Assembly: GCA_947625915.1 (NCBI GenBank)
Contig: CANQPX010000008.1
Span: forward strand, 1 to 55,876
Direction of reading: 5' to 3'
Source of the DNA: an uncultured Clostridia bacterium
GTDB lineage: Bacteria > Bacillota > Clostridia > Oscillospirales > Ruminococcaceae
DNA length: 55,876 nt
Shown: in pieces, positions 1-55,876 of the stretch
Layout of the letters: each line of letters opens with the position of its first letter
How positions within the stretch are numbered: position 1 is the stretch's first letter
Notes under the pieces: generated by a model
Told to the model about the DNA's origin: nothing
The model's database searches: none
What the model saw: only the letters and a program-made list of their open reading frames with translations
Translations under genes and position numbers: made by a program

Positions 1-198
1 TTCGATATATTTTGAAAATCCCGAGCCGAGGAAATATCCTATAAGGGGCATAAGCGCCTGAAACCCGCCGAAAAACAAAGCGATGATGTAAGCGTGCCCG
101 ATGTTTAATTTCCGCATATTCAGACCTTTGCAGACGGAGACGGAAAACGCGTCCGCCGAAAGTCCTATGCCTATCATAAACAGTTCAAAAAATCCCAT
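1..198 (-). CDS. mntP: Manganese efflux pump MntP, N-terminal part (runs off the window)
   Basis: The first 66 codons of a small polytopic membrane protein that exports Mn(II). The N-terminus (MGFFELFMIGIGLSADAFSV, then SVCKGLNMRK) carries the conserved Asp in GLSADAF and the following Lys-Gly typical of the MntP/DUF204 family, and the next segment is a hydrophobic helix with FFGGFQALMPLIG. The ATG is preceded by GGGAGAAG at good distance. The rest of the gene lies outside the window. I see no clear -10/-35 pair or complete yybP-type Mn riboswitch in the short leader visible here, so regulation cannot be judged. Family call is confident. Confidence 0.9.
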   Translation of the reverse strand, partial: MGFFELFMIGIGLSADAFSVSVCKGLNMRKLNIGHAYIIALFFGGFQALMPLIGYFLGSGFSKYIE

Positions 199-250
199 AG
201 TATGAACTTCTCCCGAAATGTATGGCTTGTCAATTAAAATTTATGAAGGA

Positions 251-282
251 TATCCCGTTTATATGCAGAAATTATCGGGATA
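251..282 (-). terminator. Possible terminator hairpin between the Rpn-tail gene and mntP
   Basis: A 7-bp stem, TATCCCG paired with CGGGATA, closes a long 18-base loop. The T-rich tract lies on the plus-strand side (positions 283-295); on the minus strand, the direction of the flanking genes, the following sequence is only moderately U-rich. It may end the upstream small gene or simply be a structured leader of mntP. Confidence 0.3.
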
Positions 283-293
283 CATTTTTATTT

Positions 294-431
294 TCACGGA
301 GCTAATACCTTTCCATAGTCATAGATGGCTTTTTGGCGGGCATTGTATTCCATGCGCTTTTCCTCGTCTTGGCTTATGATCTCGAGTTGGTCGTAAGCTT
401 CCTTAATATATTCATTATTCTTTGCTGCCAT
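294..431 (-). CDS. 45-residue orphan Rpn/PD-(D/E)XK transposase tail protein
   Basis: Encodes a 45-residue, charged, helical protein beginning MAAKNNEYIKEAYDQLEIIS and ending in ...YGKVLAP. The pattern EAYDQLEIISQDEEKRMEY followed by NARQKAIYDY matches the helical C-terminal region of Rpn-family recombination-promoting nucleases (PF12784) as I know them; the nuclease core is absent. It is not a random leftover: it has a strong AAGGAG site 8-9 bases from the ATG and its own sigma-A promoter at 467-495, whose -10 context resembles that of the full Rpn gene at 54927. Either a deletion remnant still expressed or a free-standing counterpart of the short Rpn form discussed under findings. Function unproven. 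Confidence 0.6.
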   Translation of the reverse strand: MAAKNNEYIKEAYDQLEIISQDEEKRMEYNARQKAIYDYGKVLAP

Positions 432-466
432 CTCAAACTTCTCCTTTTGCTCTGCTTTTCAATTAT

Positions 467-495
467 ATTATACCACGAACTTTACATAATTGCAA
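467..495 (-). promoter_or_regulatory. Sigma-A promoter of the 45-residue gene
   Basis: On the minus strand TTGCAA (490-495) and TATAAT (467-472) are separated by 17 bases. The sequence around the -10, GTGGTATAATATAATTGA, is shared with the promoter of the Rpn gene near 54890. Confidence 0.75.
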
Positions 496-568
496 GTACG
501 GAGAAAATAAAAGCGGACGAAGAAATAACTTCTCCGCCCGCAAAGAAAGTATATGTTTTTGCCGAACA

Positions 569-1060
569 TCAGGCTTCATATGCCTTGATTATTTCGCCGA
601 TGAAAAGCTTGTGGATAGGATCGCTTCCGTTAGCAGGCTTTACATCGTCCGCCATAAGGGAAACGTCCATATCCTGCGCGTAAATTTTGCGGCAGACAAG
701 AGTAAGCTTTGCTTCTTCAAATGTTGTCGTGCCGTCGATAAATTCCGGAGAAAGTTTTGCCTGTGCGGCTTTGTCGCAGTCGCGTCCCGAATATGAACCG
801 CAGAATTTAAGCGCGGGACGGTATTTCTCATCGTAAAAACTTGCGGTGAAAAGCTCGTTTTTCTCCATAAATTCATAGGTGTAGCGGGTAGGGCGTACAA
901 CGGCGACAAAAACGTTCTTCCCCCACATAACTCCCGCAAATCCCCATGCGGCGGTCATGGTGTTGAATTTTTCCTTGTCTCCGCTTGTCAGCAGGAACCA
1001 GTCCTTGCCGATCCTGTTCCAAGGGTTGAAGTCAAGTTCGTTTACATTGATCTCGTTCAT
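569..1060 (-). CDS. Flavin reductase-like (flavoredoxin) domain protein
   Basis: A 163-residue protein of the flavin-reductase-like split-barrel family, which binds FMN and passes electrons from NAD(P)H or reduced partners. Seen in the sequence: an N-terminal stretch with NPWNRIGKDWFLLTSGD, then FNTMTAAWG (the substrate/flavin loop, reminiscent of NxMTxSW), VVRPTRYTYEF and FTASFYDEKYRPALKFCG, all in the order typical of small clostridial members. I use the ATG at 1060 because GAAAGGA precedes it; an upstream in-frame TTG would overlap that ribosome site. It lies 47 bases behind mnmA and is probably the last gene of the HAD-mnmA operon. Substrate unknown. Confidence 0.8.
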   Translation of the reverse strand: MNEINVNELDFNPWNRIGKDWFLLTSGDKEKFNTMTAAWGFAGVMWGKNVFVAVVRPTRYTYEFMEKNELFTASFYDEKYRPALKFCGSYSGRDCDKAAQAKLSPEFIDGTTTFEEAKLTLVCRKIYAQDMDVSLMADDVKPANGSDPIHKLFIGEIIKAYEA

Positions 1061-1107
1061 AATATCAGATCCTTTCAATATATTTTATTCGGAAATTTTC
1101 CCTTGAA

Positions 1108-2178
1108 TTACACTATCGTTCCGCCGCCTACAACTACATCTCCGTCATAGATAACAAGCGCCTGTCCTTTTGCGGGGGCGCGCTGGGGAACGTCAAACGT
1201 TACTTTAATACGGCTGTCTCCGACCCTTTCAAGAGTCCCCGCAAAATCTTTCATATTGTAGCGCGTTTTTGCGGTGATCCGCATCGGCTCGGAAATATCC
1301 TGTACGGATATTAAATTAACGTCCTCGGCGGTAACGGAAATTTTCATAAGGCTTTCGCTGTCTCCGAGAGTAACGGTGTTGTTTTCGGAATTTTTATCGC
1401 AGACGAACACAGGTTTCCCGAAAGTCACTCCCAGACCTTTGCGCTGTCCTATGGTGTATTTGCATATGCCGCCATGTCTGCCGATAACATTCCCGTCAGT
1501 GTCTATAAAATCCCCCTCGGGGAATGTCCTGCCCGTATGTTTTTCGATAAATCCCGCATAGTCTCCGTCAGGAACAAAACATATATCCTGACTGTCGGGC
1601 TTGCGGGCGTTTACAAGTCCGTTTTCTTCCGCAAGAGCGCGTATTTCGGATTTTTCCATTCCGAAAAGGGGAAATACCGTGTGTTCAAGCTGGAACTGCG
1701 TCATGCTGTACAGAACGTAAGTCTGATCTTTCTTTCTGTCTGCGGGACGGATAAGCAGCATTCTGCCGCTGTTCTCATCACGTTCGATCTTTGCGTAATG
1801 ACCCGTTGCGATGCCGTCAAAACCCAGTTCGTGAGCGCGGCGCAGCATTTTGTCAAATTTTATATATCTGTTGCAGTAAATACAGGGATTTGGCGTTTCG
1901 GCGCGGATATAACTGTCGGAAAATCTGTCCATGACCTCCCGGCGGAAATCTTCCTTGAAATTGAATACATAATGTTCAATGTCTATTTTTCTGCAAACGG
2001 CTTTTGCGTCCTCAACGTCGGAAAGGGAACAGCAAGTCCTTGTAAGAGAATTTTCGTCATCATATCCGTCAAAAAGTTTCAGCGTACAGCCGCTGACATC
2101 ATATCCCTGATCTTTAAGAAGCAATGCAGCGGCGGAACTGTCCACACCTCCGCTCATGCCCACAAGAATTTTTTTCAT
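1108..2178 (-). CDS. mnmA: tRNA-specific 2-thiouridylase MnmA
   Basis: Thiolates U34 of tRNA-Lys/Glu/Gln at the wobble base, using ATP and sulfur passed from a cysteine desulfurase. The 356-residue length is normal. The PP-loop SGGVDSS is at residues 9-15; the catalytic cysteine pair is C99 in TPNPCIYCN and C200 in SQDICFV; TGHYAKI and the C-terminal beta-barrel with IGQRKGLG are also present. Its start codon overlaps the stop of the upstream HAD gene by four bases (ATGA), indicating translational coupling. Confidence 0.97.
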   Translation of the reverse strand: MKKILVGMSGGVDSSAAALLLKDQGYDVSGCTLKLFDGYDDENSLTRTCCSLSDVEDAKAVCRKIDIEHYVFNFKEDFRREVMDRFSDSYIRAETPNPCIYCNRYIKFDKMLRRAHELGFDGIATGHYAKIERDENSGRMLLIRPADRKKDQTYVLYSMTQFQLEHTVFPLFGMEKSEIRALAEENGLVNARKPDSQDICFVPDGDYAGFIEKHTGRTFPEGDFIDTDGNVIGRHGGICKYTIGQRKGLGVTFGKPVFVCDKNSENNTVTLGDSESLMKISVTAEDVNLISVQDISEPMRITAKTRYNMKDFAGTLERVGDSRIKVTFDVPQRAPAKGQALVIYDGDVVVGGGTIV

Positions 2179-2825
2179 TTCAAAAGCTCCTCAAACGATC
2201 TTACCGACATATCGGCAATTTTTTCTATCTTTAAGAATTCTTCCTCGTATACTTCATCGTACATTCCTATCACAAAAAATCCCGCGCTTTTTGCGGACAT
2301 GACCGCGTGAAGGGAATCTTCAAAAACGGCTGTTTCGGAAGGTTTCCCGCCAAGCATTTCCGCAGCTTTAAGGAAAATTTCGGGGGATTCTTTCCCGCAG
2401 CCCACTTCATCGGAAGTGAGTACAAATTTCAATTTATCAAAGATCCCCCTTGCTCTTAGGGCGTCCTCCGCAAGTTTTTTCTTATTGGAAGTTGCGACGC
2501 ACATTTTTATGCCGCATTTTTCCGCGGAGTTTATGAACTTTTCCGCGCCGTGTCTCAGGAAAACGCGGTTTATGTAACGTTCTTCAACAATTTCAAGTAT
2601 CTTTTTTCCCACATCTTCAGGCGGCATGGAAAGTGAGAAAGCTTTTACGAGATATTCGCACGCCGAATCAAAGTGCATGGTTTTCATTGCTTTTGAATGG
2701 GCGGGGTCGTAGTCATAGCCGAGACCGTTTATGAATTCGCGGTCGGAATCCGCCCAGACCGACAAGCTGTCAAGGAGCGTTCCGTCCATATCAAAAATAA
2801 TATATCTTATATTTTCCGGCAGCAT
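2175..2825 (-). CDS. HAD-family phosphatase (phosphoglycolate phosphatase/beta-PGM-like)
   Basis: A 216-residue haloacid dehalogenase hydrolase. Motif I is FDMDGTLLDS near residues 10-19 (nucleophile Asp then acid Asp), motif II lies in CVATSNKKKLAED, and motif III/IV is in EVGCGKESPEIFLKAAE and AVFEDSLHAVMSAKSAG. The cap sequence fits the small alpha-helical C1 cap of beta-phosphoglucomutase and phosphoglycolate phosphatases; the true substrate cannot be told. First gene of an operon with mnmA, under the promoter at 2865-2893. GAGGA lies about 13 bases before the ATG, rather far. Confidence 0.88.
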   Translation of the reverse strand: MLPENIRYIIFDMDGTLLDSLSVWADSDREFINGLGYDYDPAHSKAMKTMHFDSACEYLVKAFSLSMPPEDVGKKILEIVEERYINRVFLRHGAEKFINSAEKCGIKMCVATSNKKKLAEDALRARGIFDKLKFVLTSDEVGCGKESPEIFLKAAEMLGGKPSETAVFEDSLHAVMSAKSAGFFVIGMYDEVYEEEFLKIEKIADMSVRSFEELLK

Positions 2826-2864
2826 AGTTATTCATCATTCCTCATCGGATATTCTCTATAGAAA

Positions 2865-2893
2865 ATTATATCAGTTCGCACTGATTTTGTCAA
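2865..2893 (-). promoter_or_regulatory. Consensus sigma-A promoter of the HAD-mnmA operon
   Basis: TTGACA (2888-2893) and TATAAT (2865-2870) on the minus strand with a 17-base spacer: a perfect consensus promoter about 40 bases before the HAD start. Confidence 0.88.
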
Positions 2894-2984
2894 CAGCGCG
2901 GCGCAGAGTGACCGAGGAGCGGAAAAACATTTGCACCATATCTTGACAATGATAAATAATTGCAATATAATATTAATATACCAG

Positions 2985-3352
2985 CTTGTCGATAAGGCAT
3001 AATATAGTTTGTTGTCAAACAATTGATGGTTTTATAGAAAAACAAATTGCTCTGTATTGCAAAACAGCTCACCGGGCTGTTTTGCAAGGCATAAATTATA
3101 ATAACCGTTAATGCCAAGGGGAACGCTCTCTCTTGCAGAGCGTTCCCCTCTTGCCGCTTACAGCGGAAACGACGCTTGCGTCGTTTTATTCACACCCTTT
3201 GCAGAGGCGCCTTCGTAAGGGGGGATTTCGTCGTCTGCGGACGACGACAAGGGGTTTCACCCCTCGACCCCGCCGGCGCGGCTGCGCCGGACCAGCTTTT
3301 CAATTTTGCGCTGCGCGCAAAATTGTTAAAAACTTTTTCGACAGACTGTTAA
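2985..3352 (+). repeat. Dispersed structured repeat family 1, copy A
   Basis: No gene is evident here. The stretch is one of five copies (others near 40044-40390, 40415-40705, 46130-46430, 54000-54275) of a hairpin-rich element. In order it shows a 12-bp stem TTGCAAAACAGC/GCTGTTTTGCAA (3057-3087), a stem GGGGAACGCTCT/AGAGCGTTCCCC, a short GCCGCT/AGCGG stem, an extra hairpin AAACGACG/CGTCGTTT seen only in this copy, CGTCGTC/GACGACG, GGGGTTTCACCCC, CCGGCGC/GCGCCGG and finally CAATTTTGCGC/GCGCAAAATTG. Stems are kept while their letters change between copies. Confidence 0.85.
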
Positions 3353-3417
3353 TATACCGTCCTTAACTGCAAACAATACCGTTGTTTGCAGCGCATTTAT
3401 CGGAAGGAGCTTTGAAA

Positions 3418-4500
3418 ATGGATGATCTGACCACACCCGCACCAATGCAGGTAAGCGTTGTCCCGAGCCCGGAAGAACGTACCGCTATCCGCAAAAAATA
3501 CAGCCTTACCGCTATAGTTCTTATTGTAAATACATTCCTGTTCAATTTTCTCGGCGGAGTCGTTCCGACTTTGATATTTGCCGCCGTGGGCGGAGGCTTT
3601 TCCGAAGAAGCACTTGCCGCGGGAAGACAAGCTATCGTTGAACATGAAGTCATCTTAACGCTTTTGTCCGTTCTTCCGCCGATAATAAGCGAAGTCACTT
3701 CAATACTTCTGGGAATAAAATTTTTCGGCATAGACTTCAAGCGGCTCGTTTCAAACCGCGACGGCTACGGCAGCGGAACTATAATAAAGCTTATAACGCT
3801 TTCTCTCGGATTGCAGCTTGCGGCGGGAGTTGCCGCCGCGATACTGCAAATGATATTCGCCTTTTTTGGTATGGAAAGCCCCACGCCCGATCTTTCGGGA
3901 ACAAATTCATTTGCCGCAAACCTTATACTTAGTTTTTATGCCTGCCTGCTCGGTCCTGTACTGGAAGAATTTTTGTACCGCGGCGTCGTATTGCAGTCCA
4001 TGCGCAAATACAACGAGCGCTTTGCAATATTCCTTTCCGCCGCGATATTCGGACTCATGCACCAGAACTATCAGCAGTTCATTCTGGGATTTTTGCTCGG
4101 CATACCTCTTGCGGCGGTAACATTAAAATATAATTCGCTCATACCGTCGATATTCACGCATATTTTTGTAAATATTTCCGGTATGCTCACAACATATATC
4201 CTGCAATATTTCTGCCCCGAATATTATGAAGCGATCATATCCGGAGCCGTGTCCGACGATATTTCTTTCGGAACATCGAAAATGCTTGTGATACTGATAA
4301 TAGGAGCAGTCCGCATAGCCTTTGCCGCCGCAGGTCTTGTGGTGGGAATAGTCGCTCTTGCCAAGGGCAGGAACATGAAACGCCCCACTCCCGCCGGAAA
4401 GTCCCGCGCTTTCCCGATAATAGTCCGCTCGGTGCCTTGGTGGATAGTTATGGCAGCATATGTTTATCTTGCCTTTTTTGAACCGTTCATAACCGCCTGA
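3418..4500 (+). CDS. CPBP-family intramembrane metalloprotease (Rce1/Abi-like)
   Basis: A 360-residue polytopic membrane protein. The three CPBP motifs are intact: EEFLYRG at residues 183-189 (metal-binding Glu pair and Arg), FGLMH with H215, and HIFVN with H248 and N252. Family members cleave CAAX-like or other membrane substrates, or act in bacteriocin immunity; nothing here names the substrate. AAGGAG sits eight bases before the chosen ATG; an earlier in-frame ATG at 3382 has no such site and would add a non-helical extension. The leader emerges directly from family-1 copy A. A proline-rich segment is followed by a last hydrophobic helix at the C-terminus. Confidence 0.88.
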   Translation: MDDLTTPAPMQVSVVPSPEERTAIRKKYSLTAIVLIVNTFLFNFLGGVVPTLIFAAVGGGFSEEALAAGRQAIVEHEVILTLLSVLPPIISEVTSILLGIKFFGIDFKRLVSNRDGYGSGTIIKLITLSLGLQLAAGVAAAILQMIFAFFGMESPTPDLSGTNSFAANLILSFYACLLGPVLEEFLYRGVVLQSMRKYNERFAIFLSAAIFGLMHQNYQQFILGFLLGIPLAAVTLKYNSLIPSIFTHIFVNISGMLTTYILQYFCPEYYEAIISGAVSDDISFGTSKMLVILIIGAVRIAFAAAGLVVGIVALAKGRNMKRPTPAGKSRAFPIIVRSVPWWIVMAAYVYLAFFEPFITA

Positions 4501-4582
4501 ATTTTGCTCCTGATGTTCATAAAAACTTTTTATTATGACGTATTATTCAAAAAAAATTCAGTGAATTCGGTAAAATAACATA

Positions 4583-4610
4583 TTGCAATTATTTTTATTT
4601 GTGGTATAAT
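4583..4610 (+). promoter_or_regulatory. Sigma-A promoter of the epimerase gene
   Basis: TTGCAA (4583-4588), 16-base spacer, TATAAT (4605-4610), about 45 bases before the ATG. Confidence 0.75.
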
Positions 4611-4655
4611 AGTATGTGTATGACAAAATTATAATAGAATGGAGGGACGGCGGAT

Positions 4656-5600
4656 ATGAAAACTGTTTTTGTAACAGGTGCGTCCGGTCTTATCGGAAGT
4701 GAACTTTCCGAAGCTTTGCTTTCAAAAGGTTTCAGTGTTATAGGTGTGGATAATACTCCCAATACTAACGTTGATAACCCCAACTATACTTTTGTGCAGG
4801 CATCTATCGACAATAAAGACGCCATCACTCAGGCTATGATAAACGGCATAGATGTTCTTATCCACCTCGGCTGTACCGTGGATAATGACTTCCCTAACAT
4901 AATCACTCCCGCAGAGGAAAAAAAGTCCGCTGCTGTGGATAAGTTCCTTTTTAAAGCTGCCGTTGCGGCAGGCGTAAATGACATGATAATGGTCAGCACC
5001 CATCAGGTGTATGCTCCGCAGAAAACAAGAGAACCTATCAGGGAAACTTCTGTCGAAAAGCCCGCTACCGCTTACGGAAAGCTTAAATACGACAGTGAAA
5101 AGGCTCTTTCCAAAGCCGTAAAATCTGCGGCTTCCGTTAAAGGCGTCATCGCAAGGGTCTGCCCGATATATACAAAATCCTATGCTCCCAATCTCCATGC
5201 AAGGATATACGATCCGAAGGACAATTGCTCCTACATATACGGATATGGAGATTACGGCTTCTCGTTCTGCTGTCTGTATAACCTTATAGATTTTATCGTC
5301 GGCATACTCAATGCTGCACCGGGCATAAACTATCAGGGGATTTACAATGTTTGCGATACGAAGCCTATCCTTGCGAAGGATATCGTTGATTTTGAAAGAC
5401 AGTACCACAAGCTTGGTGCGGTCATCCAGAGAAATTACGGAGCAGACGCGGTAAAATCCGCGATCGCGTTCGGTTCAAAGAGCGCAAAGACGGATTACAG
5501 GTACAATGATATAAGCACCGTATGCAGCAACATTTCCTATGACAACACCAAAGCGCAGAGGATTTCCACATTCCGCTGGAAACTTTCAAACACAAAGTAA
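4656..5600 (+). CDS. NAD-dependent epimerase/dehydratase (extended SDR)
   Basis: A 314-residue extended short-chain dehydrogenase. The Rossmann motif GASGLIGSE (about residues 8-16) binds NAD(P), followed by VIGVDN; the active-site Ser/Thr region is MVSTHQVYAP and the Tyr-Lys pair lies in AYGKLKYDSEK. Such proteins act on nucleotide sugars or related substrates. The C-terminal substrate region is not distinctive enough for a specific assignment. Stands alone with its own promoter and a downstream terminator; GGAGGG precedes the ATG. Confidence 0.85.
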   Translation: MKTVFVTGASGLIGSELSEALLSKGFSVIGVDNTPNTNVDNPNYTFVQASIDNKDAITQAMINGIDVLIHLGCTVDNDFPNIITPAEEKKSAAVDKFLFKAAVAAGVNDMIMVSTHQVYAPQKTREPIRETSVEKPATAYGKLKYDSEKALSKAVKSAASVKGVIARVCPIYTKSYAPNLHARIYDPKDNCSYIYGYGDYGFSFCCLYNLIDFIVGILNAAPGINYQGIYNVCDTKPILAKDIVDFERQYHKLGAVIQRNYGADAVKSAIAFGSKSAKTDYRYNDISTVCSNISYDNTKAQRISTFRWKLSNTK

Positions 5601-5615
5601 AGTAAAAAAATGATA

Positions 5616-5682
5616 AAAATATCCGTCCGACATCGGGCGGATATTTTAGTTTGACGAAGCCCGCTCCTTTCGGAACGGGCTT
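5616..5682. terminator. Two back-to-back bidirectional terminator hairpins
   Basis: Hairpin one (5616-5647) has a 13-14 bp stem AAAATATCCGTCCG against CGGGCGGATATTTT. Hairpin two (5657-5682) pairs AAGCCCG with CGGGCTT and is followed by CTTTTT on the plus strand. Together they separate the convergent epimerase and EF-G-like genes. Confidence 0.8.
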
Positions 5683-5693
5683 ACTCTTTTTAA

Positions 5694-7784
5694 TCACGCA
5701 TCGGGTTCATTATCCATGCTGAGTATAACTTCACTGACAAGATTTCCCGGGAGCTGCTCATAACGCAGATGTTCAAGCGTAAAAGTTCCCTTGCCGCGGG
5801 TTATCTGCCGAAGCTGCATGGTGAAACTCTGCATCTCACGCATGGGAACTTCCGCTTCGATAATAGTCATGCCCTTCTTTGAAGCGGGATTCATACCGAT
5901 AACACGTCCGCGCCGCTTGTTAAGATCGCCCATGATATCGCCCGTGTTCTCATCGGGAGCGGTAACGGTAAGCTTTCCTATAGGCTCGAGGATAGTCGGA
6001 TCGGCTTGCTTCAAGCCCTCTTTGAAGGCGATGCCCGCAGCAGTCTTGAACGCCATTTCCGAGCTGTCAACAGGGTGATACGAACCGTCTACAAGTATCG
6101 CTTTCAATCCTGTTACGGGACAGCCCGCAAGAACGCCTTTCTTCATGCAGTCCTGCAAGCCCTTTTCAACAGCGGGGAAGAAGTTCTTCGGAACTGCTCC
6201 GCCGAATACTTTTTCTTCAAATACAAGTTCTTCCGACAGGCAAGGTTCAAATTCTATCCATACATGACCGTACTGACCGTGACCGCCGCTCTGTTTCTTG
6301 TGTTTGCCTTCGACTTTGACTTTTTTGCGGATAGTTTCGCGGTAAGCTATCTTAGGTTCTTTCAGAACGACTTCCGCGCCGAATTTTGATTTAAGTTTTG
6401 CGGTCGCAACGTCAAGATGCTGTTCGCCGAGACCTGTGAGGATCTGTTCTTTCGTGAAAGGATCCATACCGTAGGAAAGAGTCTTATCCTCTTCAATAAG
6501 ACGCTGTATGCCTGTGCTGATCTTGCTCTCATCGCCCTGAGACTTGGCGGTGACAGCCATTTTATAGCAGGGCTTCGGGAATTCGATCTCTGGGAATTTT
6601 ACATTTATTCCCGCGCCGCATATGGTATCGGAAGTAGCCGCGCCGATCTTTACCGCAACAACTATATCTCCCGCGTTGGCTTCGGTGACTTCGGTCTGTT
6701 TTTTGCCGCACATGGTATAGAGTTTGCCGATCTTTTCCGTTGCGCCGGAAGTAGTGTTCGTATAATCGGAATTAGCTTTCAGCACGCCGCTGATAACTTT
6801 TATATAGGACATTTTTCCCACGAACGGATCCGCTACCGTTTTGAAAACAAATGCGGAAGTGGGAGCTTTTTCGTCGTAAGCGACTTCTGTCGGCTCGTCC
6901 TTATCGTCAACTGCAAAAGCAGGCTTATTGTCGGCGGGAGCGGGGAGAAGAAGTTCTATCTCTTTAAGGATCATGTCTATTCCGGCGGTCGTTGCCGCGG
7001 AGCAGCAGACAACGGGAGTTATTACGCCTTCGTTCATGCCCTTGTGGATACCGTGAACAAGTTCTTTCTGGGTAAAAGCTTCGCCGTCAAAGAACTTTTC
7101 CATAAGTTCATCATCTGTCTCCGCAACGGCTTCCGAGAAAGCAGCCACAAGACCGTCCATACGGTACTCCATTTTTTCGGAAATTTCCGCAGTGGGCATA
7201 TCCGTTTCAACGGCGTTGCCCTTATCGTCATATTTATAAGCTTTCATTTCGATAAGGTTAACGAAAGAGATGACCTTATGATCTTTTATTACCGGAACGA
7301 CTACCGGGCAGACCGTAGGACCGAACGTTGTTTTAAGGTCTGTAAGGACGTTATAGAAGTTCGCGTCTATATCGTCAACTTTTGTTACAACGAACATTGT
7401 GGGCTTGCCGAGACTTCTTGCGTATTCGTAAGCTTTTTCGGTGCCGACTTTAACGCCCGATTTGGCGGATACCGTTATCATGACCGTACCCGCAGCGGTT
7501 ATGCCCTCACACATACCGCCTTCAAAGTCGAACAATCCCGGCGTATCGAGAAGGTTGACTTTTATGTCATTATATTCAAAGGAAGCGAGAGCGGTACTGA
7601 GTGAAGCTTTACGCTTTATTTCCTCCGGGTCGAAATCGCAGACGGTATTCCCGTCGGCAGTTTTTCCGAGGCGGTCAGAAGCGCCCGCCTTAAACAGCAA
7701 AGCTTCCGCGAGGGATGTTTTGCCCGAGCCGGAATGTCCCGCAACAGCAATATTTTTTATGTTTTCCGCGCCGTAATGTTTCAT
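5694..7784 (-). CDS. Elongation factor G-like GTPase (EF-G2/FusA paralogue)
   Basis: A 696-residue translational GTPase with the five-domain layout of EF-G, but with unusual nucleotide motifs: the P-loop is GHSGSGKTS (residues 16-24) rather than the GHxDxGKTT of housekeeping EF-G, G3 is DTPG (80-83), and G4 is TKVD (134-137) rather than NKxD. This combination is what I know of the clostridial EF-G-like paralogue group; its role is unclear, and it is unlikely to be the only EF-G of the cell. The domain IV/V region (HGQYGHVWIEFEP, MREMQSFTMQLRQITRGKG) is well kept. The ATG at 7784 is chosen because it has GGAGAG upstream and starts the conserved fold; the earlier start would add 21 unrelated residues. 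Confidence 0.9.
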   Translation of the reverse strand: MKHYGAENIKNIAVAGHSGSGKTSLAEALLFKAGASDRLGKTADGNTVCDFDPEEIKRKASLSTALASFEYNDIKVNLLDTPGLFDFEGGMCEGITAAGTVMITVSAKSGVKVGTEKAYEYARSLGKPTMFVVTKVDDIDANFYNVLTDLKTTFGPTVCPVVVPVIKDHKVISFVNLIEMKAYKYDDKGNAVETDMPTAEISEKMEYRMDGLVAAFSEAVAETDDELMEKFFDGEAFTQKELVHGIHKGMNEGVITPVVCCSAATTAGIDMILKEIELLLPAPADNKPAFAVDDKDEPTEVAYDEKAPTSAFVFKTVADPFVGKMSYIKVISGVLKANSDYTNTTSGATEKIGKLYTMCGKKQTEVTEANAGDIVVAVKIGAATSDTICGAGINVKFPEIEFPKPCYKMAVTAKSQGDESKISTGIQRLIEEDKTLSYGMDPFTKEQILTGLGEQHLDVATAKLKSKFGAEVVLKEPKIAYRETIRKKVKVEGKHKKQSGGHGQYGHVWIEFEPCLSEELVFEEKVFGGAVPKNFFPAVEKGLQDCMKKGVLAGCPVTGLKAILVDGSYHPVDSSEMAFKTAAGIAFKEGLKQADPTILEPIGKLTVTAPDENTGDIMGDLNKRRGRVIGMNPASKKGMTIIEAEVPMREMQSFTMQLRQITRGKGTFTLEHLRYEQLPGNLVSEVILSMDNEPDA

Positions 7785-7986
7785 ACTGTTCTCTCCAATC
7801 GAATTTATCTTAAAATTTTGCAATAACAAAAAAGTATTACAATACAATTAATATTATATCCTTATTTATGTAAAATTGCAATGGATAAACGACATTTTCA
7901 ACAAATTACAGTATAATTGGTTAAAACTATTGTGCATTTTGCCAATAGTATGCAAAAGATTATATTATATTTCCACGAATTATGTA

Positions 7987-8015
7987 TTGAAATTTTTAAA
8001 AAAATATGATATTAT
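7987..8015 (+). promoter_or_regulatory. Promoter before the nfeD leader
   Basis: TTGAAA (7987-7992), 17 bases, TATTAT (8010-8015), placing a start near 8022, at the edge of the long inverted repeat that follows. The 200 bases before it (7785-7986) are A+T-rich and show nothing else. Confidence 0.6.
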
Positions 8016-8022
8016 ATTATTT

Positions 8023-8216
8023 AAAGGCAGCAGCGCACAAAGATTGTCGTGCAGATGCGCCGTCAGATTTTTCGTCAGATTGTCTGAAAAGCCCGCAAAA
8101 GCTTTAGCTTTTTGCATACTTGTCGTATGTCAAGGGATTTTCGGGCAATATGACGGAAAATATGCAAGCAGATGTGCGGCAAAGCCGTAAGGCGGTCTTT
8201 GTGCGGTGCTGCCTTA
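8023..8216 (+). repeat. Structured leader or MITE-like element bounded by a 20-base inverted repeat
   Basis: AAGGCAGCAGCGCACAAAGA (from 8024) is complementary at 19 of 20 positions to the sequence ending at 8215, 152 bases later. Between them lie further pairings: CCGTCA with TGACGG, GCAAAAGC with GCTTTTTGC, CATAC with GTATG, and CCG with CGG around TAAGG. It contains no convincing gene. Its right edge is 1-2 bases from the nfeD ribosome site. It may be a folded 5' leader or a small inserted palindromic element; its sequence resembles dispersed repeats I associate with clostridial genomes, but I cannot confirm that here. Confidence 0.6.
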
Positions 8217-8231
8217 GAGGAGGAGTCGATA

Positions 8232-8684
8232 ATGGTAATAGTATGGATAATCGTTTTCGCGGCTGCGCTTATCGCAGAAGCCGCAACATTCGCACTGGTC
8301 TCCATATGGTTCGCAGTCGGCGCTCTGGGAGCGATCTTTGCTGCCGAACTCGGCGCAAACCTTATCGTCCAACTGACGGTATTTGCTTTGCTGGCAGGAA
8401 TAATGCTCATTTTTACCCGCCCGCTGCTGAAAAAACTTTTCCCGTCAAAATTTATCCCCACCAATTCCGAACTTGAAATAGGCAAGACCGCCGTTGTTAT
8501 CGAAACGATAGACAGTCTTTCCGGCAAAGGCAGAGTCCGCCTTTCCGGCGTGGACTGGGCTGCGGTCTCGGAAAACGGAGAGGGTATATCCGAGGGCGAA
8601 TCGGTCATCATAAAGGAGATACGTTCCTCAAAAGTCGTGGTGGAAAAGATCGGACAGAAGATCGGTGCAGAACAGAAACAATAA
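8232..8684 (+). CDS. NfeD-like membrane protein
   Basis: A 150-residue short NfeD protein: three hydrophobic helices in the first about 85 residues (IVWIIVFAAALIAEAATFAL..., IWFAVGALGAIFAAE, LIVQLTVFALLAGIMLIF) followed by a soluble OB-fold tail with GKTAVVIETID and GRVRLSGVDWAA. Partner of SPFH proteins in membrane microdomains, which agrees with the SPFH gene starting 27 bases downstream. The ATG follows a strong AGGAGGAG. Confidence 0.9.
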   Translation: MVIVWIIVFAAALIAEAATFALVSIWFAVGALGAIFAAELGANLIVQLTVFALLAGIMLIFTRPLLKKLFPSKFIPTNSELEIGKTAVVIETIDSLSGKGRVRLSGVDWAAVSENGEGISEGESVIIKEIRSSKVVVEKIGQKIGAEQKQ

Positions 8685-8711
8685 ACAATATATGAAAGGA
8701 AGTCGTTTTTT

Positions 8712-9689
8712 ATGCAGTACATCATAATAGGTCTTGTAATTTTGCTGATAATCATTTTTATCGCAGGAATAAAATTCGTTCCGCAGGCTTCGGAATTCGT
8801 TGTCGAGCGTCTGGGAACATATTCCCGCTCACTTTCGGCGGGTCCGCACTACGTTATACCTTTTCTTGAAAAAGTGGCAAAGCGTGTTTCCATAAAGGAA
8901 CAGGTGGTAGACTTCAAGCCGCAGCCCGTTATCACAAAGGATAACGTTACCATGCAGATAGATACGGTAGTTTTCTACCGCATAACCGATGCAAAGCAGT
9001 ATACTTACGGCGTTGAAAGACCTATTTCCGCAATAGAAAATCTTACCGCCACAACGCTCCGTAACATAATCGGCGAACTCGAACTTGACGCAACACTTAC
9101 TTCCCGTGATGTTATAAACACCAAGATAACGGCTATCCTCGATAACGCTACAGATCCGTGGGGAATAAAGGTAAACCGCGTCGAACTTAAAAATATCATT
9201 CCCCCGCGTGAGATACAGGATTCCATGGAACGCCAGATGAAGGCGGAACGTGAACGCCGTGAAAAGATACTTCAGGCGGAAGGTGAAAAGAAATCCCAGA
9301 TCCTTGTTGCCGAAGGTGAAAAGGAATCCAAGATCCTTAAAGCGGAAGCGGAGAAAGAAGCCGAGATCCTCCGTGCAGAAGCGGAAAAACAAGCCATGAT
9401 CCTCCGCGCCGACGCAGTTCGTCAGCAGAAGATACTTGAAGCGCAGGGCGAGGCGGAATCCATACAGCTTGTACAGAATGCTCTTGCGGAAAGTCTTGTA
9501 AAGCTGAACCAGTCCGATCCGAAAGAGAACGTTATCGCGCTCAAGAGCCTTGAAGCGTTTGCAAAAGCTGCCGACGGCAGAGCCACAAAGATAATCATTC
9601 CCTCCGAGATACAAGGGCTTGCGGGAATGGTTACATCCATAAAAGAAATTGCCGCGAACAGTGTTCAGCAGCCGCCCGTTAAAAAGTAA
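8712..9689 (+). CDS. SPFH/stomatin-like membrane protein (QmcA/paraslipin type)
   Basis: A 325-residue protein with one N-terminal membrane anchor (IIIGLVILLIIIFIAGIKFV), an SPFH domain (VVERLGTYSR, PGPHY-like AGPHYVIPFLEKV, VDTVVFYRI-like sequence) and a long helical coiled coil from about residue 170 to 255 made of repeated (A)EGEK/AEAEK units. Such proteins oligomerise into rings and organise membrane microdomains with NfeD or FtsH-like partners. Forms an operon with the nfeD gene. GAAAGGAAG precedes the ATG. Confidence 0.9.
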   Translation: MQYIIIGLVILLIIIFIAGIKFVPQASEFVVERLGTYSRSLSAGPHYVIPFLEKVAKRVSIKEQVVDFKPQPVITKDNVTMQIDTVVFYRITDAKQYTYGVERPISAIENLTATTLRNIIGELELDATLTSRDVINTKITAILDNATDPWGIKVNRVELKNIIPPREIQDSMERQMKAERERREKILQAEGEKKSQILVAEGEKESKILKAEAEKEAEILRAEAEKQAMILRADAVRQQKILEAQGEAESIQLVQNALAESLVKLNQSDPKENVIALKSLEAFAKAADGRATKIIIPSEIQGLAGMVTSIKEIAANSVQQPPVKK

Positions 9690-9721
9690 TGTCATGAGTC
9701 AATGATTTTTTGATAAAATCA

Positions 9722-9750
9722 TTGACAAAACAATTTTATTGTGCTATAAT
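9722..9750 (+). promoter_or_regulatory. Consensus promoter of the antitoxin RNA
   Basis: TTGACA (9722-9727), 17-base spacer, TATAAT (9745-9750); predicted start near 9757. Confidence 0.85.
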
Positions 9751-9756
9751 AATAAC

Positions 9757-9832
9757 AACCACGAAAGAAAGTATGTCCACGCAGACATACAAATGATCCT
9801 CACAAGAGTACCAGTCTTGTGAGGATTTTTTT
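9757..9832 (+). ncRNA. Predicted antitoxin RNA of a type I toxin-antitoxin locus
   Basis: A predicted RNA of about 75 nt from a perfect promoter to a strong terminator (11-bp stem ATCCTCACAAG/CTTGTGAGGAT at 9796-9826, then seven T). It has no sensible reading frame. Its 5' part (9761-9783) is a near-copy of 9960-9985, which lies in the translation start region of the convergent toxin gene, so the RNA is antisense to that start. Its terminator loop carries GAGTACCAGTC (9806-9816), also present at 9855-9865 in the loop of the toxin mRNA terminator, so the two loops are perfectly complementary in the RNAs. This matches the Fst/par plan (RNA II). Confidence 0.75.
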
Positions 9833-9834
9833 GC

Positions 9835-9876
9835 AAAAAAACAGCACACAAAAGGAGTACCAGTCCGATTGTGTGC
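9835..9876 (-). terminator. Terminator of the type I toxin mRNA
   Basis: On the minus strand GCACACAA (from 9876) pairs with TTGTGTGC (9851-9844), closing a 17-base loop that holds GACTGGTACTC, and is followed by a run of seven T (9841-9835). Confidence 0.8.
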
Positions 9877-9883
9877 CTTTGGG

Positions 9884-9982
9884 TCAGTTGTCGGACTTAA
9901 AGTAAACGTCTAACCACTTGCTTATGCAGTCACCAACTACACGAGCCAACACGTTTACAACGAAAGAAAATATGTATTCCAC
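9884..9982 (-). CDS. Small hydrophobic type I toxin-like peptide (32 aa, GTG start)
   Basis: Encodes MEYIFSFVVNVLARVVGDCI followed by SKWLDVYFKSDN: one membrane helix and a charged tail, the form of Fst/holin-like type I toxins; I know similar short clostridial peptides ending in ICKWLD. The GTG at 9982 is preferred because GGAGGT lies seven bases upstream; an in-frame GTG at 9991 is too close to the ribosome site, and the ATG at 9986 is in another frame and opens only 18 codons. It is too short for routine gene calls. A promoter at 10023-10051 and a terminator at 9835-9876 bracket it, and the antisense RNA at 9757 targets its start region. Confidence 0.75.
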   Translation of the reverse strand: MEYIFSFVVNVLARVVGDCISKWLDVYFKSDN

Positions 9983-10022
9983 GCATTCCACCTCCCTCCT
10001 TTCGGAAGAAGCCGACAAATAA

Positions 10023-10051
10023 AATATACCATAAACTAAGAAATTTGTCAA
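10023..10051 (-). promoter_or_regulatory. Promoter of the type I toxin mRNA
   Basis: Minus-strand TTGACA (10046-10051), 17-base spacer, TATATT (10023-10028). Confidence 0.8.
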
Positions 10052-10072
10052 TAAGCGACATATATAAACAAT

Positions 10073-10100
10073 ACCCGCACGATCAGAAAACCGTGCGGGT
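10073..10100 (-). terminator. serS terminator
   Basis: A 9-bp stem ACCCGCACG/CGTGCGGGT with a 10-base loop, followed on the minus strand by ATTGTTTATA. Lies between the serS stop and the toxin promoter. Confidence 0.7.
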
Positions 10101-10108
10101 CTTATTAT

Positions 10109-10143
10109 CTCAACTCTTAACTCTCAACTCTTAACTCTCAACT
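10109..10143. repeat. Tandem CAACTCTTAACTCT short repeat
   Basis: CTCAACTCTTAACTCT units repeated about two and a half times immediately behind serS. The same motif (or its complement GAGAGTTGAGAGTTAAG) recurs at 19562-19580, 20740-20770, 22208-22231, 30542-30566 and 30597-30620, mostly at the edges of family-2 repeats. Confidence 0.8.
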
Positions 10144-11433
10144 CTATTTTTTGGGTGTTATCTTTTCCAATCCTCCCATGTACGGGCGGAGAACTTCCGG
10201 TATCTTTACGGAACCGTCCTCGCAGAGATTGTTCTCAACAAATGCGATAAGCATTCTCGGCGGAGCAACAACGGTGTTATTTAATGTGTGGGCAAAATAT
10301 TTCTTTCCGTCCTCACCGTTTACACGGATCTTCAGACGGCGCGCCTGTGCGTCGCCAAGGTTGGAGCAGCTTCCCACTTCAAAATATTTCTTCTGACGGG
10401 GAGACCATGCTTCAACATCGTAAGATTTTACTTTAAGATCTGCAAGATCTCCGGAGCAGCATTCTATGGTGCGGACGGGTATATCCATCGAACGGAACAG
10501 ATCAACGGTATTTCTCCACAGCTTATGGAACCATTCCATGCTGTCCTCGGGTTTGCAGACAACTATCATTTCCTGCTTTTCAAACTGGTGTATGCGGTAA
10601 ACGCCGCGCTCCTCTATGCCGTGTGCGCCTTTTTCTTTTCTGAAACAGGGAGAATAGCTCGTCAAGGTGTGGGGGAGAGTCTTTTCTGGGATTATAGTAT
10701 CGATATATTTGCCTATCATAGAGTGTTCGGAAGTGCCTATAAGGTAAAGATCCTCGCCTTCGATCTTGTACATCATGGCGTCCATTTCCGCGAAACTCAT
10801 TACGCCCGTAACAACGCTGCTCCTTATCATGAACGGCGGAACGCAATATGTGAAACCTCTGTTTATCATAAAATCACGGGCATAGGAAATTACCGCGCTG
10901 TGCAGGCGGGCGATATCCCCCATAAGATAGTAGAAACCGTTTCCCGCAACTTTTCTTGCGCTGTCAAGGTCAATGCCGTTCAGCTTTTCCATAATGTCGG
11001 TATGATAGGGAACTTCAAAATCGGGAACGACAGGTTCGCCGAAACGTTCAAGTTCAACGTTTTCGGAATCGTCTTTTCCGATAGGAACGGACGGATCGAT
11101 GATGTTCGGAATGGTCATCATTATTTTTGTAAGTTTTTCGTCAAGTTCGGTCTCCTTCACTTCGAGAGCGGCAAGGCGGTCGGCGAATTCGGCAACTTTT
11201 TTCTTGGCTTCTTCGGCTTCGTCCTTTTTACCCTGAGCCATAAGTCCGCCGATCTCCTTGGAAGTCTTGTTCCTTTTTGCGCGGAGCTCGTCCGCTTCGG
11301 TCTTAGCGGCGCGGAGTTCGCTGTCAAGGGAGATCACTTCGTCCACAAGGGGAAGTTTACTGTCCTGAAATTTTTTTCTGATATTTTCTTTGACTGCGTC
11401 CGGGTTTTCGCGGACAAATCTGATATCCAGCAT
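10144..11433 (-). CDS. serS: Seryl-tRNA synthetase
   Basis: Charges tRNA-Ser with serine. At 429 residues it has normal length. The N-terminal helical arm (residues about 27-105, heptad-rich, ELRAAKTEADELRAKRNK) binds the tRNA long variable arm; the class II catalytic core has motif 2 CFRKEKGAHGIEERGVYRIHQFEK and motif 3 near NNTVVAPPRMLIAFVEN. The start MLDIRFVREN is the family norm and has AAAGGAG upstream. A promoter is visible at 11502-11530, but no T-box. Confidence 0.97.
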   Translation of the reverse strand: MLDIRFVRENPDAVKENIRKKFQDSKLPLVDEVISLDSELRAAKTEADELRAKRNKTSKEIGGLMAQGKKDEAEEAKKKVAEFADRLAALEVKETELDEKLTKIMMTIPNIIDPSVPIGKDDSENVELERFGEPVVPDFEVPYHTDIMEKLNGIDLDSARKVAGNGFYYLMGDIARLHSAVISYARDFMINRGFTYCVPPFMIRSSVVTGVMSFAEMDAMMYKIEGEDLYLIGTSEHSMIGKYIDTIIPEKTLPHTLTSYSPCFRKEKGAHGIEERGVYRIHQFEKQEMIVVCKPEDSMEWFHKLWRNTVDLFRSMDIPVRTIECCSGDLADLKVKSYDVEAWSPRQKKYFEVGSCSNLGDAQARRLKIRVNGEDGKKYFAHTLNNTVVAPPRMLIAFVENNLCEDGSVKIPEVLRPYMGGLEKITPKK

Positions 11434-11501
11434 AGAAAAGTGCTCCTTTATCAAAAAATACACGCATATGCATATTATTGTCATATCCGATAACATAATA
11501 T

Positions 11502-11530
11502 AGGGTATCACATTTTTAAGATTTTGTCAA
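11502..11530 (-). promoter_or_regulatory. Promoter of serS
   Basis: TTGACA (11525-11530), 17 bases, TACCCT (11502-11507) with an extended TGn element. Confidence 0.65.
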
Positions 11531-11625
11531 GGGGGATAAATAACGGCTTTGCCGCCGTCCGCCGTTCCATTTCTGTTAATAAAAAATTTACGCATGAAAT
11601 TGTTGCGTTTTTAACCAAAAAATAC

Positions 11626-11654
11626 TTTACAATCATTTTCGTTTGTGGTAAAAT
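11626..11654 (+). promoter_or_regulatory. Promoter of nifJ
   Basis: TTTACA (11626-11631), 17 bases, TAAAAT (11649-11654); the leader of about 55 bases ends in TTTTAGGAGG ten bases before the ATG. Confidence 0.7.
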
Positions 11655-11716
11655 GAAAGTAACGTATGTGTTGTTAATTCATAACATACAAATTTGTTTT
11701 AGGAGGACTGTCCAAC

Positions 11717-14700
11717 ATGGCAAGACAAATGAAAACCATGGACGGCAACAACGCTGCTGCATGGGTCTCCTACCCGTTCACAGACGTCGCTGCCATCTAC
11801 CCCATTACCCCTTCCTCTGTTATGGCGGAGGTCACAGACCAGTGGGCTGCTAAAAACCAGAAAAACATTTTCGGTCAGCCTGTAAAGGTTGCCGAAATGC
11901 AGTCTGAAGCAGGTGCGGCAGGTACCGTTCACGGTTCGCTTTCCGCAGGTGCGCTCACTACCACCTATACAGCTTCTCAGGGTCTGCTGCTGATGATCCC
12001 TAATATGTATAAGATCGCCGGCGAACTGCTGCCCTGCGTTATCCACGTTTCCGCAAGATGCGTAGCATCTCACGCTCTTAACATCTTCGGCGATCACTCC
12101 GATGTTTACGCGTGCCGCCAGACAGGTTTCGCAATGCTCTGCTCTTCCAATGTTCAGGAAGTTATGGATCTGGGCGCTGTCGCTCACCTCTCCACTATCA
12201 AAGGCAGAGTCCCCGTTCTTCACTTCTTCGACGGATTCCGTACTTCTCACGAGATCCAGAAGATCGAAGCTTGGGATCAGAAGGATCTTGAGGATATGCT
12301 CGATAAGAAAGCTGCTCAGGCTTTCAGGAACCGCTCCCTCAACCCCGAGCACCCCGTGCTCCGCGGTACCGCTCAGAACGGCGATATCTTCTTCCAAGCG
12401 CGTGAAGCCTGCAACGAGTTCTATAACAAGTTCCCCTCTGTTGTAGAGGAATATATGAACAAAGTTAACAAGAAGATCGGCACCGACTACAAACTCTTCA
12501 ACTACTACGGTGCTCCCGATGCGGAACACGTTATCGTTGCTATGGGTTCTGTATGCGATACCATCTGCGAAACTATCGACTACCTCAACGGCAAGGAAGG
12601 CTGGAAGATCGGTCTTGTTAAAGTTCGTCTCTACAGACCTTTCTGCGCTGATAAACTCATCGAAGCTATCCCCGATACCGTTAAGCAGATCTCCGTTCTC
12701 GACAGAACAAAAGAACCCGGTGCTCTCGGCGAACCTCTCTATCTGGACGTTGTTGCAGCTCTCAAGGATTCTAAGTTCAAGGACGTTGTTATCGCAGGCG
12801 GACGCTACGGTCTCGGTTCCAAGGATACGACTCCCGATCAGATCAAGGCTGTTTATCAGAACGATAAATACTTCAAGGGCGAAAATTACAAGCCCAGATT
12901 TACCATCGGCATCACCGATGATGTCACTAACCTCTCGCTTCCTACAGAGGGCAAACTTGACACAGCTCCCGAAGGAACTGTTGCCTGCAAGTTCTGGGGT
13001 CTCGGCTCAGACGGTACTGTCGGCGCAAACAAGAACTCCATCAAGATCATCGGCGACCATACCGATATGTACGCTCAGGCATACTTCGCTTACGACTCCA
13101 AGAAGTCGGGCGGCGTAACTATCTCCCACCTGCGTTTCGGCAAGACTCCCATCAAGTCAACATACCTTGTTAATATGGCTGACTTCGTTGCCTGCCACAA
13201 CCAGTCCTATATCGACAAATACGATATGGTACAGGACATCAAGCCCGGCGGAACGTTCCTCCTCAACTGCCAGTGGAGCAAGGACGAGGTGGAAAAACAC
13301 CTCCCCGGTCAGGTAAAGAGATTTATCGCTGAGAACAACATCAAGTTCTACATCATCAACGGTGTTGATATCGCAAGAGAGATCGGTCTGGGCAACAAGA
13401 CTTCCACAGTTCTCCAGTCCGCATTCTTCAAACTCGCAAAGATCATTCCCGAAGCTGACGCTATCAAGTATATGAAAGAAAAGGCACTCGCTTCATTCGG
13501 CAAGAAGGGCGACGATGTAGTCAACATGAACTACAAGGCTATCGATATGGGCGCAAATAATGTCGTTGAGATAGAAGTTCCCGAAGCTTGGAAGAAGTGC
13601 AAGGATACCAAGATGGGTATGCCTAAAGCTACAGGCGACAGGAAAGAACTTGTTGATTACGTTAACAAGATCCAGATCCCCGTTAACGCTCAGATGGGTG
13701 ATTCTCTCCCTGTTTCCGCGTTCAAGAATATGCCGGACGGCACATTCCCGCAGGGTTCTGCCGCTTACGAAAAGAGAGGTATCGCTGTAGATGTTCCCGC
13801 TTGGAACAGCGACAACTGTATCCAGTGTAACTTCTGCTCTTATGTTTGTCCTCATGCCGTTATCCGTCCTATCGTTATGACTGATGACGAACTCGCAAAG
13901 GCTCCCGAGGGAACAAAGGGTCTGAAGATAGCAGGTCTCGATAAGATGAACTTCGTTATGACCGTTTCCGCTCTGGACTGCACAGGCTGCGGCTCATGCG
14001 CTAACGTTTGTCCCGGCAAGAAGGGCGAGAAGGCTCTTACAATGAAGCCTCTCGATTCCCAGATGGCTGAACAGAACACATTCGCTTACGGTCAGACACT
14101 TCCCGAAAAGCCCGAGATCCTCGAGAAATTCAAGGAAACTACAGTTAAGGGTTCACAGTTCAAGCAGCCGCTGCTTGAATTCTCCGGAGCTTGCGCAGGC
14201 TGCGGTGAAACTCCTTATGCTAAACTCGTAACTCAGCTGTTCGGCGACAGAATGTTCATCGCCAACGCAACAGGATGCTCCTCTATCTGGGGCGGCTCCG
14301 CTCCTTCAACTCCTTACACAGTAAATAAGGAAGGCAAGGGTCCTGCTTGGGCTAACTCATTGTTTGAGGATAACGCAGAATACGGTTACGGTATGTTCCT
14401 CGCTCAGAATACACTTCGTCAGAGAGCAGTAGCTAAGCTCCTCGATATGCAGAAGAGCGCAAAGGGCGGACTTAAGACCGCTATTGAAAAATACCTCGAG
14501 ACACTCAACGACGGCAACGCTAACAAGCCTGCAACAGCAGAGCTCATCAAGGCTCTCGAGAACAGCAAGTCCGATGCCGCTGCTGACGTCCTGACTCTCA
14601 AAGATTACCTCGGAAAGAAATCCATGTGGGTATTCGGCGGAGACGGTTGGGCATATGATATCGGTTTCTCCGGACTCGATCATGTTATCGCTTCCGGCGA

Positions 14701-15295
14701 AGATGTAAATATCTTCGTATTCGATACCGAAGTTTACTCCAACACAGGCGGACAGTCCTCCAAGTCCACACCTACAGGCGCTATCGCACAGTTCGCTGCC
14801 GCAGGTAAGGAGACCAAGAAGAAAGACCTTGCAGGTATTGCAATGAGCTACGGTTATGTTTACGTTGCACATATTGCAATGGGCGCTGATATGAATCAGT
14901 GCATCAAGGCTATCTCCGAAGCGGAAGCTTACAACGGACCTTCGCTCATCATCGCATATGCTCCTTGTATCAACCACGGTATCAAAGCCGGCATGAGCAA
15001 GGCTATGGAAGAAGAGAAGAAGGCTGTAGAAGCAGGCTACTGGAATCTGTTCAGATTTAATCCTGCGCTCAAGGCTGAGGGCAAGAATCCTTTCACTCTC
15101 GACAGCAAGGTACCTGCTATCGACGACAAGTACAAGGAATTCCTCATGGGCGAAGTACGTTACAACGCTCTTGCCCGTCAGAACCCCGAAAGAGCCGAGA
15201 TGCTCTTCAACAAGGCTATCAACAACGCAAAGGATCGTTATGATTACCTTACAAGACTTACAAAGCTTTATGGCACAGATGAGGCTGCAAAGTAA
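11717..15295 (+). CDS. nifJ: Pyruvate:ferredoxin (flavodoxin) oxidoreductase
   Basis: Oxidises pyruvate with CoA to acetyl-CoA and CO2, reducing ferredoxin: the central step of clostridial fermentation. The single 1192-residue chain contains all domains: pyruvate/TPP pyrimidine domain (residues 1-250, YPITPSSVMAE near 30), transketolase-C and gamma domains, a 2x[4Fe-4S] ferredoxin domain with CIQCNFCSYVCP (about 700) and CTGCGSCANVCP (about 754), and a TPP-binding domain with CAGCGETPY (about 824) and GDGWAYDIGFSGLDH (about 975). Codon use is much more biased than its neighbours (ATC, AAG, CTC, GGC favoured), as expected for very high expression. Monocistronic, with its own promoter and terminator. 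Confidence 0.98.
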   Translation: MARQMKTMDGNNAAAWVSYPFTDVAAIYPITPSSVMAEVTDQWAAKNQKNIFGQPVKVAEMQSEAGAAGTVHGSLSAGALTTTYTASQGLLLMIPNMYKIAGELLPCVIHVSARCVASHALNIFGDHSDVYACRQTGFAMLCSSNVQEVMDLGAVAHLSTIKGRVPVLHFFDGFRTSHEIQKIEAWDQKDLEDMLDKKAAQAFRNRSLNPEHPVLRGTAQNGDIFFQAREACNEFYNKFPSVVEEYMNKVNKKIGTDYKLFNYYGAPDAEHVIVAMGSVCDTICETIDYLNGKEGWKIGLVKVRLYRPFCADKLIEAIPDTVKQISVLDRTKEPGALGEPLYLDVVAALKDSKFKDVVIAGGRYGLGSKDTTPDQIKAVYQNDKYFKGENYKPRFTIGITDDVTNLSLPTEGKLDTAPEGTVACKFWGLGSDGTVGANKNSIKIIGDHTDMYAQAYFAYDSKKSGGVTISHLRFGKTPIKSTYLVNMADFVACHNQSYIDKYDMVQDIKPGGTFLLNCQWSKDEVEKHLPGQVKRFIAENNIKFYIINGVDIAREIGLGNKTSTVLQSAFFKLAKIIPEADAIKYMKEKALASFGKKGDDVVNMNYKAIDMGANNVVEIEVPEAWKKCKDTKMGMPKATGDRKELVDYVNKIQIPVNAQMGDSLPVSAFKNMPDGTFPQGSAAYEKRGIAVDVPAWNSDNCIQCNFCSYVCPHAVIRPIVMTDDELAKAPEGTKGLKIAGLDKMNFVMTVSALDCTGCGSCANVCPGKKGEKALTMKPLDSQMAEQNTFAYGQTLPEKPEILEKFKETTVKGSQFKQPLLEFSGACAGCGETPYAKLVTQLFGDRMFIANATGCSSIWGGSAPSTPYTVNKEGKGPAWANSLFEDNAEYGYGMFLAQNTLRQRAVAKLLDMQKSAKGGLKTAIEKYLETLNDGNANKPATAELIKALENSKSDAAADVLTLKDYLGKKSMWVFGGDGWAYDIGFSGLDHVIASGEDVNIFVFDTEVYSNTGGQSSKSTPTGAIAQFAAAGKETKKKDLAGIAMSYGYVYVAHIAMGADMNQCIKAISEAEAYNGPSLIIAYAPCINHGIKAGMSKAMEEEKKAVEAGYWNLFRFNPALKAEGKNPFTLDSKVPAIDDKYKEFLMGEVRYNALARQNPERAEMLFNKAINNAKDRYDYLTRLTKLYGTDEAAK

Positions 15296-15333
15296 TTAAA
15301 AAATAACCGCAAAAACCCATTGCTCATACGATA

Positions 15334-15372
15334 AAAAATTCTCCCTGCTCAAAAGCAGGGAGAATTTTTTTT
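15334..15372 (+). terminator. nifJ terminator
   Basis: ATTCTCCCTGC pairs with GCAGGGAGAAT around a six-base loop, followed by eight T. A-rich on the other side, so it can also serve the convergent toxin gene. Confidence 0.9.
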
Positions 15373-15658
15373 AAAAGTCAAGATCGCTGTGAGTCCCTGT
15401 TCTTGTCAAGGAAAGTATCAGCGAATTTTCAAAAATTCTGTAAACAAGCAGCCAGTCAGGTTGGATATGACATTCTCTGTGATTGATATACTTTCCCGTA
15501 AGCGCATGATCTTTATATTTTTCGGGAAGCCGTTCACCGCGAAGAAGCATTTCAACTACTTCGTTCAGCAGTTCCATATCATAGCCGCGCTTTCTGACTT
15601 TATTAAGTTCTTTCTTAAATAAAGTGGTTCTGTCCAGTTCGTATTTATATTCACTCAT
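15371..15658 (-). CDS. YafQ/RelE-family type II toxin
   Basis: A 95-residue ribosome-dependent mRNA interferase of the YafQ branch: YELDRTTLFKKELNKVRKRG at the N-terminus, LPEKYKDHALTG, the catalytic His region NHRECHIQPDWLLVYRI, and RTGTHSDL at the C-terminus. The chosen ATG at 15658 overlaps the antitoxin stop by eight bases and has GAGGA upstream inside the antitoxin gene; an ATG at 15673 would add five residues. The pair is co-transcribed and probably autoregulated. Active-site residues look intact. Confidence 0.88.
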   Translation of the reverse strand: MSEYKYELDRTTLFKKELNKVRKRGYDMELLNEVVEMLLRGERLPEKYKDHALTGKYINHRECHIQPDWLLVYRIFENSLILSLTRTGTHSDLDF

Positions 15659-15857
15659 CGTAACTGTCCTCATTTTCTATCTCGTCAAGAAGTTCTCTGA
15701 AATTTTTATAATGCTTTCTTTTTTCGGGGTGGTTCCCGATATACTCACTTTCTGCCAAAGCAAGAGTTTCATCATCGGCATAAAGTTTCATAAAATCAAG
15801 GAGCTGTTCATCGTCAAGACCCGAAAGGATATTTATGGCACGATCTTTTGTACTCAT
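15651..15857 (-). CDS. Antitoxin of the YafQ-type module
   Basis: A 68-residue acidic protein (MSTKDRAINILSGLDDEQLL...FRELLDEIENEDSYDE). Its position directly before and overlapping the YafQ-type toxin, its size and its acidic C-terminal helix with FRELLDEIENE identify it as the antitoxin. It lacks an evident ribbon-helix-helix N-terminus of the DinJ/RelB kind, so its DNA-binding mode is unclear. AAAGGAG lies upstream. Confidence 0.8.
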   Translation of the reverse strand: MSTKDRAINILSGLDDEQLLDFMKLYADDETLALAESEYIGNHPEKRKHYKNFRELLDEIENEDSYDE

Positions 15858-15877
15858 AGCATCATCTCCTTTATCCT

Positions 15878-15905
15878 ATTATACCACTTTGTTTTTAAAA
15901 TTCAA
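15878..15905 (-). promoter_or_regulatory. Promoter of the YafQ-type TA operon
   Basis: TTGAAT (15900-15905), 16 bases, TATAAT (15878-15883) on the minus strand. Confidence 0.75.
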
Positions 15906-15923
15906 CAAAATAAAGAAAACGCC

Positions 15924-16757
15924 TTACTTTTTCAGCAGCTTTTTCATGTCCTCGATGATAACTTCAATATCCTCATCACGGTATTTTGCGCCGCTCCATA
16001 TCTCATGTGCAACGGCTGCCTGCCATACAAGCATAGCCATGCCGCCTACCGCTTTTATGCCGTTCTTTTCCGCGATCTCCATAAGCTTTGTAACATCGGG
16101 ATTGTAGATCACCTCAAAAACAAATTTGCAGCTCTTTACAACGTCCTCCGTTACGGGACATTCGTCGATCTTCGGGAACATTCCCACGGGACTTGCATTC
16201 ACAAGCAGATCAAATTCTCCGCTTATCTCACTGTGAGTTATGACTTTTATTTTCGCATCGGGAGCAAGTGCCAGTGCTTCTTTTTTAGCGGCTTCCGCCC
16301 CTTCTATAAATTCGGGAAGTGAAACTATCGTCAGATCCGCGCCGTGGAGCGCAGCTTCTATCGCCATCATTCTTCCAACGCCGCCGCAGCCTATCTGTAA
16401 GACCTTTCCGTCAAGGCTTGCGCCTGCCGCTTCAAGAGAACGCAGAAAACCGAAACGATCCGTATTGTAACCGATATTCTTTCCGTCACGGCGTACAACG
16501 CAGTTCACCGAATTGTAACGCTTTGCGGAATCGTCCATTCCGTCAAGATATTTTATTATGTCAACTTTATAGGGAATGGTTATGTTATAACCGTTCAAAG
16601 AATTGAGATAAGCGGCTTTCCCGTCCAGTTCCTCGGGGGGAAGTTCGCATACCTCATATTCGGCGGGACCGTTCCCGTCCAGTTCAAAAAGCCGCTTATG
16701 TATAGGCGGCGACATTGTATGCTTCAAAGGATAGCCCAAAAGTCCGTATTTTTCCAT
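15924..16757 (-). CDS. aroE: Shikimate dehydrogenase
   Basis: Reduces 3-dehydroshikimate to shikimate with NADPH in the chorismate pathway. The 277 residues include the substrate loop LLGYPLKHTMSPPIHKRLF (Ser in MSPxxH), NITIPYKVDI with the catalytic Lys, NSVNCVV, NTDRFGFLRSL, the nucleotide loop IGCGGVGRM and NASPVGMFP. GGAGAAATGAATT precedes the ATG. It stands apart from the fab genes by about 110 bases. Confidence 0.95.
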   Translation of the reverse strand: MEKYGLLGYPLKHTMSPPIHKRLFELDGNGPAEYEVCELPPEELDGKAAYLNSLNGYNITIPYKVDIIKYLDGMDDSAKRYNSVNCVVRRDGKNIGYNTDRFGFLRSLEAAGASLDGKVLQIGCGGVGRMMAIEAALHGADLTIVSLPEFIEGAEAAKKEALALAPDAKIKVITHSEISGEFDLLVNASPVGMFPKIDECPVTEDVVKSCKFVFEVIYNPDVTKLMEIAEKNGIKAVGGMAMLVWQAAVAHEIWSGAKYRDEDIEVIIEDMKKLLKK

Positions 16758-16865
16758 AATTCATTTCTCCATTCAACATATCATCTGCATATCTGCAAAA
16801 ACTGCAAAAACGCGCCGCAGAAAAAATTTCCCGCGGCGTGATCCTGAACTTTCGTAACGGTAAAA

Positions 16866-17093
16866 TTACTGATTGTCCTCGATATACTTAACGATATCGC
16901 CTACAGTCTTGATACCCTCAACGGCTTCGTCGGGGATCTCAACATCGAATTCCTCTTCAAGGCTCATTACCAGATCCACAACGTCGAGGGAATCCGCTCC
17001 CAGATCGTCCTGAATGTTTGCGCCGGAAGTTACCTTTTCCTCGTCAACGTCCAGCTGTTCAACGATGATCTCTTTTACCTTATCAAATACCAT
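16866..17093 (-). CDS. acpP: Acyl carrier protein
   Basis: Carries growing acyl chains on 4'-phosphopantetheine. A 75-residue acidic protein; the attachment Ser is in [10 protein letters not shown], about residue 36. The ATG at 17093 has GGAGG ten bases upstream and begins the conserved [10 protein letters not shown]; a longer reading adds only ten residues. It lies behind accA at the end of the fatty acid cluster, separated by about 120 bases in which I see no clear terminator. Confidence 0.96.
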
Positions 17094-17211
17094 TTCAAAT
17101 TGCCTCCGTTCATATTTTAGCATTTAGTATTATTTATAAAGATCAAAAACACACCAAGGTTACGGAGGTTTTTGTCCTTATGCCTGACCTTATCGGAAGA
17201 TCATGGAAATT

Positions 17212-18027
17212 TTACACTTCCTCGAACTCACCGATTTTTCTAAATTTAGTATACCGTTCATTTAGCAAAACGTCAATATCTATTTTCATTTTTTTAGTTA
17301 GCGTTTTATACAAAAATTCTGCGATATTTTCGGCAGTTTGGCTAACATCGTTATGAGCACCGCCTAAAGGCTCCTCAATTATCTTTTCCGCAACGCCAAG
17401 TTCTACCATATCTTCCGCTGTAACTTTCATTATTGAGCAGGCTTCTTTCTCCTTTCCCGCGTCTTTCCAGAGGATAGAAGCAAATCCCCTCGGAGAGATC
17501 ACCGAGTAAATGGAATTTTCTAACACTGCCAGTTCATCGCATACTCCTAACGCAAGCGCGCCGCCGCTGCCGCCTTCCCCGAGGACAACGCTTATTATCG
17601 GCGTTCTGAGAGTCATAAATTCCATGATATTTCTTGCGATAGCTTCGCCCTGACCGCGCTTTTCGGCTTCAATGTCGCAGAACGCTCCCGGCGTATCTAT
17701 AAAGCATATCACGGGGCGGCGGAACTTCTCCGCTTGTTTTGCGAGCCGCAAAGCCTTGCGGTAGCCTTCCGGGTGAGGCATGGCGAAGTTGCATTCCTTG
17801 TTTTCGTTGATGTTCCTGCCTTTTACTTCTGCTATAACGGTAACGGGTATGCCGCTTATCGAACCTATACCGCCCATGATCGCGCCGTCATCACCAAAAA
17901 GCCTGTCGCCGTGCATTTCTATAAATTCATCAAAAATAAGCGGGATATAGTCTCTTACCGTAGGTCTGCCTTTCTGGCGGACTATCTCAAGGCGTTCATA
18001 GGGAGTGAATTTATTGAGTTTTTCCAT
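17212..18027 (-). CDS. accA: Acetyl-CoA carboxylase carboxyltransferase, alpha subunit
   Basis: With AccD transfers the carboxyl group from carboxybiotin to acetyl-CoA. The 271-residue crotonase-fold protein includes YIPLIFDEFIEMHGDRLFGDD, the GGIGSI and GGSGGALALGV oxyanion stretches, and PEGYRKALRLAKQAEKF. Its ATG shares one base with the accD stop (TAATG), showing tight coupling. Confidence 0.95.
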   Translation of the reverse strand: MEKLNKFTPYERLEIVRQKGRPTVRDYIPLIFDEFIEMHGDRLFGDDGAIMGGIGSISGIPVTVIAEVKGRNINENKECNFAMPHPEGYRKALRLAKQAEKFRRPVICFIDTPGAFCDIEAEKRGQGEAIARNIMEFMTLRTPIISVVLGEGGSGGALALGVCDELAVLENSIYSVISPRGFASILWKDAGKEKEACSIMKVTAEDMVELGVAEKIIEEPLGGAHNDVSQTAENIAEFLYKTLTKKMKIDIDVLLNERYTKFRKIGEFEEV

Positions 18028-18911
18028 TATATATTTACCCCCTTATGAAGTTTAAGTATATGCGCAATAGTCCTGCGCATGGATTTTCTTTCCACGATCA
18101 TGTCTGCGAAACCGTGTTCAAGCGCAAATTCCGCCGATTGGAAATCGTCCGGCAGCCGTTGTTTTATCGTTCCCTCGATAACACGCCTGCCCGCAAATCC
18201 TACAAGGACTTTCGGTTCTGCGATTATAATATCTCCCAAAGACGCAAAAGAAGCCGTTACGCCGCCTGTTGTGGGGTCTGTGAGAACGGTTATATAAAGC
18301 AGCCCCGCATCGCTGTGGCGTGCGACTGCGCCGCTTGTTTTAGCCATCTGCATAAGGGAAACTATGCCCTCCTGCATTCTTGCCCCGCCCGAAGCCGTGA
18401 ACATTATAACGGGAAGTTTATTCTCCGTTGCAAATTCAAAAGCGCGCGTTATCTTTTCGCCCACGACGCTTCCCATTGAAGCCATCATATATCTTGTGTC
18501 CATTACACCAATTACGCAGCGTTCGCCGCGGATAGTACATTCGCCTGTTATAACGGCGTCTTTAAGTCCCGTGCTTTCTCTGAGGGCTTGTTGTTTTGTA
18601 TCGTAATCGGGGAAATCAATGGGGTTTTTGCTCATCATTCCCGCATCGAACTCGTTAAAGCTGTTCTTATCTGCAATAAGCCGGATCCTTTCCTGTGCCG
18701 TAAGTCTGGAATGGTAATTGCATTTCGGGCAGACTTTCAGATTTTTTTCCAGCTCGTCCGTCATAATGACATTCAGGCACCTTGGACATTTAAAAAGCAT
18801 ATTGTCGGGAACTTTCACCGGCGGATCGCCGTTGTCCTTATCTTCCTTATTGTCATCGGCTGTGCCGTTGAAACGTGTTTTCACCACGTTGAACAGATCT
18901 TCGAGACCCAT
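18027..18911 (-). CDS. accD: Acetyl-CoA carboxylase carboxyltransferase, beta subunit
   Basis: Partner of AccA. At 294 residues it has the N-terminal C4 zinc finger (FKCPRCLNV, then VCPKCNYHSR) and the crotonase fold with FTASGGARMQEGIVSLMQMAKT and TTGGVTASFASLGD. I use the ATG at 18911, eight bases after AAGGAG; the GTG at 18920 abuts the ribosome site. Confidence 0.95.
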   Translation of the reverse strand: MGLEDLFNVVKTRFNGTADDNKEDKDNGDPPVKVPDNMLFKCPRCLNVIMTDELEKNLKVCPKCNYHSRLTAQERIRLIADKNSFNEFDAGMMSKNPIDFPDYDTKQQALRESTGLKDAVITGECTIRGERCVIGVMDTRYMMASMGSVVGEKITRAFEFATENKLPVIMFTASGGARMQEGIVSLMQMAKTSGAVARHSDAGLLYITVLTDPTTGGVTASFASLGDIIIAEPKVLVGFAGRRVIEGTIKQRLPDDFQSAEFALEHGFADMIVERKSMRRTIAHILKLHKGVNI

Positions 18912-18930
18912 TTTGCTCACTCCTTTTTTA

Positions 18931-19530
18931 TCATAAGATCAAAAATCTCAATAAACTTAATACTATCAATATAATAAATATCGCATTATATTTTTGGTCT
19001 ATTTTGCCGTATTTTTTCAAAAACACGAAAGCAACGATCCCAAAGACCGGCGCAAACAAGCAAAGCAGCACGAACCACCAATATTTTACGAAGAAATCGT
19101 TTATCAAGCTTTTAAAATCGGCAGGACTGCCGTTCTGCTGATTATTTCCGAAATATCCGCCTTGGTTATACTGACCGTATTGGTTATTACCCTGTTGATA
19201 ATAAGGCGGGGGGTTATTGTTATTCTGACCGTACTGCCCTGACTGATAATTCCCGCCGCTCTGATCGTTATAACTCTGATGAATAGTTTTTCCCCGGCTG
19301 TTTCGGACTTTAAAGTTTACAGGTTCGGGGCGGTCGGGGTAAATTTCCTCCATTTTTACATCGGGGATAATTTCGCGGATATGGTCTGTTTCCTGTTCGG
19401 GCTGTGGGTAATCGTCGGGGTCGTAATTATAGAGTGCGCTTATTTCGTTTTCGTCGGGGATCCTATATCCGCAGGAAGCGCACTCGCCGTTTTTTAATTT
19501 TCCCTGACACAAAGGGCAGCGTTCTGCCAC
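18931..19530 (-). CDS. Zinc-ribbon membrane protein of unknown function
   Basis: A 199-residue protein. The N-terminus holds a zinc ribbon (CPLCQGKLKNGECASC), the middle (residues about 85-135) is a low-complexity Gln/Asn/Gly/Tyr-rich linker, and the C-terminus has two membrane helices (WWFVLLCLFAPVFGIVAFVF and AIFIILIVLSLLRFLIL) separated by a Lys-rich turn. It sits between accC and accD in the fatty acid cluster, 19 bases before accD, so it is probably co-transcribed, but I know no lipid-synthesis role for such proteins. Zinc-ribbon/two-helix proteins are common and uncharacterised in clostridia. Confidence 0.75.
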   Translation of the reverse strand: MAERCPLCQGKLKNGECASCGYRIPDENEISALYNYDPDDYPQPEQETDHIREIIPDVKMEEIYPDRPEPVNFKVRNSRGKTIHQSYNDQSGGNYQSGQYGQNNNNPPPYYQQGNNQYGQYNQGGYFGNNQQNGSPADFKSLINDFFVKYWWFVLLCLFAPVFGIVAFVFLKKYGKIDQKYNAIFIILIVLSLLRFLIL

Positions 19531-19561
19531 GGTGATCCCTCACTTTCTTATAGTTTTAAGG

Positions 19562-20775
19562 GTTGAGAGTTGAGAGTTAAGATACTGACGGGGTTCTTTA
19601 GTTTGCTTTTCTTATCTTTTATTTTGTTTATAAACCTCTTTTGGAGTTTTCGGGGGACAGAACCTTCCGGGAATGGGAAACCCGAGCATGGGTGGGTGGG
19701 GCGGTCGGCGGGGTTCTTTAGTTTGCTTTTCTTGATTTTTTATTTTGTTTATAACCTTTTTTGCCATTTCTTGCGAGGGGCAGACAACCATAAGGGAAGG
19801 CGTGGGGTGGGTGGGGGACGGCGGCGGGGGTTCTTTAGTTTGCTGTTTTTATCTTTTTGTTTATCTTGTAACCCTTTTTGCCTATTCGTGCGAGGGGCAG
19901 ACAACCATAAGGGACGGGGAAACCCGAGCGCGGGGGCTTTTAAGAACGCTGTTCTTATCCTTTATTTTGTTTAAATCTCTTAGTTTTATGTTTCGGGGGA
20001 CAGAACCTTCCGGGAAGGGCGAACCCGAGAAATTAACAGGGACGCTCGCACGGGTTCTCCCTTCCCCTGCGGTTCTGTCCCCCGAGCCCCCTACTCCCTA
20101 ACCCTATCCCTCTCCACGCTCGCTATGTTCGGAGTTGAAAAAAATAGAAGAAAAAACTTAGCGTTCTTGAACATAGAAAGCGTTGGCTACGGGTTCTTTG
20201 GTTTTGCTTATCTTAGTACGAGCGTTCTACTGTTAGATGAAAATTAAAGAAGAATAAGCGTTCTAAACAATAGTTTTTCTTTTTGCGGAGTCCTTTCCCG
20301 TTTAGAACTCTATAATTGTTGAATATCAAACTAACAGTAGAACTCTCTTACTAAGATAAACAAAACTAAGGGTTCCTGTTGATATCACAAACCGTGTCAT
20401 AGAGTACAAAGATAATTCTTCTATAATATCAACCTTTTCGGTAGCGAGCGTGGAAGGGGAAAGGTTGAAGGAAAGTGGGGATGCACGAAAACTGACGCAA
20501 GCGTCAGCTGGAGAAAAACTAAGGGAAGGGGAAAACCGTGCGAGCGCCCATAGGGGCGGTCGGGTTTCCCCTTCCCTTATGGTTGTCTGCCCCTCGCAAG
20601 GTTGGCAAAATGAAATTTTTACTATGCTTTTAATAGAAAAGAAAACTCCGTCATTGTTACATTTGCCCATAAAATAAAACTAAGAAATTTAAACAAAACA
20701 AAATCTAAGAACAGAACGCTTAAAAACCCCCCGCCGGCAACTCCACTCTCCACTCTCCACTCTCCACTCTCAAAA
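19562..20775. repeat. Family-2 palindromic repeat element, copy i
   Basis: About 1.2 kb without a plausible gene between the zinc-ribbon gene and accC. Left and right halves are inverted versions of one another around about 20270. Each half carries a long hairpin, e.g. GGGGGACAGAACC...GGTTCTGTCCCCC (from about 20001 to 20083) on the left and CTAAGGGAAGGGG...CCCCTTCCCTTA on the right. Shared landmarks are CCCTATCCCTCTCCACGCTC, GATGAAAATTAAAGAAGAA and CTTATCTTAGTACGAGCG. The left end is repeated in tandem (19590-19940). The GAGAGTTGAGAGTTAAG short repeat borders it on the left and a CCACTCTCCACTCT tract on the right. Confidence 0.8.
19590..19940 (+). repeat. Tandem copies of the family-2 left end
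   Basis: The end sequence GGGTTCTTTAGTTTGCTTTT begins at about 19591, 19711 and 19828, with a diverged fourth copy near 19934, giving periods of 120, 117 and about 106 bases. Each unit runs from this T-rich end through a G-rich half-hairpin to AAACCCGAG or a diverged form. Confidence 0.8.
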
Positions 20776-20797
20776 CTATCAAGCAAGCTCCGCTTGC

Positions 20798-22141
20798 TCA
20801 CTTCTGAACCTTCCTGTTAAGATACCCTATGTCATATTTCCCCGATTCAAAAACCGGATCGCGTATAAGCGATAATTGAAAATCTATGTTGGTGTCTACA
20901 CCTTCAACAATAAATTCCGCAAGCGCCCACTTCATCTTTGCAATAGCTTCTTCACGGGTCGGAGCGTAAACTATCAGCTTTGCTATCATGCTGTCATAAT
21001 AAGGCGTAATGGTGTAACCCTGATATGCGGAACTGTCAATGCGTATCCCCGGTCCGCCCGGAATGTGCAGAGCATTTATCCTGCCCGGACTGGGACGGAA
21101 ATTAAGATCGGGATTTTCCGCATTTATGCGACATTCTATTGAATGTCCGCGGAGCTTTATATCTTCCTGCGAATAGGGGAGCTGCTTTCCTGCCGCGATC
21201 TTTATCTGCGCTTTCACAAGGTCAACTCCCGTTACAAATTCGGTAATGGGGTGTTCCACCTGAATACGGGTGTTCATTTCCATAAAGTAAAAATTCTGCT
21301 TGTCGTCAACAAGGAACTCGATCGTTCCCGCATTGTAGTAGCCGCAGACTTTTGCCGCCGCAACAGCCGCTTTGCCCATTTTATCACGGAGCATGGGAGT
21401 CATTATGGTGGACGGACTTTCTTCAAGAACTTTCTGGTTGCGCCGCTGCATGGAGCAGTCGCGCTCGCCGAGATGTATTACATTTCCGTGAGTGTCCGCA
21501 AGTATCTGGAACTCTATATGTTTAGGGTCGATAATAAACTTCTCAATGTATATGCTGTCGTCGCCGAAAAAATTCAATGCTTCCTGTTTTGCGGCAGTGA
21601 TCTGCGCTTCGAGGTCGTCGGGAGAATCAACAAGGCGTATGCCTCGTCCTCCGCCGCCTGCGGAAGCTTTCACCATAACGGGATAGCCTATTTCCGCAGC
21701 GATAGCGTGGGCTTCGTCCATTGACTTTATCTCGCCGTCACTTCCCGGGATAACGGGAACGCCCGCTTTTTTCATAGCAGCTTTTGCAGCAGCTTTATCG
21801 CCCAACATTTCGATGGATTCGGGAGACGGACCTATGAACGTGATCCCGCACTTTCTGCAATTGCGGGCAAAGGACGCATTTTCCGACAAAAAACCAAAGC
21901 CCGGGTGAACGGCATCTGCGCCTGTTATTTCGCAAGCTGCGATGATAGCTTGTTCGTTAAGGTAGCTGTCCTTTGTTGCAGGACCGCCTATGCATACGGA
22001 TTCGTCGGCTATCTGTGCATGGAGAGCCGTTCTGTCGGCGGTAGAAAACACCGCTACTGTTTTCAGACCAAGTTCGCGGCACGCTCTGATAACTCTTACG
22101 GCGATCTCGCCGCGATTTGCAATAAGAACTTTTTTAAACAT
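20798..22141 (-). CDS. accC: Biotin carboxylase subunit of acetyl-CoA carboxylase
   Basis: Carboxylates biotin on AccB with ATP and bicarbonate. Normal length of 447 residues. ATP-grasp signatures: KVLIANRGEIAVRVIRACRELG, the glycine-rich loop KASAGGGGRGIR, EKFIIDPKHIEFQILAD, the catalytic region FYFMEMNTRIQVEHPITE, and RINAENP. Its natural neighbours fabZ-accB upstream and accD-accA downstream are each separated from it by a family-2 repeat, so it may need its own promoter; I did not find a clear one in the repeat. Confidence 0.96.
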   Translation of the reverse strand: MFKKVLIANRGEIAVRVIRACRELGLKTVAVFSTADRTALHAQIADESVCIGGPATKDSYLNEQAIIAACEITGADAVHPGFGFLSENASFARNCRKCGITFIGPSPESIEMLGDKAAAKAAMKKAGVPVIPGSDGEIKSMDEAHAIAAEIGYPVMVKASAGGGGRGIRLVDSPDDLEAQITAAKQEALNFFGDDSIYIEKFIIDPKHIEFQILADTHGNVIHLGERDCSMQRRNQKVLEESPSTIMTPMLRDKMGKAAVAAAKVCGYYNAGTIEFLVDDKQNFYFMEMNTRIQVEHPITEFVTGVDLVKAQIKIAAGKQLPYSQEDIKLRGHSIECRINAENPDLNFRPSPGRINALHIPGGPGIRIDSSAYQGYTITPYYDSMIAKLIVYAPTREEAIAKMKWALAEFIVEGVDTNIDFQLSLIRDPVFESGKYDIGYLNRKVQK

Positions 22142-22204
22142 AATAATTCACCTTAATTATAGAATTGCAGGCAAGGGCAGGGTGGGGCAGGCTGAGCCTG
22201 CCGA

Positions 22205-23030
22205 CAGTGTGGAGTGTTGAGAGTTGAGAGTTAAGATACTGACGGGGTTTTTTATTTTGCTTTTCTTATATTTTCGTTTATCTTATAACCCTTTTTGCCT
22301 GATCTTTCGGGGGGATGACACTTCAGGAAAGGGCGAACCCGAACGCGCCCAAAGGCGCTCGCCGGGTTCTCCCTTTCCCTGCGTTTCTCCCCCCGAGCCC
22401 CTCTTTTCCTAACCCTATCCCTCTCCACGCTCGCTATGCTAAAGTTGATATTATAGAAGAAAAAACTTAGCGTTCTTGAACATGGAAAGCGTTGGCTACG
22501 GGTTCTTTAGTTTAGCTTATCTTAGTACGAGCGCACTACTATTAGATGAAAATTAAAGAAGAATAAGCGTTCTAATCGGGAGAGGACTCCGCAAAAAGAA
22601 ATTTTATTGTTTAGAACTCTATAATTGTTGAATATTAAACTAACAGTAGAACTCTCTTACCAAGATAAACAAAACTAACGGTTCCTGTTGACTTCACAAA
22701 TTTCGTTATAGAAATCTAAAAAATTTTTTCTATAATATCAACCTTTTTGGGAGCAAGCGTGGAGAGGGATAGGGTTGGGGAGTGGGGGGCTCGGGGGGCA
22801 GAACCGCAGGGGAAGGGAGAACCCGTGCGAGCGTCCCTGTTAATTTCTCGGGTTCGCCCTTCCCGGAAGGTTCTGCCCCCCGAAACATAAAACTAAGAAA
22901 TTTTTACTATTGCTTTTTAAGAAAAGCAAACTTCGCCCATTTTACATTTGCCCCGAAAACTCAAAAAAAGGTTATAAACAAAATAAAAAGATAAGAAAAG
23001 CAACCTTTTGCCAAGCTTTTCATAGAAAAG
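22205..23030. repeat. Family-2 palindromic repeat element, copy ii
   Basis: An 800-base gene-free stretch between fabZ and accC. Left arm from about 22240 (T-rich end, hairpin GGGGGGATGAC.../...TCTCCCCCC), centre near 22610, right arm as inverted homologue ending with CTTTTCATAGAAAAG at 23018-23032. Both arms contain CCTAACCCTATCCCTCTCC or its complement and a TTGATATTATAGAA segment. The right-arm hairpin pairs GGGGGGCAGAACC with GGTTCTGCCCCCC (about 22794-22880). The centre has no TA locus. Confidence 0.8.
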
Positions 23031-23042
23031 CGCCCCAACTCT

Positions 23043-23471
23043 TTATTTTATGGCAAAGGATATCTCCGCTGAAACAGCTTTTTCCCCGTTTACAGTGGCA
23101 ACAGCCTTTCCGATACCAACAGGACCTTTTACTTTTATTATCTCAACTTCTATGCGTAAAGTATCCCCCGGAACTACCTGACGGCGGAACTTCGCTTCTT
23201 TTACTCCGCCGAAAAATCCTATTTTCCCTTTGTTCTCGGGGAGCGCAAGCATCGCCACCGCTCCCGCCTGAGCGCACATTTCCAGCATAAGCACGCCCGG
23301 AACTACAGGATAGTCGGGGAAATGCCCCTTGAACCAGAATTCGTCCGGAGACATATACTTCGTGGCAACAACTCGCTTGCCGACTTCCATTTCCTCAATG
23401 GAATCTATCAGCAGGAACGGATCGCGGTGAGGGATCACTTCCATTATCTGCTCTTTGTTCATAACAGCCAT
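23043..23471 (-). CDS. fabZ: 3-hydroxyacyl-ACP dehydratase
   Basis: Dehydrates beta-hydroxyacyl-ACP in chain elongation. Hot-dog fold, 142 residues. Catalytic His15 in IPHRDPFLLIDS, and the Glu of VLMLEMCAQAGAV completes the site; FKGHFPDYPVVPGV is the family signature. Sits 15 bases behind accB. Its stop is only 10-20 bases from the end of family-2 copy ii. Confidence 0.95.
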   Translation of the reverse strand: MAVMNKEQIMEVIPHRDPFLLIDSIEEMEVGKRVVATKYMSPDEFWFKGHFPDYPVVPGVLMLEMCAQAGAVAMLALPENKGKIGFFGGVKEAKFRRQVVPGDTLRIEVEIIKVKGPVGIGKAVATVNGEKAVSAEISFAIK

Positions 23472-23486
23472 GAACGCTCCACTCCT

Positions 23487-23954
23487 TTACCTGATTATCA
23501 TTATCGGCTGGTCATATTCAACACTGTCGCCGTTCTGCACGAAAATTTCCGCGACTGTCCCGTCATAATCGCTCTGGATCTCGTTCATAAGCTTCATGGA
23601 CTCGATTATCATTAAAACATCGCCTTTTCTGACCTGCTGCCCAACTGTCACAAACGGCGGCTTATCGGGTGCTGACGCCGCATAGAACGTTCCCACAATG
23701 GGTGCTTTTACAACATTCCCCGACGGAACAGCTTTCGCCGCAGGTTTTGCGGAAACTTCCGCAGCTGCGGGGATCTCAGCCGCCTGCATCGGCGGCATTC
23801 CCATAGGCGGTGGGGGAGGAGGGCAAGTCTTTCCCTTGATCGTTATCATATCCTCGCCGCAGGCAAGGGATATTTCTTCAAGATCTTTTTCCTTTACCAT
23901 ATCCGCAAGCTTAGAAATGGCGTCAAAATCTATGCCGAAAATTTTACTGCTCAT
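23487..23954 (-). CDS. accB: Biotin carboxyl carrier protein of acetyl-CoA carboxylase
   Basis: 155 residues; carries the biotin that shuttles CO2 between AccC and AccAD. The C-terminal biotinyl domain has the target Lys in IESMKLMNEI (ESMK in place of the usual EAMK), and a Pro/Ala-rich mobile linker (CPPPPPPMGMPPM, then AAEIPAAAEVSAKPAAK) joins it to the N-terminal helix. GGAGGG precedes the ATG. Confidence 0.95.
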   Translation of the reverse strand: MSSKIFGIDFDAISKLADMVKEKDLEEISLACGEDMITIKGKTCPPPPPPMGMPPMQAAEIPAAAEVSAKPAAKAVPSGNVVKAPIVGTFYAASAPDKPPFVTVGQQVRKGDVLMIIESMKLMNEIQSDYDGTVAEIFVQNGDSVEYDQPIMIIR

Positions 23955-23972
23955 AATAATTCCCTCCGAAGA

Positions 23973-25211
23973 TCAGTCTTTGTATTTTACAATGCAAAGC
24001 GTAGCATTGTGTCCGCCGAAACCAAGGCTGTTGGAAAGCGCTGCGTTGACGGTCATTTCCCGTCCGCCTTCGGTGCAGTAGTCAAGGTCGCACTCCGGGT
24101 CGGGAACTTTATATCCTCTTGTGACATGAACATAATCGTTCTTGACGGAAAGTGCGGTAACTATAGCTTCAACTGCTCCCGCTGCGCCGAGAAGATGTCC
24201 GGTCATAGACTTTGTTGAATTTATGGCAACTTTATGTGCTTTTTCTTCGCCCAAAGCTTTCTTTATGGCTTTTGTCTCGTACTTGTCGTTAAGTCCCGTG
24301 GACGTTCCGTGGGCGTTGATGTAGTCTATATCTTCCGCTTTAAGACCCGCTTCGGTGTAAGCGTTTATCATTCCGCGGGCAGCCGCGTCGCCTTCGGGAG
24401 AGGGGCTCGTCATATGGTAAGCGTCGCCTGTTGCGCCGTAACCTGCAATTTCTGCGTAAATTTTTGCGCCCCGTGCTTTTGCGTGTTCAAGTTCTTCAAG
24501 GATCAGCGCGCCGCAGCCTTCGCCCAGAACGAAACCGTTCCTTTCCGCGTCAAATGGTATCGAACATCTTTCAAGATCGTCCGAACGGGTAAGTGCTTTC
24601 ATATTGTTAAATCCCGCAAGTGCGAATTTTCCAACGCAGGATTCCGCGCCGCCCGCAATGCAGACATCAAGGTAGCCGTCTTTTATCTTGCGGAAAGCTT
24701 CTCCGATGGCGTGAGCCGCCGAGGAGCAAGCCGTTGTTGTACAGAAATTGTCGCCTTTGAAACCTGTGCGCATGGCGATAGTTCCCGCAGCCATATTGCC
24801 TATCATCATGGGAACGTAAAATACCGAAATGCGGTCCGCGCCTTTTTCAAGGAACTTTTCATGCTCCTGCAAAGTGAGGTTAAGTCCACCTATGCCGACG
24901 CCGAAAATAACTCCCGCGCGGAACGGGTCAAGATCTTTGAAGTCTGTTCCGCAGTCAGCGACAGCGTCCAAGGCTGCCGTTACGGAAAACTGTGTAAATC
25001 TGTCCATTCTTCTTGCTTCTTTTTTGTCGATATATTTTTCGGGAGAAAAGTCGTTTACTCTTGCGGCGATCTTTACATCAAAATCATTACCTGTTATATC
25101 ATTTACATAGCAAAATCCGTGTTTTCCCGCTTTCAGGCTGTTCCAGAACTCGTCAACGGTATTTCCCACCGGGGAAACAACGCCCATTCCGGTAATTACA
25201 ACTCTTTTCAT
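23973..25211 (-). CDS. fabF: 3-oxoacyl-ACP synthase II
   Basis: Condenses malonyl-ACP with acyl-ACP. 412 residues with the Cys-His-His triad: C162 in TTTACSSAAHAIG, H301 in NAHGTSTGLND and H339 in KSMTGHLLGAAG. Nineteen bases separate it from accB and 38 from fabG; part of the fab operon. Confidence 0.97.
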   Translation of the reverse strand: MKRVVITGMGVVSPVGNTVDEFWNSLKAGKHGFCYVNDITGNDFDVKIAARVNDFSPEKYIDKKEARRMDRFTQFSVTAALDAVADCGTDFKDLDPFRAGVIFGVGIGGLNLTLQEHEKFLEKGADRISVFYVPMMIGNMAAGTIAMRTGFKGDNFCTTTACSSAAHAIGEAFRKIKDGYLDVCIAGGAESCVGKFALAGFNNMKALTRSDDLERCSIPFDAERNGFVLGEGCGALILEELEHAKARGAKIYAEIAGYGATGDAYHMTSPSPEGDAAARGMINAYTEAGLKAEDIDYINAHGTSTGLNDKYETKAIKKALGEEKAHKVAINSTKSMTGHLLGAAGAVEAIVTALSVKNDYVHVTRGYKVPDPECDLDYCTEGGREMTVNAALSNSLGFGGHNATLCIVKYKD

Positions 25212-25249
25212 ATAAAACTTGTCCTTTCGATAAAACTTATTAATGTATT

Positions 25250-25987
25250 TTACATCGACAGACCGCCTGAGATCTCTATGGTCTGTCCCGTAACGTAGGA
25301 AGCGTCCTCCGAGCAGAGGAAGGAAACAACTCCCGCTATCTCGTCCACCGTGCCGTAACGTTTCATGGCGATAGCTTCGAGCATTTTAGCTTTCTGCTCA
25401 TCGGTGAGCTTGTCGGTCATAGGCGTTTGGATAAATCCCGGGGCAACGGCGTTGACGTTGATGTTACGGGAGCCAAGTTCTTTTGCAGCAGTCTTTGTCA
25501 TACCGATCACCGCAGCTTTTGACGCGGAATAGTTTATCTGTCCGGGGTTCCCGTACAGACCCGCCACAGAAGCAAGATTAACTATCTTTCCGTGTTTCTG
25601 GCGTATCATGACGTTTCCCGCAAGCTTCATCATATTGAAAACGCTTTTCTGGTTAACGGCAATTACCATATCGTACTGTTCCTCGGGCATTCTTGCCATA
25701 AGACCGTCACGAGTTATACCCGCGTTGTTAATGAGGATATCGATAGTTCCGAAGCGTTCTTTTACCGCTTTTACCATAGTTTCGCACTGATCGTATTTTG
25801 AAACGTCCGCGCAGAAGATCTCCGCTTCAACGCCCAACGCGCGGATATCGTCCGCAATAGTGTTATTCTCAAACATACTCTCGTTAAGATCGTTAAGGGC
25901 GATATTGCAGCCGTCCTTTGCGAGACGGAGAGCGATCGCCGCGCCTATACCTCTTGAAGAACCTGTTATAACAGCCGTTTTTGCCAT
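25250..25987 (-). CDS. fabG: 3-oxoacyl-ACP reductase
   Basis: NADPH-dependent ketoreductase of fatty acid elongation. 245 residues, classical SDR: GSSRGIGAAIAL cofactor loop, NNAGITRDGLMARM, and the catalytic S140, Y153 and K157 (NLAS...YSASK). Eighteen bases behind fabH. Confidence 0.96.
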   Translation of the reverse strand: MAKTAVITGSSRGIGAAIALRLAKDGCNIALNDLNESMFENNTIADDIRALGVEAEIFCADVSKYDQCETMVKAVKERFGTIDILINNAGITRDGLMARMPEEQYDMVIAVNQKSVFNMMKLAGNVMIRQKHGKIVNLASVAGLYGNPGQINYSASKAAVIGMTKTAAKELGSRNINVNAVAPGFIQTPMTDKLTDEQKAKMLEAIAMKRYGTVDEIAGVVSFLCSEDASYVTGQTIEISGGLSM

Positions 25988-26005
25988 AGAAAATTTTCCT
26001 TTCGT

Positions 26006-27001
26006 TTAATATTCAAGGATCACCGCGCCCATGGTAAGTCCCGCGCCGAATCCTACAAGGCAGAGTTTTTGTCCTCTTTTTATCTTCCCCTCGTTTACAG
26101 CTTCATGCAGCGCGGTCGGTATCGACGCGCTGGAAGTGTTGCCGTGTTCCGCAATATTCACGATGAATTTATCCATTGGAACGCCGAGATTTTTTGCGGC
26201 AGTTTCGATTATCCTGATATTTGCCTGATGCGGAACGAACCAGTCTATGCCGTTCAGGTCGAAATTTATCTTTTCGGCGGCTTTCTGCGCGGCTGTGGGC
26301 AGCGCTTTTGTAGCGAACTTATAGACTTCTTTTCCGTCCTGAACAAGGAAGTTCCCGCCTTTTTCAAAATCTCCCGACTCTATTTCGTCAGCGTCGTTAG
26401 TTCTGAACGGGTGGAGAACTTTATGCGCCTTTGAATACAGGAACTTTGTGCCCCGTCCGTCCGCGCCGATATAGCTTGAGAAAAGTTTTTCCGAGCGGGT
26501 GATAACGGCAGCGGCTGCGCCGTCGCCGAAAAGTATGCAGGAGGAGCGGTCGGAAAAATCGGTTATCTTGCTGAGTCTCTCACAGGCAACAACAAGCACA
26601 TATTTCAGATCGGGATCTGTCTGCAAGTAGCGTTTTGCCGCGTCAATGCCGTAAACGAAGCCCGCACAGGCGGCGTTCAGGTCATAAGCGGCGGCGTTTT
26701 CCGCGCCGAGTTCCCGCTGGATAACGCAGGCTGTGGACGGTGTGGAAAAATCGCTCGAAATGGTCGCGGTAATTATAAGCCCCAGTTCCGAGCCGTCTAT
26801 GCCGGCGTTTTTCAAAGCTTCTTTTGAAGCTTCCGCGCCCATTCGGAAAGTCGTTTCGCCGTTAGTGAAATATCTCGATCTTATGCCCGTGCGGGAAGAT
26901 ATCCACTCATCATTTGTTTCTACCACCTTGGCAAGGTCGCCGTTAGTAACTTTCAGCTGCGGCGTATATGCGCCTGTTCCCAAAATATCGATGCCAAACA
27001 A
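26006..27001 (-). CDS. fabH: 3-oxoacyl-ACP synthase III (TTG start)
   Basis: Starts each fatty acid chain from acetyl-CoA and malonyl-ACP. 331 residues with the Cys-His-Asn triad at C112 (NAACAGFVYG), H258 (VPHQANIRI) and N288 (EHGNTSSASIP). The start is TTG: AGGAGG lies seven bases upstream and MFGIDILGTGAY is the family N-terminus, with no ATG nearby. First gene of the minus-strand fab operon, behind a promoter at 27129-27157. No enoyl-ACP reductase gene (fabI, fabK, fabL) is found in the window. Confidence 0.95.
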   Translation of the reverse strand: MFGIDILGTGAYTPQLKVTNGDLAKVVETNDEWISSRTGIRSRYFTNGETTFRMGAEASKEALKNAGIDGSELGLIITATISSDFSTPSTACVIQRELGAENAAAYDLNAACAGFVYGIDAAKRYLQTDPDLKYVLVVACERLSKITDFSDRSSCILFGDGAAAAVITRSEKLFSSYIGADGRGTKFLYSKAHKVLHPFRTNDADEIESGDFEKGGNFLVQDGKEVYKFATKALPTAAQKAAEKINFDLNGIDWFVPHQANIRIIETAAKNLGVPMDKFIVNIAEHGNTSSASIPTALHEAVNEGKIKRGQKLCLVGFGAGLTMGAVILEY

Positions 27002-27128
27002 ATCCTTGACCTCCTGTATCCTTATTCATAAAAAAATTATCTTGTAATTCCGGAATATATATGTTATATTATTAATATAAGTGTTGTCATGCTTTAACGT
27101 ATGCGATAAACAACAAGCATATATTACT

Positions 27129-27157
27129 ATTGTAATATTTTTCTCGGCTGTTGTCAA
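27129..27157 (-). promoter_or_regulatory. Promoter of the fabH operon
   Basis: TTGACA (27152-27157), 17 bases, TACAAT (27129-27134). The leader of about 120 bases to the fabH start is A+T-rich; I see no clear FapR or FabT operator. The opposite promoter for fabD is not obvious. Confidence 0.7.
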
Positions 27158-27214
27158 CGTTTTTCGGGCAATAAAATTTTTTTGAAGTAAAATATTTTGA
27201 AAGGAAAAGAAAAT

Positions 27215-28141
27215 ATGTCAAAAACTGTATTTTTATTTTCGGGACAGGGTTCCCAGTACATAGGCATGGGAAAGGAACTTTGCGAAAAGTACCCGCAGAT
27301 CGACGTTTACGAGCGGGCAAGCGATATCGTCGGCTTCGATATTGCGGACAAGATCAACAACTCTTCCGAGGAAGAACTTGCAAAGACTGTTTTTTCGCAG
27401 CCCGCGATAATGGCGACTTCCCTTACGGCATTTGAGGCAATGAAGATCAACGGCATTGAATTTTCCGCGGTGGCAGGACATTCCCTCGGGGAATACGCTG
27501 CAATGGTCGCTTCGGGGATCCTCTCTTTCGAGGACGGTTTCAGAGTCATAAAAGCCCGCGCGGAAGCCATGCAGAAAGCTGCCGAAAATAACCCCGGCGC
27601 CATGTTCGCCATAATCGGAAAGCCCGCTGAGGAAGTCGAAAAGATCTGCGCGGAAATCGACGGCTACGTTGTTCCCGTGAACTACAACTCCGCCGCGCAA
27701 ACGGTCATCGCAGGCGAAATTTCCGCGGCGGAACAGGCTGCGGCAAAATTTTCCGAAATGGGCGCAAAAGCCGTCAGATTAGGCGTCAGCGCGGCTTTCC
27801 ACTCGGAACTCATGCGCTCGGCGGCGGAAGAGTTTGAAGCCGCACTCAATAACATGAACATTTCCTTCAAAAACCCCGCCGTTTCGTTTTATTCCAACAT
27901 TATCGGCGATAAAATGACAAGTTTCGACAAAATGCCCGAAAAACTGGCAAAACACATCATTTCTCCCGTAAAATTTACATCGGAACTCGCCGCACTTCAA
28001 GCGGAAGGTTACGAAAATTTCATCGAACTCGGTCCCAACAAGGTACTCACGGGGCTTGTGAAGAAAACTCTCAAAGGCGTTAACGCCGCAAATGTTGAAG
28101 ATGCTAAAACGCTTGAAAAGGCACTGGAAATTTTGAAGTAA
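27215..28141 (+). CDS. fabD: Malonyl-CoA:ACP transacylase
   Basis: Moves malonyl from CoA to ACP. 308 residues with FSGQGSQYIGMG at the N-terminus, nucleophile S90 in GHSLGEYAA and H196 in SAAFHSELM. In related clostridia this gene usually lies inside the fab operon; here it is divergent from fabH and heads a two-gene unit with the fumarase alpha subunit. The ATG at 27215 follows GGAAAAG. Confidence 0.95.
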   Translation: MSKTVFLFSGQGSQYIGMGKELCEKYPQIDVYERASDIVGFDIADKINNSSEEELAKTVFSQPAIMATSLTAFEAMKINGIEFSAVAGHSLGEYAAMVASGILSFEDGFRVIKARAEAMQKAAENNPGAMFAIIGKPAEEVEKICAEIDGYVVPVNYNSAAQTVIAGEISAAEQAAAKFSEMGAKAVRLGVSAAFHSELMRSAAEEFEAALNNMNISFKNPAVSFYSNIIGDKMTSFDKMPEKLAKHIISPVKFTSELAALQAEGYENFIELGPNKVLTGLVKKTLKGVNAANVEDAKTLEKALEILK

Positions 28142-28161
28142 ATGTAAAGGAGAAATTGCAG

Positions 28162-29004
28162 ATGCGTGAAATAAATGTTGCGGAAATTGAAAATACCGTG
28201 CGCGACCTATGCATACAGGCAAATCGTTTTCTCCCGAAGTCGCTTGCGGACTGCATTGGCTGTGCGGCGGAAAAGGAGGTTTCCCCGGTGGGAAGGGAGG
28301 TCCTCTCGGATCTTGTGCGGAACATCGAGGCTGCCGAGCGGGAGGAGTTGGCGATATGTCAGGACACGGGCATGGCGGTGATCTTCCTTGACATCGGGCA
28401 GGACGTGCATTTTGTGGGCGGATCGCTTTATGCCGCGATAAACAAAGGCGTGGCGCGCGGCTATACCGAGGGGTATCTCCGCTGCTCCATCGTCGCAGAC
28501 CCGCTTGACCGCGTTAACACCGGCGACAACACCCCCGCCGTTATCCACACGCGGATAGTCGACGGCGAGAACGTCTCTGTTTCGGTCTGCCCCAAGGGGT
28601 TCGGCAGCGAGAATATGTCCGCGCTCAAAATGTTCACGCCTTCGGCGAGCGCGGAGGACATCGAAAATTTTGTTGTGGACGTGGCTGCAAAGGCGGGAAG
28701 CAATCCTTGTCCGCCCATGGTCGTGGGCATCGGCATCGGCGGGGATTTTGAACACTGTGCATATCTTGCCAAGCGGGCGTTATGCCGCGACATTTCGCAG
28801 AAGAACCCGAAGGAGTTCTATCGGCTCATGGAAGGTCGGATCCTTGAAAAGATCAATCGTTTGGGGATCGGTCCGCAAGGGTTCGGAGGTTCCGTGACTG
28901 CGCTTTCCGCAGCAATTGAGGAGGCGCCGACGCATATTGCGGGGCTTCCTGTTGCGGTAAACATTGGGTGTCATGTGACGCGCCACGCGGCGGCTTTTCT
29001 ATGA
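28162..29004 (+). CDS. Class I fumarate hydratase / tartrate dehydratase, alpha subunit (no beta partner)
   Basis: 280 residues of the [4Fe-4S] hydratase alpha subunit, which needs a beta subunit to interconvert fumarate and malate (or dehydrate tartrate). Cluster cysteines lie in AICQDTGMAV (about residue 67), in SNPCPPMVVGIGIGG and in NIGCHVTRH. AAGGAG is nine bases before the ATG. No beta gene follows: a family-2 repeat begins at the stop codon itself, and the last residues (AAAFL) and the TGA come from the repeat end. Richer in G+C than fabD just upstream, so it may have a different origin. Function without beta is doubtful unless beta is elsewhere. Confidence 0.88.
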   Translation: MREINVAEIENTVRDLCIQANRFLPKSLADCIGCAAEKEVSPVGREVLSDLVRNIEAAEREELAICQDTGMAVIFLDIGQDVHFVGGSLYAAINKGVARGYTEGYLRCSIVADPLDRVNTGDNTPAVIHTRIVDGENVSVSVCPKGFGSENMSALKMFTPSASAEDIENFVVDVAAKAGSNPCPPMVVGIGIGGDFEHCAYLAKRALCRDISQKNPKEFYRLMEGRILEKINRLGIGPQGFGGSVTALSAAIEEAPTHIAGLPVAVNIGCHVTRHAAAFL

Positions 29005-29984
29005 AAAGCTTGCAAAAGTCTTTTCGTGACTTATGCGAGGGTTCTTTATTTTGCTTTTCTTATCTTTTATTTTACTTAAATTTCTTAGTTTTTATCTTTC
29101 GGGGGGTAGACCCTTTAGGGAAGGGAGAACCCGAACGCGCCCTTAGGCGCTCGCACGGTTAAAAATCAAAACGCTTCGCGTTTTGATCTCCCTTCCCCGC
29201 GGTTTGCCCCCGTAAATGACGCTTGCGTCATTTTGCCCCGACGTTCCCCAACCCTATCCCTCTCCGCGCTCGCTATGTTCGGAGTTGAAATTATAGAAAA
29301 GGTTCTTTAGAACTCTTGAACATAGATGGAAAAATCAACGCAAGCCCTTAGAACTCTTATCTTTACAGCTGCGTTCTAAACATAGACTATAAGGGACGCA
29401 AAAAAGAGTTCTAAACAGTTGAAAAAACAAAAAATTTAAAAAAACTATTGACTTTTACAGAGCACTTGTGTTATAATATAAAAAAGGAACACACCGATGA
29501 ACGGCTGCTCCCCTTATTGGTTTAGTTTTAAAAAAACCGCCGCAACTTTGGAAGGGCGGGGCGGTTATATTGCATTGACTTACTTTTTTCTATTTGCAAT
29601 AGAATATGTAAGCGAGATAACATTAACTAAAAGTAGGAAAAGAGTTCTAAACGATTGTTTAGGACTCTTTTTCTTCTTTAATTTTCATCTGATAGTAGAA
29701 CGCTCGTACTAAGATAAGAGTTCTAAGGGGCATCGTTGACTCAATGATCTAAGTTATAGAGTTCTAAAGAGTCTTTTCCATAAAATCAACTTTAGGATAG
29801 CGAGCGCGGAAGGGGAAGGGTTGAAGGAAAATGGGGAGCGCGAGGGGAGAAAACCTAAGGGAAGGGGAAAACCGTGCGAGCGTCCTTGTTGGACGCTCGG
29901 GTTTCCCCTTCCCTTATGGTTGTCTGCCCCTCGCATGAATTGGCAAAAAAGGTTATAAGATAAACAAAAAATAAGAAAAGAGAA
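28990..29984. repeat. Family-2 palindromic repeat element, copy iii, with a TA remnant at its centre
   Basis: A 1-kb element. Left end CTTTTCTATGAAAAGCTTG overlaps the fumarase stop; the left arm hairpin begins at GGGGGGTAGACCC (about 29100); nested small hairpins ATCAAAACGC/GCGTTTTGAT and AATGACGC/GCGTCATT follow. The right arm (29690-29984) is the inverted counterpart, with the hairpin ACCTAAGGGAAGGGG/CCCCTTCCCTTA. It ends one base before the stop codon of the minus-strand gene at 29985. The centre (about 29440-29680) holds a broken type I TA locus. Confidence 0.8.
29453..29640. pseudogene. Remnant of a type I toxin-antitoxin locus
   Basis: Plus strand: TTGACT (29449-29454), 18 bases, TATAAT, then GGAACACACCGATGAACGGC, a close copy of the antitoxin RNA start at 33418. 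A terminator-like stem with GGGCGGGGCGGTT follows. Minus strand: the last part of the toxin gene is recognisable (GTTAATGTTATCTCGCTTAC... giving VNVISLTYSI-like residues and a final RKK stop), but the toxin start, ribosome site and promoter are missing. So the locus is 5'-truncated on the toxin side. A 71-codon plus-strand reading frame here (from 29497) runs into repeat sequence and is probably not real. Confidence 0.65.
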
Positions 29985-30206
29985 CTACTCCGCATATTTG
30001 CTCAGATCGTCCCAGTCAATATCTTCTTCCGGAATGAAACCGCTTTGCTCGGCTCTGTCTATGCGTTCACGCTCTGCGGGGGTAACTTTTGTAAAATCCG
30101 GATCCCATGCAAGCACGAACCGCTTCAATGTTTCATATGCCAAGTCCTGTTCTTCCTCAGGGAGCATTTCGTATAAATTAATCATCTGCTGTGTCTTTGG
30201 TGACAT
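29985..30206 (-). CDS. Orphan antitoxin-like protein
   Basis: A 73-residue acidic protein (MSPKTQQMINLYEMLPEEEQ...DFTKVTPAERERIDRAEQSG...EEDIDWDDLSKYAE). The helix followed by DPDFTKVTPAE and a C-terminal DIDWDDLSKYA is what I know from antitoxins paired with RelE/YoeB-like toxins in clostridia. Here no toxin gene follows: the stop codon abuts the end of family-2 copy iii, so a downstream toxin may have been displaced. Strong AAAGGAGGG ribosome site. Confidence 0.65.
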   Translation of the reverse strand: MSPKTQQMINLYEMLPEEEQDLAYETLKRFVLAWDPDFTKVTPAERERIDRAEQSGFIPEEDIDWDDLSKYAE

Positions 30207-30249
30207 AAAAACCCTCCTTTACTTATAAATATCTCCTCGCGAACCTATG

Positions 30250-30545
30250 TCAATAATTATCTTTCGGGGGGTAGACCCTTTAGGGAAGGGAGAACCCGAA
30301 CGCGCCCTTAGGCGCTCGCCGGTTTCTCCCTTCCCCTGCGGTTCTGCCCCCCGTGCCCCCCTTTCCCCAACCCTATCCCTCTCCGCGCTCGCTATGTTCG
30401 GAGTTGAAATTATAGCAGAAATAACATAGCGTTCTTGAACGGGGAAAGCATTGGCTACGGGTTCCTTGGTTTGGCTTATCTTAGTACGAGCGTTCTAATA
30501 TTAGATGAAAATTAAAGAAGAATAGAACTATAAACAGTGTTAAAA
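30250..30545 (+). repeat. Family-2 left arm of copy iv
   Basis: Hairpin from GGGGGGTAGACCC to GGTTCTGCCCCCC (about 30262-30352), CCCTATCCCTCTCCGCGCTC, and GATGAAAATTAAAGAAGAA at the inner end. Nearly identical to the left arm of copy iii. Its inverted partner is 3.3 kb away at 33845-34215. Confidence 0.75.
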
Positions 30546-30629
30546 GTTGAGAGTTAAGAGTTGAGATATAGAACTAAAGAACCCCACCGATATCTAAACT
30601 CTCAACTCTCCACTCTCAACACTAAGAAA

Positions 30630-30662
30630 AAACGCCGCCCGCTCTGCATACGGACGACGTTT
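30630..30662 (-). terminator. Terminator of the surface-protein gene
   Basis: On the minus strand AACGTCGTCCG pairs with CGGGCGGCGTT (G-U pairs included), followed by TTTTTTC. Lies 68 bases after the stop. Confidence 0.75.
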
Positions 30663-30729
30663 TTATTTGATGTTAGAATACCTTCAATTACGTTTTTCTT
30701 TCCGTTGTTATCTTTTCATGAAGGCGCTA

Positions 30730-32553
30730 TTAGCTTCTCTTCTTAGCAACTACTGCTGCTGCTGCGAGAGCTACAGGAATTACTGCGAGTGCAACAGGTG
30801 CGTTACCTGTCTTAGGGTTCTCAGCGGGCTGCTCAGCTGCTTCTGTTTCAGAAGCTTCTGCTGTTGTGTCAGCTGTTGTGTCAGCCTGTGTCTCAGCTTC
30901 TGTGGGAACTGTGAGCTCTGCGGGATCAGTCTCATCAGCTTCGGGGATAGTGATCTCAGACTCTGCTGCTGTTTCGCCTGCGCCTGCTGTAGCGTTGTAT
31001 CTGCCGTTGTCCTCAGCTTCTGCTGCGTAGAGGTCTGCGCCTGTTACAACGAGGTTATCCCAGTACCAACGAGATGTTGTAGCCAGTTTCATGGACTGGA
31101 GATATGTTGCGAACTGGTTGTAGTAAGTAGCATCTGAAGAGATAGCATCCCAGTCAAATGTGATGGACTTCTCGCCGTAGTCAAATGCTTCAACCTGAGA
31201 GAGATTCATTGTGATGTTTTCGTTGATAACGAGAGCACCGTTGAAGAGGTTGTTCTGGTTCCAGAGACCTCCGTAGTAGCCTGTGTTTTCAGATGTGAAA
31301 CCAAGCCAGCCGGGGAGGAACTCCATATCTCCGTTACCTGTACCTGTGTAGAGGTTCTGAGCGAAGGACTGATAGCTTCCATTATTGTCCTTCTTCGTGC
31401 TGTATACAGGAGTTATGGTTCCTCTCAGAGTTCCGTCGCTCTTCACATTAACTCTATATGCTTCCTCATAAGATTTGTAGAAATCACTGTACCAATCTTC
31501 GTCCTGAATTATTCCATCACCATTAGGATCATAGAATTTAGTACCTGAACCATCAAGAATTGACCACTTGATACCGGAAGTAGCGGTGTTGAAAGTAAAT
31601 GTTACTGTACCGTAGTTATCAATCAGGTCGTTTACTACAGGAGTAAAGTTTTTATAACCCATATTGTTAAGGAGATACTTAACGATATCCTTATTAGCAT
31701 CAAGGCTTGTTTCAAAAGGAATTTTGTATTCTGCGTCTGTTTTTGCACTGAAGTTTAAAGCAGCCATTGTAGCCAGTTCAGGATTGTTTTGCACTACTAC
31801 AGCTTTCACCGTAGTAGTTCCATCTACTTCTGTCCAAGTACCACTTACATTTTCCTCTTCCTCGAATATTCCTTTTTTGGTATTTATCCTATAGCCGGAT
31901 ACCGTACCTTTATCACCAATTCCCTTAGATTTCTGTATATCTGCCGTATTACTTACAGGAACTACCTGAGCCGCTCCTGACGCAGCATCAGGATCCATCT
32001 GTCCATCTGCAAGCATATAATCTATTGTTATCGCATTATTCTGGAATATATCAGCATTTACATCACTGATACTTAATTTGTTGTGATTAAGTACGATTTG
32101 GAAATTCAATGTTGTATCTTTCTTATTCAGTAGCCAAGCCCCACCCGCAACAGTTGATTCAGTTATAGGTATCTTTATATAGTTGTTGTCAAGTGAAGGA
32201 TAGTACTGATCAGCATTTATTCCTTTAAATCTTGTGTACGAAGGAATCTGCTTAGAATAATCATTTTCGTAATAACCGTTCGTAGTTACTGACACCAACG
32301 TATATTCAGTAGGAACTTTGATATAAGCATACAAATACTTAGCATCGTTAGTGTCCAAATCCAAATCAGAAATTGTAGCAGTCACTGTAACTGTACCGAG
32401 TGTTGCGGGAGCCCACTGAGATCCAACGAGGTTGTAAGTAAATGTCTGACCCTCCATGAGGTCTTCGATAGTGATAGCGGATACGGATGTGGCCATTGCA
32501 GATACGGCCATAGCGCCTGCTGCTACAGCAGCAATTGTCTTTTTCATGTTCAT
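30730..32553 (-). CDS. Large secreted, membrane-anchored surface protein
   Basis: 607 residues. A signal peptide (MNMKKTIAAVAAGAMAVSAM followed by ATSVSA) leads a long Asn/Thr/Tyr-rich extracellular region without a domain I can name; the C-terminus has a Thr/Glu/Ala-rich stalk (ETQADTTADTTAEASETEAAE), then NPKTGN, a hydrophobic stretch and KKRS. NPKTG resembles non-LPXTG sortase signals (SrtB-like), so wall attachment is possible. The ATG at 32553 has AAGGAGG eight bases upstream; a longer reading lacks this. The gene lies between the two arms of family-2 copy iv. A similar but shorter design is at 50298. Function unknown; adhesion is a guess. Confidence 0.75.
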   Translation of the reverse strand: MNMKKTIAAVAAGAMAVSAMATSVSAITIEDLMEGQTFTYNLVGSQWAPATLGTVTVTATISDLDLDTNDAKYLYAYIKVPTEYTLVSVTTNGYYENDYSKQIPSYTRFKGINADQYYPSLDNNYIKIPITESTVAGGAWLLNKKDTTLNFQIVLNHNKLSISDVNADIFQNNAITIDYMLADGQMDPDAASGAAQVVPVSNTADIQKSKGIGDKGTVSGYRINTKKGIFEEEENVSGTWTEVDGTTTVKAVVVQNNPELATMAALNFSAKTDAEYKIPFETSLDANKDIVKYLLNNMGYKNFTPVVNDLIDNYGTVTFTFNTATSGIKWSILDGSGTKFYDPNGDGIIQDEDWYSDFYKSYEEAYRVNVKSDGTLRGTITPVYSTKKDNNGSYQSFAQNLYTGTGNGDMEFLPGWLGFTSENTGYYGGLWNQNNLFNGALVINENITMNLSQVEAFDYGEKSITFDWDAISSDATYYNQFATYLQSMKLATTSRWYWDNLVVTGADLYAAEAEDNGRYNATAGAGETAAESEITIPEADETDPAELTVPTEAETQADTTADTTAEASETEAAEQPAENPKTGNAPVALAVIPVALAAAAVVAKKRS

Positions 32554-32649
32554 GAAAAATTCCTCCTTGTTTTGTTTTGATTTTTCTTTTTTATAAATTT
32601 GTGAATGAAGCGGAAGGGTCATAATTGAGCTTTCGCTTATCACGCTATA

Positions 32650-32679
32650 ATCATATCATGTTTAGCGGCGATGTGTCAA
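32650..32679 (-). promoter_or_regulatory. Promoter of the surface-protein gene
   Basis: TTGACA (32674-32679), 18 bases, TATGAT (32650-32655) on the minus strand; leader about 90 bases. Confidence 0.65.
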
Positions 32680-32902
32680 TGTACACTTAGTACAAACTTT
32701 AGATAAAATTTTATTGAAGTATGCACAGTTTTCAACAAATCGCAGGATAAAAATGGAAAATGGCGTGCGCCGGCTGTTACCGTTTGGACATTTTTGTAAT
32801 TGTTTTGTAAACTTTAGCGCTTTTCGGAAAAAGCTTGGCAAAAGGCTTGACGTACGGGGGGGCTCTAAGAACGCTGTTCTTAACTTTTATTTTGTGAAAA
32901 TC

Positions 32903-32931
32903 TTGAAATTTTATATATTATATGATATAAT
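32903..32931 (+). promoter_or_regulatory. Promoter of the 46-residue gene
   Basis: TTGAAA (32903-32908), 17 bases, TATAAT (32926-32931). Just upstream (32855-32895) is a relic of a family-2 end, CTAAGAACGCTGTTCTTA, also seen at 19941. Confidence 0.75.
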
Positions 32932-32975
32932 AATATCAAGAGATAAACCTCAACGCCAAAGAAAGGGTGATTTTT

Positions 32976-33116
32976 ATGACTATGCAAGAAATAACTCGTC
33001 TTATTATCGGTTTAAGGACAGCAGGCTGGACAGAAAAAGAAATAAACGATCTTATGCTTTACATCGAAAGCGGCGAGGACAAATATTTGCCGCGAAAAAA
33101 TGATAAAGAAGAATAA
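32976..33116 (+). CDS. 46-residue conserved-looking small protein
   Basis: Encodes MTMQEITRLIIGLRTAGWTE, then KEINDLMLYIESGEDKY and a basic/acidic tail LPRKNDKEE. The pattern 'LR-AGW-E-EIND-ILYIESGE' is one I recognise from short uncharacterised Firmicutes proteins; it would form two helices joined at GWTE. AAAGGG lies about nine bases before the ATG and a good promoter precedes it, so it is probably expressed. It sits between two pieces of family-2 repeat. Function unknown. Confidence 0.7.
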   Translation: MTMQEITRLIIGLRTAGWTEKEINDLMLYIESGEDKYLPRKNDKEE

Positions 33117-33117
33117 A

Positions 33118-33212
33118 CGTGAGCGCGGGGGTTCTTTAGTTTGCTTATCTTAGTACGAGCGTTCTACTATTAGATGAAAATTAAAGAAGAAAAAGAGTTC
33201 TAAACGATCGTT
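33118..33212 (+). repeat. Inner half-arm of family 2
   Basis: GGGGTTCTTTAGTTTGCTTA, CTTAGTACGAGCGTTCTACT and GATGAAAATTAAAGAAGAA in the order seen near 20188-20260, but lacking the long G-rich hairpin. Its inverted partner begins at 33868. Confidence 0.75.
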
Positions 33213-33379
33213 TAGGACTCTTTTCCCGAACAAATTTTTATCTTGCCGTGTGCGATGTAATTCAAGTTTTTCAAAACTGCAATAAAAACAAAAAACACCC
33301 GCTAAACACAACAATATCATTATATCATGCCATAAAAGGTATGTCAATAGTTTTGAAAAAAATTTTGCCGAAAAAACTA

Positions 33380-33408
33380 TTGACATGATCCTTGCAGTGT
33401 GGTATAAT
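33380..33408 (+). promoter_or_regulatory. Perfect promoter of the second antitoxin RNA
   Basis: TTGACA (33380-33385), 17 bases, TATAAT (33403-33408). Confidence 0.85.
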
Positions 33409-33414
33409 ATAAAA

Positions 33415-33505
33415 AAAGGAACACACCGATGAACGGCTGCTCTCCTTTTGTGATTGATTAAATAAATAACCGCCTACTTTTGGAAGAGCGGGGCGGTTAT
33501 GTTGC
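33415..33505 (+). ncRNA. Predicted antitoxin RNA of the second type I TA locus
   Basis: Predicted transcript starting near GGAACACACC (33418-33427) and ending at the hairpin AATAACCGCC/GGGCGGTTAT (33466-33500), which also terminates the convergent toxin mRNA. Contains TTTTGTGATTGATTA (33446-33460), a near-copy of the plus-strand sequence at 33586-33602 over the toxin start codon, so the RNA can pair with the toxin start. The RNA opens only a ten-codon frame (MNGCSPFVID). Confidence 0.65.
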
Positions 33506-33513
33506 AATCGACA

Positions 33514-33600
33514 TTACTTTTTTCTATGTGTGATAGAATAGGTAAGCGAAATGACATTTACCAAGAGGTCTAATAATAACAAAATTTCAGTGATTGTCAT
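33514..33600 (-). CDS. Hydrophobic type I toxin-like (holin-like) peptide, 28 aa
   Basis: Encodes MTITEILLLLDLLVNVISLT followed by YSITHRKK: a single membrane helix with a basic tail, the layout of Fst and of peptides often annotated 'putative holin-like toxin'. AAAGGGGG is ten bases before the ATG, and a perfect promoter stands at 33677-33705. Its mRNA begins with the same GGAACACACC as the opposing RNA. Convergent with, and overlapping the terminator of, the RNA at 33415. Too short for routine detection; a truncated relative is at 29560-29640. Confidence 0.78.
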   Translation of the reverse strand: MTITEILLLLDLLVNVISLTYSITHRKK

Positions 33601-33676
33601 TAGTCATCATCCCCCTTTCTTATGTTATAGTGAAAGGGGAGCTCAAGCCGTCCACCGTTTGGTGTGTTCCAAAATT

Positions 33677-33705
33677 ATTATACCATGTTTGTCGAAAAAT
33701 GTCAA
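33677..33705 (-). promoter_or_regulatory. Perfect promoter of the second type I toxin
   Basis: Minus-strand TTGACA (33700-33705), 17 bases, TATAAT (33677-33682). Confidence 0.85.
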
Positions 33706-33844
33706 CGCTTTTTTCGGCAAAATTTTTTTCAAAACTATTGACATAACTTTTACGGCATGATATAATAATGTTGTGTTCAATTGTAGTTTTGAAAAACTTG
33801 AATTACATTACACACGGCAAGATAAAAATTTGTTCGGGAAAAGA

Positions 33845-34215
33845 GTTCTAAACTTATTGTTTAGGACTCTTTTTCTTCTTTAATTTTCATCTGACAGTAG
33901 AACGCTCGTACTAAGATAAGCTAAACTAAAGAACCCGTAGCCATTGCGATCCCCGTTCAAGATCAACTATGTTATTTCTGCTATATTTTCAACTCCGAGC
34001 ATAGCGAGCGCGGAGAGGGTTAGGGTTGGGGAGTGTCGGGGCAAAATGACGCAAGCGTCATTTACGGGGGCAAACCGCGGGGAAGGGAAATCAAAACGCG
34101 TAGCGTTTTGATTTTTAACCCAGTGCGAGCGCCTAAGGGCGCGTTCGGGTTTCCCCTTCCCTTATGGTTGTCTTCCCCTCGCATGATAGGGCAAAAAGGG
34201 TTACAAGCAAAATAA
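33845..34215 (-). repeat. Family-2 right arm of copy iv
   Basis: Inverted partner of 30250-30545 and 33118-33212: TTCTTTAATTTTCATCTG, CGAGCGCGGAGAGGG, nested hairpins AATGACGC/GCGTCATT and ATCAAAACGC/GCGTTTTGAT, then CGGGTTTCCCCTTCCCTTAT and the A-rich end. It ends about 15 bases before the stop of the gene at 34233. Reverse-complemented, it closely matches the left arm of copy iii. Confidence 0.78.
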
Positions 34216-34232
34216 AAGATAAAAGTTACAAA

Positions 34233-35642
34233 CTACGCCCGCCGCACCGTTTCCGAGAGTGATAACCCAAGAAGAAGCCAAAAGTACGGCGCAACAGTCA
34301 CCGCACTTGCCCCGAACCACGCTTGCACACTGTATGCCGAAACTGCCGCCAGTAACGCGGGTATGTACCATTCCTCACCATTCGCGTAAAACCGCTTTAT
34401 GCTCCGTATCAGCCTGTATATGACTATGCCTATCAGCAGTATGTATACCGCTGACGCCGGCACGCCTCGCGTCGCCGCTGTGTATAGGTATTCGTTGTAA
34501 CTGCGGTCAATGCTGTCGATCATGAGCTCTTCGCTCTCCAACTGCTTCTTCGCCATGAGATCTTCCCCGATCCCGAGGATAGGCGAGTCTTTTATCATGG
34601 TAACGCTCCGCTCTCTGCCGATCTCCCAGAGCGATTTCTCGTTCACCGGCGACGGCGAACCTACTATGTATAACCTGTTGAACGCGTCCGAGTAGGCGAT
34701 GGCTTTATCCCGCAGGTATATACCCTGTGCAGCAAAAACTATCCCGAATATCGCCGCTAAGCCCAATATTACTGCGCATATACGCTTCTTGGAGGAATTG
34801 AGCAAGCCCGAGCGGTATTTTTTCCCGTTTTTGTTGAAAATTTCTATTACGAGTACCACTGCAACGTCCGCGCCTATCCCGATAAGCGGTATCACTGACG
34901 ATGTGAACAGTCCTGTTAAAAAGAAGAGCATTGCCGCTGCTCCGTATATCCGCGCGATCTTGGGGTCTTCTTCCCAGACTGCGCCCGCTATTGCGATGCC
35001 GCTGACGATGGTAAGGAAAGTTCCGTAAAAGATCGGGCTGTCAGACAAGCCGCTGGAAAGATTTACGTTCTTTAACAGCAGTATTGCGGGAAGTTTCCTG
35101 AAATCCGACGGGAAATCCCACGGGATATGCTGCATTACAGCTATGATCGCCTGCATTATCCCCGAGCATACAAGTATGAAGAATATTTTTTTTACCGTTT
35201 CACGGCTCGGCGCGCAGGTCGCAAGCAGAAATATCCCGAAATATGCTATTATCGAAAGCAAACCTTCGTATCTTCCCGTTTCGCCGAGGAGCGCGGTGTT
35301 GATGTATTCTTGGGAACTTTCCGTCAGCACGACTCTGTAATACGACGCGAACGCAAGCAGTGCCATTGCAATTGCCAAAAACGCCGCGGGGGAATTTTTC
35401 AGTTTTATATCTTTCCTCAACAGCAGAACTATGTAGAAAAGTATGCAGGAAAATCCCGCCGCGTACAAAAACGATCCCATGAAAGCGTTGGCTTTTTCCA
35501 CCGCCGTTATCACCGCTCCGCCTATGAACAGGATAACTATGCAGCCGTACAGCAAACCGTTTATCCATTTTTCAACGGTCGTTTTATTCATATTGAGTAT
35601 GAAATTTGACTTTTCCGTTGTTCCGAATATGGTCTTTGGCAT
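34233..35642 (-). CDS. O-antigen ligase/polymerase-like membrane protein
   Basis: 469 residues with about ten to twelve hydrophobic helices and a large loop after about residue 300 (LRDKAIAYSDAFNRLYIVGS...SLWEIGRERSVTMIKDSPIL), the arrangement of the Wzy/WaaL O-antigen ligase superfamily; IGRERSVTMIKDSPILGIG resembles the conserved R-x-x-x-W/M...P-x-x-G-x-G loop of that family. In Gram-positives such proteins polymerise or attach surface polysaccharide. The ATG at 35642 follows GGAGG. No sugar genes adjoin it. Confidence 0.75.
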   Translation of the reverse strand: MPKTIFGTTEKSNFILNMNKTTVEKWINGLLYGCIVILFIGGAVITAVEKANAFMGSFLYAAGFSCILFYIVLLLRKDIKLKNSPAAFLAIAMALLAFASYYRVVLTESSQEYINTALLGETGRYEGLLSIIAYFGIFLLATCAPSRETVKKIFFILVCSGIMQAIIAVMQHIPWDFPSDFRKLPAILLLKNVNLSSGLSDSPIFYGTFLTIVSGIAIAGAVWEEDPKIARIYGAAAMLFFLTGLFTSSVIPLIGIGADVAVVLVIEIFNKNGKKYRSGLLNSSKKRICAVILGLAAIFGIVFAAQGIYLRDKAIAYSDAFNRLYIVGSPSPVNEKSLWEIGRERSVTMIKDSPILGIGEDLMAKKQLESEELMIDSIDRSYNEYLYTAATRGVPASAVYILLIGIVIYRLIRSIKRFYANGEEWYIPALLAAVSAYSVQAWFGASAVTVAPYFWLLLGLSLSETVRRA

Positions 35643-35660
35643 AATATACCTCCAAAACAA

Positions 35661-35690
35661 AATTCCCCGCGCCGAAACACGGGGAAAATT
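35661..35690 (-). terminator. rny terminator
   Basis: TTCCCCG/CGGGGAA stem with a ten-base loop, embedded in AAAATTTT-rich flanks; lies between the rny stop and the ribosome site of the downstream gene. Confidence 0.75.
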
Positions 35691-35706
35691 TTTTTCCGCA
35701 AGAGAA

Positions 35707-37266
35707 TTACTTGGCGTATTCCACCGCGCGGCTCTCTCTTATAAGATTTACCTTGATCTGTCCGGGATAATCCATTTCGTTTTCTATCCTCTGCGCTATT
35801 TCACGCGCAACGATAGTCATTCTCTCGTCGTTGATCTTTTCCGGAACTACCATTATGCGGACTTCGCGTCCCGCCTGTATAGCGTAGGATCTTTCCACGC
35901 CTTCGTAAGAGGTGCATATTTCCTCCAATTTCTGGAGACGTTTGATGTAATTTTCGTAATTTTCGCTTCTTGCGCCGGGTCTTGCCGCGGAGATAGCGTC
36001 CGCCGCCTGAACGAGCGTTGCCACAACGGTTTTCGGTTCAATATCGCCGTGGTGGGCTTCTATTGCATGGATAACATCGGGATTTTCCTTATATTTTTTA
36101 CAAACGTCAACGCCTATCTGAACGTGTGAACCTTCTATCTCATAGCTGAGAGCTTTTCCGATATCGTGGAGCAGACCTGCTCTGCGGGCAAGGTTAGCGT
36201 CAACGCCCAGTTCCGAAGCCATTATCCCCGCAAGGTGTGCGACTTCTATGGAATGTTTCAGCACGTTCTGGCGGTAAGATGTACGGTAATAGAGCCGTCC
36301 TATAAGGCGGACGAGTTCGTGGTTCAGACCGTGAACGTTAGTTTCCAGAACGGCGCGTTCGCCCTCCTGTTTGATCTTATGTTCGACTTCGCGGCGGGCT
36401 TTGTCCACCATTTCTTCAATACGCGACGGGTGTATGCGTCCGTCTGCGATAAGTTTTTCCAGAGCGATCCTTGCGACTTCACGCCTTGCCTGATCGAAGC
36501 AGGAAAGTGTTATCGCTTCGGGAGTATCGTCTATTATAAGGTCAACGCCTGTAAGTGTTTCGAGAGTGCGGATATTTCTGCCCTCGCGTCCGATTATGCG
36601 TCCTTTCATCTCGTCATTGGGCAGCGGAACTACCGATACGACGGTTTCCGACACCTGATCCGCGGAGCATTTTGATATAGCAAGGGAAATAAGGTTTCTT
36701 GCCTTTTCCTCACATTCGTCCTTGAGCTGTAACTCATACTGCTGGATCTTTACTGCTTTTTCGTGGACAAGGTCATTTTCCAGCATGGAAAGCAGGTGAT
36801 CCTTAGCCTGATCCATGGTGAACTGGGAAATTTTCTCCAGTATCTCCATCTGGGATCTTTTGATCTTATCGGCTTCCTCAAGTTTTTCGTCAGCCTGTTT
36901 AAGTTTTTTCTGGAGCTGTTCTTCTTTCTTTTCGATATTGTCGCTTTTCTTGTCGAGATTTTCTTCTTTCTGCTGGATACGTCTTTCCTGACGGGACATA
37001 TCGTTTCTCCGTTCCTTTATTTCCTTTTCCAGTTCGGAACGGCTCTTATGGATCTCGTCCTTGGCTTCCACCAGAGCGATCTTCTTTTTGTTCTCGGCTT
37101 CTTTCTTGGCGTCCTCTATGATCCTTTCGGCTTCCTTTTCGGCGGAACCGATAGCGGATTCAGCCTGTTGTTTGCGGTAATTTATTCCGACTTTAAAAAG
37201 GATAAAACCGGATATGCCCGCGCCGACGACAAAAGCGATGATCCCGACTATGATTGTTGTGACCAA
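35707..37266 (-). CDS. rny: Ribonuclease Y
   Basis: Membrane-anchored endoribonuclease that starts mRNA turnover. 519 residues in the usual order: N-terminal membrane helix ([20 protein letters not shown]), a long charged coiled coil (about 30-200), a KH domain with [15 protein letters not shown], and an HD phosphodiesterase domain with [12 protein letters not shown] and, further on, HHGD. GGAGG precedes the ATG. Confidence 0.97.
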
Positions 37267-37700
37267 TCTGTTTACCTCCTTTATAATAATTTACTTCGGA
37301 GGCTCAAATATACGATTTTCAATTTACCCGAGCCGACAACGGGGAATAATGCGAGATATTCCGGAAAAAATACGATCATCGGCGTACAAAAGGCGGAACC
37401 GTCCCAAAAAAGCGGAACAGCCCGGATCTGCAATATCTGTTCCCGCGTGACGGGAACGGTTTATCGGTATGCCTTGATATGCACCTAATAAATAAAGAAT
37501 ATATGAAAACCTCTATTTCAGCCATAGAAGTAAGAAAAAATATTGAACGGCAATTTATCCTTACGGTTTGGAAAAACTCCAAACGCGATATTTATATATT
37601 GCATTCATTCTTTTATTTTAATATAAAACTCCTCACTTGTCAAGGAAAATTATACAATTTGACACTATTAAATAATAAAATACCCTTTTGTATGTGAAAA
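37267..37700. other. Intergenic region between rny and the thrS leader
   Basis: About 430 bases with no convincing gene. It holds a GTTCCCG/CGGGAAC hairpin at 37439-37457 without a T-run and an A+T-rich tract toward 37700. Reading frames here are short and lack ribosome sites. Confidence 0.5.
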
Positions 37701-37707
37701 AAGACGA

Positions 37708-37736
37708 TTGACAAAGGGCGAAAAAAGTGTTATATT
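37708..37736 (+). promoter_or_regulatory. Promoter of the thrS T-box leader
   Basis: TTGACA (37708-37713), 17 bases, TATATT (37731-37736). Confidence 0.8.
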
Positions 37737-37741
37737 TAATG

Positions 37742-38028
37742 TGTATCATAAAATAAAGCTTTGATAAGGAAGGCATTGTACAGGGCAAAAAGCCCGCAAA
37801 AACGGTCCTCAGAGAGTTCCCCGCACGGTGAGAGGGGAATGTTCCGAAGTATCATGCACACCGCCTTTGAGTCCGTCCAATAAACGGCGTTTTGCTCCCG
37901 TTACAGAGCAGATGAGAGATATACGAAATGTAATTTCCATGTACAAACATTACGCGCCGTATATAACTTGGGTGGAACCGCGAGTTAATTCGTCCCTTGA
38001 TAGAAATATCAGGGGACTTTTTGTTTTG
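37742..38028 (+). promoter_or_regulatory. T-box leader (threonine) with terminator
   Basis: A tRNA-sensing leader before thrS. The T-box core TGGGTGGAACCGCG is at 37969-37982; the terminator GTCCCTTGATA/TATCAGGGGAC is at 37992-38017 followed by TTTTTGTTTT. Stem I lies around 37810-37890 with AGAGAG and GGGGAATGTTCCGAAGT. An ACC triplet at 37860-37862 is a candidate threonine specifier, tentative until folded. Uncharged tRNA-Thr is expected to stabilise the antiterminator. Confidence 0.93.
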
Positions 38029-38080
38029 TAAACAAATAATAAAAATATACTAAAAGTAAAATGTAAAGGAGAAATTTTCT

Positions 38081-40027
38081 ATGCTGAAACTTACTCTTAA
38101 AGACGGCTCTGTCCGTGAGATCGAAAACCCCATGCCCGCAGCCGAGGTGGTAAAGGGCATAGGAGCGGGTCTTTACAAAGCCGCTTGCTGCGTTAAGATC
38201 GACGGCGCGGTAAAAGACCTTCGCACCGTTATCGACAAGGACTGCACCTTTGAAGTCATGACATTCGATTCCGAGGAAGGCAAAAAAACTTTCCGCCATA
38301 CCGCGTCGCATATCCTTGCACAAGCGGTAAAAAGACTCTACCCAAGCGTTAAACTTGCAATAGGTCCTGCCATCGACGACGGCTTCTATTACGATTTCGA
38401 CACAGAAAAAGCTTTCACCGCAGAGGACCTTGCCGCTCTCGAAGCGGAAATGAAAAATATCGTCAAGGAAGGCATTGACATTGAACAGTATTACCTTTCC
38501 CCGGACGAAGCAGTCTCCATGCTCCAAAAAATGGACGAACCCTACAAAGTCGAGCTTTGCGGAGAACACGCCGGCAAGGGCGAGGACATAAGCTTCTACA
38601 AGCAGGGCGATTTCACTGATCTTTGCGCGGGTCCGCACCTTATGAACACTTCCGCTGTAAAGGCATTCAAGCTTACAGCCTGCACAGGCGCTTACTGGCG
38701 CGGCGACGCCAAGGGCAAACAGCTTTCCAGAATTTACGGAACGGCTTTCCCCAAGGCGAGCGAACTTGAAGCCCACCTTGCCGCAGTGGAAGAAGCCAAG
38801 AAGCGCGATCACAACAAACTCGGACGCGAACTTGAATACTTTACTACCGTTGACTATATCGGACAGGGTCTGCCCATACTTCTCCCCAAGGGCGCAAAAG
38901 TTATCCAGATACTTCAGCGCTGGGTCGAGGATCTTGAAGATTCCAAGGGTTATGTCCGCACAAAAACGCCTTATATGGCAAAGCGGGAACTGTACAAAAT
39001 TTCCGGTCACTGGGATCACTACCTTGACGGAATGTTCATTCTCGGCGATCCCAACGATGAAACAAAGGAATGTTTCGCGCTGCGTCCTATGACCTGTCCT
39101 TTCCAGTATCAGGTTTTCCTGAACAGAGCGCGTTCATACAGGGATCTTCCCATGAGACTCGGTGAAACTTCCACGCTTTTCCGAAACGAGGACAGCGGCG
39201 AGATGCACGGACTTATCCGCGTACGTCAGTTCACGATCTCCGAAGGACACCTTATCCTCCGTCCCGAGCAGCTCGAAGAAGAGTTCCGCGGCTGTCTTGA
39301 ACTGGCAAAATATTGCCTTGACACTGTGGGACTTCTTGACAAGTGTACGTTCCGTTTTTCACAGTGGGATCCCGCGAACCCCAAGAACAAGTACGAAGGC
39401 ACTGCCGAACAGTGGGAAGAAGCTCAGGCAGTTATGAAGAAGATCCTCGATCATATCGGTCTGGAATATACTATCGGTATAGATGAAGCCGCATTTTACG
39501 GTCCGAAGCTTGACATTCAGTATAAGAACGTTTACGGCAAGGAAGACACGCTCGTTACTATCCAGATAGATATGCTGCTTGCGCAGAGATTTGGTATGGA
39601 ATACACCGATGTTGACGGAAAGAAGAAAAACCCGTATATCATTCACAGGACTTCTCTCGGCTGCTATGAAAGAACACTTGCTTATCTTATCGAAACATAT
39701 GCAGGCGCGCTGCCGCTGTGGCTCTCTCCCGAGCAAGTGCGTATACTTCCCGTTACGGACAGGGCAGCGGAATATTGTCAAACGGTCTATGAAAAGCTTA
39801 ACAAGCGTGGCATACGCTGCACCATAGATTCCCGCAAAGAGGGCGTAGGTTACAAGATCCGTCAGGCGCAGCTTGAAAAGATCCCGTATTTCTTCATTGT
39901 AGGAGACAAGGAAGCAGAGAGCGGAACGCTTTCTCTCCGTTCCCGCAAGGACGGCGACTTGGGAGCGATGCCCATGGACGACGTTCTCAACAAGATATTT
40001 GAGGAAAATGACTCAAAGGCGAAGTAA
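38081..40027 (+). CDS. thrS: Threonyl-tRNA synthetase
   Basis: 648 residues: TGS domain (1-62), editing domain with FRHTASHILAQAVKRLYP, and class II core with motif 2 in FRNEDSGEMHGLIRVRQFTI, zinc ligands (Cys in MTCPFQYQVF, later His residues) and C-terminal anticodon domain. AAAGGAG precedes the ATG. Controlled by the T-box immediately upstream. Confidence 0.97.
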   Translation: MLKLTLKDGSVREIENPMPAAEVVKGIGAGLYKAACCVKIDGAVKDLRTVIDKDCTFEVMTFDSEEGKKTFRHTASHILAQAVKRLYPSVKLAIGPAIDDGFYYDFDTEKAFTAEDLAALEAEMKNIVKEGIDIEQYYLSPDEAVSMLQKMDEPYKVELCGEHAGKGEDISFYKQGDFTDLCAGPHLMNTSAVKAFKLTACTGAYWRGDAKGKQLSRIYGTAFPKASELEAHLAAVEEAKKRDHNKLGRELEYFTTVDYIGQGLPILLPKGAKVIQILQRWVEDLEDSKGYVRTKTPYMAKRELYKISGHWDHYLDGMFILGDPNDETKECFALRPMTCPFQYQVFLNRARSYRDLPMRLGETSTLFRNEDSGEMHGLIRVRQFTISEGHLILRPEQLEEEFRGCLELAKYCLDTVGLLDKCTFRFSQWDPANPKNKYEGTAEQWEEAQAVMKKILDHIGLEYTIGIDEAAFYGPKLDIQYKNVYGKEDTLVTIQIDMLLAQRFGMEYTDVDGKKKNPYIIHRTSLGCYERTLAYLIETYAGALPLWLSPEQVRILPVTDRAAEYCQTVYEKLNKRGIRCTIDSRKEGVGYKIRQAQLEKIPYFFIVGDKEAESGTLSLRSRKDGDLGAMPMDDVLNKIFEENDSKAK

Positions 40028-40043
40028 TTTGGCGTAACAGCAT

Positions 40044-40390
40044 TAACAATTTTGCGCGCAGCGCAAAATTGAACAAAAAGTTCGCCAGCCTTTCAAGGCT
40101 GCGGGGTCGAGGGGCGGAGCCCTCGTCGCGCTCCGCAGAGCGCGAAATTCCCCATACGAAGGCGCCTCTGCAAAGGGGTGAATTGCCGCTGAAAGCGGCA
40201 AGAGGGGAACGCTCTGCAAGAGAGAGCGTTCCCCTTGGCATTAACGGTTGTTGCAATTTAAGCTTTGCCAAACAGCCCGGTGAGCTGTTTGGCAATACAG
40301 AACATTTTGTTTTTCTAAAAAATATTCTGTTGTTTGTCAAAAACTATAATTATGCTTTATCGATAAGCTGAAAACGGGGCTTTTTAAACC
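40044..40390 (-). repeat. Family-1 structured repeat, copy B
   Basis: Minus-strand copy of the alpha subtype, homologous to copies A and D over its full length, including the 5' segment CAGCTTATCGATAAAGCATA that copy A shares. Stems read TTGCCAAACAGC/GCTGTTTGGCAA, GGGGAACGCTCT/AGAGCGTTCCCC, TTGCCGCT/AGCGGCAA, CGCGCTC/GAGCGCG and GCAGCC/GGCTG. Begins 17 bases after thrS. Confidence 0.85.
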
Positions 40391-40414
40391 CCGTTTCAGT
40401 CTGTAGAAAAAATT

Positions 40415-40705
40415 ACAAAGAATAGTATAGTTTGTTGTCAAACAACTCACAGGGTTGTTTGACAAGGTAAAATTTGAAAAAATTTGTTAGTTCAAGGGGG
40501 AAGCCCTCTATCGCAGGGCTTCCCCCTCTTGCTGTCTACGACAGCAATTCACCCCCTGCGGAGCTCCTAAAGGCATTAGGGAATTTCGCCGTCTGCGGAC
40601 GGCGACCAAAGGCTCTGCCTTTGGAAACCGCCAGCGCGGCTGCGCTGGACCAGCTTTTAAATTTTGCGCTGCGCGCAAAATTGTTAAAAACTTTTTCGAT
40701 AAACA
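40415..40705 (+). repeat. Family-1 structured repeat, copy C
   Basis: Plus-strand copy of the beta subtype, head to head with copy B. Stems: TTGTCAAACAAC/GTTGTTTGACAA, AGGGGGAAGCCCT/AGGGCTTCCCCCT, TTGCTGTC/GACAGCAA, CGCCGTC/GACGGCG, AAAGG/CCTTT, CCAGCGC/GCGCTGG, CAATTTTGCGC-type end hairpin. A GCGGGCGGCA/TGCCGCCCGC hairpin with T-run follows at 40711-40745 and probably terminates the convergent wall-protein gene region. Confidence 0.85.
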
Positions 40706-40756
40706 GGAGCGGGCGGCAAATCTGCCGCCCGCTCGCTTTTTTCTCTCTCTCTTTTC

Positions 40757-41767
40757 TTAATTAAGAATATATATGTTTACTTCTCTTGCTCCCCATTCGC
40801 AGCTTTCTTCATAACTTCCCATGAAAAGATCAACAAGAATAAGACCATCCGTAAGCGCCGTTCCGGTATCCGCCGCTATCGCATATCCGTATACTGCGGA
40901 TCCGTCGGTAGTCTCAATGTAAAGCTCCGTTCCGTAAGGAATGATGTTCGGATCAACAGCTACAGTTCCGACAACCGCTTTCCTTCCGCTGGCGGTAAGA
41001 GCGCCGGGCTTTGCGGAATATGCACATGATTTGCCAGTAAGTACCTTTGAATAATCAAGCGGCACGCCGTTTTCATCAAGAACAAGATCAAGCGGCGCAT
41101 CTAACTGTGAAATGCTTATATCATCTATAGGATTATATTCCTTTGTTCCCACAACAACTACTTCGTCTACAGGCTCGGTGATATCTTTATCTATTACCGC
41201 CGATGAAACAAGTTCTCCGTCAACATAAATATTTCTGACGGTAGTTTCAACTTCGCCTTCCTCGCCGTTTACGACAGTTTCGGTGTAACCGATGGTGCGC
41301 GTATCGTCCTCGCGGTACTTTGTGGCATAGTCTATAGTCTCTACCTGCACTTCTTCAACGATATCAACGCGGTTTATAACTATCTCGGTATTTTCGTTCA
41401 GTGCTTCACCGAGACCTATATTCATAAGATCGTCTTCATGAACGGTAACATTTGCCGCGTCAAGAGCGTCTTTCACGGTGCCGCTGCACTGTACACCGAA
41501 ATTTTTTCCGTCAACGCTTATTTTAACATCATATTTTTTAAGGGGAGCAAACGTTTTGAACGCATTTCCCGTTCCCACACTGCTTACCAGTCCGGCGTCA
41601 AGCGGAACATCGTCCACAGCCAGAGCAGCACCTGCTGCCGCCGCAATAAGTACCGTACATATCATAGCTGCGCAATTTGATCCTTTGGATCTTAAACTTT
41701 TCAAAGCTTTTTTACAATTTTCTGCCGAATTTTTAAAAGTACGGCGGTCGTTGTTATTAATATCCAT
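40757..41767 (-). CDS. YabE-like wall protein: DUF348, G5 and 3D domains
   Basis: 336 residues: short cytoplasmic N-terminus, one membrane/signal helix (AAMICTVLIAAAAGAALAV, about residue 35), a DUF348 ubiquitin-like repeat (YDVKISVDGKNFGVQCSGTV), a G5-like region (EEVQVETIDYATKYREDDT...GYTETVVNG) and a C-terminal 3D domain (TASGRKAVVGTVAVDPNIIP, GYAIAADTGTA, VDLFM) with the three acidic residues of MltA/RlpA-like lytic enzymes. Likely a peptidoglycan-acting resuscitation/growth factor. Its leader carries a WalR-type box. Confidence 0.88.
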   Translation of the reverse strand: MDINNNDRRTFKNSAENCKKALKSLRSKGSNCAAMICTVLIAAAAGAALAVDDVPLDAGLVSSVGTGNAFKTFAPLKKYDVKISVDGKNFGVQCSGTVKDALDAANVTVHEDDLMNIGLGEALNENTEIVINRVDIVEEVQVETIDYATKYREDDTRTIGYTETVVNGEEGEVETTVRNIYVDGELVSSAVIDKDITEPVDEVVVVGTKEYNPIDDISISQLDAPLDLVLDENGVPLDYSKVLTGKSCAYSAKPGALTASGRKAVVGTVAVDPNIIPYGTELYIETTDGSAVYGYAIAADTGTALTDGLILVDLFMGSYEESCEWGAREVNIYILN

Positions 41768-41787
41768 AAAGACTCCTTTCGCAAATG

Positions 41788-41859
41788 GTTACAAAATAGT
41801 TACAGCTGTAACCGTTCAGCAACTTTTTAAAGTATAATTTCTTTTTTGCTGTTTGTCAA
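41788..41859 (-). promoter_or_regulatory. Promoter and WalR-type box of the 3D-domain gene
   Basis: Minus strand: TTGACA (41854-41859), 17 bases, TATACT (41831-41836). Twenty bases past the likely start is TGTAAC-N5-TGTAAC (41804 to 41788), an exact match to the WalR consensus of two TGTWAH hexamers, overlapping the 14-base palindrome GTTACAGCTGTAAC. Its downstream position would favour repression, or a second promoter. Confidence 0.65.
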
Positions 41860-42173
41860 GCTAAATTTTTACCTCGTTTTTGTATAGTTTGCACAACAAA
41901 ATTAAAAAAAATTGTAAGTTCGATAACATAATTTTCCAATTTAAAAGGATTTACAACAAAAATTTCCTTTAAAATTTATGCATTTCCGCTAAATCGAATT
42001 ACAGGTACAAGGTCAATACTCCATAAAATGGGATCTTTGCAAGTAAATTACATTTAAGGCGACAATTTCCCCGCCGATATTAACATTTTTTCAGGCAAAT
42101 TACAGCATTTATCATAAATTTTGCACGGCAAAAAGCTTATATTTTGTAGGAAATGTAAAATTTCAATAACGCG
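41860..42173. other. A+T-rich divergent intergenic region
   Basis: About 310 bases between the wall-protein promoter and the ABC operon promoter. No gene; AAAGGAAATT-like inverted segments near 41945-41975 (AAAAGGATTT and AAATTTCCTTT) are the only structure I see. Confidence 0.5.
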
Positions 42174-42202
42174 TTGACATACTTTGTTTTTCGTGATATA
42201 AT
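42174..42202 (+). promoter_or_regulatory. Promoter of the ABC exporter operon
   Basis: TTGACA (42174-42179), 17 bases, TATAAT (42197-42202): perfect consensus. Confidence 0.88.
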
Positions 42203-42234
42203 AATTTCATATTTATGGAAAGGAGGCGGAAAGT

Positions 42235-42327
42235 ATGTTCGCAAGACATCATCATAACAATATCGTTTCGGATAATTATTTTCGGAAGAACACTTTGCCT
42301 GTCCGCCTTTTCTTTTGTATAAACTGA
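42235..42327 (+). CDS. 30-residue leader peptide
   Basis: Encodes MFARHHHNNIVSDNYFRKNT then LPVRLFFCIN, with GAAAGGAGGCGGAAAGT before the ATG, a far stronger site than chance would give. It ends 24 bases before a strong terminator hairpin that itself ends just before the first ABC gene. This is the layout of ribosome-mediated attenuation, as known for BmrB, which controls the B. subtilis heterodimeric exporter BmrCD. The three His codons or the rare-looking C-terminus could be the stalling part; unknown. Confidence 0.65.
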   Translation: MFARHHHNNIVSDNYFRKNTLPVRLFFCIN

Positions 42328-42350
42328 TCGCGGGCGGATAAGCTTTTCGC

Positions 42351-42381
42351 GGGCGTTTCTTTCGGGAAACGCCCTTTTTTG
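42351..42381 (+). terminator. Attenuator terminator before the ABC genes
   Basis: GGGCGTTTC/GAAACGCCC, six-base loop, then TTTTTTGTTTTTT. The next AGGAGG ribosome site lies immediately after. A competing pairing, TCCGCC (42302-42307) inside the leader gene with GGCGGA (42333-42338), lies upstream. Confidence 0.8.
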
Positions 42382-42397
42382 TTTTTTAGGAGGTCTT

Positions 42398-44290
42398 ATG
42401 TTATTTCAGAAAAAGAAAAAAGAAGAAAATACAGATGAGCTGCACAAGGACTACGGCACTTTAAGCAACTGCCGCTTCGTCCTCGGGAAAGTTGCAAAAT
42501 ACCGCAAGTCCGCGCTGTTCTTCGTTGTCACGAGCGCGGCGGCAGGAGCGGCGTTATCCTATCTCTGGAGCTTTATCGGAAAACTTGTTATCGACATGAT
42601 AGAACGTCAGGCAAGCGGTGAGGGGAATATTTTTCCGCTTTTGTACCTGACTCTGGGGACTTCCGCCGCGGGATTTTTCCTGATGTGGTTAAATAATTTT
42701 TCAAACCTGAAAACAAATCTCGGATTTCATCATACCAGAAGAATGATAGTTCTTGAACGTCTGCAAAAAGTTATGGATATGGAGTATGAAAGCCTTGAAA
42801 CTCCCGAAATGCTGGATCGTCTGCAAAAGGCAAAACGTGCAAGCAGCAACGAATGGCAGGGCGTTCAGGGAATGATGACATATATTCAGGATCTGCTTTT
42901 GCGGTTTACCTCGGTAATTACGGCGATCGCGATCATGAGTACATTTGATCCGAGGATAATTCTTGTTATAATAGTATTAAGCGTGATCCAGTTCGCGTTT
43001 TTTGAATACATACGCCGCAAGGACAAAAAGGAAATGTGGGACGCTATGGCTCCTCATTGGCGTAAACTGGAATATATGGAGAACGTTACCACAAATTTTT
43101 CTTTCGCAAAGGATATACGGCTTTTCGGCATGAAAAATTTCCTGTCTGCCAAACAGCATGAAGTAAACGCCATTGAACTTGAACACTGGAAAAGATCCCG
43201 CCAATACTGGCTTTACAACACCATTTTCACGCACGGCATAACCCTTGCAAGGGATATGATAACAGTTATATGGCTTATAAACGGCGTTATTTCGGACGGA
43301 ATGTCCATAGGCGATTTCACGCTTTATTTTGCAAGCGCAAATACATTTTCGGGCGCAGTCGGAAATATTCTTGCCGCGTTTATGGGTATCCGTGAACGTT
43401 CCGCTCACACCGACGATCTCCGCAGCTTTATGGATATCCCCACCGGCAAAACAGGCGGCAAGCCCGTTCCAAAAACCGACAAATATACTTTTGTATTTGA
43501 AAATGTTTCCTTTAAATATAAAGGGCAGGAGACATATGCTCTTAAAAATGTAAACATGACTCTTTCCGCAGGGGAAAAACTTGCGGTAGTGGGCTTGAAC
43601 GGCGCGGGAAAAACAACATTCATAAAACTTCTTCTGCGGCTTTACGATGTTACCGAGGGAAGAATTCTTATGAACGGCACTGACATTCGTGAATTTGACC
43701 GTGAGGAATATTTCCGCTTGTTTTCCCCCGCATTTCAGGACGTAGTGATGTTCGCGCAGACAATGGCGGAGAACGTTTCAATGTCTCCTGAGGAAAAGAC
43801 CGACAGGGCATTTGCGGAAAAATGCCTTGCCTCCGCGGGACTTTCGGAAAAAGTTGATTCTCTCGAAAAGGGCATTGACACGCAGATACTGAAAGTCCTT
43901 TACGACGACGGCATAGACCTTTCCGGCGGCGAGAAGCAGAAGCTTGCACTTGCAAGGGCGCTATACAAAAATGCGCCGATAATAGTTCTTGACGAACCCA
44001 CCGCCGCACTTGACGCGCTTGCGGAATACCGCTTATACCGCAGCTTCAACGATATGGTAGGGGATAAAACAGCAGTTTATATTTCCCACAGGCTGTCGTC
44101 AACGCGTTTCTGCGACAGGGTTGCAATGTTCAAAGCGGGAGAAATGGTGGAAACGGGAACTCATGATGAGCTTATGGCGCATGGCGGGGCATATTCCGAG
44201 ATGTTCAATGTTCAAGCGCAGTATTATGTTGAAGATAAGGATATATTTGACATTCCCGAAGATAGCGAGGTGATGAACGATGTCGGATAA
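42398..44290 (+). CDS. ABC exporter half-transporter, first subunit
   Basis: 630 residues: N-terminal membrane domain with about six helices (to about residue 325) and a C-terminal ATPase with Walker A GLNGAGKTTF, signature LSGGEKQKLALARAL, Walker B IIVLDEPTAALD and the H-loop SHRL. It overlaps the next gene by 11 bases and shares its fold, so the two probably form a heterodimeric exporter for drugs, peptides or lipids. Preceded by AGGAGG directly after the attenuator. Both sites' catalytic motifs look intact. Confidence 0.92.
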   Translation: MLFQKKKKEENTDELHKDYGTLSNCRFVLGKVAKYRKSALFFVVTSAAAGAALSYLWSFIGKLVIDMIERQASGEGNIFPLLYLTLGTSAAGFFLMWLNNFSNLKTNLGFHHTRRMIVLERLQKVMDMEYESLETPEMLDRLQKAKRASSNEWQGVQGMMTYIQDLLLRFTSVITAIAIMSTFDPRIILVIIVLSVIQFAFFEYIRRKDKKEMWDAMAPHWRKLEYMENVTTNFSFAKDIRLFGMKNFLSAKQHEVNAIELEHWKRSRQYWLYNTIFTHGITLARDMITVIWLINGVISDGMSIGDFTLYFASANTFSGAVGNILAAFMGIRERSAHTDDLRSFMDIPTGKTGGKPVPKTDKYTFVFENVSFKYKGQETYALKNVNMTLSAGEKLAVVGLNGAGKTTFIKLLLRLYDVTEGRILMNGTDIREFDREEYFRLFSPAFQDVVMFAQTMAENVSMSPEEKTDRAFAEKCLASAGLSEKVDSLEKGIDTQILKVLYDDGIDLSGGEKQKLALARALYKNAPIIVLDEPTAALDALAEYRLYRSFNDMVGDKTAVYISHRLSSTRFCDRVAMFKAGEMVETGTHDELMAHGGAYSEMFNVQAQYYVEDKDIFDIPEDSEVMNDVG

Positions 44291-46064
44291 AAAGGAAAGA
44301 TCCCTTGCACTGCGTGCATTAAAGCACTGCATGGGTGAAATATGGCATAACAAGAAAAGTTACTTTGTATTTTCCGCACTGAATGTTATTTTCTCCGCAC
44401 TTCAGCCCTTTGCAAATATCCTGCTCATGCCGATGCTTATTGATACGCTTATAAATTACAGAGACTTTAAAAAAGCCGCAGTTATCGGCGCGGTAATGGT
44501 CATTTCGGGCGTTTTGATAAGCTGTCTTGCAAGCTGTATGACCATTCATCTGGAAAAATACGCGGACTATTTTCTTAATATGGAAACCGAACAGGTCTCA
44601 CGGCTCTGCATGGAGATCGATTTCACATTGACAGAGGACAAGGACGCTCTCGACCAGATACAGAAAGCCCGCGAGGGAATAAACTGGTCGGGCGGCGCAC
44701 ATGAGATCGCAAAAGGATTTTTTACAATACTTTCAAATATCATAAAGCTTTTGGGAGTAATTACGGTGATAATTTTCGCCGCGCCGGTACTGCTTGCGGT
44801 AATAGCTGTTCTTCTTGCTGTCTCCGCGTTCATCAACAACAAGAAAAACAAGATAGACATAAAATTTTTCAAGGAGCTTGCAAAGAAAAACCGCATTTAC
44901 AATTATATCGAATGGCAGCTTGACCAATTCAGATTTGCAAAGGATATCCGCCTTTACGATGCGGCGGATATGATGATGACAAATGCGGGAAACAATTTTG
45001 AACGTCTCAGACAGGATCAGGAGAAAACGTCCTATGAAAAATATTCTCTTGATGTTGCCGACGCGGGAACAAATTCCCTCCGCGACTTTGCAACATATTT
45101 CTACCTCGGTGTGCTTGCGGTCACGGGCAGGATCACCGTTGGAACATTTTCACAGCTCATAAGCGCGGCAGGAACGTTAAGTTCTTCAATTCAGGCAATC
45201 ATCCTCGGCGTTCAGGATATCGTAAAACGCAGCGGTTATATGTGCGAATTTATAAAATTCATGGAATATCCTCCCGCTCTTGAAAAGGGAAACAGGAAAA
45301 TTTTCGCTCCGAAAGACGGGCACGAGATCGAATTCCGAAACGTTACGTTTTCCTATCCCCATACAAATGTACAAGTTCTGAAGAACGTTTCCATAAAATT
45401 AAAAAGCGGGGAAAAGCTTTCGGTAGTGGGCTTGAACGGCGCGGGAAAAACAACTTTCATAAAGCTTTTGTGCCGCCTTTACGATGTTGACAGCGGGGAG
45501 ATACTCCTTGACGGGGTAAATATCCGCGAATACGACTATGAAGAATACATGAAACTTTTTTCTGTTGTTTTTCAGGATTTCATGCTGCTTGCATTTTCCG
45601 CGCAGGACAATATACTTCTCGGAGAAAAAGGAAATGCGGAAGAAGTTGACGAACTCTTCCGCAAAACGGGTATCCTTGACAAAATAAATTCACTTCCCAA
45701 AGGAAAAGACACCATGATGTTCAAGATGTTTGACAAAGAAGGCGTGGAACTTTCCGGCGGCGAACAGCAGAAACTTGCTATCGCCCGTGCGCTTTACAAG
45801 AACGCGCCCGTTGTTATCCTTGACGAACCCACGGCGGCGCTTGATCCCGTGGCGGAGTATGACATCTACCGTCAGTTCAACGATCTTGTTCACGGGAAAA
45901 CGGCGGTATACATTTCCCACAGGTTATCTTCCTGCAAATTCTGCGATCACATCGCGGTATTTTCCGAGGGAACGATAAAAGAGTACGGCACGCATGATGA
46001 ACTTATGGCGCATGGCGGGGCATATTCCGAGATGTTCAATGTTCAGGCGCAGTATTACATTTAA
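44280..46064 (+). CDS. ABC exporter half-transporter, second subunit
   Basis: 594 residues, membrane domain then ATPase: Walker A GLNGAGKTTF, LSGGEQQKLAIARAL, VVILDEPTAALDP, SHRLSS. Paralogue of the first subunit; the last about 20 codons (ELMAHGGAYSEMFNVQAQYY) are nearly identical at DNA level to those of the first gene, as is the Walker A segment, pointing to recent conversion between the two. Ends about 65 bases before family-1 copy D. Confidence 0.92.
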   Translation: MSDKKERSLALRALKHCMGEIWHNKKSYFVFSALNVIFSALQPFANILLMPMLIDTLINYRDFKKAAVIGAVMVISGVLISCLASCMTIHLEKYADYFLNMETEQVSRLCMEIDFTLTEDKDALDQIQKAREGINWSGGAHEIAKGFFTILSNIIKLLGVITVIIFAAPVLLAVIAVLLAVSAFINNKKNKIDIKFFKELAKKNRIYNYIEWQLDQFRFAKDIRLYDAADMMMTNAGNNFERLRQDQEKTSYEKYSLDVADAGTNSLRDFATYFYLGVLAVTGRITVGTFSQLISAAGTLSSSIQAIILGVQDIVKRSGYMCEFIKFMEYPPALEKGNRKIFAPKDGHEIEFRNVTFSYPHTNVQVLKNVSIKLKSGEKLSVVGLNGAGKTTFIKLLCRLYDVDSGEILLDGVNIREYDYEEYMKLFSVVFQDFMLLAFSAQDNILLGEKGNAEEVDELFRKTGILDKINSLPKGKDTMMFKMFDKEGVELSGGEQQKLAIARALYKNAPVVILDEPTAALDPVAEYDIYRQFNDLVHGKTAVYISHRLSSCKFCDHIAVFSEGTIKEYGTHDELMAHGGAYSEMFNVQAQYYI

Positions 46065-46129
46065 AAATATAAAGTTTATTGCCTCCGCAATTTTATCTTC
46101 ATCAATAGAAAATATCCGCGCATTATTCG

Positions 46130-46430
46130 GACTGCCAAAAACGAAAAACAAATTGCTCTGTATTGCCAAACAACTCACAGGGTTGTTTGGCAAGGCTTAG
46201 ATCACAATTACCGTTAATGCCAAGGGGAACGCTCTCTCTTGCAGAGCGTTCCCCTCTTGCCGCTTTCAGCGGCAATTCACCCCTTTGCAGAGGCGCCTTC
46301 GTATGGGGAATTTCGCGCTCTGCGGAGCGCGACGAGGGCTCCGCCCCTCGACCCCGCCAGCGCGGCTGCGCTGGATCAGCTTTTCAATTTTGCGCTGCGC
46401 GCAAAATTGTTAAAACTTTTTCGACAAGAT
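46130..46430 (+). repeat. Family-1 structured repeat, copy D
   Basis: Alpha subtype, plus strand, between the ABC operon and cysS (convergent). Stems: TTGCCAAACAAC/GTTGTTTGGCAA, GGGGAACGCTCT/AGAGCGTTCCCC, TTGCCGCT/AGCGGCAA, CGCGCTC/GAGCGCG, GAGGG/CCCTC, CCAGCGC/GCGCTGG, CAATTTTGCGC/GCGCAAAATTG. Confidence 0.85.
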
Positions 46431-46457
46431 GAGCCGTTGTCCGACAACGAACATTTA

Positions 46458-47873
46458 TTATTTCTTCGTTACTTTCGTTCCTTCTCTCGTCTCGGTCACA
46501 ACATATCCGAGCGCGGAGATCTTATCCCTTATCTCGTCGGCAAGCGCAAAATCCTTTTCCTTTCTTGCGGCTTTACGCTGTTCTAAAAGTTCCGCTATCT
46601 CCGCAGGGATATCTTCGTTTTCTCCCGAATTTTTATCGGAAAATTTCTTTGCCGCTTCGATAAGTCCCAGCGAAAGAACTTTTTCAAAATCATTTATGAG
46701 CGCAAGTTTCGTTGCATTGTTCGTATCGGCTTTCAGCACGTCATAAACTGCCGTTACCGCAAGAGCGGTGTTCAGGTCGTTGTCCATGGCGTCGGTGAAA
46801 TTCTTTTTCAATTCGTCAAATTTTGCCTTGTCAACATCACCGCTGCCGTCAAGTATACCGGAAATTTTCGCCGTAAGCTTTTCATATGCCGCAGATGCGT
46901 TGTCAAGATTTTCATAGCTGAAAACAAGAGATTTCCTGTAATGCGACTGCAAACAGAAAAATCTGTACACAAGCGGATCGTATCCTTTTTCTTCAAGCAG
47001 AGAAACGGTAAGGAACTCACCGGAAGATTTACTCATCTTTCCGCTGTTCGTATTAAGGTGGTGAACATGGAACCAATGCTTACACCACTCATGCCCGAGA
47101 TACGCTTCGCTTTGTGCGATCTCATTTGTGTGATGAGGGAAAGCATTGTCAATGCCGCCGCAGTGTATATCAAGATATTCCCCGAGATTTTTCATGCTTA
47201 TGCAGGAACATTCGATATGCCAGCCGGGATAACCGAGTCCCCACGGGCTTTCCCATTTGAGTTCCTGATCCTCGAATTTGGATTTTGTGAACCAAAGCAC
47301 AAAATCCGCTTTATTGCGCTTGTTGGAGTCCTCCTCAACGCCTTCGCGCACGCCCACTTCAAGATCTTCCTCTTTGAAATCGTTGAAAACATAGTATTTG
47401 TCAAGTTTTGAAGTGTCAAAATAGATATTTCCGCCCGCTTCGTAGGCATAGCCTTTTTCCATAAGAACTTTTATAACGCGTATAAACTCGTCGATATAAG
47501 ATGTTGCGGGAACGACAACATCGGGAGTTTTTATATTCAGCTTTTTACAGTCGTCAAAGAATGCTTTTGTATAAAATTCCGCAATTTCCATGACCGTCTT
47601 GTGTTCACGCTTTGCGCCTTTGAGCATTTTATCGTCGCCCGTATCGCCGTCGCTTGAAAGATGTCCCACGTCGGTGATATTCATAACGCGTTTGACATCA
47701 TATCCCGCATAGCGGAAATATTTTTCCAGAACATCTTCCATTATATAACTGCGGAGATTTCCGATATGCGCATAGTGATACACCGTAGGACCGCAGGTAT
47801 ACATACTTACTTTTCCCTCAAAACGGGGGACAAAGTCGTCTTTTTTCCTTGTAAGAGTGTTATAAAGTTTCAT
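46458..47873 (-). CDS. cysS: Cysteinyl-tRNA synthetase
   Basis: 471 residues, class I synthetase. Signature 1 in CGPTVYHYAHIGNLRSY (HIGN, with the zinc Cys of YTCGPT), signature 2 KMSKSSGEF, further zinc ligands in WHIECSCIS and the His-rich HTNEIAQSEA. Its start overlaps the cysE stop by four bases (ATGA), so it is translated from the cysE message and shares the T-box. Confidence 0.97.
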   Translation of the reverse strand: MKLYNTLTRKKDDFVPRFEGKVSMYTCGPTVYHYAHIGNLRSYIMEDVLEKYFRYAGYDVKRVMNITDVGHLSSDGDTGDDKMLKGAKREHKTVMEIAEFYTKAFFDDCKKLNIKTPDVVVPATSYIDEFIRVIKVLMEKGYAYEAGGNIYFDTSKLDKYYVFNDFKEEDLEVGVREGVEEDSNKRNKADFVLWFTKSKFEDQELKWESPWGLGYPGWHIECSCISMKNLGEYLDIHCGGIDNAFPHHTNEIAQSEAYLGHEWCKHWFHVHHLNTNSGKMSKSSGEFLTVSLLEEKGYDPLVYRFFCLQSHYRKSLVFSYENLDNASAAYEKLTAKISGILDGSGDVDKAKFDELKKNFTDAMDNDLNTALAVTAVYDVLKADTNNATKLALINDFEKVLSLGLIEAAKKFSDKNSGENEDIPAEIAELLEQRKAARKEKDFALADEIRDKISALGYVVTETREGTKVTKK

Positions 47874-48580
47874 AATGAGCCTCCTTGCTGTTTACCGTTA
47901 TTATATTTTTTTCCTATTTCGGCAATTTCAAGTTTATTCATTTGTTTTTCAAGCTTTTCAAGTCTTATGCGGTAAGCGCAGAGTTCCTGCGCCACAGGAT
48001 CGGGGATATGCACCTGATCCAGATCGTTAACGACTTTCTGACCGTTTCTCCTTACTATCCTTGCGGGAACGCCCACAGCAGTACAGTTCGGGGGAACTTC
48101 TTCCAGAACGACGGCATTTGCGGCGATCTTTACATTGTCTCCGACTTTGAAAGGGCCGAGAACTCTTGCTCCCGCGCCGACCATGACGTTATTGCCGAGG
48201 GTAGGATGGCGCTTGCCTTTTTCCTTTCCGGTACCGCCGAGGGTAACGCCCTGATAGACAAGGCAGTTATCGCCTATTTCGGCAGTTTCGCCTATCACAA
48301 CGCCCGAGCCGTGATCTATAAAGAAGCCTTTTCCTATCTTTGCGCCGGGGTGTATCTCAATTCCCGTAAGGAGTCTTGCAAGCTGAGAGATACACCTTGC
48401 AATGGTATAAAGTTTTTTTGTATAAAAGAAATGCGCGACTCTGTACATAAGCACCGCATGGAGCCCCGAATATGTCAGAAGTATTTCAAGGGTACTTCTT
48501 GCGGCGGGGTCACGTTTTTTCACCGACTCTATATCCGACTTTATGTGTTCTATCGTATGTGCGACAGTATGTTCAAACAT
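47870..48580 (-). CDS. cysE: Serine O-acetyltransferase
   Basis: First committed step of cysteine synthesis: acetyl-CoA plus serine gives O-acetylserine. 236 residues with an N-terminal helical part (RDPAARSTLEILLTYSGLHAVLMYRVAHF) and a left-handed beta helix of hexapeptides (IHPGAKIGKGFFIDHGSGVVIGETAEIGD; catalytic His in DHGSG). The ATG at 48580 is used; an upstream in-frame TTG overlaps AAAGGAG. Co-transcribed with cysS under a cysteine T-box. Confidence 0.95.
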   Translation of the reverse strand: MFEHTVAHTIEHIKSDIESVKKRDPAARSTLEILLTYSGLHAVLMYRVAHFFYTKKLYTIARCISQLARLLTGIEIHPGAKIGKGFFIDHGSGVVIGETAEIGDNCLVYQGVTLGGTGKEKGKRHPTLGNNVMVGAGARVLGPFKVGDNVKIAANAVVLEEVPPNCTAVGVPARIVRRNGQKVVNDLDQVHIPDPVAQELCAYRIRLEKLEKQMNKLEIAEIGKKYNNGKQQGGSL

Positions 48581-48604
48581 TATTGAAACAGCTCCTTTCA
48601 AAAA

Positions 48605-48870
48605 TAAAACAAAAAGCCGCCCTCAAAGGAAACATTCCCATGAAGGCGGTAAGATATTCAAACCGCGGTCCCACTTCAATTTCAAACTCGTTATCCCTTA
48701 ACGCGGGTAAACGCGGGCGCATACGCAGGAAAAAATTTTCCCTTCCGCGTCCGGACTGTCGAGCCGCACTTCGCGATCCCGTTCTGCGCCGTTGCACCGA
48801 CCCGACGCTCTCTTAAAGGAAGCGGGAAAAGCTACTCTTGCCCGATATGTCTTTACAATATTCTGTTCAA
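48605..48870 (-). promoter_or_regulatory. T-box leader (cysteine) of cysE-cysS
   Basis: Minus-strand leader with the T-box core GAAGTGGGACCGCGG (48677-48663) and a terminator GCCGCC.../...GGCGG with T-run (48650-48611). A TGC triplet at 48768-48766, in GCGAAGTGCGGCTCG on the 3' side of stem I, is the likely Cys specifier. Puts both synthesis and charging of cysteine under tRNA-Cys control. Confidence 0.92.
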
Positions 48871-48875
48871 CAGTA

Positions 48876-48904
48876 ATTATACCACACCATGCCGAAAAAA
48901 TCAA
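48876..48904 (-). promoter_or_regulatory. Promoter of the cysE-cysS T-box
   Basis: TTGATT (48899-48904), 17 bases, TATAAT (48876-48881) on the minus strand. Confidence 0.75.
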
Positions 48905-48988
48905 GGGGCAATTTAACGGTTTTGAGAGCCAAGAGCAAAATATCATTAACAGATCTGCAGCGAAAAAAATTTTTTCGTGCGGTTTATC

Positions 48989-49017
48989 TTGTAATTCTGC
49001 GGAACTTGTGATATAAT
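48989..49017 (+). promoter_or_regulatory. Promoter of the first Rpn gene
   Basis: TTGTAA (48989-48994), 17 bases, TATAAT (49012-49017); the following ATAATTGACAAAGAGTAT is shared with the second Rpn gene. Confidence 0.75.
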
Positions 49018-49051
49018 ATAATTGACAAAGAGTATCGGGAGGTGTTTGCCG

Positions 49052-49915
49052 ATGAGCCGAGATGAACAAACGATGCTTTCCCCGAAGCTTGATATAGTTT
49101 TTAAAATGCTTTTCGGGAATGAGAAAAACAAAGATATTCTGAAAGCGTTTCTTTCGGATATGCTTGACATTCCGGAAGAGGAAATGCGCGATATAAAAGT
49201 TAAGAACCCCGAGATCGAGCCGGAGAGCGTTGATGAAAAGTTTTACAGGCTTGATCTGAATATTGATATCGGCGGTCAGCTTGTAAATGTTGAAATGCAA
49301 GTCAGAGCGGAGAAGTTCTTTCCTGACAGAACGCTTCTCTATTGGTCGAAGCTGTATTCTTCCCAACTTGATGAGGGAGAACCTTACAGTAAGCTGTGTC
49401 CTTGTATATCTATCAACATATTGGATTTTGTTCTTTTCGGGGAACACGAAGACATACATTCGGAATTTTCCGTTTGGGACGTTGAACATAAGAAAAAGCT
49501 TTCTGACAAAATGCAGATACATTTCTTTGAACTGAAAAAAGTAAAAGGCGGAATAGATAAGGGAGACAGGAAGAAACTTTGGTTACAATTCATCAGATCC
49601 ACGAAGAAGGAGGAGTTCGAGATGTTGAAACAAGCAGAAGTTCCTGCGATTTCCAAAGCTATAGATGGGCTTTATGTGATGAACGATAACGATAGATTGA
49701 AAGAACTTGCAAGAATGAGAGAAAAAGCCATGCACGACAGAGCTTCCGAACTCGAAGAAGCTATCCTGACCGGCATGGAAAGGGGTATTGCCAAGGGCAG
49801 AGCAGAGGGCGAAGCCAAGGGCAGAGCAGAAAGAGACAATGAGATCTTCGCTAAGATGAAAGCATTCGGCTTGTCTGACAGCGATATAAAGAAAATTTTT
49901 AATATTAAAAGTTAA
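49052..49915 (+). CDS. Rpn-family PD-(D/E)XK nuclease/transposase (copy 1)
   Basis: 287 residues. The N-terminal nuclease domain begins MLSPKLDIVFKMLFG and has the PD-(D/E)XK core in LDLNIDIGGQLVNVEMQVR (Asp, then ExQ). The C-terminal part is helical (DRLKELARMREKAMHDR) and ends in short GIAKGRAEG-type repeats and KMKAFGLSDSDIKKIFNI. E. coli RpnA-E are nucleases that promote recA-independent recombination and affect phage growth. GGGAGG precedes the ATG at 49052. About 90 percent identical to the copy at 54927 over the nuclease domain. Contains an internal start at 49622. Confidence 0.88.
   Translation: MSRDEQTMLSPKLDIVFKMLFGNEKNKDILKAFLSDMLDIPEEEMRDIKVKNPEIEPESVDEKFYRLDLNIDIGGQLVNVEMQVRAEKFFPDRTLLYWSKLYSSQLDEGEPYSKLCPCISINILDFVLFGEHEDIHSEFSVWDVEHKKKLSDKMQIHFFELKKVKGGIDKGDRKKLWLQFIRSTKKEEFEMLKQAEVPAISKAIDGLYVMNDNDRLKELARMREKAMHDRASELEEAILTGMERGIAKGRAEGEAKGRAERDNEIFAKMKAFGLSDSDIKKIFNIKS
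49622..49915 (+). CDS. Putative intragenic short form of Rpn (97 aa)
   Basis: Inside copy 1, in the same frame, GGAGG (49609-49613) stands eight bases before ATG (codon 191), giving MLKQAEVPAISKAIDGLYVM onward to the common stop. The ribosome site is encoded by the KKEEF codons. E. coli RpnA makes such a short C-terminal form from an internal start that restrains the long form; the same is inferred here. The strongest support is that the separate gene at 49927 starts at exactly this place. Confidence 0.55.
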   Translation: MLKQAEVPAISKAIDGLYVMNDNDRLKELARMREKAMHDRASELEEAILTGMERGIAKGRAEGEAKGRAERDNEIFAKMKAFGLSDSDIKKIFNIKS

Positions 49916-49926
49916 ATGAGGAATTC

Positions 49927-50223
49927 ATGATGTTGAAACAAGCAGAAGTTCCTGCAATTTCAAAGGCAATAGACGGGCTTTATGTTATGAACGATAATGA
50001 TAGATTGAAAGAACTTGCAAGAATGCGCGAAAAAGCCATGCACGACAGGGCTTCCGAACTCGAAGAAGCTATCCTGACGGGCATGGAGAGAGGCAGAGCA
50101 GAAGGCGAAGCCAAGGGCAGAGCAGAAGGCGCAGCAAAAAAGGAAGCTGAAATGCTTGATAAGATGAAAGCATTCGGCTTATCCGACAGCGATATAAAGA
50201 AAATTTTTAATATTAAAAGTTAA
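49927..50223 (+). CDS. Free-standing copy of the Rpn C-terminal short form (98 aa)
   Basis: 98 residues, MMLKQAEVPAISKAIDGLYV..., nearly identical to codons 191-287 of the Rpn gene just upstream except in the GRAEGEAKGRAEGAAKKEAE repeat. The DNA duplication begins at the equivalent of the internal ribosome site (GAGGAATTCATGATG against GAGGAGTTCGAGATG) and ends at the same stop, so the duplicated unit is just the putative short gene with its ribosome site. It lacks the nuclease core. Probably co-transcribed with copy 1 and ended by the terminator at 50251. Confidence 0.8.
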   Translation: MMLKQAEVPAISKAIDGLYVMNDNDRLKELARMREKAMHDRASELEEAILTGMERGRAEGEAKGRAEGAAKKEAEMLDKMKAFGLSDSDIKKIFNIKS

Positions 50224-50247
50224 ATAAGGAGTTCAAGATGATAAAAG
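50224..50247 (+). pseudogene. Third, nearly deleted unit of the Rpn tandem duplication
   Basis: After the stop at 50223, the junction sequence AATAAGGAGTTCAAGATGAT repeats the start region once more (ribosome site, spacing, ATG) but runs into the terminator after eight codons (MIKEKPRL). Confidence 0.6.
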
Positions 50248-50250
50248 AAA

Positions 50251-50273
50251 AACCCCGCCTTTAAGGCGGGGTT
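50251..50273. terminator. Bidirectional terminator
   Basis: AACCCCGCC/GGCGGGGTT with a five-base loop; T-rich on both sides (GTTTTTC on plus, TTTTTCTTTT on minus). Serves the Rpn array and the convergent secreted-protein gene. Confidence 0.9.
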
Positions 50274-50297
50274 CATGTTTTTCATTTTATCGGGATC

Positions 50298-51014
50298 TTA
50301 CTTTCTCTTGCGGGAGATAACAGCAGCAGTACCTGCAACAGCCATTACAGCAGCAACAGCAGCAGCGGGAACGTTGCCGGTCTTTGTAGATGTTGTTGCG
50401 GAGTCGCCTGCAGGAGCTGTTTCTGTTGTTGAAGCAGCAGCACCTTCATAAGGTTTCTGAGCGATCTCGTTTCCGTCTGCATCAAAGAATTTCAGATCGG
50501 AAATTGTGATATTGATCTTGTTGATATCAGCAGCACTTGACCAATCCATAAATACAAGTTCTGAATCAGCATTAAGAACTTCGCTGTCGAGAAGGAACTT
50601 AGCATCATCGGTAACAGTCTTTACTTTTTCTGCAAAGTAAGCATTTCCTTCCTCATCATAGTCAGCGTTTATTTCATAACCGGTAGAGTTCTTGCAGCCA
50701 AAATAGCAAGCACCGCCAAGCCAGCAGCCGGGAACGTCATCTGCGATAGTATAGGTAACAGTCCATGTTGCAGACTTAACAAGAGTAGGATCATCAAGAA
50801 GATCGCCTGCTGTAACTCTTGCCTTTACCTGCTGACCGCCTGCGGGAGCAGTAAATGTCATGCTGTTCTCGTCTGTAGATACGATAGTGCAAGTATCGGG
50901 ATTGCCATCTGCATAACCTGCGTTAGCCCAGTTTGTAGCGCTTACACTTACAGCCATCATGGAAACAGCTGTTGCTGCTGCCGCGATAACTGCAGAAATT
51001 TTAGAAAGTTTCAT
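50298..51014 (-). CDS. Secreted protein with C-terminal membrane anchor
   Basis: 238 residues: signal peptide (MKLSKISAVIAAAATAVSMM AVSVSA), a beta-rich middle with four Cys (CTIV, CWLGGACYFGC) and TISDLKFFDADGNEI, a Thr/Ala/Glu stalk (SSTTETAPAG-like), TKTGN, a hydrophobic helix and the end RKRK. The plan matches the protein at 30730 (PKTGN/TKTGN then helix then basic tail). The ISDLKFFDADGNEI phrase resembles carbohydrate-binding or dockerin-system proteins of ruminococci, but I cannot assign a domain. GGAGG precedes the ATG at 51014. Confidence 0.72.
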   Translation of the reverse strand: MKLSKISAVIAAAATAVSMMAVSVSATNWANAGYADGNPDTCTIVSTDENSMTFTAPAGGQQVKARVTAGDLLDDPTLVKSATWTVTYTIADDVPGCWLGGACYFGCKNSTGYEINADYDEEGNAYFAEKVKTVTDDAKFLLDSEVLNADSELVFMDWSSAADINKINITISDLKFFDADGNEIAQKPYEGAAASTTETAPAGDSATTSTKTGNVPAAAVAAVMAVAGTAAVISRKRK

Positions 51015-51073
51015 TGTTATTTCCTCCAATACATTTTTTAACAGAATTGTTCTGCTAATTATTTATATTACTT

Positions 51074-51102
51074 ATTATATCATTATTTCTCGTATTTAAC
51101 AA
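51074..51102 (-). promoter_or_regulatory. Promoter of the secreted-protein gene
   Basis: TTGTTA (51097-51102), 17 bases, TATAAT (51074-51079). Confidence 0.7.
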
Positions 51103-51240
51103 CATATTTTTTTAATAATAATTATTGCAATTTTTTGTTTATTATGGCAAAACAAAAGGATTTTTTTGTATATTTTTTCAAAATGCGGTAACATTTCAGT
51201 TCATTTTTTGTTTTGAAGTATTATTGTTACAAAATATGTG

Positions 51241-51269
51241 TTGCAATTCCCGAAAAAATATGCTATTAT
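51241..51269 (+). promoter_or_regulatory. Promoter of valS
   Basis: TTGCAA (51241-51246), 17 bases, TATTAT (51264-51269). The leader is only about 35 bases, so there is no T-box. Confidence 0.7.
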
Positions 51270-51308
51270 AAATTGTATGCCTATTTTCTATCGAAAGGAA
51301 CGGTAAAA

Positions 51309-53930
51309 ATGAAGAAAGAACTTTCAAAACTCTATGAACCTAAGGAAGTTGAGGATAAAATATATAAGTTCTGGGTGGATAACGACTGCTTCAAAGCTGA
51401 GCGCGACCCCCAAAAAACTCCCTATACTATAGTTATTCCCCCGCCGAATATCACAGGTCAGCTCCATATGGGTCATGCCCTTGACGAGACTTTGCAGGAT
51501 ATCCTTATCCGCTGGAAACGTATGAAAGGCTATGCCGCCCTCTGGCTGCCCGGAACGGATCATGCCGCTATCGCGACAGAAGCAAAGATAGTTGCCGCTA
51601 TGGCAAAAGAGGGTCTCACCAAGGAGTCCATAGGACGTGAAAAGTTCATGGAGCGTGCTTGGGAATGGAAAAAACAGTACGGCGGACGTATCGTTGAACA
51701 GCTGAAAAAATTAGGCAGTTCCTGCGACTGGTCAAGAGAACGTTTCACCATGGACGAGGGCTGTTCCAAAGCCGTTAAGGAAGTTTTTGTAAAATATTAC
51801 GAGAAAGGTCTTATCTACCGCGGCGAAAGGATCATCAATTGGTGTCCCCACTGTAAAACTTCCCTTTCCGATGCGGAAGTTACTTTCGAGGAACAGGCAG
51901 GACATTTCTGGCATTTGCGTTACCCGTTCAAGGACGGCAGCGGTTATGTTGAACTTGCCACGACCCGTCCCGAAACTATGCTGGGCGATACTGCCGTTGC
52001 GGTAAACCCCAACGATGACCGTTACAAGGATATTGTGGGCAAAACTCTCATACTTCCCCTTGTGGGCAGGGAAATTCCCGTTATTGCTGATGATTATGTT
52101 GAACCGGATTTCGGAACGGGCGTTGTTAAAATTACACCCGCTCACGACCCCAACGACTTTGAAGTCGGTCTCCGTCACAATTTGCCCGTACTCAACGTCA
52201 TGACGGACGACGCGCATATAGTTGACGATTACCCCGAATATGCGGGAATGGATCGCTACGAAGCAAGAAAGAAGATAGTTGAAGATCTGGAAAAGGGCGG
52301 CTATCTTGTCAAGATCGAGGAACACGTTCACAATGTGGGTACTTGCTACCGCTGCGGAACTACCGTTGAACCGAAAGTTTCAACACAGTGGTTCGTAAAG
52401 ATGAAGCCTCTTGCGCAGCCTGCGATCGACGCAGTTAAAAACGGCGAAACAAAGTTCGTTCCCGAACGTTTTGAAAAAGTATATTTCCATTGGCTGGAAA
52501 ATATCCGCGACTGGTGCATTTCCCGCCAGATCTGGTGGGGACATCAGATACCTGCTTTCTACTGCGACGACTGCGGCGAAATGGTCGTTACCAAGGAAAA
52601 CAGTGCAGTTTGTCCCAAATGCGGAAAACCCATGCGCCAAGATCCCGATACACTGGATACATGGTTCAGTTCGGCGTTATGGCCTTTCTCGACGCTCGGC
52701 TGGCCCGACAATACCGAAGATCTGAAATATTTTTATCCGACAAATACACTTGTCACGGGATATGATATAATTTTCTTCTGGGTAATAAGAATGATGTTCA
52801 GCGGTCTTGAAAATATGGGAAAAGCGCCGTTCGATACCGTTCTTATCCACGGACTTGTCCGCGACGCACAGGGACGGAAAATGTCCAAATCCCTCGGCAA
52901 CGGCATTGACCCGCTGGAAGAGATAGAAAAATACGGCGCGGACGCTCTCCGCTTCATGCTTGCAACAGGCAACGCTCCCGGAAACGATATGCGTTACACC
53001 GATGAAAAAGTAAAAGCTTCACGAAACTTTGCAAACAAGTTATGGAACGCTTCACGTTATGTTCTGATGAATTTGCCGGAAGATTTCAAATTCGGCGGAC
53101 TTCCCGAAGAACTCAATATCGAGGATAAATGGATATTGAGCAGCTTTAACAGACTTGCCAAGGAAGTAAACGAAAATCTTGAAAGCTTTGAACTCGGCGT
53201 TGCCGTAGCAAAACTTTACGATTTTATCTGGGACGTTTACTGTGACTGGTATATAGAACTTACAAAGCCGAGGATCGCGGCAGGCGGAAAGACCGCCGAG
53301 ACTGCGCAGGACGTTCTGGTATTCGTTTTACAGGGAATGTTGAAACTCCTGCACCCGTTCATGCCGTTCATTACGGAGGAAATATGGTCCGCCGTTTCGG
53401 AGGACGATGTTCCGTGCATACTTTCAAAGTTCCCAGAATATGACGAAAAACTCAATTTTGAAACGGAAGAAAAGCAGTTCGGAAAGATAATAGAAGCTAT
53501 CAAGGGCATAAGGAACCGCCGTTCGGAAATGAACGTTCCGCCTTCAAAGAAAGCTGCCGTTCATATCGAGACTGCCGAAGCGGAGATCTTTGAACAGGGA
53601 AGAATGTTCTTTGAACGTCTTGCGTCTGCATCGGAAGTTGAGATCGCGGCAAAGGTGAATGTTCCCGATGCGGTAACGGTAGTTACAGACAGCGCAAGGA
53701 TATTCATTCCTATGGACGAACTTGTAGATAAAGATAAGGAACTTGCCCGCCTTAATAAGGAAAAAGCGGCAGTTCAAAAGGATATTGATTTTTCTTCCGG
53801 AAAGCTGAACAATCAAGGATTTATTTCCAAAGCGCCCGCGCAGCAGGTCGAAGCGGAAAAAGCAAAACTTGCCAAGGCGCAGGAAAAGATGGCAAAGATA
53901 GAACAGTCCATAGCGGCACTTACAAAATAA
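51309..53930 (+). CDS. valS: Valyl-tRNA synthetase
   Basis: 873 residues. HIGH motif as HMGH in [22 protein letters not shown] in [14 protein letters not shown], editing domain with [15 protein letters not shown], and a C-terminal coiled coil ([20 protein letters not shown]). The ATG at 51309 is taken because AAAGGAA precedes it and [15 protein letters not shown] is the normal beginning. Confidence 0.97.
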
Positions 53931-53999
53931 TCACGGCGGCAAGCTTACTGCTTGCCGCTCAGTCTGTAAAAAACTAAAAACAGGCGCGGACAAAATAAA

Positions 54000-54275
54000 A
54001 AGCGAAAAACAAAACTTTGCCCGAAAAGCTGGTCGAGCTGAGCCCAGCTCGCGGGGTCGAGGGGCGGAGCCCTCGTCGCGCTCCGCAGAGCGCGAAATCC
54101 CCTAATGCCTTTAGGAGCTCCGCAGGGGGTGAATTGCTGTCGCAGACAGCAAGAGGGGGAAGCCCTGCGATAGAGGGCTTCCCCCTTAAACTAACAAATT
54201 ATTTCTATTTTTCCCTTGTCAAACAACCCTGTGAGTTGTTTGACAATGAACTATACTATTTTCGACAGTCTGAGC
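54000..54275 (-). repeat. Family-1 structured repeat, copy E
   Basis: Minus-strand beta subtype. Stems (minus strand): TTGTCAAACAAC/GTTGTTTGACAA, GGGGGAAGCCCT/AGGGCTTCCCCC, TTGCTGTC/GACAGCAA, CGCGCTC/GAGCGCG, GAGGG/CCCTC and CGAGCTG/CAGCTCG. The terminal CAATTTTGCGC hairpin of other copies is replaced here by GCTTTTCGGGCAAAG. Its head lies about 30 bases before the phosphatase gene. Confidence 0.82.
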
Positions 54276-54305
54276 GGCAAGCTTATTTTTGTAAAAGGAG
54301 ATATT

Positions 54306-54773
54306 ATGAGCAAAATAAACAGGATAATGTTTGTCTGTCATGGGAACATATGCCGTTCGCCGATGGCGGAATTCATAATGAAAAAGCTTGTTCGGGAAGA
54401 ACTTCCCGATGAAGATATTTTTATCGCGTCAAGCGCAACGAGCACCGAAGAGATCGGGAACCCCGTATATCCTCCCGCGAGAGCCGAATTGAAGCGGCAC
54501 GGCATTTCCTGTGACGGGAAATATGCAGTTCAGCTCAAACGGAGCGACTATGAGAAATATGATATTTTCCTTCTGATGGACGATAACAATATGCGGAACA
54601 TAGCGAGGATATTCCCCGATGATCCTCTTGGGAAAGTTCATAAACTTCTTGAATTTGCGGGGCGCAGCGGAGATGTTTCCGACCCATGGTACACGCGGGA
54701 TTTTTCCGCGGCATACAATGACATTCTTGACGGCTGCAAAGGGCTTTTTAATTATATCAAAGCTGAGCTTTGA
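54306..54773 (+). CDS. Low-molecular-weight protein-tyrosine phosphatase
   Basis: 155 residues. The P-loop is CHGNICRS at residues 11-18 (C-x5-R-S) and the general acid is the Asp of SDPWYT; family length is normal. Removes phosphate from tyrosine, in bacteria often countering a BY-kinase for capsule or exopolysaccharide. No kinase adjoins. AAAAGGAG lies before the ATG at 54306; a longer frame reaching into the repeat is not credible. Confidence 0.93.
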   Translation: MSKINRIMFVCHGNICRSPMAEFIMKKLVREELPDEDIFIASSATSTEEIGNPVYPPARAELKRHGISCDGKYAVQLKRSDYEKYDIFLLMDDNNMRNIARIFPDDPLGKVHKLLEFAGRSGDVSDPWYTRDFSAAYNDILDGCKGLFNYIKAEL

Positions 54774-54863
54774 GGCGTATATTCTCTTATTTTATAAGAG
54801 AAAGTATGTTTTTGAGGAACGTTCTATATTTTCATAGAAAAACAGTCATAAATTATTTTTATA

Positions 54864-54892
54864 TTGCAATTTTTCTTTATCCGTGGTATAAT
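54864..54892 (+). promoter_or_regulatory. Promoter of the second Rpn gene
   Basis: TTGCAA (54864-54869), 17 bases, TATAAT (54887-54892), with the same downstream sequence as the first copy. Confidence 0.8.
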
Positions 54893-54926
54893 ATAATTGA
54901 CAAAGAGTATCGGGAGGTGTTTACCG

Positions 54927-55844
54927 ATGGTTCAAGATGAAACGATATTATCCCCGAAGCTTGATATAGTTTTCAAAATGCTTTTCGGGAATGAGAAGAA
55001 TAAGGATATTCTTAAAGCTTTCTTGTCGGATATGCTTGACATTCCCGAGGAAGAAATGCGCGATATAAAAGTTAAGAACCCCGAGATCGAACCTGAAAGC
55101 GTTGATGAAAAGTTTTATAGGCTTGATCTGAACATTGACATAGGCGGTCAGCTTGTGAATGTTGAAATGCAAGTCAGAGCGGAGAAGTTCTTCCCGGACA
55201 GAACGCTTCTCTATTGGTCGAAGCTGTATTCTTCCCAACTTGACGAGGGGGAACCTTACAGCAAATTGTGTCCTTGTATATCTATCAATATATTGGATTT
55301 CGTTCTTTTTGGGGAACACGAAGACATACATTCGGAGTTTTCCGTTTGGGACGTTGAGCATAAGAAAAAGCTTTCGGACAAAATGCAGATACATTTCTTT
55401 GAACTGAAAAAAGTTAAAGGCGGAATAGACAAGGGAGACAGGAAGAAACTTTGGTTACAATTTATCAGATCCACGAAGAAGGAGGAGTTCGAGATGTTGA
55501 AACAAGCAGAAGTTCCTGCAATTTCCAAAGCTATAGACGGGCTTTATGTTATGAACGATAACGATAGATTGAAAGAACTTGCCAGAATGCGCGAAAAAGC
55601 CATGCACGACAGGGCTTCCGAACTCGAAGAAGCTATTCTGACGGGCGAGGAAAGGGGAATTGCCAAAGGCATTGCCAAAGGCAGGGCAGAAGGCATGAAG
55701 AGAGGCATTGCCAAAGGCAGAGCAGAAAGAGACAATGAGATCTTTGCCAAAATGAAAGCATTCGGCTTGTCAGACAGCGACATAAAGAAAATTTTTAATA
55801 TTATAGTAAACGACATAACAAAATCTACATTGACATATTTGTGA
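54927..55844 (+). CDS. Rpn-family PD-(D/E)XK nuclease/transposase (copy 2)
   Basis: 305 residues, paralogue of the gene at 49052 with the same nuclease core (ILSPKLDIVFKMLFG, LNIDIGGQLVNVEMQVR). It differs mainly in the expanded C-terminal repeat (ERGIAKGIAKGRAEGMKRG IAKGRAE) and in a changed last dozen residues (IVNDITKSTLTYL). GGGAGG precedes the ATG. Internal ribosome site GGAGG (55481-55485) and ATG at 55494 (codon 190) are conserved exactly as in copy 1. Just past its stop, ATTGACATATTTGTGATGATA and GGTATACT form another likely promoter leading out of the window. Confidence 0.88.
   Translation: MVQDETILSPKLDIVFKMLFGNEKNKDILKAFLSDMLDIPEEEMRDIKVKNPEIEPESVDEKFYRLDLNIDIGGQLVNVEMQVRAEKFFPDRTLLYWSKLYSSQLDEGEPYSKLCPCISINILDFVLFGEHEDIHSEFSVWDVEHKKKLSDKMQIHFFELKKVKGGIDKGDRKKLWLQFIRSTKKEEFEMLKQAEVPAISKAIDGLYVMNDNDRLKELARMREKAMHDRASELEEAILTGEERGIAKGIAKGRAEGMKRGIAKGRAERDNEIFAKMKAFGLSDSDIKKIFNIIVNDITKSTLTYL
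55494..55844 (+). CDS. Putative intragenic short form of Rpn copy 2 (116 aa)
   Basis: GGAGG eight bases before ATG codon 190 in frame, giving MLKQAEVPAISKAIDGLYVM to the common stop. Same arrangement as at 49622; existence as a separate product is inferred. Confidence 0.5.
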   Translation: MLKQAEVPAISKAIDGLYVMNDNDRLKELARMREKAMHDRASELEEAILTGEERGIAKGIAKGRAEGMKRGIAKGRAERDNEIFAKMKAFGLSDSDIKKIFNIIVNDITKSTLTYL

Positions 55845-55876
55845 TGATATGGTATACTATTCATAGAGGTGATTTC

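Follow-up and report, generated by a model that had tools for sequence, protein, structure and literature searches.

Family 1, a Dispersed Array of DNA Palindromes, Is Probably a MITE of the IS1182 Type with Intrinsic Terminators as Its Targets

In the 55,876 nucleotides of DNA analysed here, referred to as the window, a repeat that folds into about eight hairpins (Family 1) is found five times, and the stems of these hairpins differ between copies by paired substitutions. Are such stems kept by selection on a folded RNA, or is Family 1 a mobile DNA element whose palindromes are maintained in another way? The first-pass annotation of the window had left room for both and had proposed that selection acts on the pairing and not on the letters. 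The answer that we favor, with a probability of about 0.84, is that Family 1 is a non-autonomous MITE of the IS1182 type that enters intrinsic terminators and whose stems are kept mainly by arm rewriting, in which one arm of a stem is replaced by the complement of the other.

The five copies in the window could all be verified at the places where they had been annotated, together with their common ordered set of hairpins, the paired changes in the stems and the stem sequences that had been quoted. Copy A (2982–3348, plus strand) is a full element whose terminal inverted repeats are both present (2982–2997 and 3333–3348), and it is flanked by the target duplication TTAATATAC on the left (2973–2981) and on the right (3349–3357). 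Copies B and C lie head to head around a stem-loop at 40372–40396 that is presumed to be an intrinsic terminator. Copy B (about 40030–40371, minus strand) is downstream of thrS and has its left end repeat at about 40356–40371, the other end being degenerate; copy C (40397–40706, plus strand) is a full element. Copy D (about 46129–46431, plus strand) has degenerate end repeats, so that its limits, as those of copy B, were set by eye. Copy E (53960–54272, minus strand) is a full element downstream of valS with an alternative 3′ module. It adjoins a stem-loop at 53936–53959, presumably the valS terminator, and the 3′ arm of this stem-loop recurs at the opposite end of the copy (54273–54284).

Copy D served as the reference for module coordinates, all on the plus strand. 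The stems of H1 (46163–46193) and H2 (46224–46254) are 12 bp in length, that of H3 (46257–46275) is 8 bp, and that of H5 (46313–46332) is 7–8 bp. These are followed by H6 (46333–46350), H7 (46357–46374, 7-bp stem) and H8 (46385–46409, 11-bp stem), and in many copies H8 is replaced by another 3′ module. Copy A carries an additional mini-hairpin (3167–3187, plus strand), an insertion next to H3 that only a minority of copies have.

Family 1 is present in about 100 copies of roughly 300 bases in its own genome, a 2.1-Mb draft of a Ruminococcus-like bacterium. The ThrRS of this genome has its nearest match at 98% identity, and its matches are MAGs of uncultured Clostridia, Oscillospiraceae and Ruminococcus. 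At least 105 places in this genome match, some of which are recognized by the 22-base H8 pattern alone, and at least 99 matches cover 120 or more profile positions. Both ends are visible in only 41 of the 99 own copies, and two-ended copies are 300–412 nucleotides long. Matches were also found in 18 of 20 genus relatives. An exact DNA pattern search of genome contigs, which may leave out near records, returned no match. As had been noted for the five copies, no reading frame is conserved: none is open in all copies, and the best frame has a stop-free run of at least 70 codons in 50 of 78. The window and seven other loci likewise gave no Rfam match at the gathering score.

The ends of Family 1 connect it to a transposon family. 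Its terminal inverted repeats match those of an IS1182-family element of the same genus (L121) and those of IS loci of other genera (L205–L207). In one genus relative (G012), an IS1182 transposase was identified (NF033551, 392 bits with a cutoff of 270; PF13751; PF05598), and its locus has CAGCCTGTAGAAAAA and CAGCTTGTCGAAAAAG at its ends and lies next to a stem-loop, an arrangement also seen in Family 1. The own genome, an 89%-complete draft, yielded no IS1182 transposase. L205, L206 and L207 are three of five related IS loci from other genera with both ends readable, and each has a whole stem-loop on both sides (31, 39 and 29 nucleotides, respectively); L208 and L210 have different hairpins at their two ends. 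A five-prime-truncated retro-insertion had been considered for L042 and L046, which have no left end and have long flanking repeats, and was set aside given the 41 copies with matched inverted repeats.

Stem-loops are common at the target sites: they adjoin 36 of 66 left ends and 27 of 57 right ends, compared with 16 of 900 random intergenic points. A target duplication was found in 18 of the 41 two-ended own copies, as against 0.2% of 999 mismatched flank pairs, and in nine of the 41 the duplication spans 21–31 nucleotides and includes a stem-loop, the case of L047 being weak. The remaining duplications are 7–14 nucleotides in length and mostly at hairpin-free sites. By the score used, 23 of the 41 have no duplication, and some of these are flanked by two hairpins that resemble each other but have diverged. 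Among the relatives, six of 12 two-ended copies have a duplication, five of them of 25–37 nucleotides with a stem-loop, a count made without a shuffle control. Copies of Family 1 lie between convergent genes in 45 of 83 cases, versus 15 of 133 element-free gaps. At the gene preceding L011, which was found in 19 relatives, none of the six relatives viewed has the element, and four of the six have a single hairpin in its place; over the two genes viewed in this way Family 1 is mostly absent from the relatives viewed. These sites, the IS-like ends, the duplications and the hairpin targets together bear out the suggestion that Family 1 is a mobile palindrome-type element.

The covariation first seen among five copies was found to be strong in an alignment of 61 copies (39 own copies and 22 of the 60 matches of relatives), with the hairpins of copy D as the reference for counting pairs. 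In this alignment 96.6% of cells pair, two-sided changes occur in 28 of 57 pairs, and the covariation score is 0.331, compared with 0.130 for shuffled alignments and at most 0.067 when slid. An earlier statement that variation affects the stems but spares the linkers was withdrawn: the diversities were 0.20 for stems and 0.23 for linkers in a fixed-register pair count, and that count was itself discarded because hairpins with inserts were out of register.

For the way in which the pairs change, RNase P from the genus served as the control, a set of 16 orthologues with a predicted structure and not of dispersed repeats. The ratio of one-sided (G-U) to two-sided cells was determined to be 2:334 in helices 1–4 and 40:83 in RNase P; in such ratios the cells are not independent events. 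For all helices as aligned the ratio was 54:400, and most of these one-sided cells came from misaligned rows with an alternative H7 or 3′ module; with these modules omitted, a step decided upon after the 54:400 count had been seen, it was 5:369. A count by pairs separates Family 1 from RNase P significantly for helices 1–4 (p = 0.004) and for the cleaned set (p = 0.008) but not for all helices as aligned (13 and 28, versus 18 and 22 for RNase P; p = 0.26). One-sided intermediates are thus below an RNA-like frequency in most helices, namely in helices 1–4 and in the cleaned set, and not by pairs in the uncleaned set. As a strand test, G-T mismatches were compared with A-C mismatches; the ratio of 10:4 over both sets (p = 0.18) comes from a test of low power, in which a terminator control gave 9:6. 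The own copies alone gave 8:1 (p = 0.04), leaning to an RNA on the plus strand, and the relatives 2:3.

Changes of a different kind were found within the hairpins. In H2 of copy L068, one arm has been replaced by the complement of its partner, including an indel that changes its length; this is the only clear arm rewriting seen, and its direction was deduced. Inverted loops were found five times in the hairpins of Family 1, versus 0 and 1 in the controls. The modules also form mosaics, with 77 combinations in 85 copies, and beyond near neighbors they assort freely. The two subtypes that had been described (copies A, B and D versus C and E) hold for the 5′ half only, and further 3′ the modules assort independently. 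Several hairpin alleles are shared with the relatives. Mini-hairpins of about 20–26 nucleotides sit within hairpin loops, and one of them recurs in another repeat family of the window.

A structured noncoding RNA, possibly mobile, with stems kept by selection on RNA pairing, would agree with the strong covariation, the retention of hairpin order across species, the 8:1 mismatches of the own copies and the stable folding of the sequence. However, both strands fold about equally well (z = −9.1 and −7.9), no Rfam family matches, and one-sided changes are rarer than in RNase P under the counts that reach significance. The arm rewriting with an indel and the inverted loops also speak against selection on an RNA, and in tandem genes the orientation of Family 1 (11 same, 19 opposite; p = 0.20) has no significant bias. 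The position of the copies is accounted for by transposase targeting. We therefore regard the RNA as improbable, and the proposal that selection is on pairing finds no support in the same observations. It is hardly likely that the repeats are REP/BIME-like or terminator-like and are maintained by the host because they serve transcription termination or the stability of mRNA, their mobility being incidental. Their G+C-rich hairpins are intergenic and mostly at gene 3′ ends, but this location follows from terminator targeting, many targets already have a hairpin that is then duplicated, and relatives viewed at two genes mostly do without the element.

The mosaic of alleles would be very improbable as an assembly artifact of repeats in a draft genome. 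The assembly has 73 contigs with several copies at contig ends, but mosaics persist among the 18 copies that have a target duplication common to both flanks, with 16 combinations and, for 14 of 21 module pairs, all four gametes, and several alleles recur in relatives. Selection on the folded DNA is a more serious competitor, to which we would give somewhat less than even odds. The hairpins of a MITE would here be kept beyond mutation bias as a cruciform or single strand that acts as a transposase target, landing pad or recombination signal. The transposase family is described as targeting stem-loops (PMC5678879), copies L020, L061 and L068 adjoin H8-like hairpins, mini-hairpins have entered hairpin loops, and pairing is retained across species. 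Against this, perfect stems could persist through arm rewriting in the absence of selection (PMC8794818).

For the preferred reading, an IS1182-type MITE, we infer that Family 1 is moved by a DDE transposase of the IS1182 family, which would act in trans and recognize target stem-loops. The element would insert in intrinsic terminators at gene 3′ ends, and its location at gene ends would arise because the transposase targets terminators. Joining would probably occur at the feet of the stem-loop, and subsequent gap repair would copy the terminator hairpin on both sides. Inside the element, about eight DNA palindromes follow one another in a set order, and each has a limited number of alleles that recombination or conversion would shuffle between copies. 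The stems would remain complementary mainly through the rewriting of one arm from the other during DNA synthesis, and not through selection on RNA. Template switching is the likeliest cause of the paired stem changes and probably made most of them.

The accounts of IS1272 and the IS1182 family describe the same transposase family, 16-bp end repeats, and hairpin or terminator targets without a preference in primary sequence (PMC5678879, PMC4923244). For IS1272 and TnSha1 they report that the hairpin is replaced or partly deleted, with no target duplication (PMC5678879, PMC4923244), whereas in Family 1 the whole stem-loop is often duplicated. Replacement of this type does not describe the nine own copies, five copies of relatives and three IS loci in which the stem-loop is duplicated. 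Duplication of the whole stem-loop was given as a possible pathway for IS1272 (Fig 13, b, of PMC5678879). IS1272 encodes its own transposase and Family 1 does not.

RAYT association is a feature of REP elements. REP elements and BIMEs share with Family 1 extragenic palindromes in a mosaic arrangement, but REPs are units of 20–40 bp, while the unit of Family 1 measures about 300 bp and has the ends of a transposon (PMC3733652, PMC2817692). The MITEs BOX, RUP, SPRITE, ERIC and QMITE are similarly short, mostly intergenic, high in copy number, hairpin-forming and sometimes nested; Family 1 differs in its eight internal palindromes with nearly free allele sets, its IS1182-type ends and its stem-loop duplication (PMC10969869, PMC3049150). 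No IS1182 MITE like Family 1, and no such repeat in Ruminococcus, was found among the best-ranked open-license PMC papers. Hairpin maintenance by template switching is described as giving paired and multibase changes, arm homogenization and spacer inversion (PMC8794818, PMC8604942). These accounts concern RNA genes and coding sequences, whereas in Family 1 the process would act on a multicopy mobile element.

Family 1 provides recurring sequence evidence for duplication of a whole terminator stem-loop, an outcome that the IS1272 account proposes and does not report as observed. Since the stem-loop is duplicated, the element can settle at gene ends while the terminator is retained. There is also a warning for RNA discovery: the strong covariation of Family 1 is probably better explained by palindrome mutation, for which scarce one-sided changes are the telltale sign, and elements of this kind could be taken for candidate structured RNAs in gut metagenomes. 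A broader reading, which we regard as doubtful, is that of a self-diversifying palindrome array. The hairpins would be exchangeable cassettes, nearly independent of all but their neighbors and with several alleles common to species; the stems would be rewritten whole from the partner arm, and the mini-hairpins of 20–26 nucleotides in the loops would be the smallest mobile units. If this reading is true, Family 1 would offer a natural setting in which to study mutation templated by hairpins, and would also act as a multiplier of transcription terminators.

The five copies of the roughly 300-base, eight-hairpin element (Family 1) described in the first-pass annotation were found to be real and correctly placed: A (2982–3348, +), B (about 40030–40371, –), C (40397–40706, +), D (about 46129–46431, +), and E (53960–54272, –). 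The genome to which the window belongs as contig 8 (2.10 Mb, 73 contigs, 89% complete) contains at least 105 Family 1 places when two DNA searches, each with the best 40 candidates scored, are merged with one pattern search, and part of this number rests solely on a 22-base H8 pattern. A profile built from the window copies gave 110 matches in the window and 80 fetched stretches, and the 99 matches covering at least 120 profile positions are counted here as copies. With 60 relatives searched, matches were found in 18 of the 20 that belong to the genus and in 2 from other genera of the family. In a ThrRS search the organism falls among uncultured Clostridia, Oscillospiraceae, and Ruminococcus MAGs, the closest being 98% identical.

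Many copies start and finish with versions of CAGYYTGTCGAWAAAG. Scoring an end as present at 13 or more of 16 matching positions, the left end was found in 66, the right in 57, and both in 41 of the 99 copies. An IS1182 transposase gene in a relative of the same genus, G012 (NF033551, 392 bits against a cut-off of 270), is flanked by end repeats of the Family 1 type, adjoining a stem-loop; the ends of L120, an IS1182-like element of another relative, are unlike those of Family 1. By eye, a stem-loop adjoins one end in all seven of the G012 insertion sequence and six related loci, five of which have both ends readable. The whole stem-loop is present at both sides of L205, L206, and L207, from three other genera (31, 39, and 29 nt), and the hairpins at the two ends of L208 and L210 are unlike each other. 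A partner IS1182 transposase was looked for in the 89% complete genome of the organism itself and not found. On sequence grounds, Family 1 is probably mobilised as an IS1182-type MITE.

Among Family 1 copies, 36 of the 66 left ends have a stem-loop next to them, as do 27 of the 57 right ends; at 900 random intergenic positions the count is 16 (Fisher p = 9e-35 for the left end and 1e-25 for the right). By our own score, a target duplication was detected in 18 of the 41 two-ended copies and in 0.2% of 999 mismatched flank pairs; by the same score it is absent from the other 23. Nine duplications are 21–31 nt long with the stem-loop inside (weak in copy L047), and nine are 7–14 nt and mostly A+T-rich, that of L043 being a repeat of a hairpin arm. 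Among 12 two-ended copies in relatives, counted without a shuffled control, a stem-loop-containing stretch of 25–37 nt is repeated in five, one of them from another genus, and one copy has an 11-nt duplication. Copies L020, L061, and L068 adjoin a hairpin resembling their own H8, which suggests nested insertion or hairpin capture. Copy L030 (G000:C6:16462-17175) lies directly 3′ of the RNase P RNA gene, adjoining a stem-loop.

With genes called as simple open frames, convergent pairs flank 45 of 83 copies versus 15 of 133 element-free gaps, and divergent pairs 8 of 83 versus 39 of 133. Among tandem genes, 11 copies are oriented with and 19 against the genes (p = 0.20). Judged from form and position, the target hairpins are probably terminators. 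Sites without the element, for which the first-pass annotation had proposed a search, were found in relatives 3′ of the genes at L011 and L038. For L011 (19 relatives found, six viewed), the element is missing and one hairpin is present in four, and in the other two no element lies within the 520 nt viewed. For L038, four of five relatives have no element within the 430 nt viewed, and G005 carries its own copy. Copies B and C are located downstream of thrS, where elements of the same architecture were found nearby in two of seven relatives viewed (G019 and G001); the profile matched at 3 of 18 thrS loci searched.

In the available text of PMC5678879 and PMC4923244, IS1272 and TnSha1, which is built on IS1272, belong to the IS1182 family and target stem-loops, RNA-seq-confirmed terminators among them; the stem-loop is reported to be deleted or replaced without target duplication. 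In contrast, Family 1 and L205–L207 show duplication of the whole stem-loop, which appears as a possible pathway in PMC5678879. Literature searches covering open-licence papers turned up no account of a comparable IS1182 MITE.

The covariation proposed for the stems is borne out in 61 copies, a chosen subset (39 own and 22 from relatives): two-sided changes occur at 28 of the 57 pairs, 96.6% of cells pair, and the score is 0.331, whereas shuffling gives 0.130 and sliding the partners gives no more than 0.067. Folding is good on either strand, with z = –9.1 (+) and –7.9 (–). An Rfam scan of the window and seven other loci returned no family.

One-sided changes are scarce in helices 1–4, with 2 one-sided versus 334 two-sided cells, compared with 40 versus 83 in the RNase P RNA of 16 genus members, for which RNAalifold supplied the structure (p = 3e-23, although cells are not independent). 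By pairs, the values are 2 and 20 versus 18 and 22 (p = 0.004). All seven helices as aligned give 54 and 400 cells, and by pairs 13 and 28, not significantly different from RNase P (p = 0.26); helices 5–7 are disturbed because some rows carry an alternative H7 or 3′ module. When these rows are excluded, as decided after the first all-helix result was known, one-sided changes are again scarce (5 versus 369 cells; 4 and 25 pairs, p = 0.008). A ~55-nt extension is present in the RNase P RNA of L367 (G019) and L369 (G013) and absent from the other 14 aligned sequences. The G-T versus A-C mismatch test of strand decides nothing, since the ratio is 10:4 overall (p = 0.18), 8:1 in own copies (p = 0.04), 2:3 in relatives, and 9:6 in the terminator control.

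Of 94 aligned copies, 85 could be classed for seven modules, which occur in 77 combinations. Association is significant among H1, H2, and H3, for H5 with H6, and for H7 with H8; the remaining 16 module pairs show none in the 85 classed copies. Misassembly could be taken to produce such a mosaic, but it is an unlikely source because the 18 copies with a duplication common to both flanks still hold 16 combinations, and 14 of their 21 module pairs show all four gametes. Several alleles are common to this genome and its relatives, including TCGCGCTC, TCGCCGTC, CGAGCTG, and CCAGCGC.

The window also contains a second multi-hairpin family in direct and inverted copies (19552–20731, 22206–23000, 29038–30534, and 32857–34239). 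Inside it, at 29214 and 34044, is a 20-nt mini-hairpin, AAATGACGCTTGCGTCATTT, which with stem variants also adjoins H3 in some Family 1 copies and may be a very small mobile palindrome. Outside Family 1, longer repeats in direct orientation (300 nt, 71–92% identical) lie at 49068–50214 and 54940–55778.

In H2 of copies L011, L035, L038, and L070, a mini-hairpin lies inside the loop and the arms are mismatched. In H2 of L068, the 5′ arm is changed in length and exactly complementary to the 3′ arm, as if it had been rewritten from that arm. Five Family 1 stems were found with a loop and its reverse complement, one of which (AAA/TTT) counts as a complement too; the controls gave no reversed and one complemented loop. 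Arm homogenisation and spacer inversion are described as marks of template switching in the available text of PMC8794818 and PMC8604942. The few one-sided changes, the arm replacement in L068, and the loop inversions are our reasons, all drawn from sequence, for explaining the covariation of the Family 1 stems by a mutational mechanism, probably template switching.
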